A stretch of 64,000 bases of DNA from Fictibacillus sp. FJAT-27399 (lineage in GTDB: Bacteria; Bacillota; Bacilli; Bacillales; Fictibacillaceae): assembly GCF_001510655.1 (NCBI RefSeq), contig NZ_LMVC01000002.1, forward strand, positions 877,872 to 941,871, in the 5' to 3' direction. The position numbers were made by a program, and so were the translations under genes. Numbering within the stretch: position 1 is the first letter of the stretch; each line of letters starts with the position of its first letter. The notes under the pieces are model-generated. The model was not told the DNA's origin. It ran no database searches and worked only from the letters and a program-made list of their open reading frames with translations. Below, piece by piece: positions 1-64,000 of this stretch.

Positions 1-332
1 GGACGCTCTTCAATTGCTAGCGCATTAGCATAGATATCGATTGCCTCATAAACCTCACCGGCTTTCGCTGTTTGAGCAGCATGCTCCAGAAGGGCAGAGA
101 ACTTTTGTTTTTGCTCCTGGTCTTGGTGCAGTAATTCAAAATATGTAGTCAAAGATTCTTCAGTTAGTTGGTAAATAAGAAGGTTCTTTTTCTTTGTACG
201 ACCGATTCGTTTAAAGCCAACCATTTCAAAACAAAAGCCGGCATTGCGAGAACCCACGGCTTTTTCATCAACATAAGTAAGAATCCCATCTTCAATCGAT
301 TTAGCTGACTTGATCAGGTCTGATTCTAAAAG
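1..332 (-). pseudogene. Fragment of a phage Mom-like (GNAT-fold) protein
   Basis: Read on the minus strand this gives one open frame without a start codon. It contains a stretch with NAGFCFEMVGFKRIGRTKKK, which resembles the conserved part of Mom-like DNA-modification proteins of phages (established only by memory of the family), followed by a helical tail rich in Glu and Ala. The 5' end is cut at about 332, where IS3-type sequence begins, and the frame runs off the window at base 1. The last 96 bp of the visible gene (4-99) recur at 32268-32363, where the real C-terminus and stop codon can be read. It is a broken gene of phage origin; the Mom assignment is moderate to weak. Confidence 0.45.
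4..99. repeat. Direct repeat A1 (96 bp), partner at 32268-32363
   Basis: The 96 bases are repeated at 32268-32363 with the same orientation. They encode, on the minus strand, the C-terminal part of the Mom-like fragment. The match stops at base 99, where the two copies continue into unrelated sequence (rest of the Mom-like gene here, a DUF4236 fragment there). Confidence 0.9.
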
Positions 333-692
333 ATGCCTTATGTAAAGTCAGTAAGCACCAAAGGAATTACCTATACAGACGAATTTAAAGAGATCTTTAT
401 CACTCAAAATAATCAGGGAAAGTTTCCGAGAGAGACCTTCGAAGATTGTGGATTTGATATAGAGATTGTTGGAATGGAACGGATTAAGGCTGCGGCCAAC
501 AGGTGGCGATTGGCTTATCGTAATCAAGGTGTTATGGGACTCCGTGATACAAGGGCAGGCAATTCAGGCCGATCAAAGGACGGAGAGTTATCCGTCGAAG
601 ATAAGTTTGCTCGACTAGAGGCCGAAAATAATTTGTTGAAAGCAGAGAACGAACTATTAAAAAAGATTCGCTTTGCCGAAAGGGGTCTGTGA
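333..692 (+). pseudogene. IS3-family transposase OrfA, N-terminally truncated, plus OrfB tail
   Basis: The 119 residues match the helix-turn-helix OrfA protein of IS3-type elements: a TYTDEFK motif, a central GLRDTR motif and a C-terminal leucine-zipper-like segment (LEAENNLLKAENELLKK). Family members have an extra N-terminal segment that is absent here, so the ATG used at 333 is probably an internal codon at a deletion junction with the Mom-like fragment. Directly after the stop the frame enters the OrfB tail (ETLKELQQEV...), which shows the internal deletion of orfB. Confidence 0.7.
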
Positions 693-851
693 AACCTTAA
701 AAGAGCTCCAACAAGAAGTAAAAGATGCCATTCGCTATTACAATTACGACAGATACCAATGGAATATGAAAAAGATGACCCCTGTTCAATACAGAGATCA
801 TCTTCTTAAAGTAGCCTAGCTTTTTTTACAATGTCCTTTACAAGGGGTACA
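333..851 (+). mobile_element. Internally deleted IS3-family (IS150-like) insertion sequence remnant
   Basis: The element keeps part of orfA (333-692), joined directly to the last 43 codons of orfB (688-819, ending with YRDHLLKVA). It ends with a right terminal repeat that, read inward from 851, begins TGTACCCCTTGTAAAGGAC; the CA end fits the TG...CA rule of IS3 elements. The left end and most of orfB, including the DDE catalytic core, are missing. It cannot transpose by itself. The right end with the following DNA is repeated at 32602. Confidence 0.75.
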
Positions 852-1320
852 GATTAATATGGTACTGAGCTTTTATATATTTTAAGTGTGGCAATCATTC
901 CTCTTTGGTACAGACACCTAACAAGCCCAACCCGGCATACAGATAAGAGTAACGAAAAAAGCCGGGAGGTGTCTGTATGTCCGGGTTGCTAGCCGTGTTA
1001 GCGTACTTTTTCAAAGAGGTAATGCTGTTTGTTTCGTATGTAAAAAACAATGCGTTTCCGCAACCCCTCTCCGAAAATGAGGAGAAAGAATACTTAAAGC
1101 TGATGGCCGAGGGAGATCAGGAGGCCAGAAGCAAACTGATCGAACACAACTTGCGTTTGGTTGCACATATTGTAAAGAAATTTGAAAATACAGGTGAAGA
1201 TACCGAAGATCTGATTTCAATCGGAACCATCGGACTGATCAAGGCAATAGAAAGCTATTCGAGAGGGAAGGGAACGAAGCTTGCGACGTACGCTGCGCGA
1301 TGTATCGAAAATGAGATTCT
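793..1320. repeat. Direct repeat B1 (528 bp), partner at 32602-33129
   Basis: The IS right end, the sigK promoter region and the first 344 bp of sigK are duplicated at an offset of exactly 31,809 bp. Only one mismatch was found by eye, A at 1234 versus G at 33043, a silent change in a Gly codon. The identity ends abruptly at 1320, within the sigK codons for Glu-Ile-Leu. Near identity points to a recent event or to gene conversion. Confidence 0.95.
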
Positions 1321-1393
1321 AATGTCATTACTAAAGCTGTGTTTATATCCTAAATACATAAGAATCCTAAAATTAGGCTCTAATTTTTATTAA
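977..1393 (+). pseudogene. sigK: Truncated duplicate of sigK (N-terminal part)
   Basis: The first 115 residues equal those of the intact pro-sigma-K at 32786: the pro-sequence, the [14 protein letters not shown] processing region, and region 2 with [21 protein letters not shown]. The frame then runs 23 codons into foreign sequence and stops at 1393. Regions 3 and 4 (-35 recognition) are lost. The break lies next to AATGA at 1310-1314, the pentamer known as the crossover site of the skin element in B. subtilis sigK. The promoter region and ribosome binding site (GGGAGGTG) are kept, so a 138-residue protein holding the core-binding region could still be made in sporulating mother cells. Whether it has any function is unknown. 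Confidence 0.85.
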
Positions 1394-1930
1394 GATAACT
1401 GGTGAATTCCTTTAAGATCTTAGCTTCCATCTCAGGCAGCTTTTCTTATTGAGCTAAAGGGCAGGTTAGTTTAAGAATGGTGTCTGTTTTTCTTCAACGG
1501 TCGGGTGCGTTTATTGATCATCAAAAATCTGTTTTTTCATTGTTACAAGAGATAAATCAGGGCAGGTTGAAATTGTGTTTATGTTTTACAAAGGTATTCG
1601 TTTTAGTTTTTAACTGTGTAAATACATGCGCTTTAACAGGTATAAATATATGCACAATCGAATACGGAAGTGAAAACACATGCGCAAATACACATGTGTT
1701 TTTTCCTTAATATATAAGGTCTCAATTGTCTTCATGAATGAATCTTAAATGTATGAAAAGCAATGTACTGGTAAACACATCTCTTTACACATTAAGTAAA
1801 GAGATGTGTTTTATAATGAAAAAAGCAAATCAACAATTGCATGATATGGAAGATACGTTGTACTAGCTGCTTTGTGAGTAATGAAATTTCGTTTTAGCAA
1901 GAAAATAACTCAATGACCTCTCTCTTCTGT
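1321..1930. other. Gene-poor junction segment after truncated sigK
   Basis: No convincing gene is present. A 77-codon frame (1477-1710) has no ribosome binding site and no family resemblance. On the minus strand about 1390-1460 reads as a short tail (KLPEMEAKILKEF), possibly the end of a decayed gene. The AT-rich stretch 1620-1700 has several ACATGCGC or CACATGTG-like words. A 16-codon frame (1816-1866, MKKANQQLHDMED) follows a strong hairpin. If the sigK break is a former skin attachment site, this segment would be what is left of the element end; no SpoIVCA-type recombinase is visible. Confidence 0.4.
1773..1811. other. Perfect 15-bp inverted repeat (hairpin or operator)
   Basis: Arms 1773-1787 and 1797-1811 (AAACACATCTCTTTA and its complement) are separated by 9 bases. 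It is followed directly by TATAATG. It lacks a clear T-run, so it could be an operator or a terminator of a lost gene. Confidence 0.5.
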
Positions 1931-3322
1931 TCAATTAATATTTATGGAAGAAGGGGATTTCATTGGAAAGAGTTTTCCTGGATTTAAGATATGGTTTGGA
2001 TCTAGTAATCTCTTTAGGTCCATCATTACATCAAGAGCATTTCCATGCTCTGCCCGCTGATACCTTATTTTTCCTAGACCTACACCGTGTTCCCCTGTAC
2101 ATGTGCCTCCATGTTGTAAGGCAAATTCTACGATAGCCTTGTTGATCTCATGTGCTTGCTTCCTATCATTGGGGTCATCAGGATCGATGACTAGAAGCGT
2201 ATGGTAATTTCCATCGCCAATGTGGCCAATAACTGCACCATCTATATCGGCCTCTTCCATTTTCTTTCTGGCATGTTCAATGGAATCTGCAAGGCATGAG
2301 AGAGGCACACAGACATCCGTTCCTTCAATATGCTTCCCTGGAGATCCATGCCGAAATGCATAGGATAGGTGATGTCGTGCCTCCCACAGTTTTTTTCTTT
2401 CTTTAGAGTCTGACTCGTAAATAAAATCCACACATGCTTGTTCTTCCGCTATAAGTCTGGTAAACGCTGTTTCCTGCTCTAATCCGTTGTCGTTACCATG
2501 AAATTCTAAGAAAAGAGTGGGCATGACTGGATAGTCTGTCTCTTGAAATCGATTCATCTGTAAGATGGAGCGTGAATCGACCAATTCCATTTTAGCAATG
2601 GGAATGCCGGCAGTTAATATGGAGGTTGCAGTATTTAGGGCTTGTTTTACAGTAGGAAAGGCGGCTCTGGCCGCCATCACACATTCTGGAATACCATAAA
2701 CTTTCAATGTTAGTTCCGTAAATACGCCTAACGTTCCCTCTGATCCCGTAAACAGCCCATTCAAATTGTAACCAGACGATGATTTTGCAGCTTGGCCTCC
2801 AGTATGAATTGTACGCCCATCCGCTAAAACAACCTCTAGATCTCGTACCTGGTCACGCATGATCCCATAGCGTACGGCCGTTGTACCGCTCGCGTTCGTG
2901 GCAGCCATTCCTCCTAAGGTTGCATCAGCTCCAGGGTCTACAGAAAAGAATAAGCCATATTTTTTCAGTTCTTTATTTAACTGCAACCGGGTCACTCCCG
3001 GTTGTACTTTCACACAAAAATCAGAAGGATAAATCTTTAAGATTCGATTCATTAAAGCAAAATCCAGGGTGATTCCTCCCTGAACGGGAATGGCGTGCCC
3101 TTCCAGTCCAGACCCTGCTCCAAATGGAACAACAGGAATTCTGTGTTCATTTGCAAACGATAGAATTCGGCTAACGTCGTTAGAGCTTTTGGGGAAAACG
3201 ACAACATCCGGAAGATGAGGTTCATGGAAGGACTCATCTTGGCTATGTTGTTGAAGAATCGTCAGGTTCTGTGTGACTTGATCAGAAGAAAGGATCTTGG
3301 TTAGCTCCTCAGCAAGAATCAT
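1931..3322 (-). CDS. FAD-binding 2-hydroxyacid oxidase, GlcD / D-lactate dehydrogenase type
   Basis: The 463-residue protein has the PCMH-type FAD-binding domain in its first 220 residues, with the glycine-rich PFGAGSGLEGH loop, and the FAD-oxidase C-terminal domain ending with the family motif GEHGVGLGK. Members oxidise D-2-hydroxy acids such as glycolate or D-lactate and pass electrons to quinone or a partner subunit. The start at 3322 is chosen because AAAGGAGGG lies 6-7 bases upstream; a longer frame upstream lacks a binding site. It is divergent from the ABC importer operon and shares the regulatory region 3323-3463. Substrate is not determined; no GlcE or GlcF partner is nearby, which fits single-subunit D-lactate-type enzymes. 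Confidence 0.85.
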   Translation of the reverse strand: MILAEELTKILSSDQVTQNLTILQQHSQDESFHEPHLPDVVVFPKSSNDVSRILSFANEHRIPVVPFGAGSGLEGHAIPVQGGITLDFALMNRILKIYPSDFCVKVQPGVTRLQLNKELKKYGLFFSVDPGADATLGGMAATNASGTTAVRYGIMRDQVRDLEVVLADGRTIHTGGQAAKSSSGYNLNGLFTGSEGTLGVFTELTLKVYGIPECVMAARAAFPTVKQALNTATSILTAGIPIAKMELVDSRSILQMNRFQETDYPVMPTLFLEFHGNDNGLEQETAFTRLIAEEQACVDFIYESDSKERKKLWEARHHLSYAFRHGSPGKHIEGTDVCVPLSCLADSIEHARKKMEEADIDGAVIGHIGDGNYHTLLVIDPDDPNDRKQAHEINKAIVEFALQHGGTCTGEHGVGLGKIRYQRAEHGNALDVMMDLKRLLDPNHILNPGKLFPMKSPSSININ

Positions 3323-3385
3323 TCCCAGCCCTCCTTTAGTGGATTGATACGCAAAAGTAAATTTGTGAATATACTGAAAATTCTG

Positions 3386-3443
3386 TTTACACCCATAGTA
3401 GCACACTATATAATTTTCTGTATACAGGATTTGGTATACAGAA
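3386..3443 (+). promoter_or_regulatory. Sigma-A promoter with perfect inverted-repeat operator
   Basis: TTTACA (3386-3391), 17 bp, TATAAT (3409-3414) is a near-consensus sigma-A promoter for the importer operon. Immediately downstream, covering the expected transcription start, TTCTGTATAC (3416-3425) and GTATACAGAA (3434-3443) form a perfect 10-bp inverted repeat with 8-bp spacing. GntR/FCD regulators often bind TNGTATACNA-like palindromes, so the GntR gene at 8057 is the likely ligand-responsive repressor (inference). Confidence 0.7.
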
Positions 3444-3463
3444 CGTAAAATGGATGAGGAGGA

Positions 3464-4654
3464 ATGAACTTGAAAAAATGGCGATTGAAAAAGGTTGGAA
3501 TGTGTGGAACAGCAATCTTAGTATTGAGTTTACTCAATGCCTGTGCTCCACCAAAAGGCGCGGATCAAGCATCATCGAGTAAATCATCCGGTTCAAAAGA
3601 GGAGATTAAAATTGGCTTCGTTTCACAGCTTTCTGGCGGCGGAGCATTGTACGGGAAACAAATGGAAAATGGGGCCAAGTTAGCAGTGGATGAGATTAAT
3701 AAGAAGGGCGGCATTTTTGGGAAAAAAATAAAGCTCATTATCCAGGATGATCAGGCCAATCCAAGTGAATCCGTAAAGGTGACCCAACGGTTAGTGACAG
3801 AGGATCGCATCAATGCATGGATTGGAACCCTGAAGAGTTCGGATACCTTAACGGATATCGGAATTACCTCCAAACAAGACATTCCTAGTTTTGTCCCTGT
3901 GGCGGTTGCAAACTCCATAACAGAATCTGACTATACCAATGTCTACCGAAACGTAGCCAACAACTCCATGCAGGCCAAGATGTTCGTAGACTACATATTG
4001 AAGAAACAGCCGCATAAGAAGCTTGCAATCATTGCTGAAAATACAGATTACGGAAGAGGGCTGTCTGAAGATTTTAAAAGATTCTTTGAAAAAGGTGGCG
4101 GGGAAATTGTTAACGTTGAATATTACAACGTTGGACAAAAGGAATTTAACGACCAATTGACAAAAATTAAGGGCAAGAAACCAGACGGGATTGTCATCAG
4201 TGGACTTGTCGCCGAAGGTGCTCTTGTTTTAAAACAGGCCCAGGATTTGGGTATGAAAACACAATGGTATAGCTTTGGCGGTTTTAGTGGAGCGGCGCCT
4301 ATTAAGTTAGCCGGAAAAGCGGCAGACGGTATGATTCATACCGAGTATTTCACGCCCATTAAAGGGGACAAAAAGATTGAGACGTTTGTAAATGCTTATA
4401 AAACCAAATTTGGTGACAAACCCGATGCTTATTATTCCGCGGCAACTTATGATGCGGTAAACCTGTATGCAGAAGGAGTTAAAAAGGCAAAGACATTAGA
4501 TAACAAAAAAGTGAATGACGCACTTCACTCCATCAGTAATTATCAGGGTGTCATGGGAAGCATTTCGTTCCAGGAAGACGGACAAGCCACCACAAAAGTT
4601 TGGATGGCACAAATCAAAGATGGTGCACAAACGGTTATTTTCCGTCCAGAATAA
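3464..4654 (+). CDS. ABC transporter substrate-binding lipoprotein, branched-chain amino acid type
   Basis: The 396-residue precursor has a Lys-rich n-region, a hydrophobic segment and a lipobox LLNAC (Cys about residue 27), so it should be a lipid-anchored extracytoplasmic receptor. The mature part is a type I periplasmic-binding fold of the LivJ family (IGFVSQLSGGGALYGKQ near the start, then a long segment with ENTDYGRG). It captures an amino acid or related amide for the permease genes that follow. GAGGAGGA precedes the ATG. It is the first gene of the importer operon, directly under the operator at 3386-3443. The real ligand may be other than leucine, isoleucine or valine. Confidence 0.88.
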   Translation: MNLKKWRLKKVGMCGTAILVLSLLNACAPPKGADQASSSKSSGSKEEIKIGFVSQLSGGGALYGKQMENGAKLAVDEINKKGGIFGKKIKLIIQDDQANPSESVKVTQRLVTEDRINAWIGTLKSSDTLTDIGITSKQDIPSFVPVAVANSITESDYTNVYRNVANNSMQAKMFVDYILKKQPHKKLAIIAENTDYGRGLSEDFKRFFEKGGGEIVNVEYYNVGQKEFNDQLTKIKGKKPDGIVISGLVAEGALVLKQAQDLGMKTQWYSFGGFSGAAPIKLAGKAADGMIHTEYFTPIKGDKKIETFVNAYKTKFGDKPDAYYSAATYDAVNLYAEGVKKAKTLDNKKVNDALHSISNYQGVMGSISFQEDGQATTKVWMAQIKDGAQTVIFRPE

Positions 4655-4676
4655 ATTACTTTTACAGGAGGCAAGG

Positions 4677-5549
4677 ATGGTTGAATTTGCGCAGACTCTT
4701 GTTAATGGGCTCGTTTTAGGAGCCTTGTATTCACTGGTTGCTTTGGGATTAACATTGATTTATGGAGTGATGGGCTTGGCCAATTTTGCACAAGGGGAAT
4801 TTGCGATGATTGGAGGATTCAGCGCTTTTTTCCTTGTTCAAGAAGGTGTGTCCTATCCGCTGGCCGTAATCATCGGTTTTGCAGTGGCAGGAATCATAGG
4901 ACTGCTCGTACATCTTTTAGCGTTTTATCCACTGCGGCAAAGCAATCATATTAATATGATGCTTAGTTCATTAGGGGTTTCTCTTTTCCTGGTCAATCTT
5001 GCTCAATATTTATTCTCTCCTAACCCTCAGGTCGTAAAAAGCCCTTTATCTGGAGAAAGTTTTAACCTGGGAGGCATCTTTATTTCGCAGCAGCGGGTGT
5101 TAATTGTGGTTATTAGCTTTATTCTGTGTTTGGCCACGTTCCTATTGTTAAAACATACAAAATTTGGGCGTTCCGTTCAAGCCGCTTCTCTTGATCCTGA
5201 TACAGCGACACTTTATGGGGTCCCAACGAAACGAATATCCTTCATGACCTTCATATTGGGAGTGGCGTTGACGGGTATCGCCGGCGCATTGCTTGCTCCT
5301 GTTTATAATGTGTATCCCACCATGGGAATTTCCCTTACTTTAAAGGCATTCGTGGTAGTGGTTCTTGGAGGGATGGGAAATGTATCAGGTGCGATCGCCG
5401 GAGGAGTTATTGTAGGGCTGATTGAGAGCTTTGCCGGGGGCTACATTTCGACCGGTTTTCAGGATGCCATCGTGTTTACGGTTTTATTTGTAGTCCTAAT
5501 TTTAAAACCTCAAGGGATTCTTACCAAAGTGCAGGGGGAGAAGGTATGA
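4677..5549 (+). CDS. livH: Branched-chain amino acid type ABC permease LivH
   Basis: This is a 290-residue integral membrane protein with about eight hydrophobic segments and the LivH signature near the N-terminus (ALGLTLIYGVMGLANFAQGE). It forms the membrane channel with LivM. The start at 4677 follows AGGAGG by 7 bases; an in-frame extension upstream lies inside the binding-protein gene in another frame and is rejected. It overlaps livM by four bases (ATGA), so the two subunits are probably translationally coupled. Confidence 0.9.
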   Translation: MVEFAQTLVNGLVLGALYSLVALGLTLIYGVMGLANFAQGEFAMIGGFSAFFLVQEGVSYPLAVIIGFAVAGIIGLLVHLLAFYPLRQSNHINMMLSSLGVSLFLVNLAQYLFSPNPQVVKSPLSGESFNLGGIFISQQRVLIVVISFILCLATFLLLKHTKFGRSVQAASLDPDTATLYGVPTKRISFMTFILGVALTGIAGALLAPVYNVYPTMGISLTLKAFVVVVLGGMGNVSGAIAGGVIVGLIESFAGGYISTGFQDAIVFTVLFVVLILKPQGILTKVQGEKV

Positions 5550-6553
5550 ATCGGAACCGGATCCTGTTTTGGACGTGTATTCTTGTAGGAATGATCTGTA
5601 TCCTATCTAGCCTGTATTTGCAAAACCTTTATATTTTGCGCGTAGCGGTTTTTGCAGTCATTGCGGCCATGCTAGCGGTAAGTGTGAACCTTCTGGTGGG
5701 TTATACAGGTCAGGTCTCACTCGGACAAGCTGGGTTTTATGGCATAGGTGCATACACGGTCGGCCTTTTGACCACACAATGGCACTGGTCCTTTTGGCTG
5801 GCCTTGTTAGCTGCTTTCATTTTGACAAGTCTTACCGGGTTAATTCTAGGATTGCCTACCACGCAGCTTAAAGGGCACTTCCTGGGGATAGCAACACTTG
5901 GTTTTGGGATTATTGTCAATGTGATTTTTAACAACTGGACATCGTTAACGGGTGGACCCAACGGAATAAGAGGAATAGCTCCACCGGAGTTGTTCGGTAT
6001 TTCATTACAGTATGAGAACTACTTTTTAGGGTTTTCCCTTTTTTGTTTAATGGTGGTTGTGTTAATGGTTCATCTCGTGGTTAATTCAGCCATCGGGAGA
6101 GCGTGGAAATGTATTCGGCATGATGAAATATCTGCACAAGTGAGCGGGATCAATGTTTACGGTTATAAACTCATGGCGTTTTCCTTAAGTGGGGGGATTG
6201 CTGGGATAGCAGGCGGTCTTTATGCGGGATTCATGACGTTTATCAGTCCGGAAACGTTTGATTTAAACCAATCCATTACCATTATCACGACGGCCATTCT
6301 CGGGGGGCCAGGTACGTTGTTTGGTCCATTAGTGGGAGCAGGGGTATTGACCGTTCTTAGTGAATCTCTGAGGGCTTTAAACGAACTTCGCCTCATCATA
6401 TACGGAGCGATTCTTGTAACTGTTATCGTTTTCCTTCCAGAAGGAATCTATCCCTTTATCAGTAAGAAATTGAGAAAAAGGGGTATTGCGTCCCAACTAA
6501 AGTTAAAGGACCGTAGGAGGGAATTGGATGAGCAAGATTTTAGTCAAAGCTGA
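5546..6553 (+). CDS. livM: Branched-chain amino acid type ABC permease LivM
   Basis: The 335-residue membrane protein has the LivM hallmark YTGQVSLGQAGFYGIGAYT near residues 50-75 and a C-terminal segment typical of the family (GGPGTLFGPLVGA). It pairs with LivH in the cytoplasmic membrane. The C-terminal 30 residues are highly charged. Its end overlaps the start of livG by 26 bases. Part of the operon that starts at 3464. Confidence 0.9.
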   Translation: MNRNRILFWTCILVGMICILSSLYLQNLYILRVAVFAVIAAMLAVSVNLLVGYTGQVSLGQAGFYGIGAYTVGLLTTQWHWSFWLALLAAFILTSLTGLILGLPTTQLKGHFLGIATLGFGIIVNVIFNNWTSLTGGPNGIRGIAPPELFGISLQYENYFLGFSLFCLMVVVLMVHLVVNSAIGRAWKCIRHDEISAQVSGINVYGYKLMAFSLSGGIAGIAGGLYAGFMTFISPETFDLNQSITIITTAILGGPGTLFGPLVGAGVLTVLSESLRALNELRLIIYGAILVTVIVFLPEGIYPFISKKLRKRGIASQLKLKDRRRELDEQDFSQS

Positions 6554-7301
6554 ACAGGTATCTGTAAAATTTGGTGGACTCTGGGCGGTTAAAGAAGTGG
6601 ATGTGGACGTAAAAGCGGGTGAGATTCTAGGAATTATCGGTCCCAACGGAGCAGGAAAGTCCACATTGTTGAATGTATTGACTGGCCTACAGCGGCCATC
6701 TGCGGGGCAGATCCAAATAGATAACGGATATGTTTCCAAGAAGGACGCCTGGCAAATGGTGAAAATGGGGATCGGCCGCAGTTTTCAAACCATTCGTCTT
6801 CTCAACGAATTGACAGTGATCGAAAATTTATTAATCGGAGGACATTTATATACGAAACGGGGATTACTTGACGTTTTGGGTAGGACCGTTCGATGGAGAA
6901 AAACGGAACAGCAAATCACCAATAAAGCAATGGAACTTCTGCAGCTGCTGGGGATTGGGCATAAAGCGCAGGAAGAAATAAGTGCCCTTTCCTTGGAGGA
7001 GAGAAGAAGGGTTGAGATTGCGAGGGCTCTTATGACTCGCCCGAAGGTTCTTTTGCTCGATGAACCGGGCGCAGGATTTAGTCCGCAAGAATCCGATCAA
7101 TTATGCGAACTTATTCTCTCCATTCGAAATCGTGGGGTCTCTGTTGTTCTCGTTGAACACAATATGAAGGTCATTATGTCATTAGCTGATCGAATCATCG
7201 TGCTCGACCACGGACAAAAAATTGCAGATGGCACACCGAAGGAGATTTCTGAAGATGAGTTGGTCATTCGGGCTTATTTAGGAGGGGAAGACCATGCTTG
7301 A
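6528..7301 (+). CDS. livG: ABC transporter ATP-binding protein LivG, with unusual signature motif
   Basis: The 257-residue ATPase carries Walker A (GPNGAGKST), a Q-loop region (GRSFQTIRL), Walker B (VLLLDEPGAGF) and the switch histidine (VLVEHNM). The ABC signature, usually LSxGQ or LSYGQ in LivG proteins, reads LSLEERRRVEIARAL: the conserved Gly-Gln is replaced by Glu-Glu. As LivG and LivF act as a heterodimer with one or two composite sites, one degenerate signature may still allow transport. The start at 6528 has GGAGGG upstream. The gene overlaps its neighbours on both sides. Confidence 0.88.
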   Translation: MSKILVKAEQVSVKFGGLWAVKEVDVDVKAGEILGIIGPNGAGKSTLLNVLTGLQRPSAGQIQIDNGYVSKKDAWQMVKMGIGRSFQTIRLLNELTVIENLLIGGHLYTKRGLLDVLGRTVRWRKTEQQITNKAMELLQLLGIGHKAQEEISALSLEERRRVEIARALMTRPKVLLLDEPGAGFSPQESDQLCELILSIRNRGVSVVLVEHNMKVIMSLADRIIVLDHGQKIADGTPKEISEDELVIRAYLGGEDHA

Positions 7302-8001
7302 GATCCAAGGATTACGGAGCGGTTATGGCGACATTACTGTGTTACAGGGTGTTAGCTTGAATGTAAACTCAGGGGAAATCGTGGGGATTTTAGGAGCTAA
7401 TGGGGTGGGTAAAACCACCTTATTAAAAACCATTTCCAATTTAATAAAAACACGTGCCGGAACGATAAACTATCAGGGGAAAAACTTAACGCAAGTCCCG
7501 CCATCTAAACTCCTCAATCTTGGGATCGCCCATGTTCCTCAGGGCAGGAACATTTTCTCTAAGATGACAGTGGCTGAGAATCTTTACGTCGGGTTAGACA
7601 ATGTAAAAAAAAGAGTCAACCCACAAGAACAGCTGGATTATGCCTTAGAGTTATTTCCTAAGCTTAAGGAAAGATGGAATCAACTCGGTGGAACGTTAAG
7701 CGGGGGAGAGCAGCAGATGCTGGCGATCGCGCGAGCACTCGTGACAAAACCCACCTTGTTGATCCTAGATGAACCATCGATGGGCTTAGCTCCTATCATT
7801 GTCAGATCCGTATTTAACGCGGTAAAGAAAATTGCACAAGACGGGACTACGATATTATTGGTGGAGCAAAATGCTGTGGCAGCTTTAAATGTAATTGATC
7901 GGCTTTATGTCATGGATATGGGAAGAATGGTTTATGAATCCCAAGAAATGAATGATAACGAATTAGAGAAAATCAAAGAGGTTTATCTAGGTGCAGGGTA
8001 A
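7294..8001 (+). CDS. livF: ABC transporter ATP-binding protein LivF
   Basis: The 235-residue ATPase has Walker A (GANGVGKTT), a canonical signature (LSGGEQQMLAIARAL), Walker B (LLILDEPSMGLAP) and a switch His replaced by Gln (LLVEQNA), as is normal for LivF. It overlaps livG by 8 bases and is the fifth gene of the importer operon. A 55-bp gap separates it from the regulator gene downstream. Confidence 0.9.
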   Translation: MLEIQGLRSGYGDITVLQGVSLNVNSGEIVGILGANGVGKTTLLKTISNLIKTRAGTINYQGKNLTQVPPSKLLNLGIAHVPQGRNIFSKMTVAENLYVGLDNVKKRVNPQEQLDYALELFPKLKERWNQLGGTLSGGEQQMLAIARALVTKPTLLILDEPSMGLAPIIVRSVFNAVKKIAQDGTTILLVEQNAVAALNVIDRLYVMDMGRMVYESQEMNDNELEKIKEVYLGAG

Positions 8002-8056
8002 TTACAAGTGTTGAAGTCGACTGACGATAAGCAGGGAAGGACAGGAGTGAGACAAT

Positions 8057-8728
8057 ATGCTGAAAAAATTAACTCAATCAGAAACATTGGCAGAAAAGGC
8101 ATATCGTGAAATCAAGCAGGCCATCATCGAAGGGAGGTTTTCTCCAGGTGAACATTTACCCGAGGAAGCGATCGCTTCGATGTTAGGTATTAGCAGGACT
8201 CCTCTAAAAAAAGCCATTGAAAAACTATCATATGAAGGTTTAGTAGATTTGCGCTCCGGAAAGATCGCTCGAGTGGCGGAGTACACCCCCAATGATATCG
8301 AAAACTTTCTGCAGCTGCGTGTGCTGTTGGAGCCCTTCAATGTTGAACAGATTGTTAGAATACCAATCTCGGAGGAGAAGATGAGCGAGCTTGTTGAATT
8401 GGTGGAAGAACAGAAAAAAGCCATTGAAGATAACGATTTGTACCAATTTATTCAGCTGGATGCCGAATTTCACCTTTCATTAGCGAAGCTGAATCCAAAT
8501 CAAAAACTCCAGCAATTTATTGAACAACTGAACAATAACCTCCATCGCCGGTATCTAATACTGTCAAAGACATTGGAGTATGGTTCCAAAACGGCATACG
8601 AAGAACATGTATCCATTTTAAAGGCCCTTCAAAAAGGAAATCCAGAGGAAGCGGGTAGAGCGATGAAAACACATATCCAGAACGTTGAAAACAGGATAAG
8701 AGGGTATCAAGCTTCCTCTTTACACTGA
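8057..8728 (+). CDS. GntR-family transcriptional regulator, FCD subfamily
   Basis: The 223-residue protein has an N-terminal winged helix (AYREIKQAIIEGRFSPGEHL and then ISRTPLKKAIEKL) and an all-helical FCD effector domain with candidate metal or ligand residues (LDAEFHLSL, THIQNV). FCD regulators sense small organic acids and usually repress neighbouring catabolic genes. It lies between the importer and the aminotransferase, 55 bp after livF and 19 bp before the next gene, so it is probably co-transcribed and autoregulated through the palindrome at 3416-3443 (inference). Confidence 0.88.
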   Translation: MLKKLTQSETLAEKAYREIKQAIIEGRFSPGEHLPEEAIASMLGISRTPLKKAIEKLSYEGLVDLRSGKIARVAEYTPNDIENFLQLRVLLEPFNVEQIVRIPISEEKMSELVELVEEQKKAIEDNDLYQFIQLDAEFHLSLAKLNPNQKLQQFIEQLNNNLHRRYLILSKTLEYGSKTAYEEHVSILKALQKGNPEEAGRAMKTHIQNVENRIRGYQASSLH

Positions 8729-8747
8729 GTTAAGTTGGAGGTTCGGC

Positions 8748-9956
8748 ATGAAACATCTGGTGAATAAAAGGGTAAAAAAGTTAGAGGTCACAGGTATACG
8801 AAAATTTTCGAACATGTTAGTGGATTACCCCGAAGCCATTAATTTAACGCTTGGACAGCCAGACTTTCATACACCAGACCATATTAAGAACATAGGAATA
8901 TCCGCCATTATCGAAAATAAAACAGATTATACAATGAACGCCGGATTGCTTGAGCTGAGAACAGCCGTAAGTAATATTATGTATGATAAGTACAGGCTAG
9001 CCTACAACCCTGAAAACGAGATCATTATAACGAATGGAGCGAGTGAGGCGATCGATACGGCTTTCCGTACCATACTAGAAGAAGGCTGTGAAGTTATCTT
9101 GCCAGCGCCGACTTATCCAGGATATGAGCCGTTAATCGAACTTTGTGGGGCCGTACCCGTTTATCTAGATACGAGTAGAAACGGATTTTTACTGACTGCA
9201 GAGATGATAGAAAAACATGTGACAAAGAAAACCCGTTGTATCGTATTAACCTATCCGTCAAACCCCACAGGGAAAGTAATAGGTGAGGGAGAGCTCGAAA
9301 AGATCGCGCGGCTTCTTATCGATAAAGAAATTTTTGTCATTTCAGATGAAATCTACAGCGAACTGGTTTATGACGGAAGCCATCATTCCATTGCTTCGTA
9401 TTCTAGTTTACGTGCCAAAACCATTGTAGTGAACGGTATATCCAAATCTCATTCCATGACCGGTTGGCGAATCGGCTACGTCTGTGCACCCTCGTACCTG
9501 GCGGAGGAAATGTTGAAAGTTCATATGTATAATTCCGTTTGTGCTAGTTCTATCAGTCAATACGCTGCCATTGAAGCGTTAACTAATGGAACGAATGATC
9601 CATTGGAAATGAGAAAGGAATACAAAAAGCGGAGAGATTACATGTATGAGCGGCTGTTCAATATGGGGTTTGATGTCGTTAAACCAGACGGTGCCTTTTA
9701 CCTCTTTCCTTCTATTAAAAAGTGGAACATGAAATCGTTTGATTTCGCCATGCAGTTGCTTCGATCTGAGGGAGTGGGGGTGGTGCCTGGTGATGCATTT
9801 ACACCTTTCGGAGAAGGTTTCATCCGAATCTCTTTTGCTAATTCTCTTCAACAATTAGAAGAAGGATTAAATAGGATAGAAAGGTTTGTTAAGAATAAAA
9901 AAATCAATAGGGTTAATATTCCGAAAGGGCTAGTTCCTAAAAACCGTATCGAATAG
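8748..9956 (+). CDS. Class I/II pyridoxal-phosphate aminotransferase
   Basis: The 402-residue protein is a fold-type I aminotransferase of the aspartate/aromatic type: an early LGQPDFHTPDHI segment, NGASEAID, the YPSNPTGK motif, DEIYSELVY, and the PLP-binding lysine in GISKSHSMTGWRIGY, with the Arg near the C-terminus (FIRISF). It removes the amino group of an amino acid to give a 2-oxo acid. With an importer and a 2-hydroxyacid oxidase nearby, it suggests a route that takes up an amino or hydroxy acid and converts it to the oxo acid (inference). TTGGAGG precedes the ATG; a terminator follows at 9965. Confidence 0.85.
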   Translation: MKHLVNKRVKKLEVTGIRKFSNMLVDYPEAINLTLGQPDFHTPDHIKNIGISAIIENKTDYTMNAGLLELRTAVSNIMYDKYRLAYNPENEIIITNGASEAIDTAFRTILEEGCEVILPAPTYPGYEPLIELCGAVPVYLDTSRNGFLLTAEMIEKHVTKKTRCIVLTYPSNPTGKVIGEGELEKIARLLIDKEIFVISDEIYSELVYDGSHHSIASYSSLRAKTIVVNGISKSHSMTGWRIGYVCAPSYLAEEMLKVHMYNSVCASSISQYAAIEALTNGTNDPLEMRKEYKKRRDYMYERLFNMGFDVVKPDGAFYLFPSIKKWNMKSFDFAMQLLRSEGVGVVPGDAFTPFGEGFIRISFANSLQQLEEGLNRIERFVKNKKINRVNIPKGLVPKNRIE

Positions 9957-9964
9957 CAAACCAG

Positions 9965-10003
9965 AGGAGCTGTTTTGATTAAAGATGAAACAGCTCCTGT
10001 TTT
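9965..10003 (+). terminator. Intrinsic terminator of the importer-aminotransferase operon
   Basis: AGGAGCTGTTT (9965-9975) and its complement (9988-9998) form an 11-bp perfect stem followed by GTTTT. It lies 9 bp after the aminotransferase stop. Confidence 0.8.
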
Positions 10004-10500
10004 GAAGGATATGGAGGATTAAACAAGCGATTAGGACTAACAGTTATTTACTCGCGATGTATAGAAAACTAGCATTAAGTCGTTCTTTAAAGACACAACA
10101 GCGGCGCCTATGCTAACGGTTATAAAACAAGTCGGCTTTATTAATTACCCCTAGCCAATAGGTCTTATTCAGTTTGCCCTGAATCTGTTTTTTTTGTAGA
10201 ACATGTTGGTTACGCCTATACCGCCTTACCAGACTAGAGCGACTTGAGTGATTTCAATTACCTCCCAAACGGGCAAAAAAGTGACTTTTATATTGTTCCT
10301 CAAATTCCAGTCGATACCATGGTTTTAAGAAATTCCGCAAAGCGCCACCATTAACCTAGTTCCACATTGCAAACTCCAATTTGCACTTCCGCTTACTGTA
10401 CAAAAATTAAGTTAATTTCAGTAATATTCAAACTATTCCTTTACACTAGGTCGCTGTTTTTATATAATTTGCATTATTCATATAAAATTGCGGTGTTTAA
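10004..10500. other. Gene-free, probably decayed stretch
   Basis: No frame longer than a few dozen codons without stops and no recognisable protein was seen on either strand. A small hairpin (TTCAG/CTGAA) with a T-run occurs near 10170-10195. The last 60 bases are AT-rich and must contain the promoter for the OsmC-like gene. Confidence 0.4.
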
Positions 10501-10514
10501 GGGAGGAAAAAACA

Positions 10515-10970
10515 ATGGCTCAAACTTCAACATTGGTTAAAGTATCCGCTACCGGCAAGTGGGAATCCGGCGTTAAAACCAATCATTCTGTACGACAATT
10601 TTCCCCTTTTTCGATGGACGAACCTGTAGAATTAGGAGGTACTGATACCTCGCCAAATCCGATTGAATATGTGGCTGCAGCTCTTAATGGTTGCAATGGG
10701 GTAATGATTCCGTTAGTAGCCCAAGAAATGGGCTTTACTTTCACTGGAATTGACTTCAAAACGAGCGGAATTTTAGATACACGCGGACTCATGGGAGAAG
10801 AAGGAGTATCACCGCATTTTCAAAAAATTCGTTTTCAAGTGGATTTACAAACAGAGGAAAGCGAAGAGAGAGTTCAACAATTGAAACAAGAGGTGGAGCG
10901 CAGATGCCCGGTTTATAATCTTTTTGTAGATGCTAACATTGACATTCATACCGTTTGGAAGAAGAATTAG
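10515..10970 (+). CDS. OsmC/Ohr-family peroxiredoxin-like protein
   Basis: The 151-residue protein has the two conserved cysteines of the OsmC fold, in NGCNGVMI (about residue 62) and ERRCPVYNL (about residue 128), and the characteristic SPNPIEYVAAAL helix. OsmC-type proteins reduce organic hydroperoxides through the Cys pair. The ATG at 10515 follows GGGAGG by 8 bases; a TTG nine codons upstream is rejected. It is monocistronic. Subfamily (OsmC, Ohr or YhfA-like) is not resolved; the low similarity to Ohr favours an OsmC-like role. Confidence 0.85.
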   Translation: MAQTSTLVKVSATGKWESGVKTNHSVRQFSPFSMDEPVELGGTDTSPNPIEYVAAALNGCNGVMIPLVAQEMGFTFTGIDFKTSGILDTRGLMGEEGVSPHFQKIRFQVDLQTEESEERVQQLKQEVERRCPVYNLFVDANIDIHTVWKKN

Positions 10971-11033
10971 AATTTAGAAGCGTAAGGTTAATAATAGACA
11001 GTAATAAAAGACTCTTAGGTGGTGAGAAGATGG

Positions 11034-11083
11034 CTCCGGTTTAGGCTGGCCCTTCTACCCGGAGTCGGGGGTTAGTCACCCCC
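11034..11083. other. GC-rich structured block of unknown nature
   Basis: CTCCGG (11034-11039) pairs with CCGGAG (11059-11064), followed by GGGGGT (11067-11072) pairing with ACCCCC (11078-11083). The block is much more GC-rich than its AT-rich surroundings (10971-11312 holds no gene). It could be a fragment of a mobile element or a structured RNA; no family is recognised. Confidence 0.35.
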
Positions 11084-11237
11084 TCCTACTCGATTATAAA
11101 GCAAATTAGCTAATTTTGACCTATTCACCAAACTAAATATCTTTGTTGAAGGTATTAAATGTTATTACCAGTGCATTATGATTGTTAGCATTTTATCCAT
11201 TGATTTTTAATGATAAATATCTATATTATAAAAAATA

Positions 11238-11278
11238 AGAAAACCCCTCTCAAAATGAAACTATTGAGAGAGGGTTGT
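11238..11278 (-). terminator. Intrinsic terminator of the nitrilase gene
   Basis: On the minus strand AACCCTCTCTCAA is followed, after a 10-base loop, by TTGAGAGGGGTTTTC and a T-rich tail. It lies 35 bp downstream of the nitrilase stop. Its sequence and the adjoining GTCGAC resemble the large hairpin at 25903-25961. Confidence 0.7.
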
Positions 11279-11312
11279 CGACGGATATCTAACTATTCCT
11301 AACCATATTCTT

Positions 11313-12335
11313 CTACTTATTTAATACAGTACTTTCTGATTTCTGCAAGGTATTGTACGAAATACTTAAATCTATATTTTGTCCAGATTTTCTAACGGCT
11401 GGCTGGTAGTTTTGATTAAAATCAAGACTTAGTATACCAGGAACAGAATAATGACCTGCCGGGTCTACTGCGTATTTGCAATAAACGATCATTTCAAGGT
11501 CAATATCTGCATATGCAAAACCCTCTTCATTTTTCGGAACAATATTACTGATTACCGTACTCTCAGGTGAGATGATTTGTGTACATCCACCACCTTGCTG
11601 GATAATTTGTCTTTGATAATCATTTTGACAGAGTTTATCAATCATTTCTTGTGTAATAATTTGTGTAGACATTAACGTAAAGCAACCCGCTGCTGCTGAG
11701 TAATATTTACTTGCCGTCACATTTGGTCCTTCTGTAAATAGGGTACCTATGTTGCAGCTAAAGGCTGGCCATGATCCTACATGAACCTGTTCATTTAATG
11801 AATTCATTGCAGCAATATTTAATGGAATCATATGTTCCCAGCATTGGAGTCCACCTAAATTTCCAATTTCAGTGTCGAAAACCTTCATCATGCTCCCATC
11901 ACCTTCGCCCCATATGTAGCGTTCAGCACCTGTTGGCTTCAGCTTACGATGTTTCCCCATCAAATTTCCATTCGGATCAAACCAAAGTTGGGTGAGATAG
12001 AGAGAACCTCCGTCAAGTTCAGTTACGGAAACACAAACGTAAGTTCCAGTATTTTTAGCAGCTTCACTAATCTTGCTTACCGCTTTGCCTGGAATCTCAA
12101 CTGCGTTTTTATATAATTCTGCATAATATGGGGCACCATATGCGCCGGGATCACCTAACCAGATCCACCATGGGTAACCAGGAATAAAAGATTCAGGAAA
12201 AGCTACTAGAGTCGCTCCATTGTTTGCAGCTTCTTCTATCAATTTACATGTTTTCTCAACAGTAGCATCTAAATCTAGAAATACAGGGGCTGCTTGAACA
12301 GCTGCAGCACGGAATTTAGGATAAGTCTTTCCCAT
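11313..12335 (-). CDS. Nitrilase (carbon-nitrogen hydrolase family)
   Basis: The 340-residue protein has the Glu-Lys-Cys triad of the nitrilase superfamily: Glu48 in FPESFIPGYP, Lys in HRKLKPT and the nucleophile in LQCWEH. The PGYPWW and HRKLKPTGAER wording is that of branch 1 nitrilases, which convert organic nitriles to carboxylic acids plus ammonia, rather than amidases. Length (about 340) fits. TAGGAGG precedes the ATG. It is a single-gene unit with its own terminator. Substrate (aliphatic, arylaceto- or aldoxime-derived nitrile) cannot be told; no aldoxime dehydratase is nearby. Confidence 0.88.
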   Translation of the reverse strand: MGKTYPKFRAAAVQAAPVFLDLDATVEKTCKLIEEAANNGATLVAFPESFIPGYPWWIWLGDPGAYGAPYYAELYKNAVEIPGKAVSKISEAAKNTGTYVCVSVTELDGGSLYLTQLWFDPNGNLMGKHRKLKPTGAERYIWGEGDGSMMKVFDTEIGNLGGLQCWEHMIPLNIAAMNSLNEQVHVGSWPAFSCNIGTLFTEGPNVTASKYYSAAAGCFTLMSTQIITQEMIDKLCQNDYQRQIIQQGGGCTQIISPESTVISNIVPKNEEGFAYADIDLEMIVYCKYAVDPAGHYSVPGILSLDFNQNYQPAVRKSGQNIDLSISYNTLQKSESTVLNK

Positions 12336-12450
12336 AATTAAAACCTCCTATTATAATTTTGTGTAACTTTTTACGATTGGAAGTATGTAAAAGCAATAAA
12401 GCATAGATGAGAGTAATGAAAATTTGAACACCTGCATAAACTTATTATTA

Positions 12451-12464
12451 TGGTAGCGCTTCCG
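12451..12464. promoter_or_regulatory. Possible cre site upstream of the nitrilase gene
   Basis: TGGTAGCGCTTCCG keeps the AGCGCTT core of the CcpA-binding consensus but deviates at the outer positions. It lies about 116 bp upstream of the nitrilase start, so catabolite control is possible. Confidence 0.35.
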
Positions 12465-12730
12465 AATTTAAAGTTAATTTAAGTTTATTAGAACGGTACT
12501 CTATTAGTCAACATATATTATTCAAATTTTCCGAAAATACCCCTGATAGATAGATTTAGTTGTGAGTGTTAAACAAAATTCAGATGAGTTAGGGATATCA
12601 TGATCGACTTGAAACCACTATTTCAACCAGACGAAGGAAATAGATGCGTATAAACAGTGAAAGAGTTATAGCCAGCTGAAAATTTACGATTCGTAACGCA
12701 AAAGGGTGAAATACAAAAAGAGACATAAAA

Positions 12731-12752
12731 AAAGCAGACGCGCGTCTGCTTT
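12731..12752 (-). terminator. Hairpin with T-run on the minus strand
   Basis: AAAGCAGACG (12731-12740) pairs perfectly with 12743-12752; on the minus strand it is followed by seven T. No intact gene that would need it is visible upstream on that strand. Confidence 0.6.
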
Positions 12753-12756
12753 CCTC

Positions 12757-12865
12757 CTCCGGATCATTGAATGCTGGAAAGCGATTTATCGAGGAAAAAG
12801 CCAGACGATTTGATGAAAACAACCGAATTTTAAAAGAAATCTTTTCAAAAAGCAAAAAAAAATAA
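12757..12865 (+). pseudogene. Unidentified gene tail
   Basis: A plus-strand frame without start codon reads AGKRFIEEKARRFDENNR and ends with a lysine-rich tail at 12865, 21 bp before a strong terminator. It looks like the 3' end of a lost gene, but the family is not recognised. The rest of 12466-13078 shows nothing else. Confidence 0.25.
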
Positions 12866-12886
12866 AACATGATATATTTTCAAAGG

Positions 12887-12928
12887 ACTTGCAGGCTCGG
12901 TCATATGACCGTGCTTGCAAGTTTTTTT
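12887..12928 (+). terminator. Strong intrinsic terminator
   Basis: The outer arms ACTTGCA and TGCAAGT (12887-12893, 12916-12922) enclose CGGTCATATGACCG, followed by seven T. It suggests a former plus-strand gene immediately upstream. Confidence 0.75.
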
Positions 12929-13078
12929 GTTGCAATATTCTTGAAATAACATTTGTAATTGGATATGAAGTTCATGAGAAAAATGTGATTTACCATAGAA
13001 CAGTCAAATAGCCTTGGATGGTGGAATTACCAATCGATGCCATTGCGGCTGGAATGAAAGCACAAATTATTCAAACGG

Positions 13079-13436
13079 AAAAGGGTTTGAAAAGTATTTG
13101 ACACGGTAGGGGGAGAAAACCTCAATCGTTCTTTTGAAGCCGCCGCGATGCATGGAACGGTCAGCCATTGCAGCCCGCTCACCACATAATCTTTCACCAA
13201 TGCATGCAAAGGGGCTTTCCCTGCATGTCACCTTTATGAAATTAAACATTCTAAGTGCGGTAGGGCGAAAACATCATGGTGAGATTTTGAAAAGAGTTGC
13301 CCAAGTAGTTGAGGAGGGGAAGCTTCGCCCGCTCGTTGATTCCATCAGCTTTACGTTTGATGAAGTCTCGAAAGCGGACGATTACCTGGAGTCCGGGAAG
13401 GCAATAGGCAAAATCGTTTTATCTAACAAGTGGTAA
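13079..13436 (+). pseudogene. C-terminal remnant of a zinc-type alcohol dehydrogenase / quinone oxidoreductase
   Basis: One frame gives VFDTVGGENLNRSFEAAAMHG, the NAD(P)-domain end typical of medium-chain quinone oxidoreductases. After a stop and frame change, another gives LSPMHAKGLSLHVTFM and GKLRPLVDSISFTFDEVSKA, ending at 13436 with the family's usual GKIVL tail. The N-terminal two-thirds is missing and at least one frameshift splits the rest, so no active enzyme can be made. A terminator follows at 13505. Confidence 0.8.
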
Positions 13437-13504
13437 CGATTATCCTCAAGTCGTTCAGGTTTTGTACAGGTATTTTAAGTCTATTAACAGAAAAAATAGC
13501 TGGA

Positions 13505-13535
13505 GAACCCTTGTATTCAAGGGTTCCTTTCCTTT
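13505..13535 (+). terminator. Intrinsic terminator after the dehydrogenase remnant
   Basis: GAACCCTTG and its complement (13505-13513, 13518-13526) form a 9-bp stem with a 4-base loop followed by a CT-rich, T-rich tail. Confidence 0.7.
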
Positions 13536-13856
13536 TATGGAGATCCATAAAAGGATGAATGAAACACCTTAATAAATTTTACCCGAAGGTATCATACTAG
13601 ACTTGTTCTTCAGTTGGTTCTTGTAATGATCGATATATCCCTTTATAGAAGGTTTGAAAATGTTTGTGTTTCTACTTTAAACAAATGTTTAAATGTTTAT
13701 AGTAGTTAGGGACATGGCATTATCACTTTGTGCTATGTCCTTTCTTATTCGTTGGGGGTGTTTTCTATTTTTTTGCTGTGTAGCACCCAAAGAAGAATTA
13801 TGTTATAACCAGTTTTTGAAAATTATAAATGCCTCTTTTTTATTGAGTGATGCGAA

Positions 13857-14513
13857 TTATTCCCCGTAGCTTTCAATCAGGTTGGCCATATGGGCATAAG
13901 CACCACCTGCCAACAGAGCAGCTGCAACTAAAATAGCTTCTGATAGCTCTTCTTTTGTTGATCCTGCTCGTTGGGCAGATTTTGTATGAACGTCAATGCA
14001 GTACGGGCATTCTGTGGTATGGGCTATTGAAACTGCTATTAATTCTTTTAACTTTGCATTTAATTTTCCTTCTTTGGTTGCTTCAGTGCTGAAACGGGAA
14101 TATGCGCTAAAACCATTAGGGATTAATTGTTTCAAATTGGCTAACTTTTTAAGATTGGATCGGCGATAGAGGGTATCATTGGCATCTTGATCAAGGGCAT
14201 TTTGCATATGAGTGCTATGAGTAACTGCTCCTCCGGCTTCAAGTGCAGCTGTTACAAACACTGCTTCTACCAATTCTTCGAGGGATGCACCCGATGTTTT
14301 GGCATTACGGGTATGCACATCAATACAATAAGGACACTCAGTTGCGTGCGCCACAGCGACAGCAATAATTTCTTTATCCTTTTTTGTAAGAACGCCTTCT
14401 TGCATTACGGTTCTACTAAAATTTTCGTACGCTTGCTGTTGTGCAGGGGCTAATTCGCCCAGCTTAGCAAGATGACGTAAGTTTTCCCTTTGATATAAGT
14501 TGTTTGCCATCAT
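13857..14513 (-). CDS. Tandem carboxymuconolactone decarboxylase / AhpD-like protein
   Basis: The 218-residue protein is an internal duplication: residues about 1-105 and 115-218 each contain the AhpD-like core with ECPYCIDVH, i.e. the CxxC pair and downstream His of the peroxidase-type members. Such proteins act as thiol-based peroxidase partners or as gamma-carboxymuconolactone decarboxylases; the CxxC-H arrangement in both halves favours a redox role. AGAGGAA precedes the start. It stands alone between a long non-coding stretch and the SASP gene. AhpD proteins usually trimerise, so a fused two-domain chain may give a different assembly. Confidence 0.82.
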   Translation of the reverse strand: MMANNLYQRENLRHLAKLGELAPAQQQAYENFSRTVMQEGVLTKKDKEIIAVAVAHATECPYCIDVHTRNAKTSGASLEELVEAVFVTAALEAGGAVTHSTHMQNALDQDANDTLYRRSNLKKLANLKQLIPNGFSAYSRFSTEATKEGKLNAKLKELIAVSIAHTTECPYCIDVHTKSAQRAGSTKEELSEAILVAAALLAGGAYAHMANLIESYGE

Positions 14514-14840
14514 TTATATTCCTCTCTTAAAAAATGCTTGTTTTAAATTCAAAGTCCATCCTTTATTACTTCCTTAGATTCACCTTGGCCTGTTCCATTT
14601 TTTTATAATATCCATTTTGAATAAGAGTATTCAAAGCTTGTCAAGCCGTATTTTACTAGGAATTAAAAATCAGTAGGTATTTTCTTGGACACAGAGCCGC
14701 CTGCTTTTTCCTGCCTGGTATGCAGCTGATACCGGTTTACAAAACTTTGCGAAAAACAAAGAAAACAGGGAAAAGTGCAATTGTAGGTAAACCCTTACCG
14801 CACCATTTAATATAAAAATAGGAAACATTTTAGAAATTAT

Positions 14841-14871
14841 TGCATAAAAAATAGTTTAAATTGAGATGTTA
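14841..14871 (+). promoter_or_regulatory. Possible sigma-G promoter of the SASP gene
   Basis: TGCATA (14841-14846), 18 bp, then GATGTTA (14865-14871) resembles the forespore sigma-G pattern TGMATA / CATNNTA with one deviation. The predicted start would lie very close to the ribosome binding site, which weakens the call. Confidence 0.35.
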
Positions 14872-14895
14872 TGTAAAAAAGGAGGTGAGTACATA

Positions 14896-15117
14896 ATGGC
14901 AAATCGTAGTGGTGGTAATCGTAATCAAGTATTAGTACAAGGTGCACAACAAGCACTTGATCAAATGAAATATGAAATCGCAACTGAATTTGGTGTGCAA
15001 CTTGGAGCTGACACAGTTTCTCGTGCTAACGGTTCAGTAGGTGGTGAGATTACAAAACGTCTTGTTGCTCAAGCACAATCGCAACTTTCCGGAGGTTTTG
15101 GTGGAGCATCTCGTTAA
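14896..15117 (+). CDS. Small acid-soluble spore protein, alpha/beta type
   Basis: The 73-residue protein shows the alpha/beta SASP pattern: an N-terminal NQVLVQGA segment, the germination protease site EIATEFGV, and a [13 protein letters not shown] helix. These proteins saturate spore DNA in the forespore and protect it; during germination they are degraded by GPR, whose gene is also in this window (51428). The start at 14896 follows AAAGGAGGTGA, a very strong site. It lies in the accessory region and has no spore genes as neighbours. Confidence 0.93.
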
Positions 15118-15171
15118 TTGTAGGTAATAATGTATAAGTTTTACTTCTCTTAAACAAAACATAAATAGATC

Positions 15172-15199
15172 AGGCTGCTAAAAAAATAGGTAGCCTTTC
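15172..15199 (+). terminator. Terminator after the SASP gene
   Basis: AGGCT-GCT and GGT-AGCCT flank an A-rich loop, followed by TTTCC, 55 bp after the SASP stop. Confidence 0.55.
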
Positions 15200-16217
15200 C
15201 GTATTTTCGATTCAAAACTAGATCTCCTTTTTTAAAAGAGCAAAGGGATAACAAGAGGAGGTCTACAATGGCGAAGCAGACTGAATGTTATCCCAATAAT
15301 CATTAACATCAACAAAAGGATAAATAAATATCCATTTTTTGTGTTAAATAAATGTAAATTTACTACATAACAATCGTTGTTTTGAACAAAAAATTTTTAA
15401 ACTGGATTTATAAATACCGAAAAGCTTCTTCACAACTGGCATCGAGCGACCAAACAATTACTGTGGTAAGGTAAGGCTCACGACAGTCGGGAATTAGATG
15501 TATGACGAGCAATTAAACTAACAACATTTAAAAGACCAAGATAAAAGCAAAGCTCCCAATAGAGGGAGCTTTTTCAATGGGATCAACTAATTTTAAGAGT
15601 ATTATCTGTCTCCCACAAATAATGGGCATGTGTGCCATCTACAAATTACCCGTTAAGCACAATCAAACAATTTGATGGAACCAGTGTTTTGCATTGGCGG
15701 TGTTAACCTATTTTCTTTGACATTTACAATTGAGCTGTCCAACACGAGACTGGTTATGCTTTTGATGATGATAGTTGATGTCAAGAGTTTACGCCATTTA
15801 TTACATTGTTGAATGTTCAACTTTCTCCCTTTAATCTGAATTTTCCATTCTAGTTAAAGAAGGTTATTGATGAATGAAAGCGCTTCTTATAAAATTTAAA
15901 TAGACACAAATCTATAATAAAAGCGTATCCCCCAATATTCAAGAAGGGACTTAATCACCACGTATCACAAAAAAATTATATTTTTACACAAGAAGCTTTT
16001 ATATTGGCTTGTACTAAAGAATATACAAAGAAGAGTATACCATCGTTAAGAGCCAATAAACACAGTGGAATGTATGACAAAATATGGTTGTAATAGATAC
16101 AACGATTTGGATGGTATCAGAGGTACAAGAAGATTCAAAATCGGTAGTTAAACATAGTGGTACCAAAAAACAACAGCAAAATGAAATTTATGGAAATAAG
16201 GAGAAAAGAGGGAAATC
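15200..16217. other. Non-coding, partly decayed stretch
   Basis: A strong ribosome binding site (AGAGGAGG) precedes ATG at 15268, but the frame stops after 12 codons (MAKQTECYPNNH), as if a gene start had been left behind. A degenerate repeat with a gene tail lies at 15551-15665. Nothing recognisable was seen in the rest. Confidence 0.4.
15551..15665 (-). repeat. Gene-tail repeat copy 1 (partner 25964-26075)
   Basis: About 115 bp match 25964-26075 with scattered differences and one 3-bp indel. On the minus strand it reads as a C-terminal end (FVDGTHAHYLWETDNTLKIS, stop), preceded here by an in-frame stop, and followed by a hairpin (AGCTCCC...GGGAGCT) with a T-run. It is a decayed copy of some gene end plus terminator, probably from a mobile element; the family is not recognised. 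Confidence 0.6.
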
Positions 16218-16352
16218 ATGAACGTAGAGATTGTTTTAAGGGAACTGATAAAGGACTTTGAGGAAAAGCTTAAAAGGGAGTTACTCCCAAAAGAAATCGA
16301 TTTCTTAAAAGACATTCTCTCCAATGAACGAGATGACGAAACATCCAGTTAA
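16218..16352 (+). CDS. Small hypothetical protein (44 aa)
   Basis: ATG at 16218 follows AAGGAG and GAGGGAAA. The predicted peptide is highly charged and helical (LRELIKDFEEKLKRELLPKE, acidic end ERDDETSS). No family is recognised. Its stop overlaps the stop of the convergent Sda-like gene by three bases, so antisense interference between the two is possible. Confidence 0.5.
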   Translation: MNVEIVLRELIKDFEEKLKRELLPKEIDFLKDILSNERDDETSS

Positions 16353-16492
16353 ATTCTTTGTAATTCCCTTTTTATATTTCTTTTTTTTAATTCTTTAGCG
16401 AGTAAGTCAATAAAATCCGGGGCTAACATTAGATTTTTAGCTTCAACATAAGCCTTCATTAGAGATTTGTTAGACATCTTGTCTAAAGTCAT
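16349..16492 (-). CDS. Second Sda-like sporulation histidine kinase inhibitor
   Basis: The 47-residue product (MTLDKMSNKSLMKAYVEAKN...) follows the Sda pattern: L-S-x-x-L-hydrophobic-x-A/S-Y-x-x-A, then DFIDLLAKELKKR, equivalent to DFIELIENEIKRR in B. subtilis Sda. Sda is a helical hairpin that binds sporulation kinases such as KinA and blocks phosphotransfer to Spo0F. AAAGGA lies 8-9 bases before the chosen ATG. The canonical sda is at 38907-39062. Unlike that gene, no DnaA box (TTATCCACA) was seen upstream of this one, so it probably responds to a different signal. Function is inferred from sequence alone. Confidence 0.7.
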   Translation of the reverse strand: MTLDKMSNKSLMKAYVEAKNLMLAPDFIDLLAKELKKRNIKRELQRI

Positions 16493-16988
16493 CTGTACCA
16501 TTCCTTTCTAACCGATCAGACACTTTATGTACAATTATAGTAACGTTTTTAACAAAAATTAACCCTTATTTTGTCCTATTGTTTCGACAATTCCCTTTTT
16601 TTTGTTCATTTTGAACAATCACCCCAGTTTCGGTTCATGCTCTTTTTTTTGAATTAATTTGATGAGACATCGACCTCCTATGTTAACCAAACTTGCTTGC
16701 GACGATATTTGTTTTCTTCCACTCACGTATGGGGAACGTTTAACCACTCCAGAGCCAGAAAGTTGTAATCAGGAATTATTAAAGAAATTACGGTTATATG
16801 CAATCTCTCCCACATAAGCTTTTCACCACATCGTGTATCCGCTTTTCTACAACGATCAATGGTAGTGGCTCGAATACTCCCGCTAGTTGTAGCACCTGCT
16901 AATATGATGGTATCTTTGTTTTCTATCATTTAAAAGGTTATTTAGTTCACGTTGTGGAAATAGTCTTTTGAGGAAAAGGAGGGATGTT
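16493..16988. other. Non-coding stretch between small genes
   Basis: A minus-strand frame (16723-16929) has no ribosome binding site and no family resemblance. AT-rich DNA near 16530-16660 probably contains the promoter of the Sda-like gene. Nothing else was recognised. Confidence 0.35.
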
Positions 16989-17219
16989 ATGAGCAAGTGT
17001 AACATGGATCACTCAAAAGATGATGTCAAACGTAAATACGAGGCACGGAAGGAAGAACTTCCAGAAGATATTTGTGGGTTATTTGATGATTTTTTAAACA
17101 GGAATAACTCACAACCCACCTTAAATGAGATGTTTCATCTTCTCAAAAAATATGATTTAGTTGATGAATTGGAAAGATTAGAACGAAATAGAAATATGAG
17201 ATCGTTACTTCTTAAATAG
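16989..17219 (+). CDS. Hypothetical small protein (76 aa)
   Basis: The start at 16989 lies 5 bases after AAGGAGGG, a strong site. The protein is charged and mostly helical, beginning MSKCNMDHSKDDVKRKYE and containing PTLNEMFHLLKKYDLVDE. It resembles group-specific hypothetical proteins of Bacillus, but no function is known to me. No membrane segment or signal peptide. Confidence 0.65.
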   Translation: MSKCNMDHSKDDVKRKYEARKEELPEDICGLFDDFLNRNNSQPTLNEMFHLLKKYDLVDELERLERNRNMRSLLLK

Positions 17220-18154
17220 GGATGTAATAAGACTTCCTATTACAGGGGTGCTGACAATTCAATAGGCATTTTAGAACTTGTGTCGATCTTTCGACATAAA
17301 TTCTTTTTAATGGGGAATTTTTATGATAGGAAGAATAGAAGAAACGGTCTAAATCGTTTTTCGGAATATGCCCCTTTAAATGACTATAATTTCACGTACC
17401 GTAATTTTATCAAAAAAAAAATGAATTTTCTATTCACTTTCTATACCTGCCCATTGTTATTAAGCGAAAGAACTGACTGCCTGCAAAAGAATGCCCTTGT
17501 ATGAGGTGAAAACGCTCACTGTGTTTTTAATGAGCAATGTGAAAAGAGATGGCTGCTTGTTTTAGCTTCATGGTCCATCGTTCAGCTTTACGGGAGGCAT
17601 TGCATGTTGACGTTTTAGAAAAGGGACGTTAACACCATTATACTTTCCTGGATTTGTTTTAAATTTTAAAACAGCTAGTTCTGCAGCATCTTATCTTTTA
17701 CCGAATTAGTAACATAAGATTCAACTCATTACCTAAGATTCCCTGAAAACAGGTATGAAATAGGTATGAATGCCTGTTTCATACCTAGATCTTAATTAAA
17801 AAACCGAAGGTCGGGAGGAATTGGACATTAACCAGAAATATTTGGTCATCTTAGAGCTTCGTTTCGAAATTTTTTAATTGATCATTGTCCAACAGCTTAG
17901 GAACTTAATAGACAATGTTCAAAAAATAGGGGGTATACCACACTAAAAAAATAAATAGATGAAGTTGTTAATATGCTTAAGGAAGCTGAAAATGAGCGGG
18001 GCTATGGCATTCAAGGGTGTTCCCATAAGTAGTAACTATGTCATACGTTGTTTACTGACAAGGCGTGAGCTCTCGAAGTGCTTTTTTACGAGTCGATATA
18101 AAAAGTGTCTTCATACCTGAAGAGAGTATCCTATTAAAAAGACAATGGGACAGG
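17220..18154. other. Long gene-poor stretch upstream of the aco cluster
   Basis: A 74-codon frame (17280-17504) lacks a ribosome binding site and family resemblance. A TGTCGA/TCGACA mini-hairpin is at 17281-17296. A short frame near 17964-18031 (MLKEAENERGYG) stops early. No convincing gene was found; the final part is the aco regulatory region. Confidence 0.4.
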
Positions 18155-18192
18155 ACGAGACAAAATGAGACAACCGTCTCGTTTTGTCTCGT
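18155..18192. promoter_or_regulatory. Four-fold GAGAC palindrome: candidate AcoR enhancer, or terminator
   Basis: Two 17-bp arms (18155-18171 and 18176-18192) form a near-perfect inverted repeat with a 4-base loop. Each arm holds two GAGAC (or GTCTC) words spaced by 5 bases, at 18157, 18167, 18176 and 18186. It ends about 50 bp before the -24 element, a normal place for a sigma-54 enhancer, and AcoR is a sigma-54 activator encoded in the cluster. The following run of six T also lets it act as a terminator. Confidence 0.5.
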
Positions 18193-18242
18193 TTTTTATG
18201 TCTGTGAATCTGCAAATGCCTTTTGCTGAGGGGTTTTTTATG

Positions 18243-18260
18243 TTGGCATGAATCTTGCTA
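18243..18260 (+). promoter_or_regulatory. Sigma-54 (SigL) -24/-12 promoter of acoABCL
   Basis: TTGGCATGAATCTTGCTA matches the sigma-54 consensus TTGGCACG-N4-TTGCW with GG and GC correctly spaced by 12. It lies 48 bp upstream of acoA. In B. subtilis the aco operon is known to need SigL and AcoR. Confidence 0.88.
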
Positions 18261-18307
18261 CTTAGTAAAGTGCAGTTTTAAAACAAGGAAAGACAGGAGG
18301 CTGACGT

Positions 18308-19303
18308 ATGGAAACGACGCAAAGTCAAAACAAAGAAACATTAACACGGGACAAGGCGCAGTGGATTTATCGGAAGATGCTGGAGATCCGCAAGTTTGAA
18401 GACAGGGTGCATGAATTGTTCTCGCTCGGGAAATTGCCTGGATTCGTTCACCTTTATGCCGGGGAGGAAGCGGTGGCAGTGGGTGTATGTGCGCACCTGT
18501 CCGACCGTGACAGCATTACGAGTACGCACCGGGGGCACGGCCATTGTATTGCCAAGGAATGCGGATTAAACGGCATGATGGCTGAGATTTTTGGAAAAGT
18601 AACAGGGCTCTGTAAAGGAAAGGGAGGATCCATGCATATTGCTGATTTTGACAGGGGCATGCTTGGAGCCAATGGAATTGTCGGCGGAGGCTTTCCATTA
18701 GCCTGCGGAGCAGCCCTGACAGCCAAGTATAAAAAGACCAATAATGTAAGCGTTTGCTTTTTTGGTGACGGGGCCAACAACCAGGGAACGTTTCATGAGG
18801 GCATTAATTTAGCTGCTGTCTGGAAACTGCCGGTCGTGTTTGTCGCAGAAAACAATGGCTACGGTGAAGCCACACCATTCTCCTATGCCTCCAGCTGCAA
18901 AACCATCGCAGACCGTGCGGCAGGCTACAGCATTCCTGGTATTACCGTGGATGGAAAAGATGTTCTGGCTGTATACAAAGCGGCAGAAGAAGCAGTGGAA
19001 CGGGCGCGACGTGGCGAGGGGCCAACATTAATTGAGTGCGTGACCTACCGCAATTATGGCCACTTTGAAGGAGATGCAGAGAAATACAAGCTGGAGCAGG
19101 ACAAGAAAGAACAGAAAGAGACAAAAGATGCGATTATTAATTTCAGAAAGCATGTGCTGGAAAATGGCCTGTTTGCTGAAAATGAGCTGGTGGAAATGGA
19201 GAATGCCGTTGATCTGGCAATTGAAGAAGCGGTAAGATTCAGCGAAGACAGTGAATATCCGGATGCGTCCGATTTATTGAATGATGTGTATGTAAGCTAT
19301 TAA
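18308..19303 (+). CDS. acoA: Acetoin dehydrogenase E1 component, alpha subunit
   Basis: The 331-residue TPP-dependent subunit has the TPP motif GDGANNQGTFHEGINLAAVW ending in ENNGYGEATP (GDG to NN), typical of E1-alpha chains. Together with AcoB it cleaves acetoin, releasing acetaldehyde and passing an acetyl group to the lipoyl domain of AcoC. The order acoA-acoB-acoC-acoL is that of B. subtilis. AGGAGG precedes the start. A cre-like word (TGTAAGCGTTTGCT) lies inside the gene at 18745-18758. Confidence 0.93.
   Translation: METTQSQNKETLTRDKAQWIYRKMLEIRKFEDRVHELFSLGKLPGFVHLYAGEEAVAVGVCAHLSDRDSITSTHRGHGHCIAKECGLNGMMAEIFGKVTGLCKGKGGSMHIADFDRGMLGANGIVGGGFPLACGAALTAKYKKTNNVSVCFFGDGANNQGTFHEGINLAAVWKLPVVFVAENNGYGEATPFSYASSCKTIADRAAGYSIPGITVDGKDVLAVYKAAEEAVERARRGEGPTLIECVTYRNYGHFEGDAEKYKLEQDKKEQKETKDAIINFRKHVLENGLFAENELVEMENAVDLAIEEAVRFSEDSEYPDASDLLNDVYVSY
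18745..18758. promoter_or_regulatory. Possible intragenic cre site in acoA
   Basis: TGTAAGCGTTTGCT fits the CcpA consensus TGWAANCGNTNWCA at 12 of 14 positions. An internal site could block elongation under glucose excess; it may also be chance in a coding sequence. Confidence 0.35.
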
Positions 19304-19323
19304 ACAAAAAGGAGGCAACGATA

Positions 19324-20355
19324 ATGGGAAGAACAATCAGTATGTCCGATGCAATTAATGAGGCGATGAAGCTCGCGATGAGAAAAGATGAAAATGTACT
19401 CCTTCTGGGAGAAGACGTTGCCGGCGGTGCACAAGTGGACCATCTACAGGATGATGAGGCCTGGGGCGGTGTGCTTGGCGTAACCAAAGGGCTCGTTCAG
19501 GAATTTGGAAGGGAGCGGGTGCTGGATACACCGATTACAGAGGCCGGCTATGTCGGCGCAGCGATGGCTGCCGCATCCACTGGTCTTCGTCCGATTGCCG
19601 AGCTGATGTTTAACGACTTTATCGGCACATGCCTGGATCAGGTGCTCAATCAGGGGGCGAAGTTTCGCTACATGTTTGGTGGGAAAGCAAAAGTACCGAT
19701 TACCATACGGACGACACACGGAGCCGGCTTTCGGGCAGCAGCCCAGCATTCCCAAAGTCTCTATGCGTTGTTCACGGCCATTCCCGGAATTAAAGTGGTG
19801 GTTCCTTCCACTCCTTACGATGCCAAAGGACTGCTCCTGAAGGCCATTGAAGATGATGATCCGGTAATCTTTTTTGAAGACAAGACGCTTTATAACATGA
19901 CAGGAGACGTGCCGGAAAATTACTATACCATTCCATTCGGTGAGGCGGATATTAAACGAGAAGGAACCGACCTTACCATTGTGGCGATCGGCAAAATGGT
20001 TCAGGTCGCGCTGACAGCAGCTGATCAGTTGGCATCAAAAGGAATACAGGCTGAGGTTGTGGATCCAAGGAGTCTATCGCCTCTTGATGAAAACACTATA
20101 CTCGGATCCGTAGCCAAAACAAACCGCGTGGTGGTCATTGATGAAGCGAATCCGCGCTGCAGCATGGCGACAGACATTGCGGCACTCATTGCCGATAAAG
20201 GATTTGATTCACTGGATGCTCCGATCAAGCGTGTCACGGCTCCTCATACACCGGTTCCATTTTCGCCTCCGCTGGAAGACCTTTACCTTCCGACAGCGGA
20301 AAAAGTGGTGGCAGTGGTATCAGAATTACTGGGAGAAAACGCACTCAGCGTGTAA
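19324..20355 (+). CDS. acoB: Acetoin dehydrogenase E1 component, beta subunit
   Basis: The 343-residue subunit belongs to the transketolase-like E1-beta family (GEDVAGGAQ, then ITEAGYVGAAMAAA and a C-terminal transketolase domain with VVDPRSLSPLD). It completes the TPP sites with AcoA. AAAGGAGG precedes the ATG; the gap to acoA is 20 bp and to acoC 26 bp, as expected in one operon. Confidence 0.93.
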   Translation: MGRTISMSDAINEAMKLAMRKDENVLLLGEDVAGGAQVDHLQDDEAWGGVLGVTKGLVQEFGRERVLDTPITEAGYVGAAMAAASTGLRPIAELMFNDFIGTCLDQVLNQGAKFRYMFGGKAKVPITIRTTHGAGFRAAAQHSQSLYALFTAIPGIKVVVPSTPYDAKGLLLKAIEDDDPVIFFEDKTLYNMTGDVPENYYTIPFGEADIKREGTDLTIVAIGKMVQVALTAADQLASKGIQAEVVDPRSLSPLDENTILGSVAKTNRVVVIDEANPRCSMATDIAALIADKGFDSLDAPIKRVTAPHTPVPFSPPLEDLYLPTAEKVVAVVSELLGENALSV

Positions 20356-20381
20356 CGATCAAGGAAGGGAGAGGAACGAAC

Positions 20382-21620
20382 ATGGCCATAAATGTTATCA
20401 TGCCAAAGCTCGGTATGGCGATGAAAGAAGGAACCGTTTCCGTCTGGAACAAAAAAGTAGGCGATTCGGTACAAAAAGGAGAACTGATCGCCAGCATCAA
20501 TTCTGAAAAAATAGAAAAGGAAATTGAGTCGCCTGGAGAAGGAGTCCTTCTGGAGATTGCGGTAGAAGAGGGACAGGGCGTGCCGCCTGGAACTCCGATC
20601 GCCTATATCGGGCAGCCGAATGAAACGATCGTAAAAAACGAGGCCAGGGAAGAGGCAGCAGCCAGTATCACCGCAGAGCCAAAGAGGCAAACCCTGACGG
20701 TAAAGGAGCAAGAAAAGACAGATTCTCCTGCTGCTGGTGAAAAGGTCAGAATTTCGCCTGTTGCCAGAAAAATGGCCGCCCAGGCCAATCTGGACATCCA
20801 AAACCTGACGGGAACAGGGCCGGGAGGAAGGATTACAAAAGAAGATGTGCAAAAGGCACTGGAGACAAAATCTCAAATGTCCCAGCCAGAACCGGCTGCT
20901 CTTAAACAAAACGAATCGCCAGCTTTGGCGGATCAGCCATCAAGGCCCCTTTCCGGCATACGCAAGGTCATTGCAGAACGGATGCAAAGAAGTCTTCTGA
21001 ACACTGCCCAGCTGACCATCAACATGAAGGTGGATATTACCGAATTGAAAACGCTCCAGGCTCAAAGCGCGCCATCTGTACAACGCAGGTTTGGAGCGAA
21101 ACTCACGTTGAATGATTTTATTGCCCGGGCGATTGTTTTATCGTTGCAAGAACACCCTGTGATGAATAGCACTTTCATTGAAAATTCCATTCAGGAAAGT
21201 GAAAACGTCCATCTTGGCATGGCGGTTGCACTTGCAAATGGACTCGTTGTTCCGGTGATTAAAAATGCGGAATCACTTTCTTTGTCGCAATTGTCCGCAG
21301 CCATCCGGACCGCGGCAGATCAAGCAAGAGAAGGGAAGCTCAGCAATGAAGAGATGAAGGGCTCAACCTTTACGGTAACCAACCTCGGAGCGTATGGAGT
21401 AGAGCATTTTACGCCAATTCTGAACCCTCCGGAAAGCGGAATTCTGGGCGTAGGGGCAGCAGAAGACCAGCCGGTGTATAAAGGAGAACAGCTTGAACGC
21501 TGCAGCATTCTGCCGCTGAGCCTGACATTTGATCACCGGATAGTGGATGGAGCGCCGGCTGCCGCCTTTTTAAGGACAATTAAACAGTATTTAGAAGAGC
21601 CGTTTGCAATGCTTGTATAG
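20382..21620 (+). CDS. acoC: Acetoin dehydrogenase E2, dihydrolipoamide acetyltransferase
   Basis: The 412-residue E2 has an N-terminal lipoyl domain with the modified lysine in NSEKIEKEIES (about residue 43), a linker rich in Ala, Glu and Pro, a peripheral-subunit-binding domain (ISPVARKMAAQ to GRITKEDV) and a catalytic domain ending with the HxxxDG motif (FDHRIVDGAPAA). It transfers the acetyl group to CoA, giving acetyl-CoA. GGGAGAGG precedes the ATG. It overlaps an upstream-extended frame of acoL but not the chosen acoL start. Confidence 0.93.
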   Translation: MAINVIMPKLGMAMKEGTVSVWNKKVGDSVQKGELIASINSEKIEKEIESPGEGVLLEIAVEEGQGVPPGTPIAYIGQPNETIVKNEAREEAAASITAEPKRQTLTVKEQEKTDSPAAGEKVRISPVARKMAAQANLDIQNLTGTGPGGRITKEDVQKALETKSQMSQPEPAALKQNESPALADQPSRPLSGIRKVIAERMQRSLLNTAQLTINMKVDITELKTLQAQSAPSVQRRFGAKLTLNDFIARAIVLSLQEHPVMNSTFIENSIQESENVHLGMAVALANGLVVPVIKNAESLSLSQLSAAIRTAADQAREGKLSNEEMKGSTFTVTNLGAYGVEHFTPILNPPESGILGVGAAEDQPVYKGEQLERCSILPLSLTFDHRIVDGAPAAAFLRTIKQYLEEPFAMLV

Positions 21621-21636
21621 AAAGAAGGTGGACGTG

Positions 21637-23019
21637 ATGGAAACAATCGCAGTGATCGGAGGCGGGCCTGCTGGTTACGTTGCTGCAATCACCGCAGCAC
21701 AGCAGGGGAAAGAGGTTATCCTGATGGATCAAACAGCCTTGGGAGGCACCTGCTTAAATAAAGGCTGTATGCCCACAAAAACACTTCTGGAAACCGCGGA
21801 AGTGCTGGAGAAAATTCAGCATGCAGAGGAATTTGGCGTCTCGATCTCCTCTGCAGAAGCTGTCATTAACTGGGACAAAGTTCAACAGCGCAAGAACTCG
21901 ATTAAAAATCAGCTTGTCTCGGGCATTCAGTATTTGATGAAAAAGAACCAGGTGACCGTGATTCATGGAAAAGCCAGGTTTGTTACAGCGAACACGTTGA
22001 GGGTTGATGAAAACAGCGGCTCTGAACGATTCATAGATTTTGATTCTTGCATCATCGCCGCAGGGTCGGAGCCAGCTGAGCTTCCGTTTGCTCCGTTTGA
22101 CGGAGAATGGGTTTTTCACAGCGGCCAGGCCATGGAGCTCAAAGCCATTCCGCAAACGCTTCTCATTGTTGGAGGAGGAGTGATAGGCTGCGAGTTTGCC
22201 AGTATTTACAGCCGGTTTGGAACGAAGGTAACGATGATTGAGATGGCAGATCAGTTGCTGCCGGGCGAAGACCGGGACATTGCCGCTGTGCTTGAGGACA
22301 GGCTGAGAAGGGACGGTGTAGAAGTACATACGTCTGCCTCATTAAAAATGCTTGAGGCACATACGAAGACCGCCATTTACGAAGCTGATGGACAGCGGAT
22401 TGAAATGAAACCTGATAAAGTTATGGTTTCTGTGGGAAGGATACCTCGTGTAACCGGCCTGGGCCTTGACGATATTGGCATAGTGACTGAAAAAGGCGGA
22501 ATTCAAGTCAATGAGTACATGCGGACGAACTTGCCGCACATTTTTGCTGCAGGCGATGTGACAGGAGGAATTCTGCTTGCCCATGTGGCCTTTCATGAAG
22601 GGACGGTAGCTGCATTAAATGCCTGCGGCACCCGCAAACAAGTGAATTACAAAGCGGTCCCCCGGTGTATTTACACATCTCCAGAAATCGCCAGTGTCGG
22701 CTTGACACAGAGGCAGGCACAAGAACAATACGGGGACGTGAAAACAGGGGAGTTCTCTTTTGGAGCCAACGGAAAAGCATTGATTCTCAATGAGCCTTTT
22801 GGAAAGGTAAAAGTAGTGATTGATCCGGAGTACAATGAAGTGCTCGGCATTTCCATTGTCGGTCCGCGTGCGACTGAACTGATTGGGCAGGGAACGCTCA
22901 TGCTTCACGGCGAGTTAACCGTGGACGCTCTTGAGGATTTCATCGCTGCCCATCCCACTCTGTCTGAAGCCATTTCAGAAGCCATTGCCAGTACAATCGG
23001 TCAGGCGGTCCATGCCTGA
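21637..23019 (+). CDS. acoL: Acetoin dehydrogenase E3, dihydrolipoamide dehydrogenase
   Basis: The 460-residue flavoprotein has the FAD-binding GGGPAGY loop, the redox disulfide GGTCLNKGCMPTK, an NAD-binding GGGVIGCE loop and the C-terminal His-Glu pair (AHPTLSEAISEA). It reoxidises the lipoyl group of AcoC with NAD. ATG 21637 is chosen over an upstream in-frame ATG within acoC because AGAAGGTGG precedes it. Last gene of the four-enzyme complex; 25 bp before the dehydrogenase gene. Confidence 0.92.
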   Translation: METIAVIGGGPAGYVAAITAAQQGKEVILMDQTALGGTCLNKGCMPTKTLLETAEVLEKIQHAEEFGVSISSAEAVINWDKVQQRKNSIKNQLVSGIQYLMKKNQVTVIHGKARFVTANTLRVDENSGSERFIDFDSCIIAAGSEPAELPFAPFDGEWVFHSGQAMELKAIPQTLLIVGGGVIGCEFASIYSRFGTKVTMIEMADQLLPGEDRDIAAVLEDRLRRDGVEVHTSASLKMLEAHTKTAIYEADGQRIEMKPDKVMVSVGRIPRVTGLGLDDIGIVTEKGGIQVNEYMRTNLPHIFAAGDVTGGILLAHVAFHEGTVAALNACGTRKQVNYKAVPRCIYTSPEIASVGLTQRQAQEQYGDVKTGEFSFGANGKALILNEPFGKVKVVIDPEYNEVLGISIVGPRATELIGQGTLMLHGELTVDALEDFIAAHPTLSEAISEAIASTIGQAVHA

Positions 23020-23044
23020 TTTAAAAAGGAAGGGATGAAGATAG

Positions 23045-23818
23045 ATGCAGGAAACCAAAACAGCCATCGTCACCGGATCCGGCCAGGGCATTGGGCGAGC
23101 CATTGCATTGCGGCTGGCAAGTGACGGGTTTAACGTAGTAATCAATGATGTTGATAAGGGGAAAGCAGAAAGCGTCGCAGAGGAAATCGAACGTCTTGGA
23201 AGAAAAGGTCTGGCCGTTCAAGCGGATGTCAGCAATAGGGACGAGGTTTTCGGTATCGTATCACAGGCTCAAGAAGCGTTCGGCAGTGTGGATGTAATGG
23301 TTTCCAATGCAGGGATCGCCCAGGTAAAGCCCCTGCTCGAGGTAACCAAAGAAGATTTGGAGCACATTTTTAATGTGAATGTATTTGGTGTGTTGTACGG
23401 TATTCAGGCAGCTGCAGAGCAGATGAAAAAACAGCAGAGCGGCAAAATTATTAGTGCCTGCAGCATTGCCGGTTATAAAGGCTTTAGCCTCCTTGGTGTG
23501 TATTCAGCTACCAAATTTGCGGTCAGGGGGCTGACACAGGCGGCTGCCCAGGAACTGGCACAGTTTGGGATTACGGTAAACGCCTATTGTCCCGGCATTG
23601 TCGGAACACGAATGTGGGAACATATCGATGAACGAATGGCAGAATATATGGATTTAAAAAGAGGGGAAGCGTTCAGGCAGTTTTCTGAGGGAATTGCCCT
23701 GGGCCGTCCGGAAAAACCGGAGGATGTCGCACAATTTGTTTCTTATCTGGCTTCCGATGATTCTAACTACATGACTGGCCAATCCATAATGATTGATGGC
23801 GGTGTCGTTTTTTCCTGA
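23045..23818 (+). CDS. Acetoin / 2,3-butanediol dehydrogenase (SDR family)
   Basis: The 257-residue short-chain dehydrogenase has GSGQGIGRA for cofactor binding, NAG at about residue 90, catalytic Ser and YSATK, and the C-terminal [11 protein letters not shown]. It closely resembles meso-butanediol dehydrogenases (BudC/ButA type), which interconvert acetoin with butanediol or diacetyl. Placed last in the aco operon it would feed butanediol or diacetyl into acetoin breakdown. B. subtilis lacks this gene at its aco locus, so this is an expanded cluster. Confidence 0.85.
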
Positions 23819-23845
23819 AAAATTCAGATCATTAGCGCCGCTTAC

Positions 23846-23872
23846 GGGCACGGCATTTACGTGCCCTCTTTT
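23846..23872 (+). terminator. Terminator between the aco operon and acoR
   Basis: GGGCACG (23846-23852) and CGTGCCC (23860-23866) form a 7-bp GC-rich stem followed by TCTTTT, 27 bp after the dehydrogenase stop. Confidence 0.75.
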
Positions 23873-23880
23873 CATGCTGA

Positions 23881-23909
23881 TTGTAAGCGTTTTAAATCTC
23901 CGATATAAT
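23881..23909 (+). promoter_or_regulatory. acoR promoter overlapped by a cre site
   Basis: TGTAAGCGTTTTAA (23882-23895) fits the cre consensus at 13 of 14 positions. A sigma-A promoter can be read as TTGTAA (23881-23886), 17 bp, TATAAT (23904-23909), so CcpA bound at cre would cover the -35 element. CcpA control of acoR is known in B. subtilis; here it is inferred. Confidence 0.75.
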
Positions 23910-23996
23910 AAGAAAAACACACGGAAAATTCTAAAATATTTTGGTTGTTGGACAAGCTTTGTTTCCCGCACTCTTATTAGGATAGAGGAGGTCAAA

Positions 23997-25847
23997 ATGC
24001 TTGCGTCTAACTGTTATTTGAGCACTTGGAAGCGGTTTGTACATGAAGGAGTTCTCGATCCATCCCGGTTGAATAAGCGCATTCAGGAATCCTGGCACAG
24101 GTGCAAAGATGTCAAAGTGGATCCTTATCTGACCAAGGGACGCCATATTTTATCACAGCAGGAGCTGCTCCATCATAAAAAGAAAAGTTCCTTCTTTTTA
24201 GAAGCGGCCCAGCCCCATGTCACACGAATGAAAGAGGCTATCCATGAGCTTGGAATGATGGCGCTTTTAATTGATTCCGAAGGCTATGTTCTGTCACTCA
24301 CCGGCAGCCGGAAGATTATTGCTGACGCCTCGAAAATCAATTTTATCGAAGGGGTCAAATGGACGGAAGAAGAAGTGGGCACCAATGCCATCGGTACGGC
24401 CCTTCAAACCAAAGAGGCCGTATTTGTCAGCGGAACAGAGCACTACTCCATCGCATCACATCAATGGAGCTGTTCTGCCGTGCCTGTGCGTGACCCTGAA
24501 GGCAGGATACTCGGTGTTTTGGATGTTTCCTGCCCGGTAGATTCAGCTCATCCGTATATGCTCGGTGTTGTGGCTTCGATTTCACAGGCCATTGAACAGG
24601 AACTGAGAATCCAGACCTGCCAGATGGAGATGGAACTCATCCAGCAGTCCATGGACATGATTGAAACCCATCCCAACCTGGTGATCTGCAGCCCTTCCGG
24701 TAAGATTTTAGCCATGGGCCAAGCCCTTCGCCGAAGATGTACGGATTTGGCTGGAATGAAAATCACTGAGGCCATTCAATTTGGCCTGATCAAGGAAACC
24801 CAAGTGCCATTATATAATGACCAAAAAAGCATCATTGGCTATTGTGTCCGTCTTGTGCCCAATCAGCAGAGCCCGCGATTTCAAGGCCGGAACACAGCCG
24901 TCAGTTCTTCTTTTGCCTTCCCTGGCGAAACGGGCAGAAGTGCTGCCTTTCAACAAACGATCGAAGAGATCCAACGGGTTGCGCCCCGTTCTCTGAGTGT
25001 CTATATTTCAGGAGAAACCGGTACAGGAAAAGAGCTGGTGGCGCGTGCGATTCATGAAAACAGTCCAAGAAAAAAAGGACCGTTCGTCGCCGTAAACTGC
25101 GGGGCACTTTCGGCAGAACTGCTGGAAAGTGAACTATTCGGCTATGCACCGGGTGCATTTACAGGCGCAAAAAAACAAGGGACCGAAGGGAAATTTCAGC
25201 AGGCGGACGGAGGAACCATTTTTCTTGATGAAATCGGGGAAATTCCACCATCCATGCAGGTGGCTCTTCTGAGAGTGCTTCAGGAGAAAAAAGTCACCCT
25301 TGTAGGAGGGACTAAGGAAACCCCGGTCGATTTCCGGGTGATCTGTGCCACTCATCAGGATCTGGGACAGCTCGTTCAGAAAGGGTCTTTTAGGAAAGAT
25401 TTATTTTATCGGCTTCACGTCTATCCGCTGGCTGTTCCTGCACTCCGCGAGAGAAAGGAAGATATCCCAGATCTTATCCGGTATTATTGCGAGAAAAACG
25501 GCATTGTTCCAAACTGGCCGGAGCATTTTATGGAAAAAATGATGGCCTACCACTGGCCCGGCAACATCAGAGAGTTGTTTAATGTGATCGAACGGCTGCA
25601 TATTTTGCCTGCGGCCGCAATGGACACGGATCAACTGAATCGTCTGCTGCTGCCATTGGAACATCAGGAAACAGACTACGGATTCCCCGTAAAAGAGGAA
25701 CCATCTTTTTCCTTTCGCGATAAAGTACAGCGTGATGTGATCATGGACGCACTAAAGAAAACAAAAGGAAACGTGACGCTCGCTGCAAAACTGTGTGAAA
25801 TCCCGCGAAGCACCTTTTATAAAAAAATTCAAAAATTCGGGCTTTGA
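23997..25847 (+). CDS. acoR: Sigma-54-dependent activator of acetoin catabolism
   Basis: The 616-residue regulator has an N-terminal sensory GAF-type region, a central AAA+ domain with Walker A GETGTGKE, the sigma-54 contact motif GAFTGA and Walker [12 protein letters not shown], and a C-terminal Fis-type helix-turn-helix ([18 protein letters not shown]). It activates the -24/-12 promoter at 18243 in response to acetoin. The start at 23997 is chosen because GAGGAGG lies 7-8 bases upstream; a 68-codon longer frame overlaps the preceding gene and has no binding site. It has its own cre-controlled promoter. Confidence 0.92.
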
Positions 25848-25902
25848 ACAGTTTTTGCAAAGATGGCAACTAAAGTTGTAGCCGCCTAAATATACCACAA
25901 GT

Positions 25903-25961
25903 CAGAACGAGACAAACCCCTCTCCAATTTTATATTGGTAGAGGGGTTTGTCGACGTTCTG
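25903..25961. other. Very long hairpin with GTCGAC shoulder
   Basis: CAGAACG (25903-25909) pairs with CGTTCTG (25955-25961), GACAAACCCCTCT with AGAGGGGTTTGTC, and CCAAT with ATTGG around a 5-base loop, about 27 paired bases. It lies 55 bp after acoR and immediately before the gene-tail repeat. It may serve as acoR terminator, though no T-run follows; more likely it is an end of a small mobile element. A shorter relative is at 11238-11278. Confidence 0.55.
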
Positions 25962-25963
25962 AA

Positions 25964-26075
25964 AGCTCCCAATAGAGGGAGCTTTTTCAATGGTCAACTA
26001 ATTTTAAAATTATTTTCTGTTTCCCACAAATAATGGACATGTATGCCATCTACAAATGACCCGTCAAGCACAATC
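25964..26075 (-). repeat. Gene-tail repeat copy 2 (partner 15551-15665)
   Basis: The better-preserved copy. On the minus strand it reads IVLDGSFVDGIHVHYLWE and ends with NNFKIS and a stop at 25994, followed by a GGGAGCT hairpin terminator. No upstream part of the gene is present, so it is a fragment. The remaining bases to 26380 hold no gene. Confidence 0.6.
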
Positions 26076-26380
26076 ATCTCTTACATCATTCAATTAATCT
26101 TTAACTTAAATGGAGAAATTTATCTAATGAAAGAAAAAAAGCTTCAAAATGAAAAACAGAAGGGTTCGTAAGAACTCCTTCTGGGGATTTTTAAACCGGA
26201 CATTTTGGTGAAGTTTTTACCGGCCTTGACATAATCCCTTAAACTGCATGATTGGAAAACTTTTTACCGTTAATAAACAAGATTCATATATTTACAATAT
26301 TCGAAGTTTTCAGTATAATTTATTCAATACGTTTAATATATTTTAAACAAATTGAACAAATTGAAGGGGAGGGAGTTGTA

Positions 26381-27547
26381 TTGCCGTTTGAAAAGTGTGA
26401 ATTTAAAATCCGATTAAATAAGACTAAAATTGAGATGCAAAAGAGAGGAATCGAACTTTTGATTAGCACGAATCCGGCTAACATAAATTATCTATCAGGC
26501 TATGATGGTTATTCGTTTTATGTCGTCCAAGGGCTGGTGGTACTGTTGGATGAACCAGAACCCATCTGGATTGGAAGGAATATGGATGTTCCTGGTGCTT
26601 TGTTTTCCACGTGGTTAAGTGGAGAAAATATACGAGGATATGAAGATGATTATTTTCAGTCAGACACCAAACATCCGATGCATTTTTTTGCTGATATTTT
26701 AAAAGAGCGAGGGATAACCAACCAAAGGATCGGGCTCGAATGGGGCCAAGATTCCTTTAATGTTACATCTTATAATGAATTGCAAAAAAAGATGCCCGAT
26801 TGTAAGTTTACCGATGCATCATTTCTAATCAATCAAGTGAGAATGATTAAATCGGAAACAGAGATTAACTATATGAAAATAGCAGGTAATATCACTGTGA
26901 ATGCTATGAAGGTTGCCATCGATGCAATTGGCGAGGGAATGAGGGAATCTGATGTAGCGGCAGACATCTATCAGACCTTAATCAGAGGCACGGGTGAATA
27001 TGCTGGAGACTATCCAGCGATTATTCCATTATTGTCTTCTGGTGAGAAAGTATCAGCTCCACATCTATCATGGACGAACCGTCGTTATAAAAGAGATGAT
27101 ATTGTTTCTATCGAGTTGTCAGGTTGTTTGCATCGTTATCACACACCATTAGCAAGAACGATATACATAGGAGCTCCCTCACAAGAATACATGGACATTG
27201 TCAATGTCGTACAAGAAGGCTTAAATAACATGCTAGAATTCATAAAACCGGGGATCACGTGCGCTGAGGTTGCGGAAGAATGGAATAAAGTATTATCTCA
27301 ATCGAGCGTTACGAAGGAATCCCGAGTCGGTTACCCCATTGGAATCGGCTATCCGCCCGATTGGGGTGAACAGACCGTAAGTATTCGTGCTGGTGATACA
27401 AGTATTTTACAAAAGAACATGACCTTTCATGTTCTCCCTGGTCTCTTTCAAGCAGAAATTGGGTTTGTGGTAAGCGAATCGATAAGAATAACAGAAAACG
27501 GATGTGAACTTCTAACCAATCTATCTAATGACTTAATTGTTAAATGA
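26381..27547 (+). CDS. Ectoine hydrolase-like protein of the M24 (pita-bread) family
   Basis: The 388-residue protein resembles ectoine hydrolase DoeA along its whole length: YLSGYDGYSFYV near residue 45, ESDVAADIY, GDYPAIIPLL, and the C-terminal YPIGIGYPPDWGE and MTFHVLPG. DoeA opens ectoine to N-acetyl-diaminobutyrate. At the place of the metal ligands of M24 peptidases the protein reads SIELSGCLHRYHTPLART, without the two Asp, so like creatinase and DoeA it is a non-metallo hydrolase rather than an Xaa-Pro peptidase. The TTG at 26381 is chosen because GGGGAGGG lies 7-8 bases upstream; a longer frame starts in AT-rich DNA. Function stays an inference. Confidence 0.7.
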   Translation: MPFEKCEFKIRLNKTKIEMQKRGIELLISTNPANINYLSGYDGYSFYVVQGLVVLLDEPEPIWIGRNMDVPGALFSTWLSGENIRGYEDDYFQSDTKHPMHFFADILKERGITNQRIGLEWGQDSFNVTSYNELQKKMPDCKFTDASFLINQVRMIKSETEINYMKIAGNITVNAMKVAIDAIGEGMRESDVAADIYQTLIRGTGEYAGDYPAIIPLLSSGEKVSAPHLSWTNRRYKRDDIVSIELSGCLHRYHTPLARTIYIGAPSQEYMDIVNVVQEGLNNMLEFIKPGITCAEVAEEWNKVLSQSSVTKESRVGYPIGIGYPPDWGEQTVSIRAGDTSILQKNMTFHVLPGLFQAEIGFVVSESIRITENGCELLTNLSNDLIVK

Positions 27548-27712
27548 ATCGAATCGTTAACGGCAAATCGGGACAAAGCGTTTTCTCCCCTATTTATGGT
27601 CGTATGTTTATTGATATGAAATAAAAGCATGAGTTCAAGAAAACAAGTTAACTGTATGCTGTACCACCCTTAAGATGTTTAACTAAAATAAACTTTCGAA
27701 GGAGAGGTATCA

Positions 27713-29308
27713 ATGAACAAAAGCCGTAAGCTTATCTCACTACTGATGATTCTGTTGCTTAGCTTCTCGCTAGCTGCGTGTTCAAGCAAGAGATCAAACA
27801 GTGAACAAACGGGTTCGAAAGGCGTTTTCATTTTTGCGCGTGGAGGAGATGCCGTTTCCCTGGATCCTTCAGAAGTCACTGACAGCGAGTCAGAGAATGT
27901 TTCTCAGAGTATTTTAGAAACACTAGTAACCTTTGCTGAAGGGAAAACCACCGTTAAACCTCTATTGGCAACGAAATGGTCCATGTCAGATGATGGCTTG
28001 ACCTACACATTCAAACTTCGTAAAGGGGTAAAATTTCAGGATGGAACAGATTTTAATGCCAAAGCCGTCGAGTACAATTTCAACCGCTGGATGAATGCAA
28101 AAGACCATGACAAATTTTACATGTATGGTTCAGTTTTTGGCGGCTTCAGCGGTGATAAAAATCATGCCATTGAAGCAGTGGATGCGGTTGATCCCCATAC
28201 CGTTACATTTAAATTGAAATATCCAAAACCCACATTTTTAAAAGATCTTGCATTAACCCCATTTTCTATTTCTAGCCCTTCAGCGATTAAGAAACAAGGA
28301 GATAAATATGGCAGTCATCCAGTTGGAACGGGTCCATTTATCTTTAAAGAATGGAAACGAGACGATCGAATAGTATTATCCAAAAATAAAAATTATTGGT
28401 TAAAAGGATTTCCAAAGCTGGATCAGGTCATATTTCGAACCATCAAAGAAAACAGTGCACGCTTAAATGCATTACGGAGTGGGGAAGTCGATATGGCGGA
28501 CGGACTTGATTCTGGGAATATTGAACAAATTCAAAACAATAAAGATTTTCAAATTTTGAATAGACCTCCTCTTAACATTGGATATTTAGGGTTTAATGTA
28601 AAAAGAAAACCATTCGACAATAAGTTGGTTCGCCAAGCGCTAAATATTGCTGTAGATAAGAAAGCAATGATCAAATCATTTTTTGCCGATCAGGCGATTC
28701 CCGCGAAAAACCCAATTCCGCCTACGATCGATGGCTACAATAATGAGATAGATGCTTATCCTTATGACCCTCAAAAAGCAAAAGCTCTATTAAAAAAGGC
28801 GGGTTATCCGGATGGTTTTAAAATGGAATTATGGGCTATGCCTGTATCTCGTCCATATATGCCTGATGCCGACAGAGTGGCTGAATTCCTGCAGTCAAGC
28901 TTTGAAAAAATCGGCGTTAAGGCAAAAATAGTCACCTACGAATGGGGCACGTACCTAGATAAGGTAAAAGGCGGGGAAGCTGATTCATTTCTTCTTGGAT
29001 GGACAGGCGCTAACGGAGATGCGGATGACTTCATTTACACGTTATGGCATGAAAAAAACATTGGAAGCATGAATTCAACCTTCTATGCGAATAAGGAACT
29101 AAATAGCCTGTTAGATGAAGCAAGAACAAGTATAGATCAAGAAAAGCGCAAACAGCTCTACCGTCGAGCACAAGAAATCATGCACGAGGATGCGCCGATT
29201 CTTCCATTAGTTCATACAACACCCGCGTTGGCAGCTAGAGCGGATATTACTGGTTTCGATCCCCATCCGACAGGAAGAGTCATTACAACAAAGATTGCAT
29301 TCAAATAG
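27713..29308 (+). CDS. Peptide-type ABC transporter substrate-binding lipoprotein (SBP family 5)
   Basis: The 531-residue precursor has a lysine-arginine n-region, a hydrophobic core and lipobox LAAC (Cys about residue 23), followed by the family 5 fold (GGDAVSLDPSEVTDSES, VKFQDGTDFNAKAVEYNFNRW, ADDFIYTLWH). Family members bind oligopeptides, nickel, or other solutes. AAGGAGAGG precedes the ATG. No permease or ATPase gene is within the window, so the protein is an orphan that must borrow a transporter or act as a sensor. It sits between the DoeA-like and M20 genes. Confidence 0.88.
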   Translation: MNKSRKLISLLMILLLSFSLAACSSKRSNSEQTGSKGVFIFARGGDAVSLDPSEVTDSESENVSQSILETLVTFAEGKTTVKPLLATKWSMSDDGLTYTFKLRKGVKFQDGTDFNAKAVEYNFNRWMNAKDHDKFYMYGSVFGGFSGDKNHAIEAVDAVDPHTVTFKLKYPKPTFLKDLALTPFSISSPSAIKKQGDKYGSHPVGTGPFIFKEWKRDDRIVLSKNKNYWLKGFPKLDQVIFRTIKENSARLNALRSGEVDMADGLDSGNIEQIQNNKDFQILNRPPLNIGYLGFNVKRKPFDNKLVRQALNIAVDKKAMIKSFFADQAIPAKNPIPPTIDGYNNEIDAYPYDPQKAKALLKKAGYPDGFKMELWAMPVSRPYMPDADRVAEFLQSSFEKIGVKAKIVTYEWGTYLDKVKGGEADSFLLGWTGANGDADDFIYTLWHEKNIGSMNSTFYANKELNSLLDEARTSIDQEKRKQLYRRAQEIMHEDAPILPLVHTTPALAARADITGFDPHPTGRVITTKIAFK

Positions 29309-29431
29309 AGAGTGGCGCTGGGAAATGAGAGAGAGGGGCGGCTTCTTGGGAGTAGCCCTTCTATCTCTAAATGAAATAGTTTTAAAAAGTTCTCATCAAT
29401 GGTAATTAAGGAGCAGAAGGGAGTTTTACCC

Positions 29432-30598
29432 TTGTTACAAAAAACATTTGATCACCTAGAACGAATCTATACCGAAATGGTTGGAATACGAAGAGATTTA
29501 CATATGAACCCGGAACTTTCCTTTCAAGAGATAAGAACCTCTGAGTTTATCGCCAATTATCTTAAAGATATAGGTTTAGAGGTGAGGACTAAAGTGGGCG
29601 GTCATGGGGTTGTCGGCTTTTTGAAAGGAGGTAAGCCAGGTAAGACGATTGCTCTTCGTGCTGATTTTGATGCTTTGCCGATCACGGATGAAAAAAATGT
29701 TCCATATAAATCTACGGTTCCCGGAGTAATGCATGCATGTGGTCACGATATACATACAGCAGCTTTACTTGGAGTAGCGAACGTACTGAGCCATGTGAAA
29801 GATGACATTGAAGGAAATGTAGTTTTTATTCATCAGCATGCTGAAGAGCTTGCACCGGGTGGAGCAAAAAGCATGATTGAAGATGGATGTTTAGTAGGGG
29901 TTGACGCTGTATACGGAGCACACGTTGAAGTGAATTTTCCTATTGGCCAAGTGGCCCTTAACGATGGATACGTTCATGCAGCTTCAGATGCATTCAATAT
30001 CACCATTTATGGCAAAGGAGGGCATGGTGCAGAACCTCATCGTTGTATTGATCCTCTTGTGATTGGGAGCCATCTGGTAGTCAACTTGCAAAATATCGTG
30101 AGCAGACGTGTTGATCCTCTTCAACAGGCACTGGTTACTGTAGGTTCGTTCCATAGCGGAGACGCTCATAATGTCATACCAGATAAAGCCTATTTGAAGG
30201 GAACGGTAAGGACCTATGATCCAGTTGTAAGACTTCAGGTAGAGAAGGAGCTCACGCTGATCGCTCAAAAAACGGGGGAACAACATGGGGCTGAAATCGA
30301 AGTGAATTATACAAAGGGTTATATATCACTGTATAATCATCCGAAGGAAACAGAATTTATCAGGAAACTATCAACTGAGATTGTGGGAGAAAAAAATGTA
30401 ACCATTAAACTACCGGATATGGGTGGAGAAGACTTTGCTTATTATGTGGATGCTGTACCAGGTACATTCTTCTGGGTAGGTGGAGGAAATCCTGATCTCG
30501 ATGCGATATACCCGCATCATCATCCAAAATTTGATGTCGATGAGAAATCAATGATCATTATAGGCAAAATATTCATCTCAGCCGTTCTAAATAGTTAA
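29432..30598 (+). CDS. M20D-family amidohydrolase / deacylase
   Basis: The 388-residue enzyme has the zinc motifs of M20 family proteins: HACGHDIHTA, the catalytic Glu in HQHAEE, and GGEDFAYY, with a dimerisation domain in the middle (GKGGHGAEPH). Relatives remove acyl groups from N-acyl amino acids (for example N-acetyl-diaminopimelate deacetylase, hippurate hydrolase). Beside a DoeA-like hydrolase it could deacetylate N-acetyl-diaminobutyrate, in place of the unrelated DoeB (inference). TTG 29432 follows AAGGGAG by 7 bases; the ATG at 29399 has no binding site. Confidence 0.82.
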   Translation: MLQKTFDHLERIYTEMVGIRRDLHMNPELSFQEIRTSEFIANYLKDIGLEVRTKVGGHGVVGFLKGGKPGKTIALRADFDALPITDEKNVPYKSTVPGVMHACGHDIHTAALLGVANVLSHVKDDIEGNVVFIHQHAEELAPGGAKSMIEDGCLVGVDAVYGAHVEVNFPIGQVALNDGYVHAASDAFNITIYGKGGHGAEPHRCIDPLVIGSHLVVNLQNIVSRRVDPLQQALVTVGSFHSGDAHNVIPDKAYLKGTVRTYDPVVRLQVEKELTLIAQKTGEQHGAEIEVNYTKGYISLYNHPKETEFIRKLSTEIVGEKNVTIKLPDMGGEDFAYYVDAVPGTFFWVGGGNPDLDAIYPHHHPKFDVDEKSMIIIGKIFISAVLNS

Positions 30599-30725
30599 AA
30601 GGTATTTTCACTTTCAAACCCTGACTCCATTGCCAATCTATTGCTTTACAACAAATTTTTTATACTGTAGATTAATTTTATAGATTCATGAATTTTAAGT
30701 TTTGACAGCAAAGGTGGGAAACCGC

Positions 30726-31280
30726 TTGAATGAACAATTTAAAAAGGCGAGAGACCGAATCATTGAGCATAACTCTGAAAATCAGACATTATTTGGAATG
30801 AATCATACGGTTAAACGTTTAATGTCCGTAATGTATTATTATGAAAAATCCATGACATTAGATGATATGACAGAGCTTCTTGGGATGAGCAAAGCCAGTA
30901 TGAGTAACTCTGTCAGGGAACTGCTCGATATCGGGTTGGTGGAAAAGGTATGGAAAAAAGGAGAACGTAAAGATCTATATAAGGTCGAAGAGGATAATTA
31001 TCAAAGCTTCATTAAGTACTTTTGTTATCATTGGCGAAAAATATTAACGCTTAAATTAAACCCTATGAAAAAATCAATCGATGAATTAAATGAGTTATTA
31101 GGGAATGAAGGATTAGACGTGGAAACAAAAGCGTTGATAGAGAAAGATTTAGAGAAGCTGTATGCCGGCCTCGAATATATGAATTGGCTCGGCCGTGTCG
31201 TAACCTTGTTTGAATCCCAAGAGATTTTCGAATACATTCCAAAAACTCTAGAGAACAATAAATCGAAAAGTTTAGATTAA
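30726..31280 (+). CDS. GbsR/MarR-type transcriptional regulator
   Basis: The 184-residue protein has a winged-helix domain (LDDMTELLGMSKASMSNSVR) followed by a helical part with the pattern of the GbsR family, whose known members in Bacillus (GbsR, OpcR) repress choline and glycine betaine uptake genes. Length fits GbsR (about 180). TTG 30726 is chosen because AAAGGTGGG lies 7 bases upstream. It closes the osmolyte-like cluster, so regulation of the DoeA-like and SBP genes by a compatible solute is plausible. Confidence 0.8.
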   Translation: MNEQFKKARDRIIEHNSENQTLFGMNHTVKRLMSVMYYYEKSMTLDDMTELLGMSKASMSNSVRELLDIGLVEKVWKKGERKDLYKVEEDNYQSFIKYFCYHWRKILTLKLNPMKKSIDELNELLGNEGLDVETKALIEKDLEKLYAGLEYMNWLGRVVTLFESQEIFEYIPKTLENNKSKSLD

Positions 31281-31341
31281 GGGCCATTAACACCAGTGAA
31301 TGGAAAGTAGTGCTAATGGCTTCAAGAGAACAAATGAAAGC

Positions 31342-31382
31342 AAAGGCATCCATATCAATCTTGGATGCCTTTACCTTTTTCG
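31342..31382 (+). terminator. Terminator after the GbsR-type gene
   Basis: AAAGGCATCCA (31342-31352) and its complement (31362-31372) form an 11-bp perfect stem, followed by ACCTTTTTC. 31383-31857 holds no gene; it contains the promoter and leader of the cold-shock gene. Confidence 0.8.
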
Positions 31383-31857
31383 TTTGAACGTTTTTTTATA
31401 CGTTGGGGAAAAAAACCCTCGTTTGTTAAAACACTACGAAATGCATTAATTTAGAATCAAACTACTTTAGTTTTCTTCTTTTGCCCAAAAGCTCCGCGGC
31501 TCTTTTTGCGAGTAGATAAAAGAAACAAGTTCATGAAAAAAATTTAAAATTTGCAATTAAATGAAAAGTCGGTTTTGCTTCTAAATCTCAGCAGGGTTTT
31601 AGATACCAGGGCTATTCTTTGGCTGTCTGGATTTGAAGGAATAGGTTAAACGAAGGTCATAATATAACGTTGGTTATAAATATTATTGGTACCTATTTTC
31701 TTTTGCCTTGGTTTCACTTCTATTTTCTGTTAAAATAAAAAAGAATTATTTTTGTTCGGTGTAAAAGCAGTTTAAGTATTCGACTTTTCATCTTGATGAT
31801 CACTTTGGGCAAGAATAGTAACATTTTGTGTGTTTGACGCACTAGGAGGAAATAATT

Positions 31858-32058
31858 TTGGAACAAGGTACAGTTAAATGGTTTAATGCAGAAAAAGGTT
31901 TCGGATTTATCGAACGCGAAGGTGGAGAGGACGTATTCGTTCATTTCTCTGCTATCCAATCTGAAGGTTTCAAATCATTAGACGAAGGTCAAAAAGTTAC
32001 TTTTGACGTTGAGCAAGGTGCTCGTGGACCTCAAGCTGCAAACGTTCAAAAAGCATAA
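31858..32058 (+). CDS. Cold-shock protein (CspA/CspB family)
   Basis: The 66-residue protein has both RNA-binding motifs, KGFGFI and DVFVHFSA, of the cold-shock OB fold and the [11 protein letters not shown] start. It binds single-stranded RNA and DNA as a chaperone. The start is TTG at 31858, 7 bases after AGGAGGA; there is no in-frame ATG. The protein begins MEQGTVK instead of the common MQGTVK. Confidence 0.93.
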
Positions 32059-32070
32059 TAAATTATATAA

Positions 32071-32106
32071 AAACAGGTCCTTTTTAAAAGGATCTGTTTT
32101 TTTGTT
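32071..32106 (+). terminator. Terminator of the cold-shock gene
   Basis: AAACAGGTCCTTTT and AAAAGGATCTGTTT pair with one wobble, followed by a T-run. Confidence 0.85.
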
Positions 32107-32120
32107 TAAAAAAGTACATT

Positions 32121-32149
32121 AAAAAACCCGCTCAACGCAAGAGCAGGTA
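32121..32149 (-). terminator. Terminator of the broken Mom-like gene
   Basis: On the minus strand ACCTGCTC and GAGCGGGT pair around a short loop and are followed by TTTTTTA, 55 bp beyond the stop of the gene tail at 32204. Confidence 0.65.
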
Positions 32150-32203
32150 AATGGTACAAGTAAAGTGAGGCTCGTTTAAATGGTTTAACTCAGTATAGCA
32201 TAG

Positions 32204-32363
32204 CTATTGAAGATTTCCTAATTTAGGTACGTTAACCAAGGGGAATTTGCGATACATTTCTTTCAGCCGCTCTTCAATTGCTAGCGCATTAGCATAGATA
32301 TCGATTGCCTCATAAACCTCACCGGCTTTCGCTGTTTGAGCAGCATGCTCCAGAAGGGCAGAG
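32204..32363 (-). pseudogene. C-terminal tail of the Mom-like phage gene
   Basis: The minus-strand frame carries the end of the same protein as at 1-332 (EVYEAIDIYANALAIEER) and adds LKEMYRKFPLVNVPKLGN before the stop at 32204. Only about 53 codons remain; upstream it is joined, out of frame, to a DUF4236 fragment at 32363/32364. Bases 32268-32363 are the repeat shared with 4-99. Confidence 0.6.
32268..32363. repeat. Direct repeat A2 (96 bp), partner at 4-99
   Basis: Same sequence and orientation as 4-99, offset 32,264 bp. The offset differs by 455 bp from that of repeat B because the DNA between the two repeats differs in the two places. Confidence 0.9.
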
Positions 32364-32601
32364 CCCCTCAAATTGGTATAGCAAGTCAGAAGGATTATGT
32401 GAGCGATTTTTAGTTCGAGACACCTTGGGTTCCTTTTTAGGACCTGTACCAGGAATCGATGCAGTTACCCGTGTCTTTCCATCCGCACCATGACTAACTC
32501 TCAGTCCCTTTGTGCCGGCACTGATTCCAAGTATATTAAAGGAAAGATGGCATAATAATAGTATGCTGGGTGGCACGTGGAAGTAGAATCAAATCAACTT
32601 T
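32364..32601 (-). pseudogene. Fragment of a DUF4236-domain protein
   Basis: The minus-strand frame reads GISAGTKGLRVSHGADGK and then TRVTASIPGTG, the conserved core of the DUF4236 domain found in many phage and host proteins of unknown function. The N-terminal part is cut at 32601 by the IS3 right end, and the frame ends out of phase in the Mom-like tail. It is a junction fragment between two other broken genes. Confidence 0.65.
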
Positions 32602-32660
32602 AGAGATCATCTTCTTAAAGTAGCCTAGCTTTTTTTACAATGTCCTTTACAAGGGGTACA
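32602..32660 (+). mobile_element. Right end of an IS3-family element
   Basis: Only the last six codons of orfB and the right terminal inverted repeat (ending at 32660 with GGGGTACA) remain. It marks the left limit of the long repeat and truncates the DUF4236 gene. Confidence 0.7.
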
Positions 32661-32719
32661 GATTAATATGGTACTGAGCTTTTATATATTTTAAGTGTGG
32701 CAATCATTCCTCTTTGGTA

Positions 32720-32756
32720 CAGACACCTAACAAGCCCAACCCGGCATACAGATAAG
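32720..32756 (+). promoter_or_regulatory. Possible sporulation-type promoter of sigK
   Basis: CATACA (32745-32750) resembles the -10 element shared by sigma-E and sigma-K promoters, with an AC-containing -35-like word about 17 bp upstream. In B. subtilis sigK is transcribed by sigma-E and then by sigma-K. The same sequence lies before the truncated copy (936-941). Confidence 0.4.
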
Positions 32757-32785
32757 AGTAACGAAAAAAGCCGGGAGGTGTCTGT

Positions 32786-33511
32786 ATGTCCGGGTTGCTA
32801 GCCGTGTTAGCGTACTTTTTCAAAGAGGTAATGCTGTTTGTTTCGTATGTAAAAAACAATGCGTTTCCGCAACCCCTCTCCGAAAATGAGGAGAAAGAAT
32901 ACTTAAAGCTGATGGCCGAGGGAGATCAGGAGGCCAGAAGCAAACTGATCGAACACAACTTGCGTTTGGTTGCACATATTGTAAAGAAATTTGAAAATAC
33001 AGGTGAAGATACCGAAGATCTGATTTCAATCGGAACCATCGGGCTGATCAAGGCAATAGAAAGCTATTCGAGAGGGAAGGGAACGAAGCTTGCGACGTAC
33101 GCTGCGCGATGTATCGAAAATGAGATTCTTATGCATTTGCGTGCGTTAAAGAAGACCAAGAAAGATGTTTCTCTTCATGATCCGATCGGTACCGATAAGG
33201 AAGGCAATGAAATCACCTTGATTGATGTCCTGAAAGCGGAAACCGAGGATGTCGTCGATGCCATTCAGCTGAAAATGCAGAAAAAGAAAATCTATGATTA
33301 CATTCATGTTTTGGATGATCGGGAGAAAGAAGTCATCGTCGGTCGGTTCGGACTGGATCTTCAGAAGGAAAAAACACAGCGGGAGATCGCGAAAATGCTG
33401 GGAATCTCCAGGAGCTATGTATCAAGGATTGAAAAGCGGGCCTTAATGAAACTGTTTCATGAGTTTTACCGAAGCCGGCAGCAGGGGCAGAAAGAAAAGC
33501 CCTCCTATTAA
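32786..33511 (+). CDS. sigK: RNA polymerase sporulation sigma factor sigma-K precursor
   Basis: The 241-residue protein matches B. subtilis pro-sigma-K almost throughout: about 20-residue pro-sequence before [14 protein letters not shown], region 2 ([17 protein letters not shown]), the uninterrupted [19 protein letters not shown], and region 4 ending with [16 protein letters not shown]. It directs late mother-cell transcription after cleavage by SpoIVFB. GGGAGGTG precedes the ATG. The skin site AATGA is intact and uninterrupted here, so no rearrangement is needed to make active protein from this copy. A terminator follows. Confidence 0.96.
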
Positions 33512-33520
33512 TTAAATACA

Positions 33521-33566
33521 ATAAAAGTACTGGCCAGAGAATGGACTCAGTACTTTTATTTTTGTT
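33521..33566 (+). terminator. Terminator of sigK
   Basis: ATAAAAGTACTG (33521-33532) and its complement (33548-33559) form a 12-bp perfect stem followed by TTTTTG. Confidence 0.85.
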
Positions 33567-33764
33567 AAAGTTCTTTTAGTCGATTTTATTGATTTGTTGT
33601 AGGTTGTGATTGAAGCGCCGATTGAAAAGCAGAAGGGTATATGCAAGCATTTTCTCATCTGTTCGGGCATTCATTTGTTTCACAAATCTGCCGGGTCTAA
33701 ATTAAAGAACCTCCTGGGTGTTATTGCCATTATTATCAGCAAGTTCTTATAATGAAGCGAAATA

Positions 33765-33792
33765 AAACAAGCCAGTCTATGCTGGCTTGTTT
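33765..33792 (-). terminator. Terminator of mntH
   Basis: AAACAAGCCAG and its complement form an 11-bp stem with a 6-base loop; on the minus strand TTTTATTTC follows. 33567-33764 holds nothing recognisable. Confidence 0.8.
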
Positions 33793-33800
33793 CTTGTTTA

Positions 33801-35051
33801 TTAGAAATTCCCGCCGAATGTCTGGTAAATCAGAAGGGCATTCAAAAAGATAATGAGTGTGGCTACAATACATAATAAAACGTTCGTCAATGGACGATTC
33901 GCATATTTGCCCATAATCTTTTTATTGCGTGTAAACATGATAAGCGGAATGATTGTAAACGGCAGCTGCATGCTGAGCACAACCTGGCTGACAACGAGTG
34001 CTTTCCACGTATCAATTCCCATCCCAATGATGATAAGAGCGGGAATCATCGTTACAACCCTTCTAACCCAGATTGGCAGTTTTACATTCAAGAATCCTTC
34101 CAATATATACTGTCCTGCCATTGTTCCTGTTACTGAGGACGATAAGCCGGCTGAGAGCAGCGCGATCGCAAAAGCAAGGCTGGCAAACCCGCCAAGCAGA
34201 GGAGTAAGCGTTGAATAGGCATCCTCGATCGATTTGACGCTCACTCCATTTTTGAAAAAGACTGCAGCTGCGACAATGATCATGGCCGAGTTAATGAACC
34301 AGGCAATGTTCAAAGCAAGAAGGGAATCTACGATGGCAAACTTATATACGCGATGATTATGTTTTGGCTGGTCCTTCTTCAAACGATTTTTCACTACCGA
34401 AGAGTGAAGAAAGATATTATGCGGCATCACGGTCGCACCGAGCATACCGATGGCCACTAAGATGCTGGCTGAATTAAGTTGAGGCACAACCATATGATAG
34501 CCTACTTGGGCAAAATCTGGTTTAGCATAAAGTAATTCCATGATATAAACAGCGGCTACGACTAACACGAAAGCCAGTATGATCTGTTCGATGAAACGAT
34601 ATCCATACTTATGAAGAAGCAAGATTCCAAATGTAACAGCAGCTCCGATTAATGCGGCTGGAAATAAAGGGATCCCAAGAAGTATATAGATCCCGAGTGC
34701 AGCACCGAGAAACTCTGCAAGATCGGTAGCCATGGCAGCAAGTTCTGCTGTTATCCATAAAAAAACAGCAACCGGCTTTGAAAAATGCTGGCGGCAGTTT
34801 TCTGCCAATGATTTTCCTGTAGCTACTCCGAGTTTGGCAGCTGTAATCTGTAAAAGAATCGCCATTAAATTACTAAGCAGGAGAACCCATAACAGCGTAT
34901 AGCCAAACGTGGCGCCGCCTTCAATGTTCGTTGCCCAGTTACCAGGGTCGATATAGCCCACACTCACAAGAAACGCTGGTCCAAGAAAAGGAAACGCTCT
35001 GCGAAATTTACCCTTCTTTGGGATAGCAGCAGCCAGTGCTTTACTATTCAT
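33801..35051 (-). CDS. mntH: NRAMP-type manganese/divalent metal transporter
   Basis: The 416-residue membrane protein has about 11 hydrophobic segments, the NRAMP metal-binding motif DPGNW in segment 1, and GATVMPHNIFLHSS in segment 6, with the key Met. It imports Mn(II) with protons. GGAAGGTGAG precedes the ATG. Regulation by MntR is indicated by a 22-bp box between the promoter and the start. Located directly downstream of sigK in convergent orientation. Confidence 0.93.
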   Translation of the reverse strand: MNSKALAAAIPKKGKFRRAFPFLGPAFLVSVGYIDPGNWATNIEGGATFGYTLLWVLLLSNLMAILLQITAAKLGVATGKSLAENCRQHFSKPVAVFLWITAELAAMATDLAEFLGAALGIYILLGIPLFPAALIGAAVTFGILLLHKYGYRFIEQIILAFVLVVAAVYIMELLYAKPDFAQVGYHMVVPQLNSASILVAIGMLGATVMPHNIFLHSSVVKNRLKKDQPKHNHRVYKFAIVDSLLALNIAWFINSAMIIVAAAVFFKNGVSVKSIEDAYSTLTPLLGGFASLAFAIALLSAGLSSSVTGTMAGQYILEGFLNVKLPIWVRRVVTMIPALIIIGMGIDTWKALVVSQVVLSMQLPFTIIPLIMFTRNKKIMGKYANRPLTNVLLCIVATLIIFLNALLIYQTFGGNF

Positions 35052-35103
35052 TGTTGCTCACCTTCCTTGCAAAATAGGTCACAGGGTGTCCTTCAGGTTA
35101 AAA

Positions 35104-35167
35104 AGTTTCCTTTGTTCAACTTTTTGAGATTTGACTATAATATATGCGAGTAATCAGGAAAATGCAA
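35104..35167 (-). promoter_or_regulatory. mntH promoter and MntR box
   Basis: On the minus strand TTGCAT (35167-35162), 17 bp, TATATT (35144-35139) is a sigma-A promoter. Just downstream, 35104-35125 fits the known MntR consensus (AKTTTCCYTYNNGCAAARTTTT) at about 19 of 22 positions, so Mn-bound MntR would repress at the start site. Confidence 0.75.
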
Positions 35168-35182
35168 CAAATAAGAAATAAA

Positions 35183-35212
35183 AAAGGAAGCATCGGAATA
35201 TATGCTTCCTTT
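35183..35212 (-). terminator. Terminator for the minus-strand membrane gene
   Basis: AAAGGAAGCA and its complement (35203-35212) form a 10-bp stem; on the minus strand a run of T and A follows. It lies about 110 bp downstream of the stop at 35320 and inside the mntH promoter area. Confidence 0.7.
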
Positions 35213-35319
35213 CATCCTGTTAAAGTACAACGGTTTCAAGAATACCTCAATCCTTATCCTTCGCCAGAGAAGGTCAAGTACTTCGGAGCAAAAGAATAAA
35301 AGGTGTGATTAAAAAACAT

Positions 35320-35881
35320 CTATATAACGATAAATTGTGTAATTACGTACAACATTATTACTGCATTGGAAATCCAGGCAGGAGTTTTTCGATTGGTATT
35401 TACTATATACTTAATGAATAGAAAAATAATCGTGGGTACGACCCAGACTAATGCAGTGACCAGCATGAGAAAGAAGAAGATGACAGACATCAGGGTAGAA
35501 TAACAAGCGTTGATCCAATCTTGTTTGGTCAAAGTTCGGCGGATCTCAATTTCTTTTGGATCAGTCGTAGTTCCTTTTAACGTGTAGAGGTCTTCATTTT
35601 GTTTTTCTTCTCCGGCAAAGTCAAGCCAGATCATCGTTTTTCCGGACAGCTGAAGCGGAGAAAGAGGCAATTTGTCATTCATGCTTCGTTTCTCGGACAC
35701 CCACTAGATAGAGTTGATACTTTCCGTTTTTTACTTCAGTGAAGGCAATTTGCTTTTCACTGGTAACGAGAGGCAAAGATACGGAGCGGCTCCAATGAGG
35801 ATCGGGGAGTGAACGCTCCTTTTTTAAGTTTTGGACAAGTGTCATCGAGAGGATGGTGAGTAAGGATAATACCGGCAGCAT
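35320..35881 (-). pseudogene. Membrane protein gene split by a probable frameshift
   Basis: The 5' part (35881 to 35675) encodes an N-terminal hydrophobic segment (MLPVLSLLTILSMTLV) and a beta-rich part ending EVKNGKYQLYLVGV before a frame change. The second part (35700 to 35320) continues with PLSPLQLSGKTMIWLDFAGE and two hydrophobic segments near the C-terminus (VIFFFLMLVTALVWVVPTI). The two frames overlap by 26 bp and the second has only a poor GTG or ATG start without ribosome binding site. One gene with a frameshift is the simplest reading; two overlapping genes or a sequencing error remain possible. Family unknown. Confidence 0.5.
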
Positions 35882-36069
35882 GAAAATTTTTATTTTTCCT
35901 TTTCAATGTGCTCCCCCTTTAAAAAAATGAATTAAGCAAGCTCTCTTGAAATATAACCAAATAGTAAGAAATTTACAATTTAATTAAAAAGGAAAACAGG
36001 AATTAGGATTGAACCTATTATTAAAGGGAATAGATGAAGTAAGAAATATACATAAGGAGGCTGCGGAAT

Positions 36070-36144
36070 ATGCAGGAAGTTTTGTTATTTGCAGTTATGA
36101 TCCTGACACTAGTCTATTTCATGTATCTTTGCATCGCAGAATAG
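36070..36144 (+). CDS. Small single-pass membrane peptide (24 aa)
   Basis: AAGGAGG lies 9 bases before the ATG. The peptide (MQEVLLFAVMILTLVYFMYL plus CIAE) is one hydrophobic helix with acidic ends. Immediately after the stop, an imperfect hairpin with a run of seven T (36155-36185) acts as terminator, so a short transcript with this single reading frame is likely. No homolog is known to me. Confidence 0.5.
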   Translation: MQEVLLFAVMILTLVYFMYLCIAE

Positions 36145-36271
36145 GTTTTTTGCTCTTTTCCTGTAAGGGAGAAGAGTTTTTTTATTTTAAATAAACTAAA
36201 TAGTCGATTTTTATTGGGAATTTCATTATAATGGAAAAAGATCGAATACTTTATTTACAAGGGGGATTACC

Positions 36272-38050
36272 ATGTTATTACAGGGATTGCGCGAGAGCTG
36301 GGATTTGGATTCTATATTCAGCGGAGGAAGCCGATCGGAAGAGCTTTTATCTGCTATCTCCAGCATTGAAGCACAGCTTGCGGCTCTAAACAAAAAGGTA
36401 GAAGACTTTCAATTTTCAAAGGAATCATTTCAGGTGATCATGAAGGATGTTCAAGAAACAGCTGCCTTATTGAATGAATGTATATCCTATGTTGGGTGTC
36501 TTGCTGCTCAAGATGTTAATGACAAACAGGCTTTAAATCTTCGCGGAAAGCTCGAGTCTATGAATGCGGCCTACACTACCATTCTGGTGCTTCTTGATAA
36601 TAAAATGGCTGAAATTCCGGATGAAGAGTGGAACGAAGCCCTTCAAAGCGAATATTTGTCCAGCATTGCATTTTCGTTAAATGAGAGACGTAATCTAGCA
36701 TCTCAAAAATTGTCTTATGAACAAGAAGCTTTGATGAATGACCTGGCTGTGGATGGATATCATAGCTGGTCTACCCTCTATGACACAGTCGTAGGGAAAA
36801 TCGGCATCGAGGTAGAACTGAACGGCAAGAATGAAACGCTTTCTGTCGGCCAGGCAGAAAACCGGATGACTAGTGCGGACAGGCAGGAAAGAGAAACGGT
36901 TTTCGCTAAATATACGGAAGCATGGGATCAGCAGGGTGATTATTGTGCAGAAGCTTTAAATCATATTGCAGGATTCCGAAACAGCCTATATAAGCATCGC
37001 AAGTGGGACGAAGTACTGAAAGAACCGCTTGATATCAACCGCATGTCCGCTGATACGCTGAACGCCATGTGGCAGGCAATCGAAGAGAATAAAGGTCTTT
37101 TCGTGTCCTACCTGGACAGAAAAGCTTCTCTCCTTGGCTTGGATAAATTAAGCTGGCACGATGTTGATGCACCATTATCAAGTGCCGACAGCAAAATGAG
37201 CTATGATGAAGCAGCCAACTTTATTGTCGAGCAGTTTCAGTCCTTCAGCCCTAAGATGGCAGAGTTCTCAAAACAAGCGTTCGAAAAGCAATGGATTGAA
37301 GCTGAGGACCGTACAGGTAAAAGGCCTGGTGGGTTCTGTACTGGTTTCCCAGTAAAGAACGAAACACGAATTTTCATGACGTTTTCGGGCACACCAAGCA
37401 ATGTCTCTACTCTAGCACATGAACTTGGCCATGCCTTCCACTCATATGTAATGGAAGATATGCCTTATCTGGCTACGGACTATGCGATGAATGTCGCAGA
37501 AACTGCGTCTACTTTCGCTGAAATGGTCGTATCAGATGCTGCAGTAAAGACTGCGAAAACAAAAGAAGAAAAGATTGCCCTGCTAGAAGATAAAGCACAG
37601 CGCTCTGTAGCCTTTTTTATGAACATTCATGCCAGGTTCTTGTTTGAGACAAGATTTTATGAAGAGCGCAAAAAAGGGCTTGTACCTGTTGAGCGTTTGA
37701 ATGAACTGATGGCTGAAGCACAAAAAGAAGCCTTCTGCGGCTCTCTTGAAAGCTATCATCCATATTTCTGGGCTTCAAAGCTTCATTTCTATATTACCGA
37801 CGTTCCATTTTACAATTTCCCATATACGTTTGGGTATTTGTTCAGTGCCTGCATTTATGCGATTGCCAAAATAGAAGGCAGCAGTTTCGAAGAGAAGTAC
37901 ATCGCTCTTCTCAGAGACACGGCAAGCATGACGGTCGAAGAATTGGCGATGAAACACTTGAATGAAGATGTAACCAAACCGGCGTTCTGGAAAAAGGGCA
38001 TAGAGGTTGCAATGGAAGATGTGAAGGAATTTCTTGATCTGACAAAATAA
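36272..38050 (+). CDS. M3-family oligoendopeptidase F-like
   Basis: The 592-residue zinc metallopeptidase has the M3 active site HELGHAFHSYVME (about residue 387) and the downstream Glu in NVAETASTFAEM. Such cytoplasmic enzymes cleave short peptides. GGGGGA precedes the ATG. It is monocistronic with a bidirectional terminator shared with pssA. Subfamily is pepF-related by length and motif context; a thimet-type member is less likely. Confidence 0.88.
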   Translation: MLLQGLRESWDLDSIFSGGSRSEELLSAISSIEAQLAALNKKVEDFQFSKESFQVIMKDVQETAALLNECISYVGCLAAQDVNDKQALNLRGKLESMNAAYTTILVLLDNKMAEIPDEEWNEALQSEYLSSIAFSLNERRNLASQKLSYEQEALMNDLAVDGYHSWSTLYDTVVGKIGIEVELNGKNETLSVGQAENRMTSADRQERETVFAKYTEAWDQQGDYCAEALNHIAGFRNSLYKHRKWDEVLKEPLDINRMSADTLNAMWQAIEENKGLFVSYLDRKASLLGLDKLSWHDVDAPLSSADSKMSYDEAANFIVEQFQSFSPKMAEFSKQAFEKQWIEAEDRTGKRPGGFCTGFPVKNETRIFMTFSGTPSNVSTLAHELGHAFHSYVMEDMPYLATDYAMNVAETASTFAEMVVSDAAVKTAKTKEEKIALLEDKAQRSVAFFMNIHARFLFETRFYEERKKGLVPVERLNELMAEAQKEAFCGSLESYHPYFWASKLHFYITDVPFYNFPYTFGYLFSACIYAIAKIEGSSFEEKYIALLRDTASMTVEELAMKHLNEDVTKPAFWKKGIEVAMEDVKEFLDLTK

Positions 38051-38061
38051 TAAGCCACAAC

Positions 38062-38092
38062 AAAACCATGGCCCAAGTCGGCCATGGTTTTT
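38062..38092. terminator. Bidirectional terminator between pepF-like gene and pssA
   Basis: AAAACCATGGCC (38062-38073) pairs perfectly with 38080-38091 around a 6-base loop, with T-runs on both strands. The two genes converge on it. Confidence 0.88.
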
Positions 38093-38094
38093 AA

Positions 38095-38640
38095 TTACCG
38101 TTTCTGGATGGAGATCGAACTGATCATTAGAAAAGCAAAAGCGATGATGAAAAACATAAAAACATATCCTGGAACAAAAGGGATAAGAAGATAGCACATG
38201 GCGATGATACATCCTGCCACTGTGATTGGAACACCAACGAAGGAACCGTTGAATTCGGTAATATTGAATCGTGCCAGACGGATCGCTCCACACACGATAA
38301 ATAGAATGGTAAAAATAATGCCGGGAACCCCAAAATTGAAAAGAGAGCCCTGATACAGCAAGAATGCAGGTGCAATCCCGAAGGAAATTAAGTCACAAAG
38401 TGAATCCAGCTGCTTACCAAATTCTGATTCTATGTTTAATTTCCGTGCAACCATACCATCAAATCTGTCAAAAAGGCCTGCTAGAAAAATTAGAATAAAG
38501 CCAACTTTTAAATCATCTTTAAAAATAAACATCAAAGCGAGAGCACCTAGTGAAAGGTTGATCAGCGTAAGAACGTTGGCCGTTTGGCCTTTCATTTTCT
38601 TAACTGTAGAGTCAACCCGCTCTCTTGCAATCATGGACAT
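38095..38640 (-). CDS. pssA: CDP-diacylglycerol-serine O-phosphatidyltransferase
   Basis: The 181-residue membrane enzyme has the CDP-alcohol phosphotransferase motif (DRFDGMVARKLNIESEFGKQ followed by LDSLCD) and about six hydrophobic segments. It makes phosphatidylserine from CDP-diacylglycerol and serine, the precursor of phosphatidylethanolamine. No psd gene is next to it. GGGAG precedes the start region; a few alternative Met codons exist at the N-terminus. Confidence 0.9.
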   Translation of the reverse strand: MSMIARERVDSTVKKMKGQTANVLTLINLSLGALALMFIFKDDLKVGFILIFLAGLFDRFDGMVARKLNIESEFGKQLDSLCDLISFGIAPAFLLYQGSLFNFGVPGIIFTILFIVCGAIRLARFNITEFNGSFVGVPITVAGCIIAMCYLLIPFVPGYVFMFFIIAFAFLMISSISIQKR

Positions 38641-38887
38641 AACATCACATCGCTCCCTGTACCTTTCTTCATCTGAATGGAAAGAGTACTTGTGTATTAA
38701 TATTATTCACTGTTAATGAAATATATTTGATTCTTATCATTATATGTTAATTTTATAAAATTGGAAAGGGGATAATTGGGAATAAGTCCCTGTTTCTGTT
38801 TCTTCCTATTTAATAGAAAAATAAAAAAAGGTAAGACTTTGGAATAGAACACTGTATCATTCAAGAAAACATGCCTACTATTAAAAC
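38641..38887. other. Non-coding stretch
   Basis: AT-rich; contains the pssA promoter region on the minus strand. No gene recognised. Confidence 0.4.
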
Positions 38888-38894
38888 ATAAAAA

Positions 38895-38921
38895 AAAGCC
38901 CATTTTTTAGTGATGGGCTTT
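38895..38921 (-). terminator. Terminator of sda
   Basis: AAAGCCCAT and ATGGGCTTT pair; the sda stop codon lies in the loop, and eight T follow on the minus strand. Confidence 0.8.
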
Positions 38922-39062
38922 CCAAAAGTGAGTGCTGAGACGGGTCTGAAGTGATCTGCGTTCGATCTCTTTTTGAATTAATGAAATAAAGTCTGTACTT
39001 AATTGAAGTTCTTTCGCTTTAAAATAAGATTCGATCAACAGTTCGTCCGATAAGTTTTCCAT
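38907..39062 (-). CDS. sda: Sporulation histidine kinase inhibitor Sda
   Basis: The 51-residue product begins [19 protein letters not shown] and contains [15 protein letters not shown], nearly the same as B. subtilis Sda. Sda blocks KinA and KinB autophosphorylation when replication is perturbed. The locus next to yqeG is the same as in B. subtilis. The SD sequence AGGAGGTGA is about 30 bases upstream of this ATG and is placed correctly for an ATG in another frame (22-codon leader), so translation initiation is unusual. DnaA boxes lie upstream. Confidence 0.9.
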
Positions 39063-39230
39063 AAGTGAGATGCCAATCGGGTGGCATGTTCACCTCCTGT
39101 TTTTAATGCATATTGATGCATTTTCATCGCTGTATGTGTCATGATTTCTCATAGATCCGCATAAACTATATGTTCTGGTAGTTTTCTAAAATCAGCTTAA
39201 CATGAAACATGAAACAGAACAATCGTTCGA

Positions 39231-39330
39231 TTATCCACAATGTTTGGTGGATAACTTGTGGGTAGACTGTAGATAAGACAGAAAATTCTGCTCATTGCAT
39301 AGAGGAACAATGTTAATAAAGTTATCCACA
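39231..39330. promoter_or_regulatory. DnaA-box cluster between sda and yqeG
   Basis: Perfect TTATCCACA boxes are at 39231-39239 and 39322-39330. Minus-strand boxes with one mismatch are at 39246-39254 and 39268-39276, and a weaker one at 39257-39265. The sda-yqeG interval of B. subtilis is a known DnaA-binding cluster that couples sda expression to replication initiation. Confidence 0.88.
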
Positions 39331-39486
39331 TTGTCGGAATGCGAACATTTTGTCGAAAACTTTTCTTTAAAAGGATGCATCCTTTCAAGGCAAATGTAAC
39401 TGAAAACAATAAAAAAGTTGTTACCCGTCGAATAACTGGTACAATGTAAAAGTGTAATCTGAATGAATAGTATAGAGGTGTCCAGC

Positions 39487-40002
39487 ATGTTAAAAAATTT
39501 TTTGCCGGATGAACATGTCCAGAGCATTTTTGATATAACCCCTGAAATGCTAGTGAAACGAAATGTAAAAGGGATCATTACAGACCTGGATAATACCCTG
39601 GTTGAATGGGATCGGCCGGAAGCTACTCCTGAACTTTTAAAATGGTTTAGCTCTTTTAAAGAGAAGGGAATTTTAATTACCATTGTTTCAAATAACACGC
39701 AGCAGCGTGTGAGCAGCTTCTCCGATCCTGTTAAAATCCCGTTTATTTATAGTGCCAGAAAACCAATGTCCCGTGCATTCAAGCGGGCTATTCGCGATAT
39801 GAAACTTCAACGAGAAGAAATTGTAGTTATCGGCGATCAGCTCCTGACGGATGTCCTTGGCGGGAATCGGCTGGATCTCCATACGATCATGGTTGTACCT
39901 GTGGCAAGCACCGATGGTCTATGGACAAGAGTAAACAGGAAAATTGAAAGAATGATTTTATCATGGATGAAAAGGAAAGGCATGCTTAACTGGGAGGAAT
40001 AA
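39487..40002 (+). CDS. yqeG: YqeG family HAD-type phosphatase
   Basis: The 171-residue protein has the HAD nucleophile motif DLDNTLVEWD (about residue 31) and the later VIGDQLLTD. Orthologs are HAD phosphatases related to phosphatidylglycerophosphate phosphatase; the B. subtilis substrate is not settled. The start at 39487 follows AGAGGTG; eight upstream codons are rejected. First gene of the conserved yqeG-yqeM operon, 2 bp before yqeH. Confidence 0.9.
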   Translation: MLKNFLPDEHVQSIFDITPEMLVKRNVKGIITDLDNTLVEWDRPEATPELLKWFSSFKEKGILITIVSNNTQQRVSSFSDPVKIPFIYSARKPMSRAFKRAIRDMKLQREEIVVIGDQLLTDVLGGNRLDLHTIMVVPVASTDGLWTRVNRKIERMILSWMKRKGMLNWEE

Positions 40003-40004
40003 GA

Positions 40005-41105
40005 TTGAAGGAACAAATTAAGTGTATTGGATGCGGAGCACCCATTCAGACCGAAAATAAGGACGAGCTAGGCTATGCACCGCCGTCCAGTTTAAAAAGG
40101 GATGCTGTGATCTGCCAGCGTTGTTTCCGTCTTAAGCATTATAACGAGATTCAAGATGTCAGTCTTACCGATGATGATTACCGGAAAATTTTGTCAGGCA
40201 TTGGAGAAACAGATGCCCTTGTCGTCAAAATTGTAGATATCTTTGATTTCAACGGCTCGTGGCTTCCTGGTATTCACCGCTACATTGGACGCAATAAGCT
40301 TATACTTGTAGGAAACAAGGTGGATTTGCTTCCAAAATCGGTCAATAAAAACAGGATGACTCAATGGATGTCAACTATGGCAAAGGAACTTGGTGTAAAG
40401 GCAGAAGAAGTACATCTTGTTTCTGCAGTGAAAGGCACCGGCCTGTTGAACGTAGCTGAACGGATTGATGAACTGAGAGATGGCAAGGATGTCTACGTTG
40501 TCGGCTGTACCAATGTAGGAAAGTCCACTTTCATTAATGGTCTGATCAAACAGCTTGGAACAGAGAAGGATGATATTATCACAACCTCTCACTTTCCTGG
40601 TACAACATTGAATTTGATCGATATACCACTTGATGCTGAAACAGCACTGTATGATACGCCGGGAATCATCAACCATCACCAGATGGCTCACTTTGTCGGG
40701 AAGAATGAATTGAAAATCATCATGCCCAAAAAAGAGATTAAGCCGATGGTTTATCAGGTAAATGAAGGCCAGACTTTATTTTTAGGCGGACTGGCCAGGT
40801 TTGATTACATCAGTGGGGGACGAAGATCATTTGTCTGCCACGTTTCCAATGAGTTAACCATTCATAGAACCAAGCTTGAAAAGGCGGATGAACTATACAA
40901 GAACCACCTGGGTGATCTTTTATCGCCTCCTTCAGAAGCGGAGAATTTGCCGCCGCTCAGAAGACATGAATTTAAGATCAAAGATAAAGATACTGATGTT
41001 GTCTTTTCTGGACTTGGATGGGTGTCGGTTAAAGAACCGGGCGCTCAAATCGCAGCTTATGCACCTGAAGGCGTTGCGGTAACATTGAGGCCTTCACTCA
41101 TATAG
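40005..41105 (+). CDS. yqeH: Ribosome biogenesis GTPase YqeH
   Basis: The 366-residue protein starts with a zinc finger (CIGCG and CQRC), followed by a circularly permuted GTPase domain with G4 (GNKVD) before G1 (GCTNVGKST) and G3 (DTPG). YqeH is needed for 30S subunit assembly. Start codon TTG 40005 with GGGAGGA 5-6 bases upstream; no ATG fits. It follows yqeG closely and is 15 bp before aroE. Confidence 0.93.
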   Translation: MKEQIKCIGCGAPIQTENKDELGYAPPSSLKRDAVICQRCFRLKHYNEIQDVSLTDDDYRKILSGIGETDALVVKIVDIFDFNGSWLPGIHRYIGRNKLILVGNKVDLLPKSVNKNRMTQWMSTMAKELGVKAEEVHLVSAVKGTGLLNVAERIDELRDGKDVYVVGCTNVGKSTFINGLIKQLGTEKDDIITTSHFPGTTLNLIDIPLDAETALYDTPGIINHHQMAHFVGKNELKIIMPKKEIKPMVYQVNEGQTLFLGGLARFDYISGGRRSFVCHVSNELTIHRTKLEKADELYKNHLGDLLSPPSEAENLPPLRRHEFKIKDKDTDVVFSGLGWVSVKEPGAQIAAYAPEGVAVTLRPSLI

Positions 41106-41120
41106 CCGGGAGTGATCAAA

Positions 41121-41963
41121 ATGAAAAAATTAGTCGGTCTAATTGGATATCCTGTCAGCCATTCCATGTCACCGGAGATGCATAACGCAGCTTTCCAAAA
41201 ATCAGGGCTTCCTTTTTATTATGACAAATATGAAGTTCATCCTGATCGTTTGGAAGAGGCAGTTTACAATATGAGAACAAAGGGTTTTGCAGGCTGGAAT
41301 GTGACGATTCCGCATAAACAAACCATTATGCCTTATCTGGACGAAATTTCGGACGAGGCTAAAAAGATCGGAGCCGTAAATACGGTGGTGAATGAGAACG
41401 GAAAGCTGATTGGATACAATACGGACGGGGCCGGTTTTGTAAAAGGATTAATGCGGCATGTCCATTTTCCTATTGAGCAAGCGAAGGTTCTTATTATTGG
41501 AGCAGGCGGGGCATCTAGAGCCATTGGTTATGCTCTGGCGCAAACGGCTCCTAAATCCATCGTCATTGCTAACCGGACGATGGAAAAAGCAAGAGATATT
41601 CAAAAAGAGTGTTTGAGAGAGCATGACAAGGTGATGAGCTTACAAGAAGCAGCTGCCGTTCTTTCAGATTTTCAAATCGTAATTAACACGACGTCTATCG
41701 GAATGAAAAATGATGGGAGCACTCCTATCGATCTCCTTCATCTTGCACCGGGTACAGTGCTCTCCGATATCATATACAACCCGTATAAAACTGCTTTTTT
41801 GCAGGAAGGTGAGAAGCGGGGAGCAGTTATTGACAACGGAGTGTCCATGCTGGTTCTTCAAGGTGCTCTTTCTTTTGAGAAGTGGACAGGTATGCAGCCA
41901 GACATCGAACTGATGGAAACGATCGTGATCGAGAAATTGGGAGGAAATTATGTTAACAGGTAA
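41121..41963 (+). CDS. aroE: Shikimate dehydrogenase
   Basis: The 280-residue enzyme has the shikimate-binding GYPVSHSMSPEMHN, catalytic Lys and Asp (NVTIPHK, NTDGAG) and the NADP-binding GAGGASRAI. It reduces 3-dehydroshikimate in aromatic amino acid synthesis. ATG 41121 is preferred to GTG 41112, as GGGAGTG lies 7 bases upstream of the former. It overlaps yhbY by 14 bases. Confidence 0.94.
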   Translation: MKKLVGLIGYPVSHSMSPEMHNAAFQKSGLPFYYDKYEVHPDRLEEAVYNMRTKGFAGWNVTIPHKQTIMPYLDEISDEAKKIGAVNTVVNENGKLIGYNTDGAGFVKGLMRHVHFPIEQAKVLIIGAGGASRAIGYALAQTAPKSIVIANRTMEKARDIQKECLREHDKVMSLQEAAAVLSDFQIVINTTSIGMKNDGSTPIDLLHLAPGTVLSDIIYNPYKTAFLQEGEKRGAVIDNGVSMLVLQGALSFEKWTGMQPDIELMETIVIEKLGGNYVNR

Positions 41964-42240
41964 ACAAAAACGTTTTTTACGTTCAAAAGCAAATCCGATT
42001 CAGCCTATTTTTCAAGTAGGAAAAGGCGGAGTCAACAGTAATATGGTCAAGCAAATTGAAGATGCACTTGAGGCGCGTGAGTTAATCAAGATCAGCATCC
42101 TGCAAAATTGCGAGGAAAGCAAGGAAGACGTCGCTCAGGCATTGGTTAAAGGCGCAAAGGCCAACCTCGTGCAAGTGATTGGAAATGTCATTATTCTCTA
42201 TAAAGAATCTAAAGAAAATAAAGAGATTGTACTTCCGTAA
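41950..42240 (+). CDS. yhbY: Ribosome assembly RNA-binding protein YhbY (CRM domain)
   Basis: The 96-residue CRM-domain protein (LTGKQKRFLRSKANPIQPIF, then GKGGV, and the C-terminal KLQ-like strand) corresponds to YqeI of B. subtilis and binds pre-50S RNA. GGGAGGAAATT precedes the ATG. It is translationally linked to aroE by overlap. Confidence 0.92.
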   Translation: MLTGKQKRFLRSKANPIQPIFQVGKGGVNSNMVKQIEDALEARELIKISILQNCEESKEDVAQALVKGAKANLVQVIGNVIILYKESKENKEIVLP

Positions 42241-42252
42241 AGGATTGATTAC

Positions 42253-42843
42253 ATGGCGAGAATCGGTATTTTCGGCGGCTCTTTCCACCCTCCGCATAAC
42301 GGGCATCTTCTCATTGCCCAGGAGGCATTAGCCGCATTTTCACTTGATAGGGTTGAATGGCTACCGGCAAGCCATCCGCCTCATAAGGATTTGGTATCAG
42401 GTGTTTCAGCAGAGGACCGGATCGACTTAGTGAAAGCTGCCATCCAGGGAAATTCTAAATTTTCCCTCTCTCTTATAGAGTTTGAAAGGGAAGGCCCTTC
42501 ATATACTATAGATACCATCAGGGAACTGAAAAAGAGGGAACCGAACCATCATTATTTTTTCATTATTGGCGGGGACATGGCTGATTCGTTATCCACTTGG
42601 CATGGGATCGAGGAGCTTAGCCGGCTTGTAACCTTTATCGGTATTAACCGCAGTGGCCATCCCCTTGATGATAACCATAATCCTTATGGAGTCCAGTTGC
42701 TGGAAGTACCGGTTTTTGATGTTTCTTCGACCCTGATCAGAAAGAGAATAGCAGCTGGAGAGAACACAAAATATTTAATTCCGGATGATGTAAGAAAAAT
42801 TATAGAGGTGAAGGGACTTTATGGATCGAGAAAAAGCCCTTGA
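42253..42843 (+). CDS. nadD: Nicotinate-nucleotide adenylyltransferase
   Basis: The 196-residue enzyme has the nucleotidyltransferase GGSFHPPHNGHL motif and the C-terminal VSSTLIRKRI (ISSTxIR-type). It forms deamido-NAD from nicotinate mononucleotide and ATP. It overlaps yqeK by 23 bases. Confidence 0.94.
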   Translation: MARIGIFGGSFHPPHNGHLLIAQEALAAFSLDRVEWLPASHPPHKDLVSGVSAEDRIDLVKAAIQGNSKFSLSLIEFEREGPSYTIDTIRELKKREPNHHYFFIIGGDMADSLSTWHGIEELSRLVTFIGINRSGHPLDDNHNPYGVQLLEVPVFDVSSTLIRKRIAAGENTKYLIPDDVRKIIEVKGLYGSRKSP

Positions 42844-43393
42844 AATTGTTAAGGCTCAATTAACGGAACATCGGTACATTCATACACTTGGTGTAATGGA
42901 AACGGCTATCGAGCTTGCAGACCGATATGGAGCAAGCAAGGAAAAAGCCGAACTTGCAGCCATATTTCATGATTATGCCAAATTCCGTTCAAAGGATGAG
43001 ATGCGGGAGATAGTCATGCAGCAGGGCATGCCAGAGAGCCTCCTTCATTATGGTACAGAACTTTTGCATGCCCCGGTCGGTGCTTATCTGGTGAAAGAAG
43101 AAGCAGGAATCGAAGACCTTGAGGTACTCGAGGCTATCGCCTATCACACGACGGGCAGAGCAGCGATGGGTACGCTTGAGAAAATTATTTTTCTTGCGGA
43201 TTATATCGAACCGGGCAGGAATTTTCCAGGCGTTGATGAAGTCCGTCAACAGGCTAAGGAAAACCTGAACCTCGCTTGTATTCAGGCATTAAAAAATACT
43301 GTAGGATTCTTAATGAAACAAAATCAACTGATATACCCGGAAACAATTTATACGTACAACAGCTTGTTGGCTGAAGTGAAAAACAAAAAGTGA
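42821..43393 (+). CDS. yqeK: HD-domain diadenosine tetraphosphatase YqeK
   Basis: The 190-residue protein has an HD domain (HDYAKF about residue 48, then HAPVGAYLV and LADYIEPGR). YqeK proteins symmetrically hydrolyse Ap4A. The ATG at 42821 lies inside the end of nadD with AGGTGAAGGG upstream. Confidence 0.92.
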   Translation: MDREKALEIVKAQLTEHRYIHTLGVMETAIELADRYGASKEKAELAAIFHDYAKFRSKDEMREIVMQQGMPESLLHYGTELLHAPVGAYLVKEEAGIEDLEVLEAIAYHTTGRAAMGTLEKIIFLADYIEPGRNFPGVDEVRQQAKENLNLACIQALKNTVGFLMKQNQLIYPETIYTYNSLLAEVKNKK

Positions 43394-43409
43394 ATGGAGG
43401 AATATAATT

Positions 43410-43763
43410 TTGAAAGAACAGGAACTAATTGAGTTAGTCGTAAAAGCGGTGGATGACAAACGGGCGGAAGATATTATGATGCTCGATATGAAAGGCATTT
43501 CCCTTGTTGCTGATTATTTCTTAATCTGTCATGGGAACTCCGAAAAGCAGGTGCAGGCCATTGCTAAGGAAATTAAAGATGTAGCAGCTGAAAAAGAGAT
43601 CATCATCAAGCGCATGGAAGGCTATGACCAGGCGAGATGGGTCCTTGTTGATATGGGAGATATGGTTGTCCATGTATTCCATCGTGATGAGAGATCTTAT
43701 TATAACCTGGAGAAGCTTTGGGGAGACGCCCCTACCGTTGATCTGAATAAGATCCTTTCCTAA
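43410..43763 (+). CDS. rsfS: Ribosome silencing factor RsfS
   Basis: The 117-residue protein has the RsfS/YbeB pattern (KGISLVADYFLICHGNS and GYDQARWVLVDMGDMVVHVF). It binds uL14 and prevents subunit joining in starvation. Start codon TTG 43410, 7-8 bases after GGAGGA. Between yqeK and yqeM. Confidence 0.93.
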   Translation: MKEQELIELVVKAVDDKRAEDIMMLDMKGISLVADYFLICHGNSEKQVQAIAKEIKDVAAEKEIIIKRMEGYDQARWVLVDMGDMVVHVFHRDERSYYNLEKLWGDAPTVDLNKILS

Positions 43764-43776
43764 TTGAGGAGCAGCG

Positions 43777-44517
43777 ATGAGCTATCAACAATTTGCGTAT
43801 TACTATGATCAGCTAATGGAAGATGCACCGTATGATCAATGGGTTGCTTTTTTTAAACAGGCCGTTCAGTCATATGGGGGAAACGTCAGCAGTGTCCTGG
43901 ATCTTGGCTGCGGTACAGGGTCTGTGTCCATCCGCTTATCAAAACAGGGTTATGACGTAACTGGCGTTGACCTTTCTGAGGACATGCTGGTGATGGCAAA
44001 TGAAAAATCCTTGCAGCAGAAGGTGCCCGTACAATACATTCAGCAGGATATGACGGAACTGGAAGGGCTTCAGGAATTTGATGCTGCCGTCATTTTTTGT
44101 GATTCACTTAATTATATTCTTTCTGAAGAAAAGGTCTTGGCTGCGTTTCAATCCGTTTATCAGCATTTAAAAGAAGACGGCCTCTTTTTATTCGATGTAC
44201 ACAGTCTTTATAAAATTCATAACATATTTATGGGCAGCACGTTTGGATCCAACGAAGAGCCGCTTTCGTATATTTGGCAGTGCTATGAAGGGGAAGAACC
44301 AGACAGTGTTGAACATGAGCTTAGTTTCTTTGTTCAAGAGGACGAAAACCGTTATATACGATTTGATGAAGTACATATTCAAAGAACCTTGTCAATTGAG
44401 GTTTATAAAAGGATGCTTCAAAGCACCGGATTTCGAGTTATGGCAGTAACAGGAGATTTCTCTCAGAATGATATTCAGCCTGAAGCCGAACGGATATTCT
44501 TCATCTGTAAAAAATAA
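43777..44517 (+). CDS. yqeM: Class I SAM-dependent methyltransferase YqeM
   Basis: The 246-residue protein has the SAM motif VLDLGCGTGSVSIRL (about residue 40) and the acidic VTGVDLSEDML. The substrate is unknown in the family. GAGGAGC precedes the ATG. Last gene of the operon begun at yqeG; a shared terminator with comER follows. Confidence 0.88.
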   Translation: MSYQQFAYYYDQLMEDAPYDQWVAFFKQAVQSYGGNVSSVLDLGCGTGSVSIRLSKQGYDVTGVDLSEDMLVMANEKSLQQKVPVQYIQQDMTELEGLQEFDAAVIFCDSLNYILSEEKVLAAFQSVYQHLKEDGLFLFDVHSLYKIHNIFMGSTFGSNEEPLSYIWQCYEGEEPDSVEHELSFFVQEDENRYIRFDEVHIQRTLSIEVYKRMLQSTGFRVMAVTGDFSQNDIQPEAERIFFICKK

Positions 44518-44550
44518 AAAATAAGCCATGGATTGGCTTATTTTTTATTT
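44517..44550. terminator. Bidirectional terminator between yqeM and comER
   Basis: AAAAATAAGCCA (44517-44528) pairs with 44534-44545; T-runs lie on both sides. Confidence 0.85.
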
Positions 44551-44586
44551 TATTCTTGAAGGAATATTTCAAATGCTGCCGAATGA

Positions 44587-45423
44587 TTACTTTAATTCCT
44601 CTTTTACCTCGAACTGTTCACTGATTTTTTCACACTCATCGTGGTATTTTGCATGCGTACGGTCTATGACTTTATCGAAAACATCACCTGCTCCCTCGTT
44701 CAATATTCTTATTCCTTCACCAGTAATTCCGCCCTTCACGCAAACTTTCTCAATGAGTGAAGGCAAAGAAAACACTTCGTTCTCCAGCAATTTTCCCATT
44801 CCAATAATCATTTCACTGGCAAGCAATGTCGCCTGGTTTTTTGTCAAATCTGTTTTTTTAATGGAACTGTCAACAAAACATTGTACGAGATACCCAATGA
44901 ATGCCGGGCCGCAGCTTGCGATATCGGATGAGATGCGTGTCACATTTTCATCGATGATCACTGGTTTAGAGATAAACGACATCAATGATAAGAGTTTCTC
45001 TTTGTATTCCGTGTGGCATTTCGAACCAAATGTGATCAATGAGGTTCCAGAAAGGGCACGGTTTGTGATGCTTGGAATGGCGCGGGCGACACTGCAATCA
45101 AGCAAGTTTTCAATTTGTTCACAGGAAATGGGGCTTGTGATCGAGACCACGAGTTTATGTTTGGATATAAACTTTTTATTTTCAGAAAGAACATCATAGA
45201 ATTGATGCGGCTTTACACAGATGAAAAGGATATCGGCAAAACGGATCACCTCTTCAGCTGTTGCTCCCACTCGGAGTTTGGGGTGGGCAGACTGCAGACG
45301 TTCTGCTTTAGAAAGCGTCCGGTTTGTGACCATAATACGTGAAGGCTGTACAGACGATGATTCTATAAAAGATGACACTAAAATGCTCCCCATGTTCCCG
45401 GTTCCAATAAAACCTAGTTTCAC
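44587..45423 (-). CDS. comER: Late competence protein ComER (ProC-like)
   Basis: The 278-residue protein begins with the Rossmann motif LGFIGTGNMG and has the pyrroline-5-carboxylate-reductase-like C-terminal part (SCGPAFIGYLVQ, GGITGEGIR). It is transcribed opposite to the comE operon as in B. subtilis, where comER is not needed for transformation and has been linked to sporulation and biofilm control. GGAGGAG precedes the ATG. Confidence 0.9.
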   Translation of the reverse strand: MKLGFIGTGNMGSILVSSFIESSSVQPSRIMVTNRTLSKAERLQSAHPKLRVGATAEEVIRFADILFICVKPHQFYDVLSENKKFISKHKLVVSITSPISCEQIENLLDCSVARAIPSITNRALSGTSLITFGSKCHTEYKEKLLSLMSFISKPVIIDENVTRISSDIASCGPAFIGYLVQCFVDSSIKKTDLTKNQATLLASEMIIGMGKLLENEVFSLPSLIEKVCVKGGITGEGIRILNEGAGDVFDKVIDRTHAKYHDECEKISEQFEVKEELK

Positions 45424-45519
45424 TTTAACTCCTCCTCTCCCTTATCTTTCCTACCTTGATGTATATGCTTGATTTGCCCAGAATATGAAAATTGAAATAA
45501 ACGTATTGAAAGGAGACGA

Positions 45520-46155
45520 ATGATGATCAGAAAATATGATGGAGCCGTTCGCAAACTCAGCTACATTCTTCCTGCTGCGGCATGCTTGTTAGCCGTAATT
45601 TTCTATTTTGCAGGAAAAATGCCGGATGAAGTAGAGCCTGCGCAAGGCATTCCGGTCGAATTGATGGAGAATAAAGGGGCAGCGAGTAAAATAACCCCTA
45701 TTGCAAAGGATGCAGATTCTCAGAGAATTGAGATCGATATAAAAGGTGAAGTCAGGAAACCGGGAGTGTACGAGATGAAGCAAGGGGACCGAGTGATTGA
45801 TGCAGTTAATCGAGCAGGAGGTTTTTCGAAAAAAGCGGAGGAAAAAGGAGTTAACCTTTCAGCACGGGTGAAGGATGAAATGCTTCTTTACATCCCAGCT
45901 AAAGGCGAAGAACGGTTGCCGGTTGGGCCTGATGCAGGAGGACAGGATGGTGGTGGCACAACAAAGGTTAATATTAATTCTGCAGCAGAGCAGGAGCTGG
46001 AAACGCTGAATGGCATAGGTCCTTCTAAAGCCAAAGCGATCATGGCCTATCGTGAAGAGAACGGACCGTTTAAAACAATTGAGGATTTGCTGAATGTACC
46101 AGGAATTGGAGAAAAGTCTCTGGAAAACATGAAGGAACAGATTGAGGTTGACTAA
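45520..46155 (+). CDS. comEA: Competence DNA receptor ComEA
   Basis: The 211-residue protein has one N-terminal membrane segment (AACLLAVIFYFAG), an SLBB-type oligomerisation domain (GEVRKPGVYEMKQGDRVIDA), a Gly-rich linker and a helix-hairpin-helix DNA-binding domain (LNGIGPSKAKAI, VPGIGEKSLE). It binds incoming DNA at the cell surface. AAAGGAGA precedes two consecutive ATG codons; either may be used. Confidence 0.94.
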   Translation: MMIRKYDGAVRKLSYILPAAACLLAVIFYFAGKMPDEVEPAQGIPVELMENKGAASKITPIAKDADSQRIEIDIKGEVRKPGVYEMKQGDRVIDAVNRAGGFSKKAEEKGVNLSARVKDEMLLYIPAKGEERLPVGPDAGGQDGGGTTKVNINSAAEQELETLNGIGPSKAKAIMAYREENGPFKTIEDLLNVPGIGEKSLENMKEQIEVD

Positions 46156-46220
46156 GTTATCATTGACTCAAAGCAGCGTAAATGCCTACACTAAAAATAA
46201 ATAAGATTGGAGGAGAAAAG

Positions 46221-46802
46221 ATGGACCGTATTTCCTGGGATGAATATTTTATGGCACAGAGCCATCTGCTTGCCTACAGAAGCACATGTACAAGACTTGC
46301 GGTGGGAGCAACAATCGTAAGGGATAAAAGGATCATTGCGGGTGGCTACAATGGTTCCATATCCGGGGGCGTGCATTGCATAGATGAAGGTTGTTATGTG
46401 ATAGACGGCCATTGTGTGAGGACGATCCATGCCGAGATGAATGCCATTTTGCAATGTGCAAAATTTGGTGTACCAGTGGAGGGGGCAGAAATGTATGTCA
46501 CCCATTTTCCTTGTCTGCATTGCTGCCGTACGATTATTCAAAGCGGAATAAAGACACTTTACTATGCCAAAGATTATAAGAATCACCCGTACGCAATTGA
46601 ACAATTTAAAGAAGCAGGACTGGTTGTGAAGCAAGTCCCTTTTAATGACCATAATATCAACCCTCATTACATAGAACAGATGGAATTAACCTTTGAACTG
46701 TTGCGAGCTGTAGAGGAAGGTGGAGCGGGAGATCAAGAAAAACTTGAGGCTTTGAAAAGCAAGGTGCAGCATCTGTATCCCCGTTCTTTGCACTTGGAAT
46801 AA
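46221..46802 (+). CDS. comEB: Late competence protein ComEB, dCMP deaminase family
   Basis: The 193-residue protein has the zinc motifs HAEMNAI and PCLHCC of deoxycytidylate deaminases. In B. subtilis it is not required for DNA uptake but helps localise the machinery to the pole. The start at 46221 follows GGAGGAG; an in-frame ATG 39 bases upstream lacks a site. It lies 3 bp before comEC. Confidence 0.92.
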   Translation: MDRISWDEYFMAQSHLLAYRSTCTRLAVGATIVRDKRIIAGGYNGSISGGVHCIDEGCYVIDGHCVRTIHAEMNAILQCAKFGVPVEGAEMYVTHFPCLHCCRTIIQSGIKTLYYAKDYKNHPYAIEQFKEAGLVVKQVPFNDHNINPHYIEQMELTFELLRAVEEGGAGDQEKLEALKSKVQHLYPRSLHLE

Positions 46803-46805
46803 AAC

Positions 46806-49109
46806 ATGAGAGCCGGATACTTCTTCGCGATAAGTGCGGCAGCAGGCGTTTTTTTATCATCTTACCATTACATCTGGGCGATCGCAGGCATCGCTCTTTT
46901 TTATGGCAAAAAAGGTGCGAATACGTTGACCATCAGCTTTTGCTTAGCCGTATTTGTATTCTTTTACGTCTATTACCAGTTTACCGATAAGCAAAATGTG
47001 ACGAAGTTTTCTGGAGATGAACGAACCTTTACCGGGACCGTCATGACCATTCCGGAGATTGACGGAGATTTACTATCCTTCAAACTTCAAACAAAACATG
47101 AGAAATTTGTTGTTCACCATATCATACCATCTCATGGGATGCAGAAACGGCTTAAACAGCATCTTCATCAGGGGATGGTCTGTACGTTTGATGGTGAACT
47201 GATCGTCCCTGAGGGGCGGGGGAATTTCGAAGGAATGGATTACGCCTCGTACTTAAAACGCCAGAGAATCCACTGGAGCATAAAGGCGGCCCATCTTTCA
47301 GTCTCTGCTTGCCGGGATAAACCGCCTGATCTATTGGGGCATGCAGCTGCTTTGCGTGAAAAGGGCATCCGTCTGATAGAAAAAGTGGTTGAAGAGGATG
47401 TCTCCGGGATAATCAATGCTTTGGTATTTGGCTATCGTGAAAAAATACCGGTCGATATTGATGAGGCCTACCAGCGAATGGGTTTGTCACATTTGCTTGC
47501 GGTATCAGGGTTTAATGTGGCGATCATCATGGGCATGCTCTTTGCGGGCAGTCTTCGAATGGGCATCACCAGGGAAAGAGCAGCTCTAGGTATCGCTTCG
47601 GTCCTGCCTCTTTATGTTGTGATGACCGGCAGTGAAGCTTCCATCGTCCGTGCAGGTATTATGGGTATGGCGCTGCTGATGTTCCGGCGATATAGAAAGA
47701 GGATTCATCCGTTGTCACCTGTGAGCGGTGTGTGCCTTCTTATGCTTCTGATGAACCCTTATTACGTTTTTCAACTTGGTTTTCAGCTATCTTTTATGAA
47801 TGTGTTTGCTTTACTGATATCATCGCGTCTGATTTTCAGCCGATATACCTCCTACTTAGCTCAAGCTTTGGTAACTACCCTCTTATGCCAAATTGTTTCT
47901 TTCCCCGTCATTATCTATCATTTTTATGAAACGTCATTATGGTCAGTGCCTCTGAACCTTCTGTTTATTCCCTTACTGTCTTTTGTGGTTCTGCCCCTTG
48001 CCTGTCTTTCACTTCCGATTTTGTTCCTATCGCTCAATGCAGCTAAAATAATCCTTTATCTTCCTGTCATCCTCATGAAATTCACAAATTCAATCCTTCT
48101 TCACGCGCAGAAGAACAATCTTAACTTTGTGTTTGGACAGCCTCCTGCCTATCTTATCCCGATCTATTATTTTGGGATCTTCAATTTGTTCGTTCAATGG
48201 GAAAGGTATGGATGTCATAAGCGTCTGCTTTATCCTGCTTCCTTTCTTGTTTTGGCCGGTGTTTTTCATTGGAATGTTCATTCCCTTGATCCAAGCAGCA
48301 CAATTACCTATTTAAATGTTGGGCAGGGAGACAGCACCTTGATTGAACTTCCATTCAGGCAAGGGGTTTATTTAATAGATACGGGAGGAACACTGAATTT
48401 TGAAAAGGAAGAATGGAGAAAAAGAAAGGTGGATTATAATATTACGAAAGAGGTCGTTCTGCCCGCGTTAAAAGCGCGGGGGATCCGGAAGATCGATAAA
48501 TTGATATTGACGCATGGAGACATGGATCACATCGGCGGGGCTGAAACGGTTCTGTCTGGAGTCAGGATAGGTGAATTGTTGTATCCAAAAGGCACAATTG
48601 ACGGAGTGCTGGAAACCAGTGTGCTGAATCATGCGGCCAGTCTGGATATTCCTATTCGTGTTACTCAGCGCGGGCAAAGGTGGTCGGTTGGGGATCATCT
48701 TTTTTATGTACTTTCTCCTTATGGTGATGAGACCGAGAGCAATGCCCAATCCATCGTCCTATTAGCAAAGATGAAGCGTTTTTCCTTTCTATTCACTGGG
48801 GATTTAGAAGAAGAAGGGGAAAAGCGTATTTTAAGTGGAAATGCCCCTTTAAAGGCAGATTTTTTAAAGGCTGGCCATCATGGGAGTAAAACGTCGTCCT
48901 CACAGGCTTTTATCGACGCTGTTGATCCCATTTATGCCGTCATATCAGCCGGGAAAAACAATCGGTACGGACATCCACATCCGGATGTTGTGTCACGTTT
49001 CAAAAAAAATGCTGCGGTCATTTTGCGTACCGATCAGCTTGGGGATATCGAGATCCAAATGCTGGGTCACAAGTTAAAGATACATCACAGTGTAACCGGA
49101 TCCAAATAA
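46806..49109 (+). CDS. comEC: DNA internalisation channel protein ComEC/Rec2
   Basis: The 767-residue protein has an N-terminal DUF4131-type OB domain, the competence membrane domain (SHLLAVSGFNVAIIMGML, then further hydrophobic segments to about residue 480) and a C-terminal metallo-beta-lactamase-like domain (THGDMDHIGG, GHHGSKTSS). It carries single-stranded DNA across the membrane, the last domain being a probable nuclease. No clear ribosome binding site is seen in the 3-bp gap; translation is probably coupled to comEB. A terminator follows. Confidence 0.94.
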   Translation: MRAGYFFAISAAAGVFLSSYHYIWAIAGIALFYGKKGANTLTISFCLAVFVFFYVYYQFTDKQNVTKFSGDERTFTGTVMTIPEIDGDLLSFKLQTKHEKFVVHHIIPSHGMQKRLKQHLHQGMVCTFDGELIVPEGRGNFEGMDYASYLKRQRIHWSIKAAHLSVSACRDKPPDLLGHAAALREKGIRLIEKVVEEDVSGIINALVFGYREKIPVDIDEAYQRMGLSHLLAVSGFNVAIIMGMLFAGSLRMGITRERAALGIASVLPLYVVMTGSEASIVRAGIMGMALLMFRRYRKRIHPLSPVSGVCLLMLLMNPYYVFQLGFQLSFMNVFALLISSRLIFSRYTSYLAQALVTTLLCQIVSFPVIIYHFYETSLWSVPLNLLFIPLLSFVVLPLACLSLPILFLSLNAAKIILYLPVILMKFTNSILLHAQKNNLNFVFGQPPAYLIPIYYFGIFNLFVQWERYGCHKRLLYPASFLVLAGVFHWNVHSLDPSSTITYLNVGQGDSTLIELPFRQGVYLIDTGGTLNFEKEEWRKRKVDYNITKEVVLPALKARGIRKIDKLILTHGDMDHIGGAETVLSGVRIGELLYPKGTIDGVLETSVLNHAASLDIPIRVTQRGQRWSVGDHLFYVLSPYGDETESNAQSIVLLAKMKRFSFLFTGDLEEEGEKRILSGNAPLKADFLKAGHHGSKTSSSQAFIDAVDPIYAVISAGKNNRYGHPHPDVVSRFKKNAAVILRTDQLGDIEIQMLGHKLKIHHSVTGSK

Positions 49110-49140
49110 AAAGAAGCCTTTTTCAGGCTTCTTTTTATTG
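49107..49140. terminator. Bidirectional terminator between comEC and yqzM
   Basis: AAAAAGAAGCCT and AGGCTTCTTTTT flank a 5-base loop. Confidence 0.87.
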
Positions 49141-49141
49141 A

Positions 49142-49276
49142 TTATGTAGCGATAAGTTTGATAATAACTCCAATTGCAAAGATTAACGTGAAAAAACCAA
49201 AGGACCAAACGAAGCCCATGCCTGAATCGATTAAATCATTGCGTTTGCTTTGGACGTCTTTTTCGAAATGATTCAT
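49142..49276 (-). CDS. yqzM: YqzM family small membrane protein
   Basis: The 44-residue product (MNHFEKDVQSKRNDLIDSGM, then one hydrophobic helix) equals YqzM of B. subtilis, at the same place between comEC and holA. GGGAGGGTT precedes the ATG. Function unknown. Confidence 0.88.
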   Translation of the reverse strand: MNHFEKDVQSKRNDLIDSGMGFVWSFGFFTLIFAIGVIIKLIAT

Positions 49277-49429
49277 TTCCGCAACCCTCCCGTTTCGATA
49301 ATAAGTATAAGTCATTCAGATAAAAAAATCCATATTTGATTGGAAGCGTTGTCTATAAAATGCATATTCTTTTCCTTTTTTGCTACCTGTTGTCACCAAT
49401 ACTGCAGATTGGCATAGGATATCATAACA

Positions 49430-49537
49430 TTACAAGGAATAGAGCGGTTTACTCGCTGTTCACTGGGAGTCCCGGGGTCTTGGTGATCAGCGTTTAATAT
49501 AAATGAAGAAGCAGCAAAAGCTGCTTCTTCTTTTTGG
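49430..49537 (+). ncRNA. Candidate small RNA or leader ending in a strong terminator
   Basis: Between yqzM and holA, CGCTG (49455) pairs with CAGCG (49488) around a GC-rich hairpin, and 49505-49530 is a perfect 11-bp stem (GAAGAAGCAGC) with AAAA loop and TTTTT. No reading frame precedes it. It may be an attenuator for holA or an independent RNA; no family is recognised and the promoter is unclear. Confidence 0.4.
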
Positions 49538-49607
49538 TTTGATTCCTATTGAAAAAAACAGCTATACGGCATACGATAGGAACAGAGAAAGTTTGAGGTG
49601 AGTGGTT

Positions 49608-50627
49608 TTGTCGATCGTCCCATTACAAAAAAAGTTGAAACAGAAGGAATTTTCTCCGTATTATGTTCTGTACGGAACTGAATCTTATATTATTGAGCAA
49701 GCCATATCCGCCATTGTGAAGCATTCGCTGAATGAAGAGGATAAGGATTTTAACTTCTCTGTATATGATTATATGGAAACTCCTATACAAGCGATTATGG
49801 AAGATGCGGAAACGCTCCCGTTTATGGGGGACAGGCGTGTTGTCGTCGTGAAAAATGCTTATTTTCTAACGGGGGTAAAGGACAAGAGCAAAGTTGAGCA
49901 TGATCTTGCAACCGTTGAAAGATATATTCAGAATCCAGCTGAGTTTACGCTTCTCGTTTTCGTGGTCCCAGCTGAGAAATTAGATGAACGAAAGAAAATA
50001 GTTAAAACGCTGAAAAAGTCAGGAGAACTGATCGCAGCTCTCCCTTTAAGCGGTGATTCGGCAGTGGAATGGATTAAGGACCGGGCGATTCAGCGGCAAG
50101 TGCACATCGATACAGATGCAGCGCAATATTTGACGGCCAAGGTAGGAAATGAATTGATGGCACTCATTCAGGAAATGGACAAACTGGCATTATTCGTTGG
50201 GGATGGCGGAAATATCACGATACCCGTCATTGATGAACTTGTACCGAGAACACTGGAAGATAATATTTTTTCGCTCATTGATGATATTGTTCATAAAAAA
50301 ATTGACGCTGCACTAAGAACTTTTTATGACCTAGCCAAGCAGAATGAGGAACCGATTAAAATTCTCTCCCTAATGGCAAGACAGTTTCGTATTATATATG
50401 GGGTGAAAGAACTTTTTTCAAAAGGCTATGGAGAAAAACAGATTGCAGGAGCTTTAAAGCTGCATCCCTATGCAGTAAAGCTGGCTTCCAGACAAGCGAG
50501 GCTTTTTGAGGAAGAAGAGCTTCTCAGCATGCTGGATCGCATAGCTGAGGCGGATTATGAGATGAAAACAGGGAAAATGGATAAACAGCTTATTTTGGAA
50601 CTGATTATGCTGAAGATGGCAAATTAA
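49608..50627 (+). CDS. holA: DNA polymerase III delta subunit
   Basis: The 339-residue clamp-loader subunit matches YqeN: YYVLYGTESYIIEQA at the N-terminus, FMGDRRVVVVKNAYFLTG, and the helical C-terminal collar. It opens the beta clamp. TTG 49608 is preferred because GAGGTG is 8 bases upstream; GTG 49602 lies too close to it. A terminator follows. Confidence 0.9.
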   Translation: MSIVPLQKKLKQKEFSPYYVLYGTESYIIEQAISAIVKHSLNEEDKDFNFSVYDYMETPIQAIMEDAETLPFMGDRRVVVVKNAYFLTGVKDKSKVEHDLATVERYIQNPAEFTLLVFVVPAEKLDERKKIVKTLKKSGELIAALPLSGDSAVEWIKDRAIQRQVHIDTDAAQYLTAKVGNELMALIQEMDKLALFVGDGGNITIPVIDELVPRTLEDNIFSLIDDIVHKKIDAALRTFYDLAKQNEEPIKILSLMARQFRIIYGVKELFSKGYGEKQIAGALKLHPYAVKLASRQARLFEEEELLSMLDRIAEADYEMKTGKMDKQLILELIMLKMAN

Positions 50628-50672
50628 AAAACGTCCAGCCGATTGGATATCGGCTGGACATTTTTTTTTCAT
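50628..50672 (+). terminator. Terminator of holA
   Basis: GTCCAGCCGA and TCGGCTGGAC flank a 7-base loop, followed by a run of nine T. Confidence 0.88.
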
Positions 50673-50912
50673 GCTGTGTTAAATCATACTGTTGATATTG
50701 TTTTAGGTTGCCAAAAACCATCCATTTGGCAATTATAGAAGGAAAATGAAAAATACCGATTTATGTTTAAAAAATCTGATTTATGTTTAAAATCTACGCT
50801 TTTATTTTCAAGTCGTTTATACGCGACAACTTACGACAGGGTTCAACGCATTCGTTTTAAACCAGAACATCACGGACAACATGGTGAATCTTTTATTATT
50901 ATTAATATGGAA
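50673..50912. other. Intergenic stretch with possible gene remnant
   Basis: A plus-strand frame near 50820-50915 reads DRVQRIRFKPEHHGQHGES, which looks protein-like but has no start or ribosome binding site. It may be a decayed gene; the family is not recognised. Confidence 0.3.
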
Positions 50913-50917
50913 TGTCA

Positions 50918-50959
50918 TTTTTTTGAAAAGCGACTGTTAACAGTAGCTTTTCAAAAAAA
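50918..50959. other. Long hairpin between holA and rpsT
   Basis: TTTTTTTGAAAAGC (50918-50931) pairs with 50946-50959, and ACTG with CAGT, around a TTAA loop: 18 pairs with one opposing mismatch. It can work as a terminator on either strand. Confidence 0.7.
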
Positions 50960-50967
50960 GACATGAA

Positions 50968-50992
50968 AAAAACGACCTGTAAGGCCGTTTCG
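50968..50992 (-). terminator. Terminator of rpsT
   Basis: On the minus strand AAACGGCC pairs with GGTCGTTT (one wobble), followed by seven T, 16 bp after the rpsT stop. Confidence 0.75.
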
Positions 50993-51007
50993 TGTCATTT
51001 CCCGTGA

Positions 51008-51274
51008 TTATGCATTGATTCCGTTTAACGCTTTAGCAAGACGAGACTTCTGACGGGAAGCTGCATTTTTATGGATAAGTCCTTTAGTTGCCGCTTTATC
51101 AACTTTTTTAGTAGCAACTGTGAAAGCTTCTTTAGCACCTTCAGCATCTTTGTTAGCGACCTTAGTTTCAAAGTTTTTCACAGCTGTACGCATAGCAGAC
51201 TTTAAAGAAGCATTATGAACACGGTTCTTATCGTTTGTTTTTACACGTTTAATAGCAGATTTAATATTAGCCAA
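51008..51274 (-). CDS. rpsT: 30S ribosomal protein S20
   Basis: The 88-residue basic protein has the bS20 pattern ([13 protein letters not shown], then [16 protein letters not shown]). The start is TTG 51274, with GGGAGGTG 6 bases upstream, as in many Bacillus rpsT genes where a weak start helps autoregulation. Divergent from gpr. Confidence 0.95.
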
Positions 51275-51427
51275 TCCATTCACCTCCCTAACATTGCAAC
51301 TGGATTGCAAAAAAATAGGACACAGAGTATTTTATCAGTTTAATTCTTCAATTGCAATACAAGAATGAAATGGCTTTTTAATGGCAAAAATAGAGACAAT
51401 ATATCTCTATCACAGGACGGTGCCAAA

Positions 51428-52543
51428 ATGAACAACAAAGATTTGGATCTGAACAACTATTCCATTCGGACAGACTTAGCGATCGAAGCACATGAAATGC
51501 TGGTAAATGAAGAGAAGATGAAGGAGAAGGAGAGCTCTGTTAAAGGCATCATCATTAAAGAACGGGATCATGATGGAATTAAATATACGAGGGTAGAGAT
51601 AGATGAAAATGGGGCACAGGCTACCGGGAAAAAACCGGGTACATATTTAACATTCGAGATGCAGGGGATTAGGGAAAAGGATTCGGAGCTTCAGGAACGG
51701 GTGCAGGAGGTCTTTGCCCGTGACTTTAAAGACTTTATTAATGAACTTGGAATTCAGGATGATGACACGTGCCTGGTTGTCGGTCTTGGAAACTGGAATG
51801 TTACTCCTGATTCTCTAGGACCCAACGTAGTGGAAAATCTATTGATCACAAAACATTTATTTGCTCTGTCGCCTGAAAATGTGGAAGAAGGGTTCCGGCC
51901 GGTCTGTGCCATCTCGCCTGGGGTCATGGGGATAACAGGGATCGAAACGAGCGATATTATTGAAGGCGTCATTCGAAAAGTTAACCCTGATTTTGTGATC
52001 GCGATCGATGCTCTGGCTTCGAGATCGCTCGAGCGGGTAAACACGACTATTCAAATCTCTGACAGTGGAATCCATCCAGGGTCTGGTGTCGGCAACAAAA
52101 GAAAAGAGCTGAGCAAAGACACACTGGGTATCCCAGTTATCGCGATCGGTATTCCTACCGTTGTCGATGCCGTTACGATCACGAGCGATGCCATTGATTA
52201 TATCCTCAAACATTTTGGCAGGGAGATCAAAGAAAAGGATAAGCCGTCCAAGTCTCTCGCACCAACATGGATGACGTTTGGGGAAAAGAAAATCCTGAAA
52301 GAAGACGATCTTCCGCCAGAAGCGGAACGGCAATCCTTCCTGGGAATGATAGGAACCCTTGATGAAGATGAAAAAAGAATGCTGATTCGGGAGGTCCTCT
52401 CTCCAATCGGACATAATCTCATGGTAACGCCAAAAGAGGTGGATACATTTATTGAGGACATGGCAAATGTTCTTGCCGTAGGATTGAACACAGCGCTTCA
52501 CAGGCAGGTTGACCAATCCAATAGTTCTTCCTATACGCACTGA
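51428..52543 (+). CDS. gpr: Spore germination protease GPR
   Basis: The 371-residue aspartic-type protease has the family start ([14 protein letters not shown], with the pro-peptide cleavage zone), ERDHDGIK, and [15 protein letters not shown]. It is made in the forespore as a zymogen and degrades SASPs such as that at 14896 during germination. The ATG at 51428 is chosen by alignment of the N-terminus with known GPR; the ribosome binding site (AGGACGG) is weak. Confidence 0.93.
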
Positions 52544-52606
52544 CACATAAAAGGACAAGCTGTTTCATAGGATGTAAAGAAACCAATGGTAAACGGGGTG
52601 GGTCCT

Positions 52607-52957
52607 GTGGTTAAATTTATGCTGAAGTGTTTTCTGATCACGGCTGTTTTGTTTTTCGGTGTCCTGCTTGGAATGCAGAGGGCCTCAGTAGGGATGAATC
52701 ATTTAAAAGGCAATTCAGACACAGGTAAGGCTTTGGCGATAAAGGAAAGCAAAGGACATACTGATGCTGAAGTACTGGGGGCTGCAATAGATGCTAAAGA
52801 TTTAACGGCGAAACAGAAACTATTAGAAGAGTCTAAAGCCTTCAACTTCTTTTCTTCGCTGGGTGAGAAAGTGTCTGTTCTCATTTCATCTCTTTTTCGA
52901 GCGGTCATCGGTCTTATCTCCGCAATACTTTCACAGATATTTGGATCATTAAGCTGA
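52607..52957 (+). CDS. yqxA: YqxA family protein (DUF3679)
   Basis: The 116-residue protein has one N-terminal membrane helix (CFLITAVLFFGVLLGMQRA) and an amphipathic C-terminal helix, as in B. subtilis YqxA. GTG 52607 with GGGGTGGG upstream is preferred to ATG 52586. In B. subtilis the order is gpr-spoIIP-yqxA-lepA; here yqxA follows gpr with only 63 bp between and spoIIP is absent. Function unknown. Confidence 0.8.
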   Translation: MVKFMLKCFLITAVLFFGVLLGMQRASVGMNHLKGNSDTGKALAIKESKGHTDAEVLGAAIDAKDLTAKQKLLEESKAFNFFSSLGEKVSVLISSLFRAVIGLISAILSQIFGSLS

Positions 52958-53120
52958 CAGTTATTTTCATTTAAGAAAAATAACTGTTTTTTCATGTTTG
53001 TTATCAAGTGGAACATTTCAAGGCGTCTCCACTTTTCATTTGGTTCAGCATTGAACAACGGTCTTTGTATTGCTATAATCTAAAATAGTGTACTTTGCGC
53101 AAAATGTAGGAGTGAAATGA

Positions 53121-54944
53121 ATGAATCGAGAACAAAAACTGGACAGGCAATCAAGGATTCGCAATTTTTCCATCATTGCTCATATTGACCATGGAAAATC
53201 AACGCTGGCTGACCGGATCCTTGAGAAAACCAGCGCCTTGACTCAAAGAGAAATGAAAGAACAGCTTCTGGACTCCATGGACCTTGAACGTGAACGGGGG
53301 ATAACCATAAAGCTGAATGCTGTTCAGTTAAACTACAAAGCTAAAGATGGAGAAGTGTATACATTTCACCTGATTGATACTCCAGGACATGTTGACTTCA
53401 CGTATGAAGTATCAAGAAGCCTTGCGGCCTGTGAAGGGGCGCTTCTGATTGTTGACGCTGCCCAGGGAATCGAAGCCCAAACCCTTGCTAATGTTTATCT
53501 TGCACTAGAGAATGATCTGGAAATCCTTCCTGTCATTAATAAGATCGACCTTCCGAGTGCTGAACCGGAGAGAGTGAGGCAGGAGGTTGAAGATATCATC
53601 GGGCTTGATGCATCCGAAGCTGTTTTAGCTTCAGCGAAAGCTGGGATCGGGATTGAAGAAATACTGGAACAGATTGTCGAAAAGGTGCCAGCGCCATCTG
53701 GAGATCCGGACGGCCCGCTTCAAGCTCTTATTTTCGACTCGCTTTATGATCCATACCGGGGAGTAGTAACGTATATCCGTGTAACCGAAGGCACGGTTAA
53801 AATCGGCGATAAAATCAAAATGATGGCGACAGAGAAAGAATTTGAGGTAGTGGAACTCGGTGTGTTCACGCCAAAAGCTGTCAACAAGGATTTCTTAACA
53901 GTCGGTGACGTAGGCTACTTGACTGCTGCCATTAAAAATGTAGGCGATACTCAAGTCGGGGATACCATTACGAGTGCTGTCAAACCAGCCAGCGAACCGC
54001 TGCCTGGGTACCGAAAAATGAACCCGATGGTATATTGCGGATTATATCCAGTTGATAACGCAAAATATAATGATTTGCGCGAGGCATTGGAACGGCTTGT
54101 TTTAAATGATTCTGCTCTTCAATATGAACCTGAGACCTCTCAAGCACTCGGGTTCGGCTATCGCTGCGGATTCTTGGGGCTGCTTCACATGGAGATTATT
54201 CAGGAGAGGATCGAACGTGAATTTAACATTGACCTCATTGCAACAGCACCAAGTGTAATTTACAATGTTTTGTTAACTGACGGTGAAGAGATGATCGTTG
54301 ATAACCCGGCCAACATGCCGGAAGCACAGCTCCTTCAAAAGGTAGAAGAACCTTATGTAAAAGCGACGATTATGACACCGAATGATTATGTAGGGACCAT
54401 CATGGAAATCTGCCAGAAAAAACGCGGGATTTTCCAGACGATGGATTACCTGGAAAATAACCGGGTAAACGTGCTTTACGAAATCCCTCTCTCTGAAATT
54501 GTCTATGATTTCTTTGACCAGCTGAAATCGAGCACGAAAGGCTATGCTTCACTTGACTATGAGTTGATCGGCTACAAGCCTTCCAAGCTGGTTAAGATGG
54601 ATATATTGCTAAACGGAGAAAAAATCGATGCTCTTTCTGTCATCGTTCATAAAGATTTTGCTTATGAACGCGGAAAAGTAGTCGTTGAAAAGCTTAAAGA
54701 ACTGATTCCTCGCCAGCAGTTTGAGGTACCTATTCAAGCCTCAATCGGACAAAAGATCATTGCAAGGTCCAATATTAAAGCACTTCGTAAAAACGTTCTT
54801 GCCAAGTGTTACGGCGGAGATATTTCCCGTAAAAGAAAATTGCTTGAAAAGCAAAAAGAAGGTAAGAAGCGCATGAAAACCATTGGACGAGTCGAGGTGC
54901 CGCAGGAAGCCTTCATGGCGGTACTGCGAATGGACAACGATTAA
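53121..54944 (+). CDS. lepA: Elongation factor 4 (LepA)
   Basis: The 607-residue GTPase has G1 ([10 protein letters not shown]), G3 (DTPGHVDF), G4 (NKIDL) and the C-terminal LepA-specific domain ([19 protein letters not shown]). It back-translocates or helps ribosome biogenesis under stress. GTAGGAGTG precedes the ATG. Confidence 0.96.
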
Positions 54945-54972
54945 TTCCACAACGAAATAAAATAAGCAACAG

Positions 54973-55003
54973 GACGAGACCGCATATTTTTGCGGTCTTT
55001 CAC
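54973..55003 (+). terminator. Weak terminator after lepA
   Basis: GACCGC and GCGGTC flank an AT loop, followed by TTTC. The stem is only 6 bp and may allow read-through into hemW. Confidence 0.5.
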
Positions 55004-55031
55004 AAATTTTAGACAAGAAAGCAGGGATCAT

Positions 55032-56171
55032 ATGCCAGAAGCGGCTTATTTTCATATCCCGTTCTGTGTGAACATTTGCCATTATTGCGATTTTAACAAG
55101 GTGTTCTTAAAAGGACAGCCCGTTAACGAATATTTAACCTATATGGAAAAAGAAATGATCAACACAGTTAGACAGACCCCATATTCCAGGATGAAAACCA
55201 TCTTTGTCGGCGGAGGTACGCCCACTGCACTCGATTACGAACAATTTGAAACGTTTCTTAAGATGGTGAACCGACACTTTTCTTCTGACGAACTCGATGA
55301 ATTCACCGTAGAAGCTAATCCGGAACAAACCGATCGAAAGAAACTGGAGATCATGGGGGCCTTTGGGGTGAACAGGCTGAGCATTGGTGTGCAGGCCTTT
55401 CAGGAACAGCTTTTAAAAGAACTTGGACGGACACATGTGAAAAAGGACGTTATTCGAACAGTCTCTGAAGCAAAAGCTGTTGGCATCGAGAATATTTCTC
55501 TGGATATTATGTTCGGACTGCCCCATCAAACCGTTGATATGCTAAAAGAAACGCTCGAAATTGCATTTTCATTAAACGTCCCCCATTTCTCGGCCTACTC
55601 CCTTCAGCTTGAAAAAAAGACGGTGTTTTACAATCGTGCGGTAAAAGGGGACTTGCTGCTGCCGGAGCAGGAGGAAGAAGCCCAAATGTATGAAGTCCTT
55701 ATGGAACAGATGGAGAAGCACGGTTATGTCCAGTATGAAATTTCAAACTTTGCGAGACCCGGTTATGAAAGCAAGCATAATCTGCAATACTGGGATAATA
55801 ACGAATACTATGGCATAGGAGCCGGTGCCCATAGCTATGTAAATGGCAAACGCATGGCCAATGCAGGGCCATTGAAGAAATATATGTCGTTGATCGATGA
55901 GACAGGCTTTCCTTATGTTCATTCTGAAACGCTGGCTCCATCGGCTAAAATGGAGGAAGAACTTTTTATGGGATTGAGAAAAATGGATGGTGTATCTGAT
56001 ACCCGATTTAAACAAAGGTACGGAAAGTCCATGTATGAAGTATTTGGCCCGCAGATCGAACAGCTGCTGGCAAAGGGGTGGCTTAAAAAGTCCGATGACA
56101 GGGTATCACTGACGAAGGATGGAACGTTTTTAGGGAATGAAGTGTTTCAGGAATTTATCGGTGTGGTTTAA
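55032..56171 (+). CDS. hemW: Radical SAM heme chaperone HemW (formerly HemN-like)
   Basis: The 379-residue protein starts with the radical SAM motif in FHIPFCVNICHYCDFNK (CxxxCxxC, plus the HemW-type Cys absent from true HemN), then GGGTPTAL. HemW delivers heme and is not coproporphyrinogen dehydrogenase. The start at 55032 follows GCAGGGA. Order lepA-hemW-hrcA is conserved in Bacillus. Confidence 0.93.
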   Translation: MPEAAYFHIPFCVNICHYCDFNKVFLKGQPVNEYLTYMEKEMINTVRQTPYSRMKTIFVGGGTPTALDYEQFETFLKMVNRHFSSDELDEFTVEANPEQTDRKKLEIMGAFGVNRLSIGVQAFQEQLLKELGRTHVKKDVIRTVSEAKAVGIENISLDIMFGLPHQTVDMLKETLEIAFSLNVPHFSAYSLQLEKKTVFYNRAVKGDLLLPEQEEEAQMYEVLMEQMEKHGYVQYEISNFARPGYESKHNLQYWDNNEYYGIGAGAHSYVNGKRMANAGPLKKYMSLIDETGFPYVHSETLAPSAKMEEELFMGLRKMDGVSDTRFKQRYGKSMYEVFGPQIEQLLAKGWLKKSDDRVSLTKDGTFLGNEVFQEFIGVV

Positions 56172-56174
56172 TCG

Positions 56175-56241
56175 TTGACAATCTTCAGTTGCTTTTGGTA
56201 ATTTAATATTAGATTTAGCACTCGCTCTTTCGGAGTGCTAA
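56175..56241 (+). promoter_or_regulatory. Heat-shock promoter with CIRCE operator
   Basis: TTGACA (56175-56180) begins a sigma-A promoter with a TAATTT-like -10 about 18 bp later. TTAGCACTC-N9-GAGTGCTAA (56215-56241) is a perfect CIRCE, the HrcA binding site. It controls hrcA-grpE-dnaK. Confidence 0.95.
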
Positions 56242-56260
56242 CAGCCTCGGAGGTGAAAGG

Positions 56261-57283
56261 ATGTTATCTGAAAGACAGCTTTTTATACTTCAAGTGCTGA
56301 TTGATGATTACATCCAGCATGTTGAACCTGTAGGATCAAGGACCATTTCCAAAAGAGAAGATGTCCATTTCAGCCCGGCGACCATCCGGAATGAGCTGGC
56401 GGACTTGGAGGATTTGGGATTCCTTGAAAAGACTCACACTTCATCAGGCAGGATTCCGTCCGAGAAAGGGTATCGCTTTTACGTCGATCACCTTTTGAGC
56501 CCCACGGTTCTTTCGACAGCGGATATTTTTAATATACAGGCGCTATTCAACGAGAAATTGGAAGAAACCGAACGTATTTTTGAACAATCAGCTAAAATTC
56601 TTTCTGAACTTACCAACTATACATCAATCATTCTTGGACCGGAAGCGATTGAAACGACATTAAAACACATTCAGTTGATTCCTTTAGGATCCCAGCAGGC
56701 CGTTGCTATATTTGTGACGAGTACGGGACATGTTGAAAACAGGCATGTGATCCTGCCCGAAGGAATTGCGCCCGAAGAGATTGAGAAGCTGGTCAATATC
56801 TTAAATGAGAAGCTGGCAGGGGTGCCTCTCGCTGAACTTCACAAAAAAATCCAGGATGAACTCAACGTTGTTTTCAGAAAGCATCTGATGAATCATCGGC
56901 AGGCTTCCCTGTTTATTGATGATATCTTTAAATGGAGCAACAAAGATAAGATATTTTTTGGCGGTAAAACCAAAATGCTGTATCAGCCTGAATTCAGGGA
57001 TGTAGAAAAAGTTCGTATTCTTTTGGACGCCCTGGAGGAAAAGGCGGTCATTGAACAGATGCTTTCAGCGAATAATGATGGCATAACCGTAACGATCGGA
57101 CAGGAAAATCAGGTAGAAGCTGTCAGAAACTGCAGCCTGATTAAAGCTTCCTATTCGTTTCACGGCAAGCATATCGGCACGATTTCCTTGATCGGTCCTA
57201 CCCGAATGGAATATAAACGCGTAATCGGTCTGCTTGACACGATCAGCAAAGAGTTTACGAACTTATTTAACGCTAGGTTCTAA
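56261..57283 (+). CDS. hrcA: Heat-inducible repressor HrcA
   Basis: The 340-residue regulator has a winged helix (VGSRTISKR, FSPATIRNELADLE) and the HrcA C-terminal GAF-like domain (NNDGITVTIG). It binds CIRCE and needs GroEL for activity. AGGTGAAAGG precedes the ATG. Confidence 0.96.
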   Translation: MLSERQLFILQVLIDDYIQHVEPVGSRTISKREDVHFSPATIRNELADLEDLGFLEKTHTSSGRIPSEKGYRFYVDHLLSPTVLSTADIFNIQALFNEKLEETERIFEQSAKILSELTNYTSIILGPEAIETTLKHIQLIPLGSQQAVAIFVTSTGHVENRHVILPEGIAPEEIEKLVNILNEKLAGVPLAELHKKIQDELNVVFRKHLMNHRQASLFIDDIFKWSNKDKIFFGGKTKMLYQPEFRDVEKVRILLDALEEKAVIEQMLSANNDGITVTIGQENQVEAVRNCSLIKASYSFHGKHIGTISLIGPTRMEYKRVIGLLDTISKEFTNLFNARF

Positions 57284-57323
57284 CAATAACAATAAACTCC
57301 GATTATTTTAGGGAGGTGACAAC

Positions 57324-57905
57324 ATGGAAGACAAACAAAAGGAAACTGCTGAATTTGAACAAACGGAAAACGCTGAAACTTATGTGGAAGCTGATCAAAC
57401 AGCCGGCTCTGAGCCTTTGGAAAATGAAGGGGAAACGGCTGAGACAACTGAAGAGAAGCAACGAATTTCAGAGCTTGAAACCAATCTTGCTGACACTGAA
57501 AACCGATTGCTCCGCGTACAGGCTGACTTTGAAAACTTTAAGCGGCGTACACGTGAAGACAACGCCGCTCAGTTAAAATATAAATCACAGAGCCTTTTGA
57601 CACAGCTTCTGCCTGCTCTTGATAATTTCGAAAGAGCATTGGATGTGAAGGTTGAGGATGCTCAAGCTGCTTCTGTCCTTCAAGGGGTGGAGATGGTATA
57701 CCGCCAGCTGCTTGAGGCCATGAAGAGTGAAGGCTTGGAAGTGATCGACTCCGAAGGCTCAGCGTTTGATCCAAAACTGCATCAGGCAGTTATGCAAGTC
57801 CAGGATGAAAAATACGGATCCAATGTCGTTGTTGAAACCCTGCAAAAGGGCTACAGACTTAAGGATCGTGTCATTCGTCCAGCAATGGTTAAAGTAAATC
57901 AGTAA
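57324..57905 (+). CDS. grpE: Nucleotide exchange factor GrpE
   Basis: The 193-residue protein has an acidic N-terminus, a long coiled coil ([20 protein letters not shown]) and the beta domain ([19 protein letters not shown]). It releases ADP from DnaK. GGGAGGTGA precedes the ATG. Confidence 0.96.
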
Positions 57906-57931
57906 TATTAAGTTCTTAATATTACATATAA

Positions 57932-59779
<1,848 letters not shown>

Positions 59780-59800
59780 TAACTGATTTTCAGTGAGGAA

Positions 59801-59843
59801 AAAGTCAAAGTCAGGCGAGCATCTTGGCTTTGACTTTTTTTCC
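59801..59843 (+). terminator. Terminator of dnaK
   Basis: AAAGTCAAAG and CTTTGACTTT pair, followed by a run of seven T. It separates dnaJ from the upstream operon. Confidence 0.85.
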
Positions 59844-59858
59844 GTTTTAAGATGTAAT

Positions 59859-60030
59859 GTCTAGCTCCAGCGCCTAGTACGAAAATGAATTGCAATTTTC
59901 GTCATAGGTCCTCGAGGACGAATTAAACAATTCGTCTTTGGTCGCTTCACTCTTACCCCTCAACACAAAAAGCGTGTTGCTGTGTAAGAATTCCAGCGCT
60001 TGTCGGACCTAGCAGGGCGCTTGCGCTTTA
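59859..60030. repeat. Bacillaceae intergenic multi-hairpin repeat
   Basis: The element starts GTCTAGCTCCAGCGCCTAG and ends GGGCGCTTGCGCTTTA, wording I recognise from a dispersed intergenic repeat of Bacillus relatives. Within it are hairpins ACGAAAAT/ATTTTCGT (59879-59901), GACGAATT/AATTCGTC (59917-59936) and CAACAC/GTGTTG (59959-59978), and a longer-range pair TAGGTCC/GGACCTA. It fills most of the dnaK-dnaJ gap. Confidence 0.75.
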
Positions 60031-60127
60031 CTAAATAACCCTTCACATATTTAAAGATCTTTCTTGAAAAAAGAAAAGGAACAATGGTAAGATAATTTTT
60101 ATGTGAAGATTCGGGAGTGGGATTTCT

Positions 60128-61252
60128 ATGAGTAAACGAGATTACTATGAAGTGCTAGGACTGGATAAAAACGCATCCAGCGATGAAATAAAAAAAGCTT
60201 ACCGGAAATTGACGAAGCAATACCATCCGGATGTTAACAAGGAAGCGGATGCAGCTGAAAAGTTTAAAGAAGTCCGTGAAGCATACGATACATTAAAGGA
60301 TCCACAAAAAAAAGCGCAGTATGACCAATTCGGGCATACCGATCCAAACCAGGGTTTCGGCGGTTTTGGAGGAGCTGGAGCCGACTTTGGCGGTTTTGGA
60401 GACATATTTGATATGTTCTTTGGCGGCGGCAGTGGTGGAAGAAGAAATCCAAATGCTCCTCGCCAGGGATCCGATCTGCAGTATAATATGAACTTGAAAT
60501 TTGAAGAAGCTGTTTTCGGAAAAGAAACCGAAATTGAAATTCCTAAAGAAGAAACGTGCGGAACATGCCACGGTTCAGGTGCTAAACCGGGTACCCATCC
60601 GGAAAATTGTACCCATTGTAAAGGAACGGGCCAGCTGAATGTTGAACAAAACACACCGTTTGGCAGGATTGTCAATAAACGTGTGTGCCAATATTGCAGC
60701 GGAACAGGCAAGCTTATAAAAGAAAAATGCGGAACATGCCACGGAAAAGGGAAGGTAACGACTACAAAGAAAGTCAAAGTTAAGATTCCTGCGGGAGTGG
60801 ACAATGGACAGCAGATCCGTCTTTCAGGGCATGGAGAACCAGGAGTGAACGGCGGTCCAGCCGGCGACCTTTATGTTGTCTTCAGGGTGCTTCCTCACGA
60901 GTTCTTTGAGAGAGACGGAGACGACATTTTCTGTGAAATGCCGATTACCTATGCTCAGGCCGCATTAGGTGACGAAATTGAAGTCCCTACCCTGCATGGC
61001 CGGATCAAGCTTAAGATTCCAGCAGGAACGCAGACCGGAACTCATTTCCGCCTAAGAGGCAAAGGAGTTCAAAACGTAAGGGGAAGAGGCCAGGGTGATC
61101 AGCATATCCAGGTAAAAGTTTTGACTCCTACGAAATTATCTGAGAAACAGAAACAGCTGCTCCGTGATTTTGCTGAAATCGGCGGCGATGTGCCTGATGA
61201 ACATGAAGAATCATTTTTTGATAAAGTGAAAAGAGCCTTTAAAGGCGAGTAA
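60128..61252 (+). CDS. dnaJ: Co-chaperone DnaJ (Hsp40)
   Basis: The 374-residue protein has a J domain with HPD (QYHPDVN), a Gly/Phe-rich region, four zinc-binding CxxCxGxG repeats ([32 protein letters not shown]) and the C-terminal substrate domain. It stimulates DnaK ATPase. The promoter must lie after the repeat element, as the dnaK terminator intervenes. Ribosome binding site GGGAGTGGG. Confidence 0.96.
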
Positions 61253-61279
61253 AGGATCATAGGAATGGAGTTGATAGAA

Positions 61280-62239
61280 TTGAAATGGTCAGAAATTAGC
61301 ATTCACACTACCCAGGAAGCGGTTGAACCAATCTCAAACATTCTACACGAAGCAGGTGCAAGCGGAGTCGTCATTGAGGACCCGGAAGATTTAGTTAAAG
61401 AGAGATCATCCGTTTATGGGGAAATCTATCAGCTCGATCCTAATGATTATCCTGATGAGGGAGTTATTGTTAAGGCCTATCTGCCTGTGACCAGCTTTCT
61501 CGGGGAAACGGTTGATGAGATTAAAGAAGCTATCAATAATCTCATGACCTACGATATTGACCTTGGACATAATAAGGTTACGATCAGTGAAGTAAATGAA
61601 GAAGAATGGGCAATGGCTTGGAAGAAATATTACAAGCCCGTTAAGATCTCTGAAAAAATAACCATTACGCCGACATGGGAAGACTATAAGCCGGTTAGCT
61701 CTGATGAAGTCATCATCGAACTAGATCCGGGGATGGCATTTGGTACCGGAACCCACCCAACGACTGTCATGTGTCTGCAGGCGATCGAGAAATACCTGCA
61801 AAAAGATGATGAAGTCATTGATGTTGGAACAGGATCCGGGGTTTTAAGTATCGCTGCGGCCCACTTGGGAGCAAAGCATGTTCAGGCATATGATCTGGAT
61901 GATGTAGCAGTTGCGAGTGCCAGGCTTAATGTAAAATTAAATAAAGTAGCCGCTTCTGTTACTGTAAAACAAAATAATCTGTTGAACGGAATTGAAGGTC
62001 CTGTTGATTTAATTGCAGGAAATCTGCTCGCGGAAATTATTTTGCGATTTGTTCCAGATGCGGCAAGGGTACTTAAAAAAGGCGGTTTATTTATTACATC
62101 AGGCATCATTCAAGGGAAAAAGAATGATGTGAAGGAAAAATTGAAACGCAGCGGTTTTTCAATTGTTGAAATTTTAGAGATGGAAGACTGGGTAGCCATC
62201 ATTGCACGAAATGATGGACCATTTGCGAAAGAGGTTTAA
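61280..62239 (+). CDS. prmA: Ribosomal protein L11 methyltransferase
   Basis: The 319-residue protein begins (M)[19 protein letters not shown] like B. subtilis PrmA, has the [14 protein letters not shown] motif and SAM-binding [15 protein letters not shown]. It trimethylates L11. TTG 61280 is preferred by this alignment; an ATG five codons upstream is possible. Confidence 0.93.
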
Positions 62240-62242
62240 CCC

Positions 62243-62995
62243 ATGCAGAGATACTTTGTCTCATCTGCAGAGATGAATGATTCTTCCGTGACCATTATCG
62301 GAGACGACGCTAACCATATTGTTAAGGTGATGAGAATGGAAATCGGCGACCATGTCATCTGTTCTGATAATCAAGGCAGAGTGGCGCTTTGCGAAATAAC
62401 GGAAATCGATCGTGATACCGTACAGACCAGCATTGTAGAGTCCATTCAGGAGAGTAAAGAGAGTCCAATACGGGTTACCATTGCCCAGGGAATTCCAAAA
62501 GGGGACAAACTTGAAACCATCGTCCAAAAAGGCACAGAACTGGGTGCTAAGGCCTTTTTGCCTTTTTCTTCTTCGAGGTGTATTGTTAAATGGGATGAAA
62601 AGAAAGGGCAGAAAAAAACACAGCGGCTGGAGAAGATTGCAAAAGAAGCTGCAGAGCAATCGCATCGAAGCCGTATACCCGACATTTTATCTCCTGTTTC
62701 TTTTAAGTCTTTATTAAAACAAGCCGCGGAATTTGACTATAAGATCGTTGCCTATGAAGAAGAGGCTAAAATAGGGGAGACCAAGCGTCTTTCTGAGCTT
62801 TTTAACCAAATGGCTCCAGGTACTTCCATCCTGTGTGCCATCGGTCCAGAGGGCGGTTTGAGCGAGCAGGAAGTTGATGAGTTAAAAGAAGCCGGCTTTA
62901 TCCCATGCGGGCTGGGACCAAGGATACTCCGTACGGAAACGGCAAGCTCTTATATACTTTCCGCAATATCTTACCATTTTGAATTAATGAGGTGA
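62243..62995 (+). CDS. rsmE: 16S rRNA m3U1498 methyltransferase RsmE
   Basis: The 250-residue SPOUT methyltransferase has the C-terminal knot motifs (CAIGPEGGLSEQE, LGPRILRTETA). It methylates U1498. It starts 3 bp after prmA (AAAGAGG upstream) and ends 5 bp before mtaB. Confidence 0.94.
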   Translation: MQRYFVSSAEMNDSSVTIIGDDANHIVKVMRMEIGDHVICSDNQGRVALCEITEIDRDTVQTSIVESIQESKESPIRVTIAQGIPKGDKLETIVQKGTELGAKAFLPFSSSRCIVKWDEKKGQKKTQRLEKIAKEAAEQSHRSRIPDILSPVSFKSLLKQAAEFDYKIVAYEEEAKIGETKRLSELFNQMAPGTSILCAIGPEGGLSEQEVDELKEAGFIPCGLGPRILRTETASSYILSAISYHFELMR

Positions 62996-63000
62996 TTGAA

Positions 63001-64000
63001 ATGCCATCAGTGGCTTTTCATACATTAGGCTGTAAAGTAAACCATTATGAAACAGAAGCAATCTGGCAGCTGTTTCAAGGTGATGGCTACGAACGTAAGG
63101 AGTTCGAGCAGGCAGCTGACGTTTATGTAATCAATACATGTACTGTTACGAATACAGGCGATAAAAAAAGCAGGCAGGTCATCCGCCGTGCGATCCGAAA
63201 AAATCCCGACGCTGTGATCTGTGTTACAGGGTGCTATGCCCAGACTTCGCCTGCCGAAATTATGGCGATTCCTGGAGTGGATATTGTTGTAGGAACACAG
63301 GATCGATCTAAAATGCTTCTTTATATTGCTCAATATAAAGAAGAACGTCTTCCGATAAACGGGGTCAGCAACATTATGAAAGCACGCGTCTATGAGGAGC
63401 TTGATGTTCCGTCCTTTACTGACCGTACTCGTGCGTCACTCAAGATTCAGGAAGGATGCAACAATTTCTGTACGTTCTGCATTATCCCATGGGCTCGTGG
63501 CCTTCTGCGTTCCCGGGATTCAAAGGAAGTCGTCCATCAGGCGCAGCAGCTTGTTGATGCAGGATATAAAGAAATCGTCCTGACAGGCATTCATACTGCC
63601 GGCTATGGAGAAGATTTAAAGGACTACAATTTTGCCATGCTTCTTTCTGAATTGGATGAAAAAGTGGATGGATTAAAGCGTCTTCGAATATCATCCATTG
63701 AAGCTAGCCAAATTACTGATGAGGTTATTGAAGTAATGGATCGTTCCGATAAGATCGTTCCTCACCTTCATATTCCACTGCAGTCAGGCTCTAATACTGT
63801 GCTGCAAAGAATGCGAAGAAAATATACGATGGAGCTGTTTGCAGATCGGGTCACGCAGCTTAAAAAGGCTTTGCCTGGCCTAGCTATCACATCAGATGTT
63901 ATTGTAGGGTTTCCAGGCGAAACAGAAGAAGAATTTATGGAAACGTACAATTTCATCCGTGATCATAAATTTTCAGAACTTCATGTCTTTCCATATTCAA
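63001..64000 (+). CDS. mtaB: tRNA t6A37 methylthiotransferase MtaB (3' end outside the window)
   Basis: The visible 333 codons contain the N-terminal UPF0004 domain (FHTLGCKVNHYETEA, NTCTVTNTGDKKS, GCYAQ) with its three Cys, and the radical SAM cluster CNNFCTFC. The enzyme adds a methylthio group to t6A37 of tRNA-Lys. It corresponds to yqeV in B. subtilis. The frame is open at base 64000, so the TRAM domain and stop lie beyond the window. Confidence 0.95.
   Translation, partial: MPSVAFHTLGCKVNHYETEAIWQLFQGDGYERKEFEQAADVYVINTCTVTNTGDKKSRQVIRRAIRKNPDAVICVTGCYAQTSPAEIMAIPGVDIVVGTQDRSKMLLYIAQYKEERLPINGVSNIMKARVYEELDVPSFTDRTRASLKIQEGCNNFCTFCIIPWARGLLRSRDSKEVVHQAQQLVDAGYKEIVLTGIHTAGYGEDLKDYNFAMLLSELDEKVDGLKRLRISSIEASQITDEVIEVMDRSDKIVPHLHIPLQSGSNTVLQRMRRKYTMELFADRVTQLKKALPGLAITSDVIVGFPGETEEEFMETYNFIRDHKFSELHVFPYS

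Follow-up and report, generated by a model that had tools for sequence, protein, structure and literature searches.

A putative orphan attachment site in sigK at the edge of a 31.8-kb accessory segment in Fictibacillus sp. FJAT-27399

The skin element of Bacillus subtilis splits sigK and encodes a large serine recombinase, SpoIVCA/Skr, and its excision restores the gene (PMC6957869). In Clostridioides difficile, skinCd uses a serine recombinase and a directionality factor and is bounded by attL and attR sites with inverted repeats; sigK 5' scars are not mentioned in the part of that account drawn on here (PMC5025042). The gin element of Bacillus cereus ATCC10987 is a non-phage element with serine recombinases that occupies gerE rather than sigK and is described as lacking structural conjugation genes (PMC5595907). 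Phages also integrate in sigK, in Alicyclobacillus MMB025 and as phiS63 of Clostridium perfringens, with no mention of duplicated sigK 5' halves in the excerpt of the source used (PMC13141910). Skin-type elements pose a puzzle: once the recombinase has decayed, the host must somehow tolerate or escape an element that keeps a key sporulation gene out of action.

The locus described here lies in a 64,000-nucleotide stretch of the Fictibacillus sp. FJAT-27399 genome (the window; coordinates prefixed C6 are those of its contig). It shares with the sigK phages the integration site (PMC13141910) and, through its relatives, with gin a non-phage element with serine recombinases in a sporulation gene (PMC5595907) and with skinCd a serine recombinase and attL and attR with inverted repeats (PMC5025042). 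Two related genomes, G006 and G028, have the same sigK-splitting layout as skin (PMC6957869), although their elements carry conjugation genes. Unlike skin, the window has attL alone, with neither recombinase nor attR, and needs no excision to have a complete sigK. Searches confined to an open-access library, without subscription papers, brought up no earlier description of arrays of sigK scars or of conjugative elements inserted in this gene.

The sigK repeats and a probable attachment-site junction

The features of the window are listed in Table 1. Copies A and B are 528-bp direct repeats with a spacing of 31,809 bp, and neither edge can be extended by even one base. They agree at 527/528 positions; the sole mismatch, at repeat position 442 (A at window position 1234, G at 33043), is silent, GGA versus GGG. 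A first-pass annotation of the window had reported such repeats, one ending in a broken and the other in an intact sigK, and both statements are borne out: the copy A frame is a part of SigK with a foreign tail, and the copy B frame scores 374 bits against TIGR02846 (cut-off 298.65) as a complete SigK. The start of the repeat includes the end of a truncated orfB, read by eye; the IS3 assignment combines this reading with the Pfam match on the upstream ORF.

Table 1. Positions of the sigK copies, attachment-site parts and neighbouring features within the window.
Feature	Position	Strand	Content or basis
IS3-type orfA remnant, upstream of copy A	333..692	+	Pfam HTH_Tnp_2, PF20310
Repeat copy A	793..1320	+	IS3-type element tail, promoter region of sigK and its codons 1-114 plus two bases of 115
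Truncated sigK reading frame	977..1393	+	116 residues in common with SigK, followed by a foreign tail of 22 up to the stop
Inferred GA recombination core of the putative orphan attL, sigK codon 113	1313..1314	+	Comparison of relatives' attL, attR and intact sigK
Element arm GATTCTAATGTCATTAC, putative P' half site	1315..1331	+	Exact matches in relatives
Sequence in common with F. enclensis scars	1332..1471	+	From about 1396 on (second half), further matches elsewhere in the genus
Cargo	1472..31595		Pfam, 21 ORFs scanned
Cold-shock gene (csp) with the region before it and the beginning of a gene on the reverse strand	31596..32363		csp named by eye from the translation
Repeat copy B	32602..33129	+	Pairwise match to copy A
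Intact sigK, 241 aa	32786..33511	+	NCBIfam TIGR02846
GA core in the intact gene (putative attB)	33122..33123	+	Sequence match

The 3' end of the repeat reads as a site-specific junction, a serine-recombinase attachment site within sigK. First, beyond the GA core, which copy A overruns by 6 bases of identity, comes GATTCTAATGTCATTAC, an arm of a near-palindromic attP that is present complete in G030; the mirror of this arm is found at the attR of the relatives' split sigK genes, beside a SpoIVCA-like recombinase. Second, a partial third copy with the same 3' end (scar C, C6:756220-756480), 122 kb upstream, diverges from the intact gene exactly where A does, and A and C alike run on into AATGTCATTAC, four variable bases and GCTGTG. 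Within C6:700-960 kb the 17-base arm is exact at A and C, with no further match at fewer than three mismatches. Third, the arm is exact at scars of this genome and of G001, G002, G004 and G005, as well as at the attL of split sigK in G028 and G029. Allowing at most one mismatch, it has 20 matches in 11/34 genomes of the family, some away from sigK (for example G014:C11:740205), against 0 for the reversed control. Finally, the bases after the core are foreign to the gene, since the three intact genes of G001 and G005 read GAAATCCTCATG or GAGATCCTTATG at the core but the scars of these genomes read GAGATTCTAATG, exactly in 3/6 and with one change in the other 3/6. Although the two near-identical copies would also fit a segmental duplication that merely happened to break within sigK, this explanation is contradicted by a breakpoint and foreign arm common to the scars of several genomes and to split genes, and is hardly credible.

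At its left end the 31.8-kb segment has one hallmark of a skin-type element: the 5' half of sigK passes at the attachment core into an element arm. Its far end has no attR, copy B being intact sigK; no mirror arm with fewer than three mismatches occurs in C6:700-960 kb, and the only close sigK 3' part listed for this genome is that of the intact gene. Whole-genome searches with PF00239 and PF07508 revealed no large serine recombinase near sigK, and tblastn with the G006 recombinase in three pieces (E up to 0.01) revealed no remnant in the window. The only large serine recombinase of the genome, at C6:1310 kb, was rejected as the missing enzyme: it is 400 kb away and follows a truncated permease-like gene. 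A route to attL plus intact sigK by recombinase action alone was also rejected, as it would leave an attP between them, and none is present in C6:700-960 kb. Copy A is probably an orphan attL of a lost skin-related element, and copy B an intact sigK restored by homologous exchange; we hold this account as a whole with good confidence.

Scars and split sigK genes in related genomes

Fragments of the sigK 5' end, some very short, number 12 in 5/7 Fictibacillus genomes examined: two each in this genome, G004 and G002, and three each in G001 and G005. The tally, which leaves aside the G006 attL and a degraded scrap on G004:C4, includes a G004 scar 390 kb from sigK, a G005 scar with ~26 bp of sigK (by eye) and two G002 scars on a contig not linked to sigK; G003 has no scar at sigK. 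Some flanks are common between genomes, those of C with G004 and those of A with two scars of G001 (F. enclensis), so the 12 scars do not represent 12 independent events. A gradient of scar age was sought in their identity to the intact gene, with no clear order.

These shared flanks also bear on the assembly. Single n bases at C6:877365 and 877871, flanked by 99- and 96-bp duplications, show where scaffolds were joined; both lie left of copy A, whose right-hand junction they do not touch. These n bases and k-mer sized duplications are what an assembly artefact, with the 5' copy a collapsed or misplaced repeat, would have in its favor. Against this, the two copies are told apart by one base and by their flanks, the arm matches the arms of split sigK genes, and both right-hand junctions are seen again in other genomes, that of A in F. 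enclensis (225 bp spanning the junction, 90.7%) and that of C in G004. An artefact is accordingly very improbable.

Split genes are present in G006 and G028, neither of which has a full-length sigK. In both, the mirror arm GTAATGACATTAGAATG stands at attR in front of the sigK 3' half, with a gene for a serine recombinase of 502 to 528 aa (the two are 80-81% identical) immediately ahead of the arm, an arrangement that conforms to skin. The two elements also encode a conjugation module of TcpC, a VirB4-type ATPase and a coupling protein, together with a lysozyme-like cell-wall enzyme and replication proteins. With the integrase, they have much of the gene set of an integrative and conjugative element; no relaxase family was matched among the subset of their ORFs scanned. 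These predicted conjugative elements resemble in these genes the ICEBs1/Tn916-type elements, which are integrative and conjugative elements, and differ in their location in sigK and their SpoIVCA-like recombinase. The G006 halves of sigK are on two contigs, and the whole contig end presumably belongs to the element; 16/73 of its ORFs have a match in the G028 element, and a single colinear block holds 13 of these.

The arm does not distinguish a phage from a conjugative nature of the lost element, as viral loci carry related arms too. Among 23 viral loci, three (L165, L169 and L172) have at sigK, with 3 or 4 mismatches, either the arm or its mirror, and a related mirror arm was read by eye in L164 and L173; the recombinases of L164, L169, L173 and L179 have 53-66% identity to the G006 enzyme. 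The two relatives suggest that conjugative elements, besides phages, land in sigK, which would tie gene transfer to spore development.

Cargo of the segment and proposed restoration of sigK

The segment between the repeats had been annotated at first pass as an accessory block. All 21 ORFs scanned, from 32 listed of at least 100 aa, matched a family: FAD oxidase, branched-chain amino acid ABC transporter, GntR, aminotransferase, OsmC and nitrilase-like proteins, an acetoin-dehydrogenase-type operon with a sigma-54 activator, peptidases, a peptide-binding protein and a MarR-like protein. The block is not one island, however, but a mosaic whose parts occupy separate loci in other Fictibacillus genomes. 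Window 1321-1471 is 97% identical to G001:C1:1989102-1989252, and 1321-1429 is 96% identical to G001:C1:2031925-2032033, with shorter matches elsewhere; the stretch from about 1396 to 1471 may be a dispersed repeat. Window 11145-12755 and 13809-14764 (96%) both lie between two sigK scars in F. enclensis. Larger parts match loci away from sigK and may have arrived separately. The tie between cargo and former element is mainly positional, because the segment yielded neither recombinase nor attR nor transfer gene: the 21/32 ORFs scanned include no transfer or conjugation gene, and PF12642 is absent from the whole genome.

The csp unit provides evidence on the exchange. From the csp start codon (31859) on, the csp region is identical to the unit upstream of copy A in a 505-bp block (C6:877366-877870 and 909730-910234), whereas left of this codon only 231/251 aligned bases agree between the A and B sides, with additional gaps. 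An identity boundary of the shared upstream unit at the csp start favors unequal homologous exchange. At copy A this junction falls on the scaffold joins, behind which window 4-99 repeats the end of the block (96/96 with 32268-32363).

We infer the following sequence of events. A skin-related mobile element with a SpoIVCA-like large serine recombinase would have integrated at the GA core in codon 113, splitting sigK. Its left end and, judging by position, the 31.8 kb of accessory cargo would have stayed, while the recombinase, right end and attR were lost and sigK became whole again beside the right core flank. The most likely step is a single homologous exchange between the csp paralogues of two chromosome copies, of which one still had the interrupted gene and the other had lost the element by excision; this would duplicate csp-IS3-sigK5' and join the duplicate to a whole sigK. 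Another such cycle would have left scar C. The earlier proposal of a Campbell-type integration or an unequal duplication is thus retained in part: homologous exchange is supported by the unit identical from the csp start, but the 3' end of the repeat looks like a site-specific junction.

Two other repair steps were weighed. It is possible, though rather unlikely, that a circle (a plasmid or looped-out DNA) already carrying sigK5'-attL integrated through sigK 5' homology. This version accepts A as attL, the scar then being made in another molecule or genome, and yields the same layout. In its favor, G004 has a 192.5-kb contig with a Rep3 initiator and iterons that also bears a sigK 3' half (~2 kb from the replication gene), an attR-like end and what is left of a recombinase. 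However, the 21/32 ORFs scanned include no replication gene, and the csp unit accounts for exchange without any circle. A plasmid origin of the segment was itself rejected, as megablast of window 793-25700 (~3/4 of the segment) had no match in 72,556 plasmids. Sequence alone cannot separate a circle from exchange between sister chromosomes. The second alternative, half-gene repair, in which the recombinase died and the sigK promoter and 5' half were copied from attL to attR in place, we regard as unlikely. In its favor, a G004 recombinase gene that has lost a large internal part (the end of the deletion read by eye) lies ~0.1 kb upstream of the intact sigK promoter, the expected place of attR; this repair junction is unlike that of the window and counts against the preferred account. 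Against half-gene repair, the window has no recombinase remnant by the tblastn search above, and attL and attR have few bases in common to guide copying.

On the preferred reading, by homologous exchange, the scars form a readable record of earlier interruptions and a testable escape route. Tentatively, sigK may be an integration site of conjugative elements in this family, with repeated recombinase loss and escape through a fresh sigK 5' half, each cycle leaving an attL scar and captured genes in a growing 150-kb accessory zone. Through the 528-bp repeats, 31.8 kb might now be lost or moved with no recombinase and with sporulation unharmed; as a matter of logic, exchange between them would take out 31,809 bp and leave sigK whole, as first proposed.

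Distant blastn matches of window 1321-9000 (20 records) are short and confined to ABC-transporter or FAD-oxidase genes. The "plasmid" records of Bacillus subtilis SRCM104011 and B. licheniformis pBL141-1 with intact sigK were set aside, being linear and having around sigK what we take to be chromosomal genes. The right flank encodes Nramp (mntH), YqeH, shikimate dehydrogenase and ComEC families. Leftward, the 122 kb between copy A and scar C is accessory DNA with no core genome, and a 56-bp promoter piece lies at C6:731740-731795.

Copies of the sigK 5' end and their common junction

The first-pass annotation had described 528-bp direct repeats spaced 31,809 bp apart with a single difference, silent in sigK, and this description holds; identity ends sharply on both sides. 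The broken frame of the left repeat (copy A) has 116 residues in common with SigK followed by 22 foreign residues, and the intact gene of the right repeat (copy B) is a clear SigK, the nearest named relative by this protein being Fictibacillus enclensis NIO-1003 (95% identity). The genome (G000) comprises 4.5 Mb in 13 contigs, with the window at C6:877872-941871. The layout had been attributed to Campbell-type integration of a circle, or to unequal duplication with later loss; it is more specifically an orphan attL adjoining an intact sigK, and a member of a series. Past interruption of sigK by an element is well supported, and we infer a repair step that made the gene whole again.

Scar C, a third 5' copy in the same genome, and copy A leave sigK at the same base, and both continue with AATGTCATTAC, four partly differing bases and GCTGTG. 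Such a common end point and continuation are not expected from random breakpoints, and sigK 5' fragments elsewhere in the genus terminate like copy A. In G001 (taken as F. enclensis) and its congener G005, intact genes have GAAATCCTCATG or GAGATCCTTATG after GAAAAT, whereas three of the six scars have GAGATTCTAATG and the other three are one base off it; thus, the bases after the GA core derive from the element. The repeat extends six bases beyond the core because the intact sigK of the window shares GATTCT with this arm by chance. In G006, a Fictibacillus genome with a split sigK, GTAATGACATTAGAATG directly precedes the 3' half, and a 528-aa serine recombinase lies just ahead of it. The two arms are mirror images, and comparison of the composed 36-base site with its reverse complement leaves four mismatched positions, all central. 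G030, another genome of the family, has a whole near-palindromic site of this type, whose arms show two mismatches by eye. This anatomy is as expected for the attP of a large serine recombinase, with the core placed from sequence comparison.

In B. subtilis the skin core sequence is AATGA. Portions of the published work describe sigK elements as phages or phage-like (PMC6957869, PMC5025042, PMC5595907, PMC13141910); for the skin core of B. subtilis, a length of five nucleotides is given (PMC13141910). In the open-access literature no work on Fictibacillus sigK was found, nor any description of arrays of sigK scars or of conjugative elements inserted in that gene.

Locations of sigK copies, sigK-splitting elements and neighbouring features (G, genome; C, contig; L, locus)
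Feature	Location	Extent or detail	Source
Third sigK 5' copy (scar C)	C6:756220-756480	261 bp; repeat positions 268-528, two differences	search of own genome
sigK promoter piece	C6:731740-731795	56 bp	search of own genome
sigK-splitting elements with conjugation module and SpoIVCA-like recombinase	G028:C1:2436001-2477466 (L227-L229); G006:C8:1467664 onward (L140, L194-L197)		
Complete near-palindromic attP	G030:C85:28479-28900 (L235)	a sigK 5' half lies ~30 bp upstream	
Opposed sigK halves	G029:C7:450059-461780 (L230)		
sigK split at another site	G002:C46:230115-252959 (L146, L147)		
Large serine recombinase after truncated gene	G000:C6:1310027 region (L008)	506 aa	
Orphan attR region	G004:C4, L137:9700-13852		
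Two complete sigK genes	G001:C1:1983366-1990229 (L141)	~6 kb apart, short scar in between	
ORF adjoining scar C on the right	C6:756.7-757.2 kb (L003:1939-2466)	reverse strand	
Dispersed repeat in two parts	window 15549-15665 and 25962-26076	~117 bp	

Relatives with a split sigK

Several relatives retain elements within sigK. In G028, 41.4 kb split the gene on one gap-free stretch, the recombinase adjoins attR, and a full-length sigK was not found; in G014 and G020 sigK is present only in split form, with halves ~30 and ~33 kb apart. The G006 halves lie on two contigs, with 89 kb to the right of attL up to the contig end and ~3.6 kb to the left of attR. The G006 and G028 elements have in common a gene block encoding replication proteins, a coupling protein, TcpC, a VirB4-type ATPase and a lysozyme-like enzyme; 16 of 73 G006 ORFs, including the recombinase, match the G028 element, and 13 of these 16 form one colinear block. 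TcpC (PF12642) occurs in four of 12 genomes, once each at the sigK element in G006 and G028 and on other contigs in G005 and G030. No relaxase family was recognised among the ORFs scanned in the two elements. The G028 element also holds a restriction-modification pair and other genes. Up to ~50 kb right of the G006 attL, 10 of 12 scanned ORFs match Pfam, eight of the 10 as enzymes or transporters, so G006, like the window, has accessory cargo beside attL.

Other arrangements were also seen. The only sigK found in G029 consists of two opposed halves, the 3' half on the minus strand and the 5' half with attL on the plus strand, with a recombinase between them; the flanks are colinear with those of G028. 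Recombination between its two sites would make sigK whole again by inverting 11.3 kb, a possible inversion switch. In G002, sigK is interrupted near codons 63-66 (by eye) by ~22 kb of DNA that includes two other large serine recombinases. In G000, the truncated gene directly preceding the recombinase at L008 is permease-like (GntP-like by eye), perhaps marking another gene-interrupting element.

Scars across the genus

Twelve orphan sigK 5' fragments are distributed among G000, G001, G002, G004 and G005, and G003 has no scar at sigK. Searches for the arm with up to two mismatches gave 23 matches in seven genomes versus four for the reversed control, and with up to one mismatch 20 matches in 11 of 34 family genomes versus none. 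Several two-mismatch matches, including all four of G003, lie away from sigK and are likely due to chance. Orphan attR ends are rare; the one seen is the attR-like end on G004:C4, a 192.5-kb contig with a Rep3 initiator gene and iterons. The contig also carries the 3' half of a sigK, a degraded piece of a 5' half and the remnant of a recombinase gene. The PF07508 recombinase is broken on this contig, and none was found in G001 or G005 or near sigK in G000; a 63-bp piece of recombinase-like DNA remains near the G005 scars.

Cargo, relative age and origin of copy B

All 21 ORFs scanned in the A-B segment (of 32 listed) match Pfam, almost all of them in transport, metabolic, peptidase or regulatory families. 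Window 1918-10028 aligns at 98% identity with G006:C9:420-428 kb; an acetoin-type operon shows 92% identity to G006:C9:92-100 kb and 78–79% to G001 and G005 loci ~400 kb from sigK; and window 11145-12755 with 13809-14764 is found at 96% in G001:C1:2015.7-2018.4 kb, flanked there by two sigK scars. Since its parts match separate loci and this G001 scar zone, the block is a mosaic, and one part of it belongs to a scar zone in another species. The parts of the dispersed repeat are 90% and 100% identical, and the repeat also occurs in G006. Among 56 ORFs, each 250 aa or longer, sampled from the 122 kb between scar C and copy A, metabolic or transport families dominate the best 25 of 81 families, and no recombinase or conjugation family is among those 25. 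The ORF beside scar C has serine and lysine runs and internal tandem repeats.

G004 is given as the same species as G000, and its locus does not contain the A-B segment; its scar C is separated from the end of the common left flank by 63 bp and from the intact sigK by 15 kb. In G000 this left flank leads into the promoter piece, which 24 kb of other sequence separates from scar C. Copies A and B differ at one position in 528, versus 3.5% over 853 bp between the intact sigK genes of G000 and G004; the A-B identity therefore arose, through duplication or conversion, after G000 and G004 had separated.

Beyond the 528 bp, the two copies have in common an identical 505-bp unit starting at the start codon of the cold-shock gene csp, and the end of an IS3-type element beside the sigK promoter; left of the csp start, agreement drops to 231 of 251 aligned bases, gaps aside. 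Identity from the csp start on is what recombination between csp paralogues leaves. Given two chromosome copies, one with sigK still interrupted and the other having lost the element, a single csp exchange would leave the broken copy, cargo, csp and the intact gene. The same outcome would follow from a circle integrating in the sigK 5' end. The stretches between the csp unit and the repeat are not alike in A and B, so one of the two was altered later. In G004, a recombinase gene with a deleted middle closely precedes the promoter of the intact sigK (far end by eye), and this different junction suggests that there may be more than one repair route.
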